From Pseudomonadota bacterium (lineage in GTDB: Bacteria; Desulfobacterota; Desulfobulbia; Desulfobulbales; JAGXFP01), in NCBI GenBank assembly GCA_018814305.1, contig JAHJAA010000074.1:1-38044 (forward strand): a stretch of 38,044 nt of DNA. Reading direction: 5' to 3'. The notes under the pieces were generated by a model that saw only the letters and a program-made list of their open reading frames with translations, had not been told where the DNA came from and made no database searches. The translations under genes were made by a program, and so were the position numbers. Positions 1 through 38,044 of the stretch are shown here, piece after piece (position 1 is the first letter of the stretch; the number at the start of each line of letters is the position of its first letter).

Positions 1-155
1 CCAGGGATCAAAAGCCTAAAAACTAATCTGATAAGTTTAGACAACGATCACCAATAACAAGAGGCTACAGAAAAATGCATTGAATAGCATTAACGGAAAA
101 GCGAAAATTGGTTAGAACTAGATACTTTTCAACACCCTTTTTAGGACCCGAATTC

Positions 156-533
156 ATGTCGAAGTTGAAGCTGCTGATCGCCGAAGATTCAAAGCTTATG
201 CAGTTCTTTTATGAATCGGAGTTGTCGGCGGAACTCTATGAGCTGAAAATAGTCTCGGATGGAGAGCAGGCCCTGGCGGAGTATTCAAGCTGGCAGCCGG
301 ATATCATTCTTCTTGATATGTTAATGCCGGTTATGAATGGTTATCTGGCATTGAAAGCCATCAGAGAGCGCTTCAAGGATAAGTCAGTCACCATCATCAT
401 GGCCACATCATCCAATGATAAGGATGATGTTATTGCCTGCGCCAAGGTGGGGATTCAGGGCTATATCGTCAAGCCATTTGAGGCCGATGACGTCAATAAA
501 GCCATCTTGAAGTATCATCAACAGAAGAAGTGA
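156..533 (+). CDS. single-domain response regulator (CheY-like receiver)
   Basis: This 125-residue protein is a lone receiver domain that would accept a phosphoryl group from a histidine kinase and signal by protein-protein contact, since no output domain follows. The receiver hallmarks are visible: acidic pair E10-D11, phospho-acceptor D54 in LLDMLMP, the switch residue T84 in MATSS, and K106 in the VKPF motif. The start at 156 was chosen over an upstream in-frame TTG at 108 because an AGGA Shine-Dalgarno lies about 9 bases before this ATG and the receiver fold begins directly after it. No kinase or chemotaxis gene is visible nearby, so the partner is unknown. The downstream neighbour is convergent. 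The family call is secure; the pathway is not. Confidence 0.93.
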   Translation: MSKLKLLIAEDSKLMQFFYESELSAELYELKIVSDGEQALAEYSSWQPDIILLDMLMPVMNGYLALKAIRERFKDKSVTIIMATSSNDKDDVIACAKVGIQGYIVKPFEADDVNKAILKYHQQKK

Positions 534-906
534 AGGGTTCTATTTCTGTTATCTTGCCTAGGCGACCTGCCTGGCGTGGATATGACTGAGGAGTTCTTTG
601 ACGGGGGCCTTCGCCCATACCACCAGAGTTTCCCCGACCAGCTATCATTCTTCTGCCTTCTGCCCGGTTCCCTTGTATTCCCCACCTTGTTCATTCTCTT
701 CGCCTTATAATCGGAGGACTCCTGGGAGTTTGGCCGGGATATCGTCGGGCCCGTCTAATCCAATGCTTGCCTTGCTATGGTTCTTGCGTCGAAGGACACC
801 CGAGTTTGGATGATCGGGGAGGTAATGGAAACATGTCCCCCGCCTCGGTCCGAGGCGGGGGACATAAGAGGAGTGTGAATGAAGAAACCTCTGGTGAAAA
901 GGCTGA
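534..906. other. intergenic region between convergent genes
   Basis: This 373-base spacer lies between the response regulator and the end of the DUF4347 gene. Short open frames here have no ribosome binding site, no recognisable motif and odd composition, so I call no gene. The one clear structure is the perfect inverted repeat at 833-865. A weaker GC hairpin (GGGC/GCCC) is near 603-615 but has no T-run. Confidence 0.6.
833..865. repeat. perfect 16-bp GC-rich inverted repeat (hairpin)
   Basis: The arm ATGTCCCCCGCCTCGG at 833-848 is followed by one base and its exact reverse complement at 850-865, giving a very stable hairpin on either strand. It sits 41 bases past the stop codon of the minus-strand DUF4347 gene and 299 bases past the response regulator. 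No T-tract follows on either side, so it is not a canonical intrinsic terminator. It may protect or end messages from both convergent genes, or be a REP-like element. Confidence 0.85.
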
Positions 907-3900
907 TTATTTCCTGACCGGGCCGGGAATAATCAGAGAATACTGGCCATCGTCCTGGACCACATAAATCCAGTATCCTCGCCAGGGGATCAATTGCGCC
1001 TCGGGGGTTCCTCCTGCACTCTCAAATCCGTTGACCGCACCCCAGTCATCACCCAGGTAATAATAAATCCCATTGATCAAGAGGTTGTTCCCGCAGGCGT
1101 CGGACCAGGGGACCGGACTTTCATCATTGTACTGCACCAGGACCTCGCTCAAGGGAACCTGGCCTCCATAGGGGTTGGTGATCAGGTTCCAGCCCGGGGT
1201 CAAGGGGATGACAAAGGCAGGGTCGGTGACCTCTGGAAATTCGCTTAGATCTGGCAGGGTGGACTGGTCTTCCCGACCGATGAAATACCCCTGGCCGGGG
1301 GTGTAGAACCAGTTATTGTCGAAGGCCACATAGGTCCCGTTGTTGCCGGCTCCGGAGAGTCCATTGGAGAGCCAGCTGAAGATCTGGCTGCTGCCCAGAA
1401 GATCTTCCAGGCCGAGGCCGGTGAGGGCCTTGGCCAGACCAACCATATTGGCGCCATTCAAGAGCTCAATCTCAGGACCAGGTATCACATTGGTGGTGAC
1501 CAGAGGACCTTTGGCTGGGTCATAGTCTGACTCTTCCCGTATTTCAATCAGATAGGTATGGTTCCCGGTCGGTCCGAGCATGGTGTCAAAAGTGCATTCA
1601 ACCGACCCGCTGAGCACGAAATCGACCGGCTCGGGGCCGCAGTCCATTTTCTGGGGATAGCCGTCAATAATTACCCAGACACTCCCGGTGCCGGGATACG
1701 TGATGGTTGCCGTGAACTGGTAGACAACATCCAGTTTCGGTTTCCCGTCAACCAGGTTCCCCGGGACTACGCCTCCGTCTACCCGGATGAAGCTGGCCTG
1801 TATGATCCCATACTGGTAGAGATTCGGATCGTTGGGATAGGCATCCAGGTCACCACAGACCCCGTCACCATCAATATCGTTGTCCGGGTCGTTGGGGCAG
1901 ATGTCTTCCGGGTCGGGGATCCCGTCATCATCACTGTCAGCGGACACCAGGACCCCGGCGGTGGTCACTGAAGCCGTGCTGTTGAGTTGCCCCTGGCCGT
2001 CATCAGCGGTAACGGTGCAGGTTATTGTCTTGTTAATGTCAGCACTCCCCAGGAGCAGGGTGGCGCCTGAGGCACCAAGAATATTGCCCCCGTCCGCCTG
2101 CCAACGGTAGAAAAGGGTCACGGAATCACCATCGGCATCATAGGTTCCGGTGTCGGTCAGGCTGAGTTGTTGGCCTTCCAGGGCGGATCCGGTGATTGTT
2201 GGGGTCCCGGTGAAGGTGGGTCGGGAATTAACCCCGGCAGGAGGAGGTGGCGCAATGCTTGGCACCACGGTCACCGTTGAAATAATGGCCAGGGCCGTCG
2301 TATCATTGCCGCCGTTAGCCTTTCCACCGGTGTCGGTCAATGAGGTGATGGTCACTACCCGGTTGGCGGCATTGGGAGGAGTTGCGGTATTGCCGTAGGT
2401 CATCCCGTTGATTATGGCCTGGAGAGCGGTAGTGGTCAGGACTGCTGGGGGGCCAACGATAGAGGCGACAATGCCTCCCTTGGTCAAGGTCACCGTGGCA
2501 GTGGTGCCGACCACAGCCACGGCATAGGTCACACCGTTGGTCGCCGTGACACCTGAGGCGCCATTGGTCAGGGAAATAGTGCTGCCGTCGAGGTTGAGAC
2601 TTTCCGAGCCAACGTCGTTGATATTAGTTATGGTCAGGACCATTTCAGAGATATTTTCGCCCGGCTCAATGGTACTGGCCGCGGCCGCACTGAACAGGCC
2701 AACTGGAGCTCCACCCTGGTTGAAGGTCGGGTTGTCGCCGGTGGCGGTGAGGGTCGGGGCATCGTTGATCGAGGTTGCCGTCACCACCGTGGTTGCATCG
2801 GCAGTGCCGTTGCCAATCCCATCGTTGGGGGTCAGGGTGAAGGTGGAGACCACCGTGTTGCCCCCTTTCACTTGATTTGCAGTGGGGTGAAAGACCAGGC
2901 CCTGCAAGTTCGATTGTACCGTGGCCGGGGCGGCTGCGGTCAGGGTGTAACTGCCGGCCGCACCGGTCAACCCGGTCCCGGTCAGGGTGCCGTTGGCCGC
3001 AGTATAGGTAATGGTTACACTGACATTGTCTCCATTGCCATCGGTGACGGTCACTGCAGCGAAGGGTGAAATGGTTGCAGTATCGTTCACCGTGCCGGCT
3101 GTGGTAAAGGTTCCCCCGAGGACCGGCAGAATATTGGCGATATAATCAAAATCCGCCTTCACCAGATCTCGGTTGATGTTTTTGACCACAATGGTAACGG
3201 AATGGGTACCACCAGCCGCATGTCCTATCCAGCGGTCTGTCCCGCTGGTGGTCTGGGCGGCAAAGATGCCTTCGATTGATAGCTCGGTCAAGAGGATGCC
3301 ACCGGTTGTCAGGCGGATTTTGTTGTTTGTCCCGTTAGTGAAATCATAGATCGTATCCGTATCGTTATTGGCGATAGGCGCGTCATCGGATTCAAAGACA
3401 AAGGTATTGGTGCCCCCCATGCCGAACAGGGCGTCGGAACCAGGGCCGCCATCCAGGGTGTCGTTGCCTGCCCCATGAAGAAGGGAGGGCAGGGTATTAA
3501 CCTGACCTGTAACCAAAGCATAGGCTGCTCCACCTGCATCGGCGACACTGATCTGATTTAGGTCACCAGCCGCACCTGGGGTGCCGTTAGCATTTGTCCC
3601 GCCTGCCCCGCCGAGAGCACCGCCAAAACCATTTCCTCCTGCCCCGCCCGCGCCACCACCCGCGCCATTAAGACCATCTCCAGCCCCTATGCCGCCGGCA
3701 CCTCCTGAGTTTGAATAACCACCGCCGCCACCACCACCGCCACCCAAACCACCGGTTCCACCGTCATTTACCCCATCAGCCCCATCAAACCCATCACCGA
3801 AGAGGATATCATTGCCTGAGCCGCCGTTTAAGGTATCATTACCATTCCCCCCATAACCGCCGACTCCTGCAGGGCCGCCGAAATAATACCCCCCACCGCC

Positions 3901-5088
3901 GCCACCACTCCCATCACCAATTATTACATCACTATAGTTACCGCCGTTCAGGGTGTCATCACCACCGCCGCCAGCCCCGCCGGCCCCGCCGGCATAATAG
4001 GCCCCATATGAGCCACCGCCGCCACCGCCGCCACCACCACTGCCGTCTCCGACAATGATCAGCCCGGGATTAATGACATTGAGGATGGCACTGTAGTTCC
4101 GGGAGGAGATGGCGCGGCTGTCGACTTTGCCGGTTACCATTTCCAGTTCCCAGTCGCCGCCTTGATCGATGGAACCGGTGAAATCATCGGAGGCGGCCAC
4201 ATCCGCCTTGGTCAGTCGAGAGAGGAGCTGAACAAAGTCACGGCCCTGCTGTCCCCGTGCCACCTCACAACCATAGAGATAGATGTCCCGTGAGCCGGTG
4301 AGCAGGCTCCCCAGGATTCGGAGCTGATTGTTCTGTTGCCTGAGGGTTGCCTGGGTAATCACTAGGTTCCCCAGCCTTAATTGGCCGGGAGCCCCGTGGG
4401 TCAAGAGATGAACGCTTTCCACCGGGCCGATCTGCAAGAGCTGATCGACCAGTTGGCCGATGAGGTTGCCCGAGGGGTTCAAGAGCACCACCGTGGCCCC
4501 GGCCGGAGTGCTTTGCACCAGAAGATCACGGTCAGGAAGGGCAGGGTCAATAAAGACCACCTGACGACTGATATGCTGTCGGATCATCGGCGGTGGCATT
4601 AACCGGGGGGCGGCGTTGGCCAGCGGAATTGCATTCCCCGCCGGATATCCTCCGAGCAGCACCAACATGCAGGCGGTGGCGGTAATTCGGACCGGAGTAG
4701 AGAGTAATCCCTGGAGCAGACCGGATGACTTGCGAAAGGGCTTCAGGGAATGGCGAACCTGCTTTTTCAGCTCACGGGATGGGCCATGCCAGTGGGGGGC
4801 CAACAGCGAACGAATTTCTTGCTCGTAGTGCTGGTATTCCGGTTGGCTTATCAGTTTTTTGTGGCCGCTAAAGAGTTGTAGATCGTGGTCATTCTCCTGC
4901 CGGCGCAAGACCTGCGCCAGGTTCTGCAAGGCCAGATGTCCGGACTGCAAGACAAGATGTTCCAGGCTGCTGTCTTGCGGGGCTGAGGTGCCTGCCTGAA
5001 TCCCTGTCCCCTGGCGAATACAAAGTTCAATCTGGCTTGAGGTCCGGGGGGTCTGCTTGGAGTCGTTCTGCCTGGCATGAGTGGACAT
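907..5088 (-). CDS. large DUF4347 surface protein with Gly-rich RTX-like and cadherin-like regions
   Basis: This 1393-residue protein is probably exported. Residues 1-130 are polar, then a hydrophobic signal-like stretch at about 130-160 ends in AxA-type sites. A DUF4347 domain spans about 175-337 (LLTHGAPGQLRLG, YLYGCEVARG, GGDWELE). Residues 348-560 are glycine-rich and carry nonapeptide-like calcium-binding motifs (NDTLNGGSGNDILFGDG, NDTLDGGPGSDALFG). Cadherin-like/VCBS-type repeats follow, ending in INDAPT, then a thrombospondin-3-like segment (DSDDDGIPDPEDICPNDP) and a C-terminal domain with GWNLITNPYGG. The start at 5088 is preferred over the longer frame from 5151 because AAAGGGA lies 5 bases upstream. 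The sulfotransferase gene ends 31 bp upstream on the same strand, so the two are probably co-transcribed. It is likely an adhesin or matrix protein; the secretion route is not clear. Domain calls are by eye. Confidence 0.88.
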   Translation of the reverse strand: MSTHARQNDSKQTPRTSSQIELCIRQGTGIQAGTSAPQDSSLEHLVLQSGHLALQNLAQVLRRQENDHDLQLFSGHKKLISQPEYQHYEQEIRSLLAPHWHGPSRELKKQVRHSLKPFRKSSGLLQGLLSTPVRITATACMLVLLGGYPAGNAIPLANAAPRLMPPPMIRQHISRQVVFIDPALPDRDLLVQSTPAGATVVLLNPSGNLIGQLVDQLLQIGPVESVHLLTHGAPGQLRLGNLVITQATLRQQNNQLRILGSLLTGSRDIYLYGCEVARGQQGRDFVQLLSRLTKADVAASDDFTGSIDQGGDWELEMVTGKVDSRAISSRNYSAILNVINPGLIIVGDGSGGGGGGGGGSYGAYYAGGAGGAGGGGDDTLNGGNYSDVIIGDGSGGGGGGYYFGGPAGVGGYGGNGNDTLNGGSGNDILFGDGFDGADGVNDGGTGGLGGGGGGGGGYSNSGGAGGIGAGDGLNGAGGGAGGAGGNGFGGALGGAGGTNANGTPGAAGDLNQISVADAGGAAYALVTGQVNTLPSLLHGAGNDTLDGGPGSDALFGMGGTNTFVFESDDAPIANNDTDTIYDFTNGTNNKIRLTTGGILLTELSIEGIFAAQTTSGTDRWIGHAAGGTHSVTIVVKNINRDLVKADFDYIANILPVLGGTFTTAGTVNDTATISPFAAVTVTDGNGDNVSVTITYTAANGTLTGTGLTGAAGSYTLTAAAPATVQSNLQGLVFHPTANQVKGGNTVVSTFTLTPNDGIGNGTADATTVVTATSINDAPTLTATGDNPTFNQGGAPVGLFSAAAASTIEPGENISEMVLTITNINDVGSESLNLDGSTISLTNGASGVTATNGVTYAVAVVGTTATVTLTKGGIVASIVGPPAVLTTTALQAIINGMTYGNTATPPNAANRVVTITSLTDTGGKANGGNDTTALAIISTVTVVPSIAPPPPAGVNSRPTFTGTPTITGSALEGQQLSLTDTGTYDADGDSVTLFYRWQADGGNILGASGATLLLGSADINKTITCTVTADDGQGQLNSTASVTTAGVLVSADSDDDGIPDPEDICPNDPDNDIDGDGVCGDLDAYPNDPNLYQYGIIQASFIRVDGGVVPGNLVDGKPKLDVVYQFTATITYPGTGSVWVIIDGYPQKMDCGPEPVDFVLSGSVECTFDTMLGPTGNHTYLIEIREESDYDPAKGPLVTTNVIPGPEIELLNGANMVGLAKALTGLGLEDLLGSSQIFSWLSNGLSGAGNNGTYVAFDNNWFYTPGQGYFIGREDQSTLPDLSEFPEVTDPAFVIPLTPGWNLITNPYGGQVPLSEVLVQYNDESPVPWSDACGNNLLINGIYYYLGDDWGAVNGFESAGGTPEAQLIPWRGYWIYVVQDDGQYSLIIPGPVRK

Positions 5089-5119
5089 GGCGTTCCCTTT
5101 TGTTATTTGAATATAAAAA

Positions 5120-5962
5120 CTAACCGACAGGTTTTTCTTTGGCTGAAACACTGATCACGTTGGCCGCAGTACCTTCCGGTCTGGTCCAAAAATTTATTTT
5201 GTCATATTTTTCAAAGATATCCGGCGGCAGCAGGGTTGGGCGTTCTGTATAGGTTATCGTGCTGCGAACCTTGTGCATGCCGGGCACTCCCATGTGGGCG
5301 TCAAAATCGGCCTCTTCAAAGGCAACGTTTTCCGGGTCGTGCTCAAAGGGCTCTTCACCAAGGAAATCGTACACCAACAGCATGCATTTTTGCGGGAAAC
5401 GGGCCAGCAGTTCGTAGTCAATCAGCAGCAAGGATGATGAGTAGGGGCCGTAATAGGCTTCGCGCAAAGCCGCTAAAGAGAAGCCGACAGTTCGAGTATG
5501 ATGGGCCAAGGCCTCGGTTCGGGAATAGACCGTACCCCGTTCCCCATCATCATTGAATATCCGGGAATAAACCAAGGGGTGTTTCTGGACCAGGCGTTCG
5601 AAACTGTCCATGATCCAGGCCACATTGCGAACACAGCAGATCATTTTGAAATCTATGAACAGTTGGTTGAGGAGCGCCAAACGAGAACACCAGGAGCGGT
5701 TGCTGTCAAAAATGATCGTCCCTGGCGGCAGGTGATGGTAGTAGTTATCGAAAATCCCGGTGAGCAGGCTTTTTTTCTGCCCATCCGTAAAGCTTGTGGC
5801 AAATTCGTTTTTGGTGCCCATCACATTGAGCAGGGCATTGCACATGGGTGCCACCGGGCTGGAGATTCCGGCATGGAAACGGGGATTTTGGCGCAATAAA
5901 GCGGAGAATAAGGTTGAGCCGGATCGGGGTAGCCCCGAGATGAAATGGATTGTGTTTTTCAT
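5120..5962 (-). CDS. sulfotransferase family protein (PAPS-dependent)
   Basis: This 280-residue enzyme should move a sulfuryl group from PAPS to an acceptor that cannot be read from sequence. The 5'-phosphosulfate loop GLPRSGSTLF is at residues 10-19. The 3'-phosphate-binding element is in CCVRNVAWIMDSFERL, with R112 and S120 spaced by eight residues as in known sulfotransferases. No signal peptide is seen, so it is probably cytoplasmic. It is the first gene of a likely two-gene operon with the DUF4347 protein, which makes surface sulfation or a shared surface role a reasonable guess but no more. The ATG at 5962 lacks a clear Shine-Dalgarno, although it places the PAPS loop at the usual distance from the N-terminus. 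Confidence 0.9.
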   Translation of the reverse strand: MKNTIHFISGLPRSGSTLFSALLRQNPRFHAGISSPVAPMCNALLNVMGTKNEFATSFTDGQKKSLLTGIFDNYYHHLPPGTIIFDSNRSWCSRLALLNQLFIDFKMICCVRNVAWIMDSFERLVQKHPLVYSRIFNDDGERGTVYSRTEALAHHTRTVGFSLAALREAYYGPYSSSLLLIDYELLARFPQKCMLLVYDFLGEEPFEHDPENVAFEEADFDAHMGVPGMHKVRSTITYTERPTLLPPDIFEKYDKINFWTRPEGTAANVISVSAKEKPVG

Positions 5963-6471
5963 TTTGTCGGGAAATCGGTCCCCCTGTTCATCGGAGGTGA
6001 ATATGCCGGGAACAGCGAAGAGCTCCTTTGAAAAATGAGACTCTTTGGATACGCGTAAAAGAGCGATTAATCAAGAGATTGAGCTAGTGCAGTAAAAGAC
6101 CCGGCCCTCTCGGGACTTGTTTGAGCATTTTGGTAATGAATATCTGTCGAAAGTCACGTTGGTATTTATGATTTTCGACAGATCTAAACCTTAGCAAGCC
6201 TGGATTTTTTTGCAATCTAAAAACGGAGGTGATTTTGAAGATTGCTTGGTCCGGGAGGGGATTCTACAGTAACTATGATAGAACACCATCAAGTGTATGG
6301 AAAGATTGTCAGGATGGACTCCGTTCTGACGAGGAACTGGGGACTTCCGTCGGATTGAGCAGGGAATGCTGAAACCGGAAATATATGATAAACAGAATGG
6401 GCTGGATGTAAAAATTGAAAATCTCCGCTCTACCGAAAGGAGTAACCCTTGCCATTTATGTTGGGAGCCCC
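5963..6471. other. divergent intergenic region
   Basis: About 509 bases separate the divergent sulfotransferase and lipoprotein genes, so both promoters should be here. A weak minus-strand candidate promoter (TTGATT, 17 bases, TATCCA) lies around 6045-6075. The region also holds the 11-bp inverted repeat at 6142-6183 and a short possible leader reading frame at 6449-6475. No other gene is supported. Confidence 0.5.
6142..6183. repeat. perfect 11-bp inverted repeat in divergent promoter region
   Basis: ATCTGTCGAAA at 6142-6152 and its exact reverse complement at 6173-6183 flank 20 bases. The position between two divergent transcription units suits an operator or a leader hairpin. No T-run follows immediately on either strand, so a terminator is less likely. 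Confidence 0.7.
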
Positions 6472-6475
6472 ATGA
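6449..6475 (+). promoter_or_regulatory. possible short leader reading frame coupled to the lipoprotein
   Basis: A strong GAAAGGAG Shine-Dalgarno at 6435-6442 stands 6 bases before a TTG that opens an eight-codon frame (M/L-PFMLGAP). Its TGA stop at 6473-6475 overlaps the lipoprotein ATG at 6472 as ATGA. This could couple translation. It may equally be chance, with the Shine-Dalgarno serving a non-ATG start of the lipoprotein frame. Confidence 0.3.
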
Positions 6476-8604
6476 AAAAATTTCTTACGTTATCGATACT
6501 CCTTCTTTTTGTCCTGGTTCTCTTGGGCTGCCAGGGCGGTGGTCCTGGAGTGAGCAGTGACGATCCTGTTGTCACCATTGGTGACTCAACCTGTCCCACC
6601 TGTCCTTTGATCGTGAACAGTCTCGATGACCAGGAAACCCTGGCGGGGAGTGGGACCATGACCCTCCGCGCCGCTCTGGCTCAGGCGGCCGATTCCCAGC
6701 CAATCACTTTTGACCCGTCTTTGAACGGCGGCATCATCGACTTGTCCACGGTGGCTGAAGTCCATTCCATGCTCAAAGGCGAAGTCATGGGTATGAAGGA
6801 CGAACCCAGCGGCCCGGTTTCTTATCTGGTCGGCTACCTTGAGCGTGATTATGGGAGATCTGCCCTCTATGCCCGGAAGAATGTGGTGATCGATGCCTCG
6901 GCGCTGCCGACCGGTATCACCATCGCCTGGACCGGGGGAGAGCAGAACCCGGCCCGAGTCCTGGCCGTTTACGGGAATCTGACCATGACCAATGTTGCAG
7001 TGACCGGCGGGTGGAGTGTTGCGGAAGACTTGCAGCAGCCGACTCCTTGCCCGAATCCCGACGACCCGGATGATGCCACCCAATGTTCAACCCGGGCCCG
7101 CGGTGGGGCAATTGCAGTCTGGGGTACCGCCCAACTCATTGACTGTACGCTCTACGACAATCACGTGTTGAAACCGGCTGCAGTTCCAAGCCGATCGCGG
7201 GACAGTGGGGCCTTTGGCGGCGGACTCTATGCAGATATCGTCGAGCTGAAGAACTGCATTGTCAGCGGCAACACCGTCACCGCCAGCGGGGTCTCCGGTG
7301 GCGGGGTTTTCTCCGTTGGAGGGGCGGAGAGCGAGACAAATATCTCGACTATAGAGCGATCAGCCATCACCGGCAACCAGATCAGCGGGTTCATGGCCTA
7401 TGGTGGTGGAGTCTATTCAGACGGTGGCGGGATCGGCAAGCGCAATACCCTGCAACTGATCAACACAACCATTGCCAGGAATACGGTCGATATCGCCCCA
7501 ACCTCTATTGTCCCTTCCTTTCTCAATAAGATGGGATACTGGCGCGGTGGCGGGGTCTACATGTCCAACGGTAGTCTCTATATGCAGAGTTGTACCGTGG
7601 CGGAAAACGAGGTGACCGGGGTCCCTCGGATCGATTCACTGGACAGACCCAACCTGGCCGGGGGGATTGCCGCGACCATCGGTAACGCCCATGCGGTGGA
7701 GGCAATGACCATCGGCCATTCCATCGTGGTCGGCAATACCGTTCAGCAAGAGGGCGGCGTTTCCTATGATCAGGATATCTTCACCGGTTCGCTGCTCCAC
7801 TTTAAAAGCTCGGGGTACAATCGCTTTGGGGTCATTGATTTCAGTCAACTTCTGGTTCCGGTCGGGGTGCCGACCTGGGAGTCGTTATCCCGGAAGCATT
7901 ACCCCAAAGAGGGCGACACCGAAGGGGTTCTGGCGGCGGATGTTTTAAACCTCACCGATGGTATAACTTGGTCTGAGACAATCTTCTCCACAGGGGGTGA
8001 TGCCGGAAATTTAGCGGTACTCCATTACCAACCGAGAGGAAATGCCCTGGATCAGATCCCGGCATCACCTTATTTTGTAGCTGAAACCTATGCGGAATAC
8101 AGTCTCGGCCCAGATGGCATCGACACCTTTCCCACGATCATGCTTGACCGGATCGAGGCGGAGTATGGTCTTGTCGGATTTGCCGCAGCCTTTACAGCGG
8201 ATTTTGAAACATTTCTGCAAACCGTTGATACCGACGAGGAGACCGCTGGCCTTCAGCCCTTTAGGGACTCAACCGGCGCTCCGATTCTTACCTTGGCTGA
8301 GGCTCAATGGTTTGGTCCAGCAGAGACCTGGCCCAAAGAGCTTGCCAATTACCCCTATATTGAGTTCTGGCATCAGCTTGATCGAGCGCTTGCGGCGGCG
8401 AATATCCCGGGGATGGGGTCGGAGCTTCTGGATGATGCCGCCTGGGCGAAGCTTTTTGTAACCGGAGCGCTTCCTGAAAATCCTGAGATCATGATGACGG
8501 TGACCACCAGTCCACGATTTGTGGTGCCCCAGGTGGCAGACCAGCTGGGAAGCGTTCGACCGGCGAATACCTTGAGTGACATCGGGGCCATTGAGATCCC
8601 CTAA
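6472..8604 (+). CDS. beta-helix lipoprotein, choice-of-anchor Q / CSLREA type
   Basis: This 710-residue protein begins with a lipoprotein signal (MKKF, a leucine-rich core, lipobox LLGC with C20 as the lipidated residue). The next region resembles the CSLREA start of such proteins (LIVNSLDD, TLRAALAQA). Residues of about 150-450 carry repeated GGG[VI/L]Y-type strands with N-rich turns (GGGLYADIVELKNC, GGGVYSDGGG, GGGVYMSNGSLYMQSC), as expected for a right-handed parallel beta-helix. The C-terminus ends in DIGAIEIP, the choice-of-anchor Q signature. The start at 6472 is chosen because it gives an intact signal peptide, with GGGAG 4 bases upstream. It is probably anchored in the outer membrane. 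A GT8 glycosyltransferase gene follows 28 bp later in the same direction, so glycosylation of this or a related surface molecule is possible. The ligand is unknown. Confidence 0.88.
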   Translation: MKKFLTLSILLLFVLVLLGCQGGGPGVSSDDPVVTIGDSTCPTCPLIVNSLDDQETLAGSGTMTLRAALAQAADSQPITFDPSLNGGIIDLSTVAEVHSMLKGEVMGMKDEPSGPVSYLVGYLERDYGRSALYARKNVVIDASALPTGITIAWTGGEQNPARVLAVYGNLTMTNVAVTGGWSVAEDLQQPTPCPNPDDPDDATQCSTRARGGAIAVWGTAQLIDCTLYDNHVLKPAAVPSRSRDSGAFGGGLYADIVELKNCIVSGNTVTASGVSGGGVFSVGGAESETNISTIERSAITGNQISGFMAYGGGVYSDGGGIGKRNTLQLINTTIARNTVDIAPTSIVPSFLNKMGYWRGGGVYMSNGSLYMQSCTVAENEVTGVPRIDSLDRPNLAGGIAATIGNAHAVEAMTIGHSIVVGNTVQQEGGVSYDQDIFTGSLLHFKSSGYNRFGVIDFSQLLVPVGVPTWESLSRKHYPKEGDTEGVLAADVLNLTDGITWSETIFSTGGDAGNLAVLHYQPRGNALDQIPASPYFVAETYAEYSLGPDGIDTFPTIMLDRIEAEYGLVGFAAAFTADFETFLQTVDTDEETAGLQPFRDSTGAPILTLAEAQWFGPAETWPKELANYPYIEFWHQLDRALAAANIPGMGSELLDDAAWAKLFVTGALPENPEIMMTVTTSPRFVVPQVADQLGSVRPANTLSDIGAIEIP

Positions 8605-8632
8605 TCCGGGCTAGCGAGGGAAATTCTGTTCC

Positions 8633-9448
8633 ATGAAAAAAACAATTCTGATCACCCTGGCGGATACGGGGTATTTTGATCAAGCCCGGCAGTTGTTGGC
8701 CTCGGCGGTTTATGATGGAGCCTGGTCAGGTGATCTGGCCGTGATTACCCCCGATATGACGGATGCGCAGGTGGAATGGTTCACCACCCGGGGAATCATT
8801 GTAAAGAAGTGTCCGCATACCTATGAGGCCCAACCCCATCCCGGACTGCCCTTGATCCGTTTTATGAAGCATCGAATTTTTGACGAATTCTTCCGGCAAT
8901 GGGAAAACGTGGTCTTTCTGGATGCCGATATAATCGTCTGTCGTTCTCTGGCCGAGTTAGCAGTCAGAGAATCCTTTGGTGCCATTGCCGGGGTCTGTCA
9001 CCATCCCCCACAGATCGGCCGGGTCAACGCGCGGATTAATTATCAGCCGAATAAGCGGACCACCCCTCTTTTTTATGAGCTTGAACGGCGCTATGATCTG
9101 AATCGACCGGTCTTCAACAGTGGGGTGATGGCTTTTTCCACCCGGTTTGTGGGCAAGAGCTTTGCGGCTGAGTTGAATCGATTAACCAGTCGTTATATGC
9201 AACTCTGTCTCCTTGAGCAGGCGATGTTGAATCTGGCCGTGTATAATCAATGGCAAGAGCTGGATCCAAAATATAATTTTCTACCCGGCCATTATTTTTT
9301 TAGTCCCCATGATCTGCAGAAGGCCCATGTGGTTCATTTTTCCGGGAACATCAAACCCTGGGATCAGGCCTGTACCGGATATGTGGCGGATTTTAAAATG
9401 AAATGGCGTAAAAATTTGGAAATGTCGGCTGGGTTAAAGGTGGCGTAA
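8633..9448 (+). CDS. GT8-family glycosyltransferase (glycogenin/LPS-transferase-like)
   Basis: This 271-residue enzyme should transfer a sugar from a nucleotide-sugar donor with retention of configuration. The metal-binding DxD motif is in FLDADIIV (D97, D99). RPVFNSGVMAF at about 158-168, the LLEQAMLN stretch, and HFSGNIKPW at 235-243 match the GT8 pattern for the second metal ligand and donor site. It has no signal peptide or membrane segment, so it acts in the cytoplasm or at the inner membrane face. It starts 28 bp after the lipoprotein stop, with GAGGGA upstream, and probably shares its transcript. Its stop is 7 bases from the convergent dus stop. The acceptor is unknown; lipopolysaccharide core or a surface glycan are options. 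Confidence 0.9.
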   Translation: MKKTILITLADTGYFDQARQLLASAVYDGAWSGDLAVITPDMTDAQVEWFTTRGIIVKKCPHTYEAQPHPGLPLIRFMKHRIFDEFFRQWENVVFLDADIIVCRSLAELAVRESFGAIAGVCHHPPQIGRVNARINYQPNKRTTPLFYELERRYDLNRPVFNSGVMAFSTRFVGKSFAAELNRLTSRYMQLCLLEQAMLNLAVYNQWQELDPKYNFLPGHYFFSPHDLQKAHVVHFSGNIKPWDQACTGYVADFKMKWRKNLEMSAGLKVA

Positions 9449-9455
9449 GGCGGTT

Positions 9456-10451
9456 TTATGCGGCTGGGGTCGGGTTGTCGGCAAAGAAGGCCTCGGCTCG
9501 GGTTCGGGCCTCGCTCAGGTTGGGCGTGGACTGGATGCGGGTCGCCAGGTGATGGCCGAATTTGAAATTTTGGGCAAAGTAATGGGTGAATTCCTTGAGG
9601 CGGCCCAACCGCCGTTCCGGTCGGAAATGTTCTTCCAGCAGGGCCAGGAAGGTGAAATAGACCTGGGGGAGCGAGACCACCGGTTGATCGATCGGAGAGC
9701 CATAGATCTTCCTGGCCAGTTCGGCAAAGAGCCATGGCGTCGTGGCGGCGGCTCGGCCGATCATCAAGCCGTCTGCCCCGGAAATCCTCAGGCAGTTCTC
9801 GGCATCTGCCACCGAAAAAATGCCACCATTGGCGATCACCGGGATGTTCAGCCATTCCTTGACCTTGGCCACCCATTCCCAATGGGGTTTCCGGGCAAAG
9901 GACTCCTTCTTGAGCCGGGCATGGACGGTGAGCAGGTCAATGCCTTCCCCCTCCAGCATCACACAGAATTCCTTTAAAGATGGTTCGTTGAATTCGATTC
10001 CCAGCCGGATTTTAGCGGTGAGGGGGAGGTCGGTGCATTTTCGAGCCTCGGCCACGATTTGGCGAACCTCGTCGGGCCGTTCCATCAGGCTGGCTCCGGC
10101 GCCGAACCGACCGATCCGGGGCGAAGGGCAACCGATATTCAAATCGATGGCCTCGGCGTCAACCTTGTGCAGGGCAGCAATGGCTGGTCCTATTTCGGTG
10201 ACCGAAGAGGTCAGGAGTTGATAGGAGAGGGGGCGTTCCAGGTCAGTTCGAAACAGGAACGGAGAAAACCGGGGGCTTTCACTGGGTAACCTTCGAGCCC
10301 CGAGCATTTCGGTGGAGAGAAGACCCACCCCGCCAAAACCGATGATGATCTGCCGCAGGGCGCTATGGGTCAGTCCGGCCATGGGGGCGAGAAACAGCGG
10401 CGGCCCAATGGTGAGATTGCGAAGCGTAAGGGCTGGGAGAGTGGAGGGCAT
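9456..10451 (-). CDS. dus: tRNA-dihydrouridine synthase
   Basis: This 331-residue flavoenzyme reduces selected uridines in the tRNA D-loop to dihydrouridine using FMN and NADPH. The N-terminal FLAPMAGLTHSALR is the FMN-site signature. The catalytic cysteine is C108 in NIGCPSPRIGRFGAGASLM. AKIRLG and TVHARLK supply substrate and phosphate contacts. NGGIFS and GADGLMIGRAA are the C-terminal FMN-phosphate loops of the TIM barrel. Length fits the family. I cannot assign DusA, DusB or DusC with confidence. The ATG at 10451 has no clear Shine-Dalgarno but places APMAGL at the usual N-terminal distance. It lies 59 bp after the small membrane protein gene on the same strand and may be read with it. 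Confidence 0.95.
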   Translation of the reverse strand: MPSTLPALTLRNLTIGPPLFLAPMAGLTHSALRQIIIGFGGVGLLSTEMLGARRLPSESPRFSPFLFRTDLERPLSYQLLTSSVTEIGPAIAALHKVDAEAIDLNIGCPSPRIGRFGAGASLMERPDEVRQIVAEARKCTDLPLTAKIRLGIEFNEPSLKEFCVMLEGEGIDLLTVHARLKKESFARKPHWEWVAKVKEWLNIPVIANGGIFSVADAENCLRISGADGLMIGRAAATTPWLFAELARKIYGSPIDQPVVSLPQVYFTFLALLEEHFRPERRLGRLKEFTHYFAQNFKFGHHLATRIQSTPNLSEARTRAEAFFADNPTPAA

Positions 10452-10510
10452 GGGCGGTCGATTTGCGAAGGGGAAGAGGGGATCTTTTTTAGGTGGAGAT
10501 CTGGGACTGC

Positions 10511-10885
10511 TTACTGATCGGTTTCCTGGAACTCGTTCATTTCCGCCAGATCCACTTGCCGTCCGACTAAATACGCATCGACAGCGCTGATAATCCAGCA
10601 GATCATCAGCAGAACAGTTACGGTTTGTAGCTTGGGGCTGTCAAAAAATGACATGGAGTTGTACGCATCCATGATAGTTGTCTGGGTGATCATCCTGTTT
10701 TCCGCAAGGAGTTGGCTGACGATAACGGTTGCTTGACCAATCCCTTCGGTGACTAAGACGATCATGCAGACCAAGCTGGTCATGGCCATTAATGCCCCGC
10801 GAATGTATCGTGTAAGGACAAGTTGACCCAGGCCGGGTAGGACCAGCCCGGAGAGGATCGTGGCTTTAATTGCGTTTTTGTACAT
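10511..10885 (-). CDS. small membrane protein of unknown function
   Basis: This 124-residue protein has three likely membrane segments, at about 7-25 (ending in LVLPGLGQLVLTRY), 28-50 and 88-108 (VLLMICWIISAVDAYLVG), with a polar middle loop and an acidic tail. The LPGLGQ...RY pattern recalls small TM2/DUF5683-like membrane proteins, but I do not recognise a named family. It is upstream of dus on the same strand. A possible promoter lies at 10947-10977, and no good Shine-Dalgarno is seen before the ATG. The coding call rests on the coherent hydrophobic pattern and the lack of a better frame. Confidence 0.7.
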   Translation of the reverse strand: MYKNAIKATILSGLVLPGLGQLVLTRYIRGALMAMTSLVCMIVLVTEGIGQATVIVSQLLAENRMITQTTIMDAYNSMSFFDSPKLQTVTVLLMICWIISAVDAYLVGRQVDLAEMNEFQETDQ

Positions 10886-10946
10886 GGTTTGCAGGGCTCA
10901 GGGGTTCCGATGCTCATGAGGTTTCTTAAATGAATCTGTTACATTG

Positions 10947-10977
10947 ATCGTACCGCAACAAGTCCTGGTAAGGTCAA
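10947..10977 (-). promoter_or_regulatory. candidate sigma70 promoter of the small membrane protein/dus unit
   Basis: On the minus strand TTGACC (10972-10977) is followed after 19 bases by TACGAT (10947-10952). The hexamers are good, but the spacing is longer than the ideal 17, so this is tentative. Confidence 0.35.
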
Positions 10978-11030
10978 GATAAAAAACCAAAGGAATCAAC
11001 AAAAAAATGAGCTGTATTCAAAAAATCGGC

Positions 11031-11558
11031 TTACCAGTCATAATCATCCGGAATGGGAAACTCCGCATAGGGATCATCGGCAGGCGGGTGGTCGTTGAAA
11101 ACGATCAGGGCTTCAGGGCGCCGCTCTCGGATCTTGGCGGCAGTTTCTGCTGGGATCAGTTCATAGGTTCCGTCAAGTTTTGCAATCCCAAGTTTGCCAC
11201 TACTTAACTGGTCGATCAATCCCTTGGTGAGATAGATTTTTTTGATCTTGGTGGAGTCGGCAAAATGGTAGGGGGTGTCGCCCTTACCCGGTGGCACCCG
11301 GTTGGTCGTGATCATCTGCTTGATTTGGGCGACAACCTCTTTATCCCGGGCTGCCTGATCTCGCTGGGCATTGCTCTGTTTGGCCTGTGCTTTTTTTTGG
11401 GCCAGGGCTTGCTCTGCGGCCCGGGCGGCAGGGTCATCCGTCGGCTGGTGTTTTTTCTGCCCCTTGGTCTTGGTGCGTTGTTCAACCTTGGCCTTGTTGA
11501 CCTGCTTCTTGTTGACCAGGCCTGCCTTGAGGAACTTATCTTGAAATGGATTTGCCAT
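11031..11558 (-). CDS. DUF2058 family protein (YaiL-like)
   Basis: This 175-residue protein matches the DUF2058/YaiL family pattern. It has a short N-terminal helix (NPFQDKFLKAGLVNKKQ), a long basic and glutamine-rich probable coiled coil at about 20-80, then a small conserved domain (PYHFADSTKIKKIYLT, ...LGIAKLDGTYELIPAETAAKI) and an acidic tail ending in PIPDDYDW. Length is usual for the family. The molecular function is not established; the charged helix would suit nucleic-acid or ribosome association, which is only a guess. It lies 62 bases after glnS on the same strand. A TATAAT at 11562-11567 is so close to the ATG that the message may be almost leaderless, and no Shine-Dalgarno is present. 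Confidence 0.88.
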   Translation of the reverse strand: MANPFQDKFLKAGLVNKKQVNKAKVEQRTKTKGQKKHQPTDDPAARAAEQALAQKKAQAKQSNAQRDQAARDKEVVAQIKQMITTNRVPPGKGDTPYHFADSTKIKKIYLTKGLIDQLSSGKLGIAKLDGTYELIPAETAAKIRERRPEALIVFNDHPPADDPYAEFPIPDDYDW

Positions 11559-11561
11559 AGT

Positions 11562-11567
11562 ATTATA
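11562..11567 (-). promoter_or_regulatory. consensus -10 box just upstream of the DUF2058 gene
   Basis: TATAAT on the minus strand stands only 3 bases from the ATG at 11558, so transcription would start at or near the start codon. The -35 position falls within the 9-bp tandem repeat, with only a weak match (CTTAAA at 16-base spacing). Confidence 0.4.
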
Positions 11568-11571
11568 AAGA

Positions 11572-11625
11572 CCGTTTGAGCCGTTTAAGCCGTTTGAATC
11601 GTTTGAACTGTTTGAACTGTTTAAA
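11572..11625. repeat. six-unit 9-bp tandem repeat at the glnS 3' end
   Basis: Six consecutive 9-base units read CCGTTTGAG, CCGTTTAAG, CCGTTTGAA, TCGTTTGAA, CTGTTTGAA, CTGTTTAAA on the plus strand. The array fills most of the glnS/DUF2058 spacer and runs into the last glnS codons and stop (11621-11623). It ends next to the candidate -10 box of DUF2058. Confidence 0.9.
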
Positions 11626-13297
11626 CGGTTTTATTAACCTTGGCCCAGGTATCTCGCAGGGTTACGGTGCGGTTGAAGACCGGATGCGCCGGTTGAGTAT
11701 CCTTGTTGTCCAGGCAGAAATACCCCTGGCGCTCGAACTGGTAATTTCGGCCCGGTTCTGCCATTCCCATTGAAGGTTCCACCAGGGCATGGTCAAGAAT
11801 TTGCAGGGAATCGGGATTCAGGCATTCCATAAAGTCTCCTTCGCTTTCCGGATCAGCCTGGCGGAAGAGACGGTCATAGAGGCGGACCTCGGCCCTAACC
11901 GCGTGCTGGGCCGAAACCCAGTGAATGGTACCCTTGATTTTACGACCGTCAGGGGTGTCGCCACCCCGAGTTGCAGGGTCATAGGTGCAGCGAAGTTCGA
12001 TGATTGTGCCGGCCTCGTCCTTGATGATCTCCTCGCACTTAATGATATAGGCATAACGGAGGCGGACCTCCCGACCTGGACCCAGGCGAAAGAATTTTTT
12101 TGGGGGATCCTCCATGAAATCGGCCTGTTCGATATAGAGCTCCCTGCTAAAGGGGACCTGGCGGGTGCCCATCTCCGGATTTTGGGGATGGTTCTGGGCG
12201 GTCAGGGAATCAACCTCGTCTTCCGGGTAGTTGGTGATCACCAACTTGAGTGGTTCCAGTACCCCCATGACTCTGGCCGCATTTTCGTTAAGATCTTCCC
12301 GCAGGCAGTGCTCCAGGAGTTCCACCTCAACGATGGAGTCCTTCTTGGCTACCCCGATCCGGGTACAGAAATCCCGCAGGGCGGCGGGGGTGAATCCTCT
12401 CCGGCGGATTCCGGACAGGGTCGGCATCCGGGGGTCATCCCAACCGGAGACCTTCCCTTCCTTGACCAGTCGCAGCAGTTTTCGTTTGCTGACCACGGTA
12501 TAGGAGAGATTCAACCGGGCGAATTCAATCTGCCGGGGGTGGCAGGGGATCGGCAGGTGATTCAGGGTCCAGTCATACAAGGGGCGATGATCTTCAAATT
12601 CCAGGGTGCAGAGTGAGTGGGTAATCCCTTCCAGGGCGTCGGAAATGGGGTGGGTGTAGTCGTACATCGGGTAGATACACCAGGCGTCCCCGGTTCTCGG
12701 GTGGCTGGCGCGGAGAATCCGATAGAGAACCGGATCACGCATGTTGATGTTCCCTGAAGTCATGTCGATTTTGGCTCGGAGCACCCGGGAGCCGTCGGGG
12801 AAATCACCCGCCCGCATCCGTCGGAAGAGGTCGAGGTTTTCCTCTACGCTCCGGTTACGATAGGGGCTCTCCCGGCCCGGTTCGGTGAGGGTGCCGCGGT
12901 ATTCCCGGATCTCATCGCCGGTCAGGTCACAGACATAGGCATGGCCGGTGGTGATCAGGTGCTCGGCAAATTCATAGAGTTTCTCAAAGTAATCCGAGGC
13001 GTGAAAGAGGTTGTCGCCCCAGTCGAAGCCCAACCAGCGGACATCGGCCTTGATGGCGTCGATGTACTCCTGCTCTTCCTTGGTGGGGTTGGTGTCGTCG
13101 AAGCGGAGATGGCAGCGGGTTGTCGGGTATTCGGCGGCAATCCCGAAATTCAGGCAGATCGACTTGGCATGACCGATATGCAGATAGCCGTTTGGTTCCG
13201 GCGGGAAACGGGTGACGATCTCGGTGTGTTTGCCGGTGGCCAGGTCATCATCGATGATCTTGCGGATAAAGTCGTGGGAGGCGTTCTCGGTGGTCAT
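11621..13297 (-). CDS. glnS: glutaminyl-tRNA synthetase
   Basis: This 558-residue class I synthetase joins glutamine to tRNA(Gln) in the cytoplasm. The HIGH signature is in [22 protein letters not shown] at about 32-53, and the KMSKS-type loop is [11 protein letters not shown], with valine replacing the usual methionine. The C-terminal beta-barrel anticodon domains are present ([26 protein letters not shown]). Length matches bacterial GlnRS. The start at 13297 gives the normal N-terminus. It lies 38 bp after gltX on the same strand and probably shares its promoter. Most bacteria make Gln-tRNA through GatCAB; GlnRS is known from gammaproteobacteria and a minority of other groups, so its presence helps narrow the host. 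Confidence 0.97.
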
Positions 13298-13335
13298 GGT
13301 TTCGGTCTCTGTATCATTAGAATAAGGGAGGGGTA

Positions 13336-14817
13336 TTAGACATACAGTCGATCCACATCCCGCAAGCGTTTCAGAACGGTGGCCTTGTCAAAGTGGGCGA
13401 ACAGTTCGAACATGCTCGGTCCCTTGATCTGGCCGGTAATCACGGCCCGGGCCGCATTGATCGGGATGCCCGGCTTGATTCCCAGGTCCTCGGCCAACCC
13501 CTTGGCGATCTCCTCCGCCGATTCAGCGGTGATGTCGTCCGCCGCTTCGAATCGATCAGCCAGCAGGGGCAGCCAGGTCTTGAGATCGGGGTGCTTGAGC
13601 ACGTTCTTGGCGAGAGCCGCCTCGTCGATGGTAAAATCGTCGGCAAAGAAGGCTCGGCCCAGGGTGGTGAAATCCTTTAAGGTATGGAAACGCTCCCGGA
13701 TCATCTCAATGGTTTTCAGATACCACTCCTTTTTGTCGCTGTCATAGGTGGGATTCCACAGTCCGGCCTCTTCAAGCTCACCCTTGACCAGACTGGCGAT
13801 CTCTGCCACCGGCATGGTTCTGAGATAATGGGCGTTGATATTGATCGCCTTGGGATCGGTGAAGAATTTGGGGTCGTCCTTCTTAAAGTTAAAGATGGAG
13901 TTGGACTTGGTGATCCGTTCCAGGGAGAAGGCCTCGATCATCTCTTCGCGGGAAAAGATCTCCCGGTCGTCCCCTGGGTTCCAGCCGAGCAAGGCCAGGA
14001 AGTTTAAGAGCGCCCAGGGGAGAAAGCCGTTCTGCTTGTAAAATTGAACGGCGACAATCTCCCCGTGGCTCCGTTTGGAGATCTTCGCCTTGTTCAGGTC
14101 CAGGGTCAGCGGCATGTGAGCAAAGACCGGCACCGGTTGGCCCAGGGCCTCGTAAAGCAGAACCTGGCGGAGGGTGTTGGTCATGTGATCCTGGCCCCGG
14201 ATCACATGACTGATCCGGTCACGGATATCGTCCACCACATTACAGAGGAGATAGAGGGGTTTGCCGTTGGAGCGAACGATGACAAAATCCTCGATATCGT
14301 TATAGGCCCGCTTGATCAGTCCCAGGACCTTGTCATCATAACTGACCATGCCGTCGCGGCGCGGTACCTTGAAGCGAACCACCGAAGGAATCCCGGCCGC
14401 CTCTTTTTCGGCGACCTGTTCCGGGGTGAGGTTGCGGCAGGTGCCGTCATAGCCCACAAAGGATTGTTTGGCGGCCATGGCCGCTTCCCGCTTGGCATCA
14501 AGGGATTCCTTGGTACAGAAACACTTGTAGGCCTTGCCCTCAGCCAGTAGTTTATTGGCGGCGGCGCAATGCTCGGCGGCGAACTCGGTCTGGAAATAGG
14601 GGCCTTCGTCCCAGTCGATCCCCAGCCATTCGAGCCCTTCGATGATCCCGTCAATGGAGGCCTGGGTGGAGCGTTCGGTATCGGTATCCTCAATGCGCAG
14701 GATCAGTTTGCCGCCGTGCTTTTTGGCAAATAACCAGTTGTAGATCGCGGTGCGGGCGCCGCCGATATGGAGGTAGCCGGTGGGGCTCGGGGGAAATCGG
14801 ACACGTACTTCAGGCAT
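13336..14817 (-). CDS. gltX: glutamyl-tRNA synthetase
   Basis: This 493-residue class I synthetase charges tRNA(Glu) with glutamate. The N-terminal [19 protein letters not shown] holds the HIGH motif, and the KMSKS loop is KISKRSHG at about 245. The C-x-C...C pattern in KCFCTKESL...DGTCR fits the zinc-binding insertion of the catalytic domain. The C-terminal helical anticodon-binding part is complete, ending in [13 protein letters not shown] strong AAGGAG lies 8 bases before the ATG and a near-consensus promoter is at 14887-14915. It is the first gene of a probable gltX-glnS operon. Whether it also mischarges tRNA(Gln) cannot be read here, but with GlnRS next door a discriminating enzyme is likely. 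Confidence 0.97.
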
Positions 14818-14886
14818 GTGCGGTGCTCCTTGTAATGATAAAAGACGATCTTTGCGGCCGGAGTTCAGTTAACTCGGAAGATGACC

Positions 14887-14915
14887 GTTATATAATTTTT
14901 TTTGCTTATTATCAA
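14887..14915 (-). promoter_or_regulatory. sigma70 promoter of gltX
   Basis: On the minus strand TTGATA (14910-14915) is followed after exactly 17 bases by TATAAC (14887-14892), each five of six to consensus, with an A-rich spacer. Transcription would start near 14880, leaving a leader of about 60 bases before the gltX ATG. Confidence 0.75.
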
Positions 14916-15062
14916 TGGGAAGCGGCAAAAACATGATGGAGGTGGGGAAAGAATATTTTTTTGCTTTTCAAAGGGGGTTGCTTCTGTGATAGACTTTAGT
15001 TAGTTCACATCCCGAAACGAACGAAGACGAAAGTTTAATGATCTTTTAAAAGGATTCATTCT

Positions 15063-15344
15063 ATGATCATCGATCCGGCCCGGGCGGCCCTCCAATACAG
15101 TCAATCAAAAAACCAGGCGGTTTCATCATCCTTTGATTCTGCCTTTGGCCGCGATGATCTCGACACCGAGCCGGATCGTGACAATAACGCTGGCCCAGCG
15201 GTGATTTCCGAGATATCCGCTTCCAGTCTCAAGTCGGCCCGGGCGGTTAAGGAGCCGGAAAAGACCCCTGAGCCTCGGGAGCAGCCCCAAAAAGAGTCAA
15301 CCTCGTCGGATTCAAACTATAAAAGCGTGGATGTGGTTGTCTAG
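15063..15344 (+). CDS. small polar protein of unknown function
   Basis: This 93-residue protein is not recognised. It has no signal peptide or membrane segment. The middle and C-terminal parts are rich in Asp, Glu, Ser, Pro and Lys (EPEKTPEPREQPQKES) and look disordered, and it ends in SVDVVV. The coding call is supported by an AAGGA Shine-Dalgarno 8 bases before the ATG and by a strong intrinsic terminator 34 bases after the stop. Together these make a compact single-gene unit read divergently from gltX. It could be a small regulator or envelope-associated peptide; nothing visible decides this. Confidence 0.7.
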   Translation: MIIDPARAALQYSQSKNQAVSSSFDSAFGRDDLDTEPDRDNNAGPAVISEISASSLKSARAVKEPEKTPEPREQPQKESTSSDSNYKSVDVVV

Positions 15345-15377
15345 CTCTATAAATATCTATCGTTTTCCTCTTTCTAT

Positions 15378-15415
15378 AAAGTCCTCGGTTCTAAATTGAA
15401 TCGGGGACTTTTTTT
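15378..15415 (+). terminator. rho-independent terminator
   Basis: The arms AAAGTCCTCGGTTC (15378-15391) and GAATCGGGGACTTT (15398-15411) form a 14-bp stem, with two G-U pairs, around a TAAATT loop. Seven T bases run from 15409 to 15415. It closes the small gene at 15063-15344. Confidence 0.93.
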
Positions 15416-16078
15416 GTCTTCGCCTTGGTTAGGCTATCTGTATTGAATATAATTGCTTTGCTTCGCATGGTTTGTCATCACCAAAATACAATTATGTGTT
15501 TGGTGTCTCCCCGTTCTTAAATTCCACCATCCCCCATCTTCATCACAAGGTGTCCTGTGCTTTCCTTGGTGTAAAAATTAAGGCAAAAGGAAAAACTGCT
15601 ATTTTGGGCTAATTTACCAGGATTTTTATGGGGCTTGTGGTGCTCCATTTGTTGGTCTTAAAAGCCTGATTTTATTCTGGAAATTTTTTTTGGTGAGAGG
15701 GGTTAATCGAATAGTTTTTATGTTTTGTTGACTGTAATTATAGGGAATTACTGATAAGTTGGTTGTTTTTGATAGGGTTTGCCTGTCGGTTAATGGATTT
15801 TTTTTCTATGGACAGTGAAGATATTTTCTATTAGGTTTTTAGTGCTTTAATGTACCACCAAGTAGTGTTAATTTGCGTGTTTTCTGTATTCGTAAGTGTT
15901 TGGGAATGATGATTGCCAATTGATTATTCTGCCTTATGGATCGATGGCACATTTCATTTTTCTAACCACCGGCGCTTTTTGATGTCGTTGTTGTTGAACT
16001 AGGATGAGGTAGGGATGGTCTTTCTTGAAAAACTGCCCCAAAGGGCATCGTAGTTTATAATTATTTTTGGATATCTCT
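15416..16078. other. long AT-rich leader region before the giant gene
   Basis: These 663 bases contain no supported gene. The composition is AT-rich with many T-runs. I looked for a GEMM-type cyclic-di-GMP riboswitch and did not find its conserved core. The only notable structure is a small palindrome and TATAAT box at the 3' end (16034-16061). TTGACT near 15727 has no good -10 partner. Confidence 0.5.
16034..16061 (+). promoter_or_regulatory. candidate promoter with overlapping palindrome for the giant gene
   Basis: TATAAT at 16056-16061 lies 17 bases before the ATG at 16079. The position expected for a -35 box is occupied by the palindrome TGCCC-CAAA-GGGCA (16034-16047), and the -35 match itself is weak. 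This would suit a promoter that needs an activator or is blocked by a repressor. It is a candidate only. Confidence 0.35.
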
Positions 16079-19000
16079 ATGGAAAGATTGATGAAATACG
16101 GCATTAGTTTCTCCCTGTTTGGGTTGATTTGTTCATGGGCGCTTTTGGTAGATCTGGCGCTCCCTATATCATGTTTTGGGACCGATTTTGTTGCCGAAAC
16201 GATAAAGGTCTCTTCCGGTGTTACGGTGATGAAAGTCGGTGGGGACTATGCGGCGTATCTTGATGATGGTTCGGTTAATAGTGTGCCGAGAGAGATGATC
16301 GCCAGGGAGTTCTATCGCACCCATGCTGATCGGTATAACTTCCTCCTCTTTTTTTCCGACTTTGATTTCGCCATGCCATCCGGTGAGACGGTCGCTTTTT
16401 ATCTTGGAGTAAAGAATGATGTTCAGGGGATTGGTTTAGGCCTGTTTGATGATTCCACTCGGTTCGGCAGTAATGGGACACTCCAGGGAACCATTGATAT
16501 GGGCAACCTGGCGAATATGGTGGTCGATCCCCTGTCGCCGGATTTCTCATTCACCATGGGAACATTGAGCCATGAGTTGATGCATCGCTGGGGCGCCTAC
16601 GTTTCATATATGGATCCTGATGGGATTGAGATGCACAGTCTGCTTGGGATCGATAATAAACACTGGAGCTATCTTTTAGATACCCAGGGGTCGCTCATGT
16701 ACGGCAATAACTGGCATAATAACGGTGATGGGACCTTTGCCTCTTTTCCAGGCCGAAGATATTTCAGTCCTCTGGACCAGTATCTCATGGGAATTGTTGA
16801 CGAGTCTCAGGTCCCGCCTATGCTCCTTATTGATAATCCTGATATCGAGCCGCAACAGGTTTCCCGGGAAGGTGAGACAATCAGCGGGACTGCGCGTTTC
16901 GTGACCATCGATCAGGTAATTGCGGCCATGGGCGAGAGAACTCCCGGTGTGGTGGATTCACAGAAGACTTTCCGGGTTGGTTGTGTCTATCTGACCCGAT
17001 CCGATAGCTACGATCCTAATGATTTGTCCAAAATCAGAATGGTTCTCGGGCAATGGCCGCTGTGGTTTTCCGGTCTGACCAACGGCAAGATGCTGATTTA
17101 CACCGATAGTGAATCGGTTGCAACCCTGCCGCACAATCCCGGGACTTCACCTGATTCCGTTACCCCACGAACCATTCCTCCGGAAATTAATGACGGGGTC
17201 GCTTGGCTAATTAACCACCAAACAGAAAACGGTTCTTGGAAAGATACCGACCAAACCGTTCAGAGGGATACTGCGATAACGACTTCCGTGTTAGCTCAAT
17301 TCTCAGAAGCGACTTCTGCTGTTGAATCGGCTATCCCTTGGATTTCTAATCGAGCAAGCTTGAATGTTGATTCCTTGAGTCGGAAAATCATTGCCTTTGT
17401 TAAAAATAGTCTAGATACGACGGCCCTGACAACAAATCTTCTTGAACTCAGGAATAACGACGGAGGGTGGGGTGATAAAGAAATATATCTTAGTAATCCC
17501 TATGATAGCGCTTTTGCACTCAGTGCACTTGGGGCAAGTGGATTTTCAGAATCGCCGATCCTTGTTCCCTGTCTTGAATATTTGATAGGGAGTCAGAACC
17601 CTGACGGAAGTTGGAGTAATGACTCTGGTGAAGGTGACTTGGTTGTTTCGGCTGGTGTCCTGGCGGCATTGGCTGAATTTCAGACTTTTGATTTTGTAGA
17701 TGAAATCCTTGCGAAGGGCCTTCAATGGGTTTATGGCAGACAAAATACAGATGGTGGATTCGGTCTTGGGGGGAGCACTGTCTATGAAACAGCTCTTGTC
17801 TTGGATTGTTTGAAGAAATCAGGTGTGTCTTCGGAGGTTTTTCGGAATGCGATTGACTATATTTATGGTTTGCAAGAGGAAGATGGGAGCTGGTATGGAA
17901 GTATTTATCAAACAGCACTCGCTGTACATGCCATTTGGATCGGTTCACTTGAACCTGATCTTGCGGTTGATGCGGTTGATGTTTCTTTTGCCCCTGAGAC
18001 CGTCTCTCTTTTACCCGGAGAGGTAACTATTTCCACGGTTATCCACAACCTTGGGCTGACGGATGTGAGCTCTGCCAAGGTTTCCCTCTACAGTGAATCA
18101 ATAGAAGAAGATACTAAGCTGGATGAAATTAATATTGCTGTGCCGGGACAATCCACCACCTCGGTCGCATTGCGGTTTACCGTTAAAAACAGCAATGTAT
18201 TACATCTCTATCTGGTCGTTGATCAGGATAATTCTATCTCCGAAGCCAGTGAAAGGAATAATACACTTATCCGATTTTTCTACCCGGAAATGACCTATGA
18301 TCTGGCGGTTAACCAACCGTTACATATTACACCGGATCGACTTGATATCTTTCACCAGACGACTCTTTCTGTAACCGTCAGCAATTACGGTACATTGGAC
18401 GCCTATAACGTGCCGCTTCGATATTTTTGGGAAGACGGTAATGGAAATATCGTAGATCTTGCGGTACTACGTTTGGATGTCCCGTCCATGGGGGTTGTCC
18501 AACATCAACTGGACTGGCAGGCCATGAAGGCCGGAGAAAACATGAAGGTCTCTGTTCAGGTTGATCCGTATAATGCCTTTGCCGAGGAGTCAGAGGAAAA
18601 TAACCTTGTCTCTACGACCGTCTCAGTGAACCAATCAAGTTTGCCTAATCTGATAATCGATTATCATGATATTTCTGTTTTTCCTTTCCCCGGAAGGGAA
18701 GCGGGAACAACCAGTATCTCTCCAGTTATTGAAAACAATGGTTTTTCTCCGGCGGAGAATTTTAAGGTCCAATGTATCTTGGTTGATCAGCAGGGGGAGG
18801 AGACAGTTATCGGTGAGGAAGCTATCACCTCTTTAGCTGCGGGAGAAACCGTTACGCCGAGTATCCAATGGCATAACATATCAGTGGTTGGTGAGTATTA
18901 TTTGAAAATTACTCTGGATACAGATCAAGTCGTAACCGAGATCGTGGAAGCAGACAATTCTGCATTCATTCAATACCAAGTTTTGTCTTTGCCCGATTTT

Positions 19001-22000
19001 GTGGTTTCGGATAGCTCGATATCCTTCATTCCGGCGGTACCCAAGGATGGTGATATGGTCTCAATTCATATCATGGTTCAGAATTCCGGAGAACAGGAGG
19101 GGGTTGACGTCCCGGTCGTCCTCACTGAGAATGGTCATCAAATTGCTGAAGGGATAATTTCGCTCATCGAAGGCAATTCCCAGTCTGAAATCGTTCTGAT
19201 ATATGATGTTTCCGATGGCACGGGTTTACATGATTTGCTTGTGACAGTGGATCCCAATCGTACGATTCTCGAGCAGAAGACCTTAAATAACTTTGCTCGT
19301 CGGACCATGAGTGTCCAGAATGGCGATCTCTGGCTTTCTGAGCGGTATATTTCTCCCAATGGCGATGAGAGTCAGGATTCGACACAATTCTCCTTCCGGT
19401 TGACCACACCCTCTGATGTAGTTGTTGCTGTTATTGATGATGAAGGTGCTGCGGTTAGGCAATTTGCTGGTCCTGATTTTGAGAACACCTTGGGGGGAAC
19501 CGTCCTGTGGGACGGTAGGGGTGATGAAGGACAAATCGTTCGGGATGGAGATTATTCATTTCAAGTACGTACTCTAAATGGCTCCACTTTGGCGATGCTC
19601 CCTGTCACCGTTGACAATAACCTCTCACCTCTTACGGATGCCGTCGGGACGGAATTCCTACGACAGAATAATATGACCTGCGGTTTTCCATATGCAAATG
19701 GAATATGGCTTCCCGACGACAGTGGCGTAGTCTATTACGTCCCGTATTACCGAAAAACATTCGAGTATCCTATTGGGCTTTATTTGATTCCACCTGACGG
19801 CCAGGGTATTACACGCCTGGTGCCGTGGGAATGGAGTGAAGAACATGATAGATCCGGCATGCTTTTATATAGGTATGAATACGAAGACATCCAGGTCTCT
19901 CCTGATGGTCAACATGTTGCCTTCCTGCTTAAAAAATATGCCCCGAACATTTTACCAGGAGGAATTTATGGTGATATATCAAAACAACTCTGGATTGCAG
20001 AAATCAATGGTCGTGGGCTGGACCTCGTAATTTCCGCTGATTATTACGATCAAAACAAAGCTAAAGTATATCCCATAGATCCCCTGCATTTTGTTTGGAG
20101 TCCGAATGGACAGTCATTGACTGTCGTTACCAGGGATCTGCAAACCCAGGTTTTGGATACTTTTGAATATCAACTGAACACCAAAGAATATCACCCTTTG
20201 GCAACACCGGATATTGCTGAATACCGAATACCTGAAAATACTGCTAATGATTACGCCAAATGGAAAATGAGTTGGTCTCCAGATGGTACATTTCTTGTCT
20301 ATCAGGGGGGGGCACAGAATAGCGTTTTGGTTACTTCCGGTGCAGGTTATGCAAATCAAATAGACTTGCCGTTCGGAGTGCAAAAATTGGAATGGCTGAA
20401 TTCGACGGTTTTACTCGCCTACGCTTACGATGGGATTGCTTTGGTGACCGTCAAAGGCAGTAGCCTTGAAGTCACAATAATTGATATGGGGGCTTCTTTT
20501 GGCGAGGTGAATGAATTGGCTGTCAATCCATCGGGGCCTGGCTTTGCCTATGTGAGAAAAAATTTAACAGTCGGAGACCCCAATGATTGGGATCCGGAAA
20601 AACGCGGAGTTTCGTATCTTTTTGTCTGTGAAACGACAGGATCATGCTCCATCATTACCGAAACTCCAGAGAGTAACTATTATGCCTTTGATATCAAAGA
20701 CATTGGTTGGAGTCCGGACGGTAAACGACTTACCTATGTGGAATCCATATTTAAGGACGATTATGGGTGCGTGGCGGATGAAAATATGGTGGTTGTTGAA
20801 ACTGATGCGTCCAATGAGTTTATTTATCAAGTGTCTGAAAATCGTGGATTTCACGGTACGTATGAATGGCCTTGCTGGGACGAAATTGCCAGTGGAATTC
20901 CGCCGGGAGCTGAGATCACGGAGTACGTAGACGGATCATTGCATTGGTTGAACGGTGGTACTCATCTCCTTTTTGAAAACATGGAAGATGGGACCAAGGC
21001 CCTTGATATCCGTAGCGGTGAAATTCTACTTTTGCCAATCAAAAAAACGGGCAATGACAACACTATTCAAACCAGACCCACGCCATTGGGTCGTTATTTG
21101 TCATACTCGATCATTGTTCCACAAGACAGCGTTTGTTTTGATTCCAGTTTTATCAATGATTGGAGCATGAGTTCGTTGTTGAATCTGACGGCAGATTTAA
21201 AAATATTCAAAGAAGACAACAGCTTACGTCTTAAAGGTGTCGCTTCTGATCTCCATTTTTCCCACTATTTGCTGGAATATGCCGATGCCGGTCAATCGGA
21301 TATTTGGAATCTGGTGGCCCCGGCTTCCAGTCGGATGGTATTGGATGAGGATTTTATCCATTGGATTCCCCCCCACGAGGGTATCTTCATTTTACGTCTT
21401 ACCGTCACCGATCGAGCCGGTAACACCGAAGTAGATCAGAGAACTATTTCCTGGGGACAACATACATACGTAACTGACGTCTACAGCGTAGGTGATTTGT
21501 TTTCACCGAACAATGACGGTGTCTTGGAGAGTGTTGAGCTTCATTATCGGATTCTTGAACCTATTCGATTCGAAGTACAGGTTATCGATGAATCTGGGAG
21601 GGTTGTCCGAACTTTTCCCAAAGAATATCTGACACCGCCTGGAGAAGATGGTGCGGATTTTATTATCTGGGATGGTCGTGATGAGATTGGACAGGTTGTT
21701 TCGGACGGGAAATATATCATACGTCTTTTTGATCTGGAGTTCGCTTTTCAGGTGGATACTAAGCCGCCCGAGGTCGTATTGACTTTGGACGAAGAAGTTT
21801 ATAATTCTGAAAAATTTACGTTAGCCTGGAGTGCACCACTCACCGCTGAAGCAGCAGATACTCATCTTAACGGCTGGATTCTTGAATACGGAAATGGCGA
21901 CAATCCTCAAGGCTGGTATGAATATTCGCGGGATCAATACAAAAATTCAAGAGATGATTCAGTGCAAAATGTTATATACCATGCCAAATTGCCCCCTCCT

Positions 22001-25000
22001 CCTTTGATATTTGCGGTTGGAAAGAGTTTCCGACTCACAGCTTGGGACGCCGCCGGAAATGTCACAACCCAAACTACGAATAACCATATCCAGGAAGTTC
22101 TTGTCCTTGATGCCTGGCTGGATGAAGATGTATCCGGAAATCTTGAAGACCCGAAAAGATGGATTCCTGTTGATTTTAGACTGAATGAACTTGGTGAAAT
22201 TGTTCCTAACCCGGGCATCATTTCGGTGGAAGACTCTCGGGCGGGTATACATACCATTCGTTTTAATGAAACAGTTCGCGATCCTTTACAGCAGCTTATT
22301 GTTCAATACCGAATCGATGACGGAGAATGGTTTAATTCAACCACAATTCTGCCCGAAAACGGAACAGGAGTTATTCAGTGGGATAACACCGATTTGAGGC
22401 ACGACAATGTCAATACAGTGAGACTTAAAGCGATTGATGTATATGGCATGGAGTATTATTCCAATCCGGCGATCATCGGGTCAAACTTTGCACTTGGCTA
22501 TGGTTCGGACCCTATAACCAGTGAATGTGTATTGAGGGCAACCCAACTGCTCTATGAGCATCTCGACAAGCTATCCTTTGTGTTAAAATGCGATGCAACC
22601 ATTGATGAGTTCCAGGTGTTTGATCGGAGTGCTGGAGATGTCATCCCTTCAGGCACTTTTGGTGTCACCAATCCCATCCTGCCGGCAAATAACGATGGGA
22701 GCTCATGTGAAATTTTCATGGAGGGCACGGATGTCTTCGGAGAAGTGTATCGAACCGGGGAATACCTTGAAGGAGATTCGCCTGAGACTTTTCATTATTT
22801 AAATTATGAAAAGTCATGTAGATATGACGAACTGTATGTCAATATTGATTATAAGCCGGCACGCTCCTGTAATTTGATCGCCCCCGGTCAGGTTACTATT
22901 GCCGCCTCCATGAGCCTCAGTGCAAATAGTTTTCCAGGAGTTTTGCAGTCAATCAGTTATTACCTCGAAAAAGAAGAATTTGTAGGTACGTCCTGGGCGG
23001 ATTTGGTCTTGCCTGATGATTATGAACTTCTAGCGGAGCAGAATGAATATAGAAGTGTCGAATGGAATACCAAAAAGTCTTTAGAGTGCGGGGCATGGAC
23101 CTCCGCTCCTGAAATAGGATTCCGAAAGATAACGGAATTCTATTTTAATCCAATTACTATTGAAGTCTCTGGGAAATCCGAAGGAAACTATCAAATTTTT
23201 GCTCTCGCTACATTCATCGATAAAAAAGGGGAAGTCCATCAACATACAGCCGTTGGGAATTTGCTGGTTGATAGAGTTCTGCCAGAAGTGGATGTAATAG
23301 TTGGGGATGGTGGGAGTGTTGTCTGCCCATATCCGTATAATGAGTCCACTAATGATATTTTTACCGTTGATGTTTCGGGGGATGCTTCTGTAGATACCCC
23401 GGCAAATAGGCTGGTCGGCGCAGGATTCTGCTACAACAATGGTTTTGATCAGAGAAGTGTTGGTATCGATGCGATTGATGCAAGCGGTAGAGGGGGGCCT
23501 GTTGCAAGAAAACCATTGGCTTGGCTCACAAGCGGGCAGTCCGTTCGCCCGGGAGGGGCCTGGTATGTTGATGGATTACAGGAAGATGATGTAACTGTAA
23601 TGTTGGGGGCTTCAGACCTGGTTGGCAATTATGCCTGTGCTTTTACCAATGTGACTGTTGATCGTGTAGTGCAGATTGATATTCCAACGGAACAAAAATA
23701 TGGAAGCAACATAAAAGTCATCTCACCCAATAGAGATGGCATCGCTGATGCAGCATTTCTTGAATATGGGATCGGTGAAGAGGCTCTGGTCAATATTTCG
23801 GTCTTTTCAGACGGAATACCGGTTCGTCATCTTGTACAAAGCAACTGGGAGCCGGCGGGCACTCATCCGATCAGCTGGGATGGGACCAACGATGCTGGCG
23901 AAGTGGTACTGGATGGGCAATATTCTATAGAAGTTACTGCCACCGATGGATGCAATAACAGTCGGAGTGCCCTTCTAGCCTCTGTTGAAGTGGACAATAC
24001 CCCACCCGCGGTGATCATCTCCACTCCACAGCCGGGCGAGCCTTTAGAGCTTATTGTACGTATCGAGGGTACGGCTGATGATCCCCATTTTCAGGAATAT
24101 ACAGTTGAGATTGATGGAAACGAAGGGCGTCAGCAACTGATTACTTCTTATCGACCGGGATTTGGCCTTCTTGCCACTTGGAATATTTTCGGAAGAAAAG
24201 GATATTATACGATTTTTTTGAAAGCTTCGGACTCGGTTGGGAATACAGCCATGACAACGACTGTGCTCAACATGGCCGATAGAATTCCGTCTCCGGATCT
24301 CCTTGCCGACTTGAGTGCGGAACCTTCACTTTTTTCTCCGAACGGCGACGCAAAGTTGGATTCAACCGAAATCATCTATACCCCCAGTGATCAGGTCCAG
24401 GAACCGGTGAACGCTGTTTTGTCAATCATGAAGCAGGGTGTTGAGCGGGAGTTCATCTTTGCTGATATCCCTCCCGGTGTGCCTCAAAAGGTCCTCTGGG
24501 ATGGAAAAAACGTGAGCGGATCTGTTGTCGCGGACGGCACCTACAGCATTCAGCTTAACGTTTCTTTGGTGTCCAACCCCTCCATATCGCAGACCGAGGT
24601 GATAACGGTTGATGTGGATGCCACGGCTCCGTTGATAAATTTTTCAGATCCTGAAAATCTGCATTATTACAAAAATAATTCCGTTGCCATAGCCGGTTCA
24701 ATTGTGGACGGCCATTTGTCGTCCTTCGAGATAACCGTAGAAGATCCTTCCGGTTCAGTGAATCAGGTAGCCAGTGGCAGCCAGTCCATGCAAGACCATC
24801 AGTTCAATACCCTTACCAATCTTGCGGACGGAGCTTATCGGTTGACCGTATCCGCAGCAGACAGCATCCTGAATGAAAATCATTTGGATATTCCCTTTAT
24901 CATCGATACGACACCACCAGCCCTGCAGTTGGATTCACCGCTTTCGGGGGAAGTTTACGGTGGAGTGGATAATGGTACGATATCGGTTTCCGGGTCCATC

Positions 25001-28000
25001 GAAGAGGTAAATGTCGAGAAGTGGGAAATTCGCTATGGGGCAGGTCTCTCTCCTTTAACCTGGGAAGTTCTCTCTTCTGATACTGTTCTTCCCGCCGATG
25101 GTATAATAGGATATGAATGGAACGTCGGTCCTGCAGCGAATCTCCAAGACGGTATTTATACGATTTCATTTTTTGCCTTGGACAAGGCTGGCTGGCCTTC
25201 TGAAATCACAAGGCAGATTACCATTGATAACACCCCGCCAGTTGTCACCATCTCTTCCCCGGAACTCTATGTCACCGAAAACGGACCGATTAAAGGTACG
25301 GCGACCGATGCCAATTTGACTGAGTTTACGCTCTTACTTGCCGGTGGGAGCTGTGCTGATTCCCTTGGGTGGCAGCCGATCATGGCCGGGACGAAAAATG
25401 TACAAGAAGGATTATTGACGCATTTTTCTTTGCCCGCAGACGGCGGATACTGCTTGAAGCTTGAGGCAATTGACGGATCGGGTGCACGGAGTAGCGTCCT
25501 GCATGAGATTATTGTCGATACAACTCCACCAATTTCACCTACTCTCTCCGGTGAACGCGTCGATCAGTCCACCGTTCAGCTTCTCTGGGAGGGGAATTCT
25601 GAAACCGATCTTGCCGGCTATAACCTTTATCGAGACGGTCAGCTTGTGAATGACATTTTGTTGACCGAGAATGAATACATCGATGGAGGACTCAAAGACG
25701 GAACATATAGCTGGACCGTAAAGGCAATTGACAAGGCCGGTTGGGAGAGCCCGAATTCCAACGAAATTACAATTAGGGTCGACATTGTCCCGCCGAAAGT
25801 TGGTATCCGTTTTCCCGTTGATGCTGCATTTGTTTCCAATCTCGTCAAAATTACCGGCACCGCATACAGTGCTGATGATTTTAAAGAGTACCGGGTTTTC
25901 ATTGCTTCCGCCCAATATCCTGATCAGTGGAGTCTCATTCGTAAATCACCACTGGCGATTTCATACGGGAACCTGGCCGATTGGGACACCTTCTCCCTGT
26001 CTGAAGGGAACTACCTGATCAAATTGGAAGCGGAAGATTTAAACGGGAATATCGGGACCGAGCAGGTGGAAGTCACGGTGGATAATACTCCGCCCGGTAA
26101 ACCGAATTTACTCAGCGTCATCCAACCTGACTCGCAACTTTCTGATACGGAAATAGAATGGTCCCCGAACCAGGAAGACGATTTGGCAGGCTATCTGTTA
26201 TATAGGAACTATGATCTCGCCAATGCATCAGCCCTTGTGACCGGCAATTTGACACCTTACCTGATCAATAGCCTAACCTATACGGATTCCTCCCTGCCGG
26301 ACGGCACCTTCAGTTATTTCGTGGTAGCCATGGATCAAGCCGGGAACCTGAGTGATCAGTCCAATTCGATTTCAATTGATATCGACACTCATCCGCCCCA
26401 GGCGGTGCTCACAGAGCCTGTAACCGGTATCAATTTTGATCAGTCAATACTCCTCAAGGCTGAAAGTCAAGATCTCGACGTGGCATCTGTTCAGTTCCAA
26501 TATCGTTCTCAAACAGATCCCGTTTGGTTGGATCTTGGAACACCGGTGACCTCTTTGCCTTTCTCAAAGGTTCTTAATCCCCTCGACTTGGGGTTTGATT
26601 ATGGGTCCTATCAACTCAGAGCGGTGGCTACCGACCAGGGTGGACGCACCGATGCCGCCCCCCAGGAAATTACCGTCAATTTTACCGATTTATCACCGCC
26701 GGCTGCACCGAGCGGGCTTGTTGCCACCGTCCGCGGCGATGAAATTACATTGAGCTGGGATGCGAATCAGGAATACGACCTGGCTGGCTATGTTATTTAT
26801 CAAACCAATTCCGGGAATCATACCCTGGTTGCAACTGTACCACCAAGCACGACCTCATTCTCCTTTGTGGGTCAGGCCGACGGCCAATACCAATTCGCAA
26901 TCACTGCGCTTGACACCGGCGATAATGAAAGCCCGGAGTCTACAGTTTTCCCGTTAGTCTACACACCACTCCTTGCTCAGCCTGAATTTCTCTATGCCGA
27001 ACCCTCCATCCTTGTGTCCGGCTCAGAATGTCAGCCCAATGATGATGTCTCTTTGTTAAGGGAGGCTCCCGGCGGCCCCGAGGTTCTTGGTGTGGCCCGG
27101 GCCGCATCCGACGGGACCTTTCAGTTGGATATTGCTTTGGTGGATGGTGTTAATCGGATTTTTGCCCGGTCAGGGAATGGCAATGACTTCAGTAATCCCT
27201 CTCCGGTCATTACCGCTGTTTTGGATCTACCTCCTGACCCGCCGACGGGGTTGACCGCCACAGTATCCGGTCCCGATGTTCAACTGGATTGGAACCCGAA
27301 TGCCGAATCGGATCTTGTTGGATATATCTTCTACAGGGATGGTCAGGTTTTGAACGCTGCGGTTCCTATAACGGATGGAACAACGAGTGATACGCCTGTC
27401 ACCGGTATGTCCGAATATGCCTTTGATGAGGACCGGGATACGTACTGGTCGGGTAGTTTTTCACAATTCAACGGGGAGTCCGCTGTTTGGCAAGTAAATT
27501 TCCCGGCCAGCCATTTATTGAACAGTATCGAATTGGATTGGGAAAGTATCGACTCCTCCGCTGGTTCCTTCATTGTAGAGAGGTGGGATGGTTGGGAGTG
27601 GACTGCACTGACCGAAGTTTCAGGAAATGTTTCGGCACAAAATACATTCGTCATTTCTCCTGCAGTACCAGTCGAAGGCCTGCGGATTATCATGAGAACC
27701 GGTCAAAATGCGACTGTTGATCAAGCGGAAGTGCATATTGCCGAAATTCGATTTATTGAGCTGCAGCCCATAATCGATACATCCTACATTGATCAGGGGC
27801 TGGCCAATGGGACCTATTCTTATTCCATAACGGCCGTGGATGCTTTTCTACAGGAAAGTTTGCCCTCGAATGTCGTCGATGCCGTTATAGACACAATGCT
27901 TCTTCCCCCACCGGTTTTGAAGCCGGTAGTCGCTCTCCCGGAAGGCGCTGGCCTGACGGTGTGCTGGTCTGAGGTTCCCGGAGCAGTTGGATACTCTGTT

Positions 28001-31000
28001 TATCGACGCTCAAGTGGGGATGGGATATATCAAACGGTGGCCGCATCACCACGAACCGGGTTGTGTCTGGATGACCTCAGGTTGACCGGTGGTACCCCAT
28101 ACTATTACGTAGCAACCTCGGTCGATGGTTACGGCAACGAAAGCGAATACTCTGCCGAAGTTTCCGGGATTCCATTTTCTCCGCTACTGCAAACTCCCAT
28201 CATACAGCAACCAGCCACCGCAACAGGCGAGGTGACGGCAACCTGCCCACGTTTGACCATTTCAGGTATTTGTGGAGAGGGTGATACCGTCGAACTCCTT
28301 CGGGACGGAGTTGTCATCGGAACCACCCAATCAACATCGGGGACTTCTTCTAATGAAATTCTAAGCGGGATACCGGAATTGATCGGTCTGACGGTAGAGT
28401 ATGCTATTGGCTCACCGAATGGTAAATATGTGGTCATCAATTATGTTGATGACAACGATCTGCTGGTCGCCGCTGCTTACGATCTCACTACCCGGGTGTT
28501 TACGGCAATCAATCTCCCCGGGGTGAACGGCAATTATTTTGTCAACTGGTCACCAGATGGATTGAAAGCAATTTTCGAATGTATCGATATCAACGATTCA
28601 TCGAACTATTATGTCTATGATACTTCGACCTTGGCTACCATCCCCATCGGAGTTGATGGCGATATCATTTCTTTTGATTCATTGGAACATTGGTCCGGCG
28701 ATGGTGGAAAATTGGCTTTTGACTACCGTGATGACAACGATGTCAGCTGGGTCGCAGTTTTGGATATTGGAACCGGGGATACACATCAGGTTGTAATCGA
28801 TAAGAGTGTCGAGGCTTGGGTGGATGGGTGGTCGCCTGACGATCGTTTTGTGACGGTATCCTATTATGATACTGATGACATTTCCCATGTTGGTCTTTAC
28901 GATGTAAACGATCGGTCGTTTAGGGTGGTAAGCAGGTCCGACGCCTGGGAAAGCTGGCCCAATGAATGGTCCTCGGATGGGTCACATCTTGCGATTTCGT
29001 CTTCGATCGATGCAGTCTTCATCACCATCTATGACGTGACAACCGGCAACCTGACTACCATTGTTACCCCGGACAGTTATGACAACTGGTTTGATGGCTG
29101 GTCGCCGGATGGTACGAAGATTGTCTACTGTGCCGATATTGCTGATTTCGGCTGGCAATTATCCATTTATGACCGGGGTTCCGGGGAAATTCGATCACCG
29201 GTTGATTTCGAGGTCAATTTTGATGCGGCGGTCTGGTTTCCGGACAGCAGCGGATTCATTATTCCCGCTGAGACGGCTCTGAATCCATCTTTCAGTTTTT
29301 ACCGACTGGATCTCGCAGTTGGAGAACTGGTTCCGCTCAACACCAGTGATGCCGGGACGGATTTTTTCTTGACTCCCGACGCCCGTTTTCTCTCCTATCA
29401 TCCGGATTCGGATTGGGATTCAACCAACATCTACGATTTGAGTACCAAAACTGAAGTCGCTACTCTCAAATCGGGAGAGGAATCCTTTATTGGTTGGTCT
29501 ACTGCGGGCGATTCTTATATCAGTCTGCGTGAAGCCGATGATCCTCAGTCGCTGTGGCTGAATTCCGTTGCAAACTCGATTGACCACCAGCAGATCGGAC
29601 AAGGAAATCCGGAGATCATAAATGTTCGTTCTCATTCTGGCGGATCCATTTCTTATTTTGACGGAACTGAATTCCACCTGGTCAATTCGGGCGGTACCAG
29701 TGCATTTACCTTTGCTGATATAGCACTCTCTACTGGGGAGCATGTTTTTGCGGTTCGGGCTACGGATGGAGCCGGAAACTTCAGTTCAGAATCTCCGGCT
29801 ATTTCGGTGACCGCCGATCCCTCGATTTTCGAGGGCCCGCCTTCGCCGGATCCTTTGACAATTACAGCCAATTCGGAAGGCATGGGCTTGACCGTCTGCT
29901 GGACTGCGGTTGATGGGGCGACCGGCTACAAACTTTATAAGCGTTCGTCTGTCGGGAATACTTTTGTCACCTTGAACGCATCCCCATTGACCAATACCTG
30001 CTATTTTGATTCCGAACTTATCGAAGGGGAGGAATACTCCTATGTTGCGACCTCAATCGATGGTTGTGGGCTGGAGAGTGAATTTTCGGGTGAGACAACG
30101 GCTATTGCCGAGAACTATACCTTGAGCCGACCGGTTATTCTTCAGCCGGTCGGGGCGGGAGCAACAATCACCTCCGCCGATTCCCTCGTTGATATATCAG
30201 GACGCTCCGATCCTGGCGTTTCGGTGACGTTGAGCCGGAACGGAAAGGAGATCGAAACCGTTGTCTCTTCCTCCGAGTTAGCAACGACTCCACTTCTGGG
30301 GGCGATTCCGGAACTGGCCGGCCTGGCAATAGAAGACGTTTACGCGTCACCGGACGGACGGGGAATGCTCGTCGAATATTACGACCAAAACGGGGATGCC
30401 GACAGGGCCTATTATGACAAGACAACTCGTGAATTTGTCCCGATCGGCCTGCCTGGAGTCAATGGCAATGATTTCAGTACCTGGTCCCCGGACGGAACGA
30501 AAATTATTTTCGAATGCATCGATCAATATGATCAGTCGCATTATTACGTTTATGGGCTTGCCGGTGGAAATCTCTATCAGATCATCATCGACGGTGACTT
30601 AGATGATGACCTGGAGTCATGGTCTGCCGATAGTTCGAAACTCGCTATCCAGTATTTTGATGGGAGCGGCGTCCTGAGTTTGGCTGTTTTCGATTTCTCC
30701 ACCGGTGAAACCGACGCCATAGTCGTTCCCAGCTGTCTTGAAGTGTGGAATGGCTACTGGTCACCGACCGACTCGCAACTCATGATCGAATACCGTGATG
30801 AAGGCGATGCCCTCCGCCTCGCGCTCTACGACTGTGATCAACAGCAACTGCAGTTGGTTATAGTGCAGGATAGTGATGAAGAGTGGGCATCGGAATGGTC
30901 CCCGGCCGGGCGTTATTTTGCCTTTGTCGCCTCAGGAAATTATCAGGAAAAATTAAAGCTCTATGACGCCGCCGCCGGCGTTGTCCTGTCGGTGGACTCC

Positions 31001-34000
31001 CCCGGGGAATATGATTGGTTCGGGGCCTGGGCTCCCGATGGCACGAAGTTCGTGTTCAATTCAGATATTCCGGGGTGGGGAGTTCAACTCACTCTCATGG
31101 GGCTAGACACCTGGGTATGTTCGCAATTGGGCGATGACGAAGTCGAATTCGTCAATATTGCCTGGAAGCCCGATGGCAGCGGTTTGGTCTTTTCTATGTA
31201 TGGTCCATACGGAGCAATACCCTATGCCGAAATGGATCTTGTTACCGGCTCTATCAAAAACATAAACACCAGTGCGGCCTCCTATGCTTTCGAATTGTCT
31301 CCCAACGGTCGCTTCCTGTTATATCGGGCAACAAACAACGGCAAGTATATCTATGACCTGATCAACGACGTTGAAACAGAAGTTCAGGCTCCCACCTACC
31401 AATTTTTACAAGGATGGGCTGGTGACGGACAATATCTGGTCACTCTCCAGACGTACAATATTCAGCCGGAAGTTTTGTTGATCCCGACCGATAATCCTTA
31501 TGACAGAATATGGGTCGGCACCGGAAATCCTTGGATTGAGCGGGTGACGATTGCCTCGAATGGCTCATTGTATTTCTTCGACGGTTCGGAGTTCCAGGAA
31601 GTCTCATTACCAGGAACGTTCGTCTTCCCGGATATCTCACTGGAGTATGGTGCAAACATCTTTACCGCCAAGGCGACCAACGACGTTGGGGAGAGCAGCG
31701 CTGATTCTCTTCCCGTCACTGTGATCTATGACTCGGGTTCCCTACCCGATCTTGCCATCGATTCCAACGACATTTACCTCTATCCTCTCGCTCCGCTGGT
31801 TGGAGATCCGGTCACTATTTATGCAGAGGTTCATAACGACAACCCAGTCATCTTGACCAACGTCGATGCGGATCTCTATATCCAGGATGCCCTTGGCGGT
31901 TTCGAGTGGTTGGCTTCGCAGCATTTCTCCGTGTTCAATCCCGGTGAGTCGGTCTGGCTTAACGCTAGCTGGGACACCACCGGTCGGACCGGAATGAATA
32001 CCATCTATGTGGTGCTCGATGGGGATGACACCATCATGGAGGCCGATGAGAGTAACAATATGGCGGCCAAGAGTTTCATGGTGGTCGAAGACCAGGGTCC
32101 GGCCCTTACCGCAACCCTTGATCGGACGAGCTACCCGGCCAACGACACCCTCGCGCTTGACGTCACCATCTCCAACAGTGGTCCAACCGCCACCTTCAGG
32201 GTAGCACCCGTGGTCGAGAACGCCGCCGGGGCCGTGGTTGCGCAACTCACTGAAATCAATGTCGATCTGACCTATGGTGCGATCAAGACCCAGGCCCTCA
32301 GCTGGCCGGTTGGGGCAACCATGAACGGTGCCTACCGGGTTCGGGTTGAACTGGTTGATACGGCTGGGAACAACCTCGCCGAACAGATTCTGCCCTTTAC
32401 CATCCTGCCGGATATTCGAGTGGCCGCTAAGCTCTCTACCACCACCATTCATTACGGTCCTAATAAGGATGTGGCTTTCTCCAGCCAGGTTGATTTTCTC
32501 GGGGTCAATGCCCTCATGCCGTTGATGGATGTTCATCTGGCCGTCAGCTCCGACCAGGGTGAGGTCTATACCGCCGATCACCAACTCTCCGGCCTGTTTC
32601 ACCTCTCTTCGATGGTTTTCGCTGATCAATGGTTTACCGGGATCTCGGCCCCGGGGAACTATCACGCAGTGATGACCGTGTTCCATCAGGGTGAGGTTAT
32701 GGTTACAGCCGAGACCGATATCGTAATCGATCCGGCGACCACCTATACCGGCTCTCTGCACCTTGCCTCCGTGGTGATCCCGGACGGAACCCCGGTTGAT
32801 GTGGAGTATGCTCTGCAAAGCAGCGGTAATGCGGCGGGCGGCGAGCAATCGCTCCGGGTCGAGTTGCGGGATGCCGGGGGTGAGACCGTGCTCTCCTCAT
32901 ATACCACTACCGTTGATCTTGCCGCCAATGACGCCATGACCGCCATAACTGGCTTTGCTGCCGAGTTCCTCCATCCTGGCGTCTTCAAGGTCATGCTTAT
33001 CCATGATAGCGATACCGGTCCGGTATCACTGGCCGATGCAACCTTTACCGTGGTCGATATCGCTCCGCCTCAAATAACGATCAGCTCGCCACTGGACGGA
33101 GCCATCATCATCCGAAGCCCGGATCTGACCGTAACCGTAACCGACGACTCCTCGGGGGTGGCCACGGTGGAGTACCTGATCGATGCCGGTTCCTGGCAGC
33201 CCATGCCGGTGGTGGACCCGTCCACTTCCCGCTATTCCGTCAAGTGGACGGTCGGGGAGGCCGATGAGGGCAGCCATCTGATCTCCTTCCGGGCTACCGA
33301 CCGGGTGGGGAATATGGCTCAGCCGGTGACCAGCTCCTTCACCGTGACCCCGCTGGTGGAGATGGTCGGAAACATTGATACGGACCGGATCGCGATCAAT
33401 GAGTCGCTCACTGGAAACATCCGGGTGAGTAATCAGGGTTGGGCCAAGACCCTTTCTCTGAGCATTCAGGTCGAGGATGTCTCCGGCATGGTGATCCATG
33501 AGGAACCGGATCAGGCCCTTCTTCTCCTGGATGACGCCATCGCCGAAATCCCGCTCTCTTGGAAAGTGGGAACCACCGCAGCCGGACCCTATCGGTTACA
33601 GTTGCTCCTCCATCGAGCAAGCGAGATCCTGGCCGAGCAAACCCTCGATTTTGAGATCCTGCCCGGTGTGGTTTTGAATGCCACCTTGACCACCGATCAA
33701 CCTTCCTACGGAATGGCCGAGGATGTCACATTCTCCGGACTTGTTGCCAGTCAGGGTAATTTCTCTCTCCCGGAAGTCACTACCCGGTTGACCATTATTG
33801 ATAATACCGCCGTCACGGTTGCAACCATGGAGCAGGCTATTCTTGATCTGGCCCCGTCCTCGGAGAAGCCGGCGACCTTCCTCTGGAATACCGAACGGTT
33901 CCCGGCCGGGATCTACCAGGCCACCTTGGAAATCGTGGCGGCAGGCGAGATCAAGGCCGTGTCCACGGTTTCTCTCACCATCGAACCGGTGGTGGACATC

Positions 34001-37000
34001 ACCGGCACTCTTTCCTTGGCTTCGCCGGAGGTCTCTCTGGGTGATAGCCTGCCCATTGATCTGAAGGTGATGAATTCCGGGAATACCTTGGCGCAATCGC
34101 TTCCTTTACAGTTGACGATTGCCGATCCCTTCGGGGCCATGGTTGCCTCTTACGACTGGACTCCGGATCTACCCATAGATGCTCCTTTCAACCAATCAAT
34201 TACCTTTGAAACGAGCAATGTTGCCTTGGGCCGCTATCAAGTCTCCCTGGCCCATGACCAGGGGGGGACGTTAACCACCCTGGCCACCGCCGAATTCACC
34301 GTGATCGATGCGCTTCCGCCGACCCTGACCGTGCTGGCTCCTGCCGATGGGTCATTCTTTGATGGGCCTTTTGCCCTGATCGCCCAGGCAGAGGATCTCG
34401 AATCCGGCATCGAGACTGTTGACTACCAGGTTGATGGTGCCAGCTGGTTACCGCTCACCCTGCAGGTCCCCTCAACGGATCGATACGGTGCCACCTGGGT
34501 CCCGGTGGTTGCCGACGAGGGTGACCATCTCATAACCTTTCGGGCGGTGGATCGGGCCGGTAATAGCACCATCGCACCACCGGTCGCCATTACCATTGAA
34601 CTCTGTCGACCATACATGGAACTCTCCGGCACCCTTGATTATCGCCCCCAACCGCTCTATCGCGGGCAGGAAGTCGGCTTCCCCTTCAGCTTGATTAATA
34701 CCTGTGCTAAGTCCCTCGCCGGGTTAACCGTTACCCTCACCATCTCGGATCCGGCTACCGGCGGGGTGCTGGATGAGCAAATCACCACGGTTAATATCCA
34801 ACCGGAATCGGAGATGCCCGGTGAATTTCAGCTGCCTACTTTGGGGCTGGCCGACCAGGTGTATCAAGCCAGTCTGGAGGTGAGTCTGGCCGATGAACTA
34901 CCGCGGATTCTTGCCAGCCGGGATTTTTCCGTCCTCAAGCCGCTCCTGGTCTCCCTTGGCCGGGATGATCGGGTGAATATTCTGGTCTGGTTGAATGACG
35001 CCTGTGGGTTATCGAACGGCGAAAGCGACCAGAACCAAGATAATCATACCAAGGGTGAAACTGCTCGGTCCGGCAGTTATGACCATGAGAGAGGCAATAT
35101 ACCAGACTGTCTTGATCCTCTTGTGGTCAAGGCGATGTTGGCCGATTCTGCCCATGCCGTCTTCCTGACCAATGACAGGACGGAATTCGAGAGCGAACTC
35201 CGTAATCCTCAATACACCGACTTCCTGATCCTCGGTGATCATCTGCCGCTCACCGATCATCTCAACGATGAGTTGCGGGAGAAAATCCACAGCGGCGCCG
35301 GTCTGGTCAGTTCCAACTGGCTGCCGACGGAGCCGGCTGATACCCTTGTTGAGGCCCTCCTCGGGGTCAAAGGGGAGGGGAGTTATCCCGCCAGTGATTC
35401 GCTTACGGTCCGGATCGATGATAACCCGGCGGTGACATCCGGCGATCTGACCGGTGGCACCGATAACCGCAAGGTCGAGATTGCCGGTGATACCATGGTG
35501 GCCGGCTGGTTCGTCAAGACCACCTGTGTCCCCGCTCCCGATGATGACGGGGGGCATGATTCCGATGATGATCATGCCGGATCAGGCGAGGCCGGAACCC
35601 ATGGAGACGATGATGATCATTCAACCACTGATGATGATCATTCAACCACTGATGATGATCACGACTCAGCCGACGTGGAATATGGGGAGCCGACCGGTGA
35701 TGGCTCCAACGGCACCAATGGCGACCAGGCGGTTGACAGTCATGGTGGAACCGGGGGAGAGGCGAGCGGGGCTCATGATGATTCCCATGGTTCCGGTGCC
35801 GAGCAAACGGACGCTGCTAACGACCAATCCGACGACGACCACGGTGCAATCGGAGGGGAGGATGATGGTGACCAGAACGATTCCCATGGAACCGGCGATG
35901 ACCACTCGGATGATGGTCACAACGCATCCGGTGATTCGGATAGCGACTCTCAGGATCATGAAGCTGATAATGGCAGTGATCCCCATGAAGCTAAAGACGG
36001 GGATGATCAAGGTGATTCGGACAACGATCATGCCGACAAAAAATCGATGAACGTCACGAACGCCCAGGAGAGAAAAATATCTCCAATGGTTGTCCGGAAA
36101 GGCATTACGATCACCTTGAGTCGCGATTCCCATGGCGGCGGGGACAGCAAGGATGATGACACCCCGGCCACCTGCATCGAGAGAGAAGAGATCCTGACCC
36201 CGGCGGTTGTTCTCCACGATTACGGTCTCGGCCGGACCCTCTATTACGCCTTTGATTTCAGCAATCCGGTCGCCTCGGATTCAACCCGGATCGCTTCACT
36301 CCTGGCCGAATCGTTGGGCTATGTCCATGTGCTGCCACCCACGACGGCGCCGGTTCCCCTGACCCCGGCTCCGGTGCGTTGGGAAATCACCAGCCCGGGG
36401 ATAGGCTTCGATCTGAGTCTTGTGACCCTTTTCCCCGAAGGCCTGGGGCTCCATGATCCTGTAACCGGGGGCCTCTCCACCGACACCTGGCCGACCACGG
36501 CCGGGGTTGCAGCAGGCAGCACGACCTTTGTGCCCTTTACCATCCTGCCGCCGGAAGGTTCGGGAAGCTATCGCCTTGAGCTCCAGTCGTCGACCCTGGC
36601 GGAGGGGCTGTTTCTCCAGCAGGATGGCTTCGATTTTACCATTGCCAACGATAGGAACGATTTGATCGATCAGGCCCTGGTAACCCTCGGGGATCTGCCG
36701 GTTTCACGGCAAGAGCGTGCCACCGTTAAAGCGATCAAGCAGAACCTGGAAACGCTGCGAGATCGCCTGATCCGTTGTCTCCCGGATATCGAACAGAATA
36801 TTCATGATCTCAACCGGGCGATCAGTGACCTCCGCTCCCTGGAAGCCATCGACGTTCTCAATCTTCGTCTGCAACTGGATGAGTTGCTCAAGGTCGAAGA
36901 GAGCCGCTGGTACTTCTATACCGGAACCACCAACTGCGGCGGGAAAGATGATCATGACGATAAGAAAAATCCTGATGATGATGGTTCGAGTCACAAATCG

Positions 37001-37006
37001 GATTGA
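16079..37006 (+). CDS. giant multidomain exported protein: metallopeptidase-like, toroid, CARDB, propellers, Ig/FN3
   Basis: A single uninterrupted frame encodes about 6975 residues. The ATG at 16079 (GGA 7 bases upstream) gives a basic N-terminus and a hydrophobic signal-like stretch to about residue 34; ATG 16091 is an alternative. Domains by eye, in residues: metallopeptidase-like about 40-350, with HELMH at 165-169 and FSPLDQYLMGI near 230; alpha/alpha toroid 367-622 with QxxDGSW/DGGWG-type repeats; CARDB 624-1080 (four copies); FlgD-like Ig about 1081-1180 (YISPNGDESQDS); WD40/TolB-type propeller to about 1680; further FlgD-like units (FSPNNDG near 1805, ISPNRDG near 2545, FSPNGD near 2755); Ig and FN3 domains to about 3940, one split by a discoidin-like insert; two FN3+Ig modules each split by a propeller (3943-5220); CARDB (5222-5339); a duplicated Ig block (5340-6175); an amidotransferase-like domain with an Asp/His-rich insert (6490-6660); a helical C-terminal part. 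No sortase, PEP-CTERM or T9SS tail is seen. It is likely a surface adhesin with a possible protease; the role is unknown. Confidence 0.93.
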   Translation: MERLMKYGISFSLFGLICSWALLVDLALPISCFGTDFVAETIKVSSGVTVMKVGGDYAAYLDDGSVNSVPREMIAREFYRTHADRYNFLLFFSDFDFAMPSGETVAFYLGVKNDVQGIGLGLFDDSTRFGSNGTLQGTIDMGNLANMVVDPLSPDFSFTMGTLSHELMHRWGAYVSYMDPDGIEMHSLLGIDNKHWSYLLDTQGSLMYGNNWHNNGDGTFASFPGRRYFSPLDQYLMGIVDESQVPPMLLIDNPDIEPQQVSREGETISGTARFVTIDQVIAAMGERTPGVVDSQKTFRVGCVYLTRSDSYDPNDLSKIRMVLGQWPLWFSGLTNGKMLIYTDSESVATLPHNPGTSPDSVTPRTIPPEINDGVAWLINHQTENGSWKDTDQTVQRDTAITTSVLAQFSEATSAVESAIPWISNRASLNVDSLSRKIIAFVKNSLDTTALTTNLLELRNNDGGWGDKEIYLSNPYDSAFALSALGASGFSESPILVPCLEYLIGSQNPDGSWSNDSGEGDLVVSAGVLAALAEFQTFDFVDEILAKGLQWVYGRQNTDGGFGLGGSTVYETALVLDCLKKSGVSSEVFRNAIDYIYGLQEEDGSWYGSIYQTALAVHAIWIGSLEPDLAVDAVDVSFAPETVSLLPGEVTISTVIHNLGLTDVSSAKVSLYSESIEEDTKLDEINIAVPGQSTTSVALRFTVKNSNVLHLYLVVDQDNSISEASERNNTLIRFFYPEMTYDLAVNQPLHITPDRLDIFHQTTLSVTVSNYGTLDAYNVPLRYFWEDGNGNIVDLAVLRLDVPSMGVVQHQLDWQAMKAGENMKVSVQVDPYNAFAEESEENNLVSTTVSVNQSSLPNLIIDYHDISVFPFPGREAGTTSISPVIENNGFSPAENFKVQCILVDQQGEETVIGEEAITSLAAGETVTPSIQWHNISVVGEYYLKITLDTDQVVTEIVEADNSAFIQYQVLSLPDFVVSDSSISFIPAVPKDGDMVSIHIMVQNSGEQEGVDVPVVLTENGHQIAEGIISLIEGNSQSEIVLIYDVSDGTGLHDLLVTVDPNRTILEQKTLNNFARRTMSVQNGDLWLSERYISPNGDESQDSTQFSFRLTTPSDVVVAVIDDEGAAVRQFAGPDFENTLGGTVLWDGRGDEGQIVRDGDYSFQVRTLNGSTLAMLPVTVDNNLSPLTDAVGTEFLRQNNMTCGFPYANGIWLPDDSGVVYYVPYYRKTFEYPIGLYLIPPDGQGITRLVPWEWSEEHDRSGMLLYRYEYEDIQVSPDGQHVAFLLKKYAPNILPGGIYGDISKQLWIAEINGRGLDLVISADYYDQNKAKVYPIDPLHFVWSPNGQSLTVVTRDLQTQVLDTFEYQLNTKEYHPLATPDIAEYRIPENTANDYAKWKMSWSPDGTFLVYQGGAQNSVLVTSGAGYANQIDLPFGVQKLEWLNSTVLLAYAYDGIALVTVKGSSLEVTIIDMGASFGEVNELAVNPSGPGFAYVRKNLTVGDPNDWDPEKRGVSYLFVCETTGSCSIITETPESNYYAFDIKDIGWSPDGKRLTYVESIFKDDYGCVADENMVVVETDASNEFIYQVSENRGFHGTYEWPCWDEIASGIPPGAEITEYVDGSLHWLNGGTHLLFENMEDGTKALDIRSGEILLLPIKKTGNDNTIQTRPTPLGRYLSYSIIVPQDSVCFDSSFINDWSMSSLLNLTADLKIFKEDNSLRLKGVASDLHFSHYLLEYADAGQSDIWNLVAPASSRMVLDEDFIHWIPPHEGIFILRLTVTDRAGNTEVDQRTISWGQHTYVTDVYSVGDLFSPNNDGVLESVELHYRILEPIRFEVQVIDESGRVVRTFPKEYLTPPGEDGADFIIWDGRDEIGQVVSDGKYIIRLFDLEFAFQVDTKPPEVVLTLDEEVYNSEKFTLAWSAPLTAEAADTHLNGWILEYGNGDNPQGWYEYSRDQYKNSRDDSVQNVIYHAKLPPPPLIFAVGKSFRLTAWDAAGNVTTQTTNNHIQEVLVLDAWLDEDVSGNLEDPKRWIPVDFRLNELGEIVPNPGIISVEDSRAGIHTIRFNETVRDPLQQLIVQYRIDDGEWFNSTTILPENGTGVIQWDNTDLRHDNVNTVRLKAIDVYGMEYYSNPAIIGSNFALGYGSDPITSECVLRATQLLYEHLDKLSFVLKCDATIDEFQVFDRSAGDVIPSGTFGVTNPILPANNDGSSCEIFMEGTDVFGEVYRTGEYLEGDSPETFHYLNYEKSCRYDELYVNIDYKPARSCNLIAPGQVTIAASMSLSANSFPGVLQSISYYLEKEEFVGTSWADLVLPDDYELLAEQNEYRSVEWNTKKSLECGAWTSAPEIGFRKITEFYFNPITIEVSGKSEGNYQIFALATFIDKKGEVHQHTAVGNLLVDRVLPEVDVIVGDGGSVVCPYPYNESTNDIFTVDVSGDASVDTPANRLVGAGFCYNNGFDQRSVGIDAIDASGRGGPVARKPLAWLTSGQSVRPGGAWYVDGLQEDDVTVMLGASDLVGNYACAFTNVTVDRVVQIDIPTEQKYGSNIKVISPNRDGIADAAFLEYGIGEEALVNISVFSDGIPVRHLVQSNWEPAGTHPISWDGTNDAGEVVLDGQYSIEVTATDGCNNSRSALLASVEVDNTPPAVIISTPQPGEPLELIVRIEGTADDPHFQEYTVEIDGNEGRQQLITSYRPGFGLLATWNIFGRKGYYTIFLKASDSVGNTAMTTTVLNMADRIPSPDLLADLSAEPSLFSPNGDAKLDSTEIIYTPSDQVQEPVNAVLSIMKQGVEREFIFADIPPGVPQKVLWDGKNVSGSVVADGTYSIQLNVSLVSNPSISQTEVITVDVDATAPLINFSDPENLHYYKNNSVAIAGSIVDGHLSSFEITVEDPSGSVNQVASGSQSMQDHQFNTLTNLADGAYRLTVSAADSILNENHLDIPFIIDTTPPALQLDSPLSGEVYGGVDNGTISVSGSIEEVNVEKWEIRYGAGLSPLTWEVLSSDTVLPADGIIGYEWNVGPAANLQDGIYTISFFALDKAGWPSEITRQITIDNTPPVVTISSPELYVTENGPIKGTATDANLTEFTLLLAGGSCADSLGWQPIMAGTKNVQEGLLTHFSLPADGGYCLKLEAIDGSGARSSVLHEIIVDTTPPISPTLSGERVDQSTVQLLWEGNSETDLAGYNLYRDGQLVNDILLTENEYIDGGLKDGTYSWTVKAIDKAGWESPNSNEITIRVDIVPPKVGIRFPVDAAFVSNLVKITGTAYSADDFKEYRVFIASAQYPDQWSLIRKSPLAISYGNLADWDTFSLSEGNYLIKLEAEDLNGNIGTEQVEVTVDNTPPGKPNLLSVIQPDSQLSDTEIEWSPNQEDDLAGYLLYRNYDLANASALVTGNLTPYLINSLTYTDSSLPDGTFSYFVVAMDQAGNLSDQSNSISIDIDTHPPQAVLTEPVTGINFDQSILLKAESQDLDVASVQFQYRSQTDPVWLDLGTPVTSLPFSKVLNPLDLGFDYGSYQLRAVATDQGGRTDAAPQEITVNFTDLSPPAAPSGLVATVRGDEITLSWDANQEYDLAGYVIYQTNSGNHTLVATVPPSTTSFSFVGQADGQYQFAITALDTGDNESPESTVFPLVYTPLLAQPEFLYAEPSILVSGSECQPNDDVSLLREAPGGPEVLGVARAASDGTFQLDIALVDGVNRIFARSGNGNDFSNPSPVITAVLDLPPDPPTGLTATVSGPDVQLDWNPNAESDLVGYIFYRDGQVLNAAVPITDGTTSDTPVTGMSEYAFDEDRDTYWSGSFSQFNGESAVWQVNFPASHLLNSIELDWESIDSSAGSFIVERWDGWEWTALTEVSGNVSAQNTFVISPAVPVEGLRIIMRTGQNATVDQAEVHIAEIRFIELQPIIDTSYIDQGLANGTYSYSITAVDAFLQESLPSNVVDAVIDTMLLPPPVLKPVVALPEGAGLTVCWSEVPGAVGYSVYRRSSGDGIYQTVAASPRTGLCLDDLRLTGGTPYYYVATSVDGYGNESEYSAEVSGIPFSPLLQTPIIQQPATATGEVTATCPRLTISGICGEGDTVELLRDGVVIGTTQSTSGTSSNEILSGIPELIGLTVEYAIGSPNGKYVVINYVDDNDLLVAAAYDLTTRVFTAINLPGVNGNYFVNWSPDGLKAIFECIDINDSSNYYVYDTSTLATIPIGVDGDIISFDSLEHWSGDGGKLAFDYRDDNDVSWVAVLDIGTGDTHQVVIDKSVEAWVDGWSPDDRFVTVSYYDTDDISHVGLYDVNDRSFRVVSRSDAWESWPNEWSSDGSHLAISSSIDAVFITIYDVTTGNLTTIVTPDSYDNWFDGWSPDGTKIVYCADIADFGWQLSIYDRGSGEIRSPVDFEVNFDAAVWFPDSSGFIIPAETALNPSFSFYRLDLAVGELVPLNTSDAGTDFFLTPDARFLSYHPDSDWDSTNIYDLSTKTEVATLKSGEESFIGWSTAGDSYISLREADDPQSLWLNSVANSIDHQQIGQGNPEIINVRSHSGGSISYFDGTEFHLVNSGGTSAFTFADIALSTGEHVFAVRATDGAGNFSSESPAISVTADPSIFEGPPSPDPLTITANSEGMGLTVCWTAVDGATGYKLYKRSSVGNTFVTLNASPLTNTCYFDSELIEGEEYSYVATSIDGCGLESEFSGETTAIAENYTLSRPVILQPVGAGATITSADSLVDISGRSDPGVSVTLSRNGKEIETVVSSSELATTPLLGAIPELAGLAIEDVYASPDGRGMLVEYYDQNGDADRAYYDKTTREFVPIGLPGVNGNDFSTWSPDGTKIIFECIDQYDQSHYYVYGLAGGNLYQIIIDGDLDDDLESWSADSSKLAIQYFDGSGVLSLAVFDFSTGETDAIVVPSCLEVWNGYWSPTDSQLMIEYRDEGDALRLALYDCDQQQLQLVIVQDSDEEWASEWSPAGRYFAFVASGNYQEKLKLYDAAAGVVLSVDSPGEYDWFGAWAPDGTKFVFNSDIPGWGVQLTLMGLDTWVCSQLGDDEVEFVNIAWKPDGSGLVFSMYGPYGAIPYAEMDLVTGSIKNINTSAASYAFELSPNGRFLLYRATNNGKYIYDLINDVETEVQAPTYQFLQGWAGDGQYLVTLQTYNIQPEVLLIPTDNPYDRIWVGTGNPWIERVTIASNGSLYFFDGSEFQEVSLPGTFVFPDISLEYGANIFTAKATNDVGESSADSLPVTVIYDSGSLPDLAIDSNDIYLYPLAPLVGDPVTIYAEVHNDNPVILTNVDADLYIQDALGGFEWLASQHFSVFNPGESVWLNASWDTTGRTGMNTIYVVLDGDDTIMEADESNNMAAKSFMVVEDQGPALTATLDRTSYPANDTLALDVTISNSGPTATFRVAPVVENAAGAVVAQLTEINVDLTYGAIKTQALSWPVGATMNGAYRVRVELVDTAGNNLAEQILPFTILPDIRVAAKLSTTTIHYGPNKDVAFSSQVDFLGVNALMPLMDVHLAVSSDQGEVYTADHQLSGLFHLSSMVFADQWFTGISAPGNYHAVMTVFHQGEVMVTAETDIVIDPATTYTGSLHLASVVIPDGTPVDVEYALQSSGNAAGGEQSLRVELRDAGGETVLSSYTTTVDLAANDAMTAITGFAAEFLHPGVFKVMLIHDSDTGPVSLADATFTVVDIAPPQITISSPLDGAIIIRSPDLTVTVTDDSSGVATVEYLIDAGSWQPMPVVDPSTSRYSVKWTVGEADEGSHLISFRATDRVGNMAQPVTSSFTVTPLVEMVGNIDTDRIAINESLTGNIRVSNQGWAKTLSLSIQVEDVSGMVIHEEPDQALLLLDDAIAEIPLSWKVGTTAAGPYRLQLLLHRASEILAEQTLDFEILPGVVLNATLTTDQPSYGMAEDVTFSGLVASQGNFSLPEVTTRLTIIDNTAVTVATMEQAILDLAPSSEKPATFLWNTERFPAGIYQATLEIVAAGEIKAVSTVSLTIEPVVDITGTLSLASPEVSLGDSLPIDLKVMNSGNTLAQSLPLQLTIADPFGAMVASYDWTPDLPIDAPFNQSITFETSNVALGRYQVSLAHDQGGTLTTLATAEFTVIDALPPTLTVLAPADGSFFDGPFALIAQAEDLESGIETVDYQVDGASWLPLTLQVPSTDRYGATWVPVVADEGDHLITFRAVDRAGNSTIAPPVAITIELCRPYMELSGTLDYRPQPLYRGQEVGFPFSLINTCAKSLAGLTVTLTISDPATGGVLDEQITTVNIQPESEMPGEFQLPTLGLADQVYQASLEVSLADELPRILASRDFSVLKPLLVSLGRDDRVNILVWLNDACGLSNGESDQNQDNHTKGETARSGSYDHERGNIPDCLDPLVVKAMLADSAHAVFLTNDRTEFESELRNPQYTDFLILGDHLPLTDHLNDELREKIHSGAGLVSSNWLPTEPADTLVEALLGVKGEGSYPASDSLTVRIDDNPAVTSGDLTGGTDNRKVEIAGDTMVAGWFVKTTCVPAPDDDGGHDSDDDHAGSGEAGTHGDDDDHSTTDDDHSTTDDDHDSADVEYGEPTGDGSNGTNGDQAVDSHGGTGGEASGAHDDSHGSGAEQTDAANDQSDDDHGAIGGEDDGDQNDSHGTGDDHSDDGHNASGDSDSDSQDHEADNGSDPHEAKDGDDQGDSDNDHADKKSMNVTNAQERKISPMVVRKGITITLSRDSHGGGDSKDDDTPATCIEREEILTPAVVLHDYGLGRTLYYAFDFSNPVASDSTRIASLLAESLGYVHVLPPTTAPVPLTPAPVRWEITSPGIGFDLSLVTLFPEGLGLHDPVTGGLSTDTWPTTAGVAAGSTTFVPFTILPPEGSGSYRLELQSSTLAEGLFLQQDGFDFTIANDRNDLIDQALVTLGDLPVSRQERATVKAIKQNLETLRDRLIRCLPDIEQNIHDLNRAISDLRSLEAIDVLNLRLQLDELLKVEESRWYFYTGTTNCGGKDDHDDKKNPDDDGSSHKSD
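27371..27770 (+). other. discoidin (F5/8 type C)-like domain inserted in an FN3 domain
   Basis: Within the giant protein, FN3 sequence (LDWNPNAESDLVGYIFYRDG) breaks off after the third or fourth strand and resumes about 130 residues later (DTSYIDQGLANGTYSYS). The intervening part (YAFDEDRDTYWSG, AVWQVNFPASHLLNSIELDW, VEGLRIIMRTG) has the look of an F5/8 type C carbohydrate-binding domain. Confidence 0.65.
27905..29830 (+). repeat. tandem module A, copy 1: FN3 + Ig split by a beta-propeller
   Basis: This roughly 640-residue segment of the giant protein starts with an FN3 domain (LTVCWSEVPGAVGYSVYRR). The first half of a bacterial Ig-like domain follows (LTISGICGEGDTVELLRDG). About 430 residues of nine or so WSPDG-type propeller repeats come next (28335-29625). 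The second Ig half (TGEHVFAVRATDGAGNFSSE) ends the segment. It is homologous to the segment directly after it. Confidence 0.75.
29838..31738 (+). repeat. tandem module A, copy 2: FN3 + Ig split by a beta-propeller
   Basis: This repeats the preceding module in the same order: FN3 (LTVCWTAVDGATGYKLYKR), Ig first half (LVDISGRSDPGVSVTLSRNG), propeller beginning LLGAIPELAGLAIEDVY where copy 1 has ILSGIPELIGLTVEYAI, and Ig second half (YGANIFTAKATNDVGESSAD). Shared phrases such as GLPGVNGN / NLPGVNGN show common descent, but the copies have diverged widely. Confidence 0.75.
32098..33355 (+). repeat. tandem module B, copy 1: Ig-like block with OmpL47-like end
   Basis: About 418 residues of the giant protein contain three Ig/MG-like domains (beginning ALTATLDRTSYPAN, AAKLSTTTIHYGPN, TGSLHLASVVIPDG) and a final domain with GVATVEYLIDAGSWQP and EGSHLISFRATDRVGN. 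The next 417 residues repeat the order. Confidence 0.75.
33356..34605 (+). repeat. tandem module B, copy 2, followed by a partial third copy
   Basis: The same four-domain order recurs (MVGNIDTDRIAINE, NATLTTDQPSYGMA, TGTLSLASPEVSLG, then GIETVDYQVDGASWLP and EGDHLITFRAVDRAGN). A single further first-domain copy (LSGTLDYRPQPLYRGQ) follows to about 34935 before the C-terminal domain. Confidence 0.75.
35545..36050 (+). repeat. Asp/His-rich low-complexity insert in the C-terminal domain
   Basis: About 170 residues are dominated by Asp, His, Gly and Ser (DDDHSTTDDDHSTTDDDHD, DDHSDDGHNASGDSDSDS). At DNA level a 21-base unit (GATGATGATCATTCAACCACT) occurs twice in tandem at 35609-35629 and 35630-35650, with a partial third copy. 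The insert separates two parts of an amidotransferase-like domain. Metal binding is a reasonable inference. Confidence 0.85.
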
Positions 37007-37074
37007 ATTGTATCAACCGGAGAGTGTCCTAAAAGGAGGCTTTCCCTCCCCTTGTCATGTAGCCGAGCACCGCA

Positions 37075-37144
37075 GTTAGTGACGGACAAGACGATGAAAC
37101 TGTTTGAGCCCATAGGGCGAGTTTTTCAGCGTCCCGTCACTGAC
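37075..37144. repeat. long imperfect inverted repeat
   Basis: GTTAGTGACGG (37075-37085) pairs with CCGTCACTGAC (37134-37144). Inside it GACGATGAAAC pairs imperfectly with GTTTTTCAGCGTC. Together they make a long cruciform-like structure. Confidence 0.7.
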
Positions 37145-37202
37145 GAGAAGCACAGGGGGCGCGCCACAAGCGCGACAAGTGACCGGGGTGCCCTTTCTTT
37201 TG

Positions 37203-37236
37203 GTTCGTTTTCTTTGGGCAAACAAAGAAAATGAAC
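37203..37236. repeat. 14-bp stem-loop of a repeat-like element
   Basis: GTTCGTTTTCTTTG (37203-37216) and CAAAGAAAATGAAC (37223-37236) pair over 14 bases, with one G-U, around the loop GGCAAA. Sequences of this CTTTGGGCAAACAAAG kind are, from memory, common dispersed repeats in proteobacterial genomes; a genome search would confirm. Confidence 0.75.
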
Positions 37237-37327
37237 AGCTCCGCTGGTCAGGTGGACCTTTTTATGATCCGTCCATAGAACAAGAGGTTTATTCCTTAAC
37301 CTATAATTTTAAACATACAACTATCCC

Positions 37328-38044
37328 ATGACCCGACTATACTCCATACTCTCCGTCTTCTTCCTCCTGCTGCTCTTCATGCCGATGTCGACCCACGCCG
37401 CCGATTTCACGGTGGAACGAGCCATCCAGCACGACCTGATCCTCAGTCGCTCGATACTTTTATCCATCGAGGCCAGGCAGAAGGCAGGGCAGGAGGTCAC
37501 CACCCAGATCGCCCGGTTAAAGGCATTGGCTGAATCGATCCGCGCCAACCATGAGCTGCTTGTGGAGCGGTTCGCGGCCCGGGATGAGGTGACCGCCAAT
37601 ATCGGTGAAACGGCGGAGACCCGGCAGCAGGAGATGGTGGACGGATATATGACGTTTCTGGACGATTATCTGGTCACCATCGGCTATCTGCCCGACGATG
37701 CGGTGAGCCGGAGCGATATCATGCTTCTCAAGGCCCATTTCGAGCAGATCCTGCCCAAACGGACCCTGCCGCTCTTGGGCACTCTGCCCTATCGTCATCT
37801 CCTCCAGGCGCCCAAATCCCCGCTCATCGAACCGGCGGTGGTCCCGGCCTACCAGGGTGGGGCCGAACGGGCGGTCACCGAGGCGGACCTGGCCGCAAGC
37901 CCTGAGTCCCCAATCACCCTGGAGATTGCCCAATTGGCCGAGTCGCTCCACTGGAGTCCCTTGGAGATCTATGCCTGGGTTAAGAACAATATATCCTCGG
38001 AATGGTACTGGGGGCTGATGAAGGGGGCGGAGGAGACCCTCCGG
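37328..38044 (+). CDS. secreted transglutaminase-like protein, N-terminal part (cut by window end)
   Basis: The frame is open for 239 codons to the window edge, so the protein is partial. It starts MTRLYSILSV with a leucine-rich signal peptide and a likely cleavage after STHAA at about residue 25. Residues 30-100 look helical and may form a coiled coil. Near the end, LEIYAWVKNNISSEWYWGLM and KGAEETL match the entry to the transglutaminase-like domain seen in large exported proteins of Desulfobacterota and Geobacter relatives, where a GNDxDQA stretch and the catalytic Cys normally follow beyond this point. The catalytic residues are therefore not visible. It lies 321 bases after the giant gene, in the same direction. 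No clear Shine-Dalgarno precedes the ATG. Confidence 0.85.
   Translation, partial: MTRLYSILSVFFLLLLFMPMSTHAADFTVERAIQHDLILSRSILLSIEARQKAGQEVTTQIARLKALAESIRANHELLVERFAARDEVTANIGETAETRQQEMVDGYMTFLDDYLVTIGYLPDDAVSRSDIMLLKAHFEQILPKRTLPLLGTLPYRHLLQAPKSPLIEPAVVPAYQGGAERAVTEADLAASPESPITLEIAQLAESLHWSPLEIYAWVKNNISSEWYWGLMKGAEETLR

What the first reader, a model, noticed from the sequence alone, without database searches (positions are those of the whole stretch)
16079..37006. A 6975-residue exported protein starting with a metallopeptidase-like and a toroid domain
The frame is unbroken for 20.9 kb. It joins an HELMH metallopeptidase-like domain and a squalene-cyclase-like toroid to four CARDB domains, FlgD-type Ig domains (SPNGD motifs), three propellers and a C-terminal amidotransferase-like domain. 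I know of no described protein with this order. The enzyme-like domains sit at the N-terminus, with a very long adhesive stalk after them, as if a protease were displayed or released from the cell surface.
Basis: partly seen in the sequence, partly recalled or inferred. Interest (0 to 1): 0.75.

Follow-up and report, generated by a model that had tools for sequence, protein, structure and literature searches.

The report
Giant exported partner of lipase toxins
This 6,975-residue exported bacterial protein belongs to an undescribed family of giants, found in two phyla, whose gene usually sits next to a swappable-warhead toxin gene carrying a lipase, so it is most likely the fixed partner of a toxin system rather than a lone surface protease.

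Summary
The frame 16079-37006 is unbroken, and nearly all the named domains are present. It is not an assembly join: colinear homologues of about 5,440-6,430 residues, with the same domain order, occur in other genomes of the same order and in Nitrospirota. The N-terminal domain is the best conserved part. Its HExxH is invariant in 33 of 33 sequences and lies in one helix of a confident model, but no known peptidase fold was matched significantly.

The surroundings change the reading. In all eight loci of the order with a complete A, the giant (A) is followed within 1 kb by gene B: signal peptide, inactive-type transglutaminase domain, Ig domain, variable C-terminus. B starts at window 37328 and is cut by the contig end. 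In several Nitrospirota B lies just upstream of A instead. B behaves as a polymorphic toxin: two B proteins of one genus are 64% identical up to residue 1349 and unrelated beyond. Its tips, or a cassette protein beside it, resemble lipases, esterases or zinc phospholipase C, with a small exported ORF next door.

Best reading: A is the giant constant partner of a two-gene, Sec-exported, lipase-type polymorphic toxin system. Proteolytic activity and A-B binding are untested. New variant of a known kind.

The parts
16079..37006 (+). Gene A, 6975 aa giant exported protein
   Evidence: unbroken frame; full-length colinear homologues
16079..16183 (+). Sec-type signal sequence (by inspection: hydrophobic stretch; homologues end in AxA-like sites)
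   Evidence: sequence; alignment
16184..17143 (+). Uncharacterised HExxH domain (putative zinc metallopeptidase), most conserved part of A
   Evidence: alignments; AF2 pLDDT 87.4, pTM 0.85; no Pfam or NCBIfam model
16571..16585 (+). HELMH motif (HExxH), invariant 33/33; invariant HW at 16661 and near-invariant YLMG at 16781 follow
   Evidence: helix 125-141 of the model contains it
17168..17953 (+). Alpha-alpha toroid with QW-type repeats, no DxDD motif
   Evidence: AF2 and Foldseek hits to squalene-hopene cyclases; motif scan
17954..19333 (+). Four CARDB domains
   Evidence: Pfam PF07705, four stretches
19337..19603 (+). FlgD-type Ig domain 1 (SPNGDE)
19676..21148 (+). Beta-propeller region 1 (PD40-like; limits approximate)
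   Evidence: weakly conserved among homologues
21476..21748 (+). FlgD-type Ig domain 2 (SPNNDG)
23711..24568 (+). FlgD-type Ig domains 3 and 4 (SPNRDG, SPNGDA)
24569..27390 (+). Bacterial Ig / fn3-like array (limits approximate)
   Evidence: Pfam Big_13, Big_3_3 and others
27395..27700 (+). Discoidin (F5/8C)-like stretch
   Evidence: PF00754 E 2.6e-4, below the curated cut-off
28346..29578 (+). TolB-like beta-propeller 2, gapped out in the five-way alignment of homologues (extra copy)
30266..31408 (+). TolB-like beta-propeller 3
31742..32083 (+). Fifth CARDB domain
33068..33346 (+). OmpL47-type / Big_7 Ig domain (a second stretch of the same models is reported)
34976..36313 (+). Class-I amidotransferase/ThuA-like C-terminal domain, interrupted by a D/H-rich insert (35540-36169)
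   Evidence: conserved in nine sequences of two phyla; weak ThuA/GH42M hits
36656..36958 (+). Conserved, apparently helical C-terminal end ending RWYFY (helicity judged by eye)
37328..38044 (+). Gene B, first 239 aa only (contig end): signal peptide, N-terminal region that looks helical, start of the transglutaminase-like domain
   Evidence: homologues next to A in other genomes

Best explanation
A is the large, constant, exported partner of a two-gene polymorphic toxin system. B is the toxin-bearing protein: signal peptide, N-terminal region, catalytically dead-type transglutaminase domain, Ig domains and an exchangeable C-terminal part (lipase/esterase-like, or an RHS shell with its own variable tip, or a short tail beside a cassette with a zinc-phospholipase-C-like protein). 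The small exported ORF next to B or to the cassette is the candidate immunity protein. Most likely mechanism: both proteins leave by Sec; A forms a long surface fibre of Ig, CARDB and propeller domains that binds B and presents it to neighbouring cells, and A's HExxH domain cuts B or A during release. Shown here: linkage of A and B in two phyla, polymorphism of B, conservation of A with its HExxH. Inferred: export route, A-B binding, peptidase activity, target and immunity.
For: (1) Linkage: in all eight loci of the order with a complete A, B starts downstream on the same strand: 10, 34, 57 and 90 bp after A in four, 321 bp here, about 0.8 kb with a small ORF between in G012, and one A-length from the A start in the others. 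In the order A occurs in 10 and B (E<=1e-40) in 10 of 243 genomes, with 8 shared, hypergeometric p 7e-12; genomes are related, so p is only indicative. In Nitrospirota G753, G850, G736 and G647 B lies upstream of A on the same strand. (2) Polymorphism: B of G458 and G570 (one genus) are 64% identical over 1-1349, nothing beyond; G029 and G570 alike to 2943, then different. (3) Effectors: Tle1-like lipase, alpha/beta-hydrolase AHSLG-type motifs, Zn-PLC-like cassette protein, PDB 8cqm E 0.0012 with HxxxDxxxPxH. (4) Cassettes: the C-terminal 275 aa of G850 B are shared with HExxH-domain carriers; 5'-truncated orphan copies lie downstream of carriers in G781 and G857. (5) Matching partner ORFs: one family goes with one B tip (G024/G058/G580/G736), another with a second (G458/C37). 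(6) HExxH 33/33.
Against: No experiment. B occurs without A (G013; two further B copies in the window's own genome, C35 and C47), so A is not strictly required. Seven of 20 Nitrospirota genomes with the HExxH domain gave no B match, and only some of the others have B on the same contig. Some HExxH-domain proteins are 2,200-3,300 aa carriers with the domain near the C-terminus; no B was found in the three genomes of this kind searched. The peptidase fold was not matched significantly. The window's own B is cut before its variable part, so its effector is unknown. Immunity function of the small ORFs is untested; their similarity to a carboxypeptidase-regulatory domain is weak. No dedicated outer-membrane exporter was identified.
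Confidence: 0.6

Rival explanations
1. A is a surface adhesin or biofilm-matrix protein, and B with its lipase an independent exoenzyme; they sit together because both serve attachment and scavenging of lipids.
For: Ig, CARDB, F5/8C and propeller content is typical of adhesins. CARDB-containing adhesins are reported in sulfate reducers (PMC10553843). Effectors found are lipases, which could also feed the cell.
Against: C-terminal replacement within one genus, matching downstream ORFs and orphan cassettes are signs of conflict systems, not of nutrient enzymes. The best conserved part of A is the HExxH domain, not the stalk.
Confidence: 0.22
2. A itself is the weapon: a surface-tethered metalloprotease that attacks target envelopes or matrix, with B as an accompanying toxin.
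For: HExxH is invariant in 33 relatives and lies in one helix of a confident model; the six best VIA rows are metzincin proteases (Z 4.1-4.6).
Against: Z values are not above background (phosphatases at 4.0 just below) and Foldseek gives nothing below E 0.4. The domain does not vary as an effector would.
Confidence: 0.13
3. The long frame is an assembly or annotation artefact joining separate genes.
For: The genome is in 92 contigs and this contig ends inside B, where two paralogous copies are 80-85% identical over its last 160 bases.
Against: Many independent genomes carry the same unbroken frame in the same order, including Nitrospirota.
Confidence: 0.01

Closest known systems
Polymorphic toxins with an N-terminal inactive transglutaminase domain (Zhang et al. 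2012, PMC3482391, section 19)
   Same: Gene B: signal peptide, then a transglutaminase-like domain without the canonical cysteine, sometimes bacterial Ig domains, RHS repeats, variable C-terminal toxin.
   Different: That section describes no giant partner; most B proteins found here have no RHS repeats, and their tips are lipase/esterase-like.
VARTIG modules of Thermococcales (Makarova et al. 2021, PMC8416519)
   Same: A large Ig-domain protein in a hypervariable locus organised like a polymorphic toxin system.
   Different: There the large Ig protein itself varies at its C-terminus and is upstream; here A is constant and B varies. No shared domain order was tested.
CdiA/CdiB contact-dependent inhibition
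   Same: Works alike in idea: a very long surface fibre and an exchangeable C-terminal toxin (own knowledge).
   Different: No two-partner secretion domain or filamentous haemagglutinin repeats were matched in A; the toxin is a separate protein.
T6SS Tle lipase effectors
   Same: The B tip of G029 matches T6SS_Tle1-like (E 4e-7) and is followed by a lipoprotein-like ORF.
   Different: B has a Sec signal and no T6SS-specific delivery domain was matched.
Squalene-hopene cyclases / complement TED toroids
   Same: Fold of residues 364-625.
   Different: No DxDD and no CGEQ thioester motif.

Membership tests
Polymorphic toxin system (gene B) | Conserved N-terminal part with exchangeable C-terminal toxin region | tested here: met
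   G458 vs G570: 64% identity over 1-1349, none after; G029 vs G570 diverge at 2943. Not testable for the window's own truncated B.
Polymorphic toxin system (gene B) | Toxin-like C-terminal domain | tested here: met
   Tle1-like lipase in G029; AHSLG/AHSQG-type hydrolase motifs in others. Activity not tested.
Polymorphic toxin system (gene B) | Adjacent cognate immunity gene | tested here: inconclusive
   A small exported ORF follows, with families matching tip types; protection cannot be tested here.
Polymorphic toxin system | Orphan toxin cassettes | tested here: met
   5'-truncated copies, 61-66% identical to the carrier C-termini of the same genome, in G781 and G857; seen in the second architecture, not next to the window gene.
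Inactive-transglutaminase polymorphic toxins | Catalytic Cys lost, domain soon after the signal peptide | tested here: met
   GNDADQA in all eight B proteins of the order that reach this site, including two of the own genome; Nitrospirota have GNDCDQA, a Cys one position off by eye alignment. Window B is cut before this site.
Zincin metallopeptidase (A, residues 36-355) | HExxH on a helix | tested here: met
   33/33 sequences; model helix 125-141 holds residues 134-138
Zincin metallopeptidase (A, residues 36-355) | Known peptidase fold | tested here: inconclusive
   Foldseek best E 0.41; VIA best Z 4.6 to metzincins
Zincin metallopeptidase (A, residues 36-355) | Third zinc ligand and activity | not testable with these tools
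   Invariant H195 is a candidate only
Squalene-hopene cyclase | DxDD catalytic motif | tested here: not met
   absent from residues 361-640
Class I amidotransferase / ThuA (A C-terminus) | Sequence or fold match | tested here: inconclusive
   ThuA 0.0042 and GH42M 0.0038 in relatives, none in the window protein; PDB best E 0.058, a beta-galactosidase
CdiA-type two-partner system | TPS domain and FHA repeats | tested here: not met
   no such Pfam match in A

The most novel reading that the evidence does not exclude
A defines a new class of dedicated giant partner for Sec-exported lipase toxins, a two-partner system shared by Desulfobacterota and Nitrospirota in which an uncharacterised HExxH peptidase family on A processes or releases the exchangeable toxin protein B.
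Probability: 0.35. Interest if true: 0.75.

Novelty: new variant of a known kind. Interest (0 to 1): 0.6.

Why it matters
Toxins with an inactive transglutaminase domain were described in 2012, with only the guess that this domain anchors them at the cell surface. A conserved giant partner encoded next to them would offer a concrete candidate for display or release and make the question testable. It also gives a function lead for a family of 5,400-7,000-residue proteins, and for an HExxH domain family without a Pfam or NCBIfam model, in little-studied environmental bacteria.

Tried and rejected
Assembly join: rejected by full-length homologues. Toroid as a terpene cyclase: rejected, no DxDD. 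Peptidase fold: Foldseek found nothing below E 0.4; VIA rows at Z 4.1-4.6 were not counted as a match. Shared ancestry of A's C-terminal helices and B's N-terminal helices: hhalign probability 14% (column-shuffled controls 0.1-0.4%, reversed 0.8%), helix-like, left as a lead. Contig C37 of the own genome holds the 3' part of a B gene followed by a 348-aa ORF and could be the rest of the window's B, but the bases between are not held, so it was not joined; a search with the contig end found only the paralogues on C35 and C47. Self-BLAST of A printed no internal repeats, although cross-hits to homologues suggest a duplicated propeller block. PADLOC gave nothing for four B proteins. PHROGs gave nothing for the B fragment and two other window proteins. 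Scan of viral contigs with the HExxH domain: none. Literature searches found no description of A, though only open-licence papers were searched.

Full report
The plus-strand frame from 16079 (or a TTG at 16067) to 37006 has no stop for 6,975 codons. Pfam and NCBIfam find the toroid, four CARDB domains followed by FlgD-type Ig domains, a long Ig array, a discoidin-like stretch, TolB/PD40-like propellers, a fifth CARDB and OmpL47/Big_7-type domains. The N-terminal 320 residues match no Pfam or NCBIfam model, apart from sub-threshold M48 and reprolysin-like hits in single relatives.

The gene is not a join. A search of 58 genomes (the window's own and relatives) found the domain in six, with frames of 5,753, 5,497 and 6,358 aa in three others, a frame cut by a contig end in one (2,640 aa), and one weak match. 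The proteins align end to end at about 30-36%. In a wider sample of the order, 10 of 243 genomes carry it. One locus is in a named Desulfobulbaceae genome, UBA10518. Nitrospirota carry it in 21 of 246 genomes, some with frames up to 6,448 aa, colinear with the window protein over most of its length. The most conserved part is the N-terminal domain, at 58-64% mean identity over residues 97-296; propellers and repeated Ig stretches vary.

In 33 relatives HExxH is invariant, with an invariant His-Trp 26 residues after the second His and a near-invariant YLMG further on. A model from that alignment is confident (pLDDT 87.4, pTM 0.85) and puts the motif in one helix. Foldseek finds no PDB match below E 0.4. 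VIA lists metzincin proteases in its first six rows, at Z 4.1-4.6, with phosphatases at 4.0 directly below. So peptidase is likely but not shown. The toroid model resembles squalene-hopene cyclases, but the DxDD motif is absent.

The neighbour is the key. After a 321-bp gap an exported protein begins at 37328 and runs into the contig end. In the other genomes of the order with a complete A the same protein, B, follows downstream on the same strand: at 10-90 bp in four, about 0.8 kb with a small ORF between in G012, and one A-length from the A start in the rest. B has a signal peptide, an N-terminal region that looks helical, a transglutaminase-like domain without the canonical cysteine, and Ig domains. 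This matches a class of polymorphic toxins described by Zhang et al. 2012 (PMC3482391, section 19). In G753, G850, G736 and G647 of Nitrospirota, B lies upstream of A instead, with a small exported ORF in between and, in G850 and G647, an additional ~800-aa ORF. Linkage in two phyla with reversed order argues for a functional bond. In the order the two genes share 8 of 10 carriers (p 7e-12, not corrected for relatedness).

B is polymorphic. Within one genus, G458 and G570 share 64% identity over the first 1,349 residues and nothing after; one has a hydrolase-type tip, the other an RHS shell. G029 and G570 both have the shell and differ only after residue 2,943. The G029 tip matches Tle1-like lipases. 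Other tips carry AHSLG-type motifs. Downstream small ORFs fall into families that follow the tip type. In a second architecture the HExxH domain lies near the C-terminus of 2,200-3,300-aa proteins and is followed by a short tail, a ~200-aa ORF with a carboxypeptidase-regulatory-like domain and a ~800-aa protein. The latter matches phospholipase C in the PDB (8cqm, E 0.0012) over the motif HxxxDxxxPxH. The same tail replaces the end of B in G850, and 5'-truncated orphan copies of the tail region with following ORFs lie downstream of carriers in G781 and G857.

Interpretation. Shown: a conserved giant A, its linkage to B, and the exchangeability of B's end. Inferred: that A is a surface fibre presenting or processing B, that the HExxH domain is an active peptidase, that the small ORFs are immunity proteins, and that targets are other bacteria. 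A as adhesin beside an unrelated exoenzyme is the main rival. Limits: the window's own B is truncated; B occurs also without A; the own genome holds two more B copies without A; and seven of 20 Nitrospirota genomes with the HExxH domain gave no B match.

Composition hints at a history of transfer: third-position GC is 0.43 in the first third of A against 0.55-0.75 in the genes upstream, rising to 0.64 in the last third and 0.79 in B. The A locus lies next to two glutamyl/glutaminyl-tRNA synthetase-type genes.

Noticed in passing
window 907-5151 (-): 1,414-aa protein with a DUF4347 domain (E 2e-45), a domain I recall from large repeat-bearing surface proteins.
   Followed up: no
window 6415-8604 (+): 729-aa lipoprotein-like ORF (LLGCQGGG) without any Pfam or PHROGs match, followed by a GT8-type glycosyltransferase.
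   Followed up: partly
window 35609-35661: Perfect 21-bp tandem repeat (GATGATGATCATTCAACCACT) coding part of the D/H-rich insert, which most A homologues lack.
   Followed up: partly
window 16079-37006: Third-position GC rises from 0.43 to 0.64 along A and reaches 0.79 in B, while upstream genes have 0.55-0.75.
   Followed up: no
L063 (contig C37 of the own genome): 3' part of a B gene (1,634 aa, hydrolase-like) followed by a 348-aa exported ORF; possibly the rest of the window's B, not joined.
   Followed up: partly
L150 (G781), L151 (G857): Arrays of truncated toxin-type cassettes downstream of HExxH carriers.
   Followed up: yes
window 37007-37327: 321-bp gap between A and B contains a sequence that looks like a dispersed repeat (CTTTCTTTTGGTTCGTTTTCTTTGGGCAAACAAAGAAAATGAAC); four other measured loci have 10-90 bp here.
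   Followed up: no
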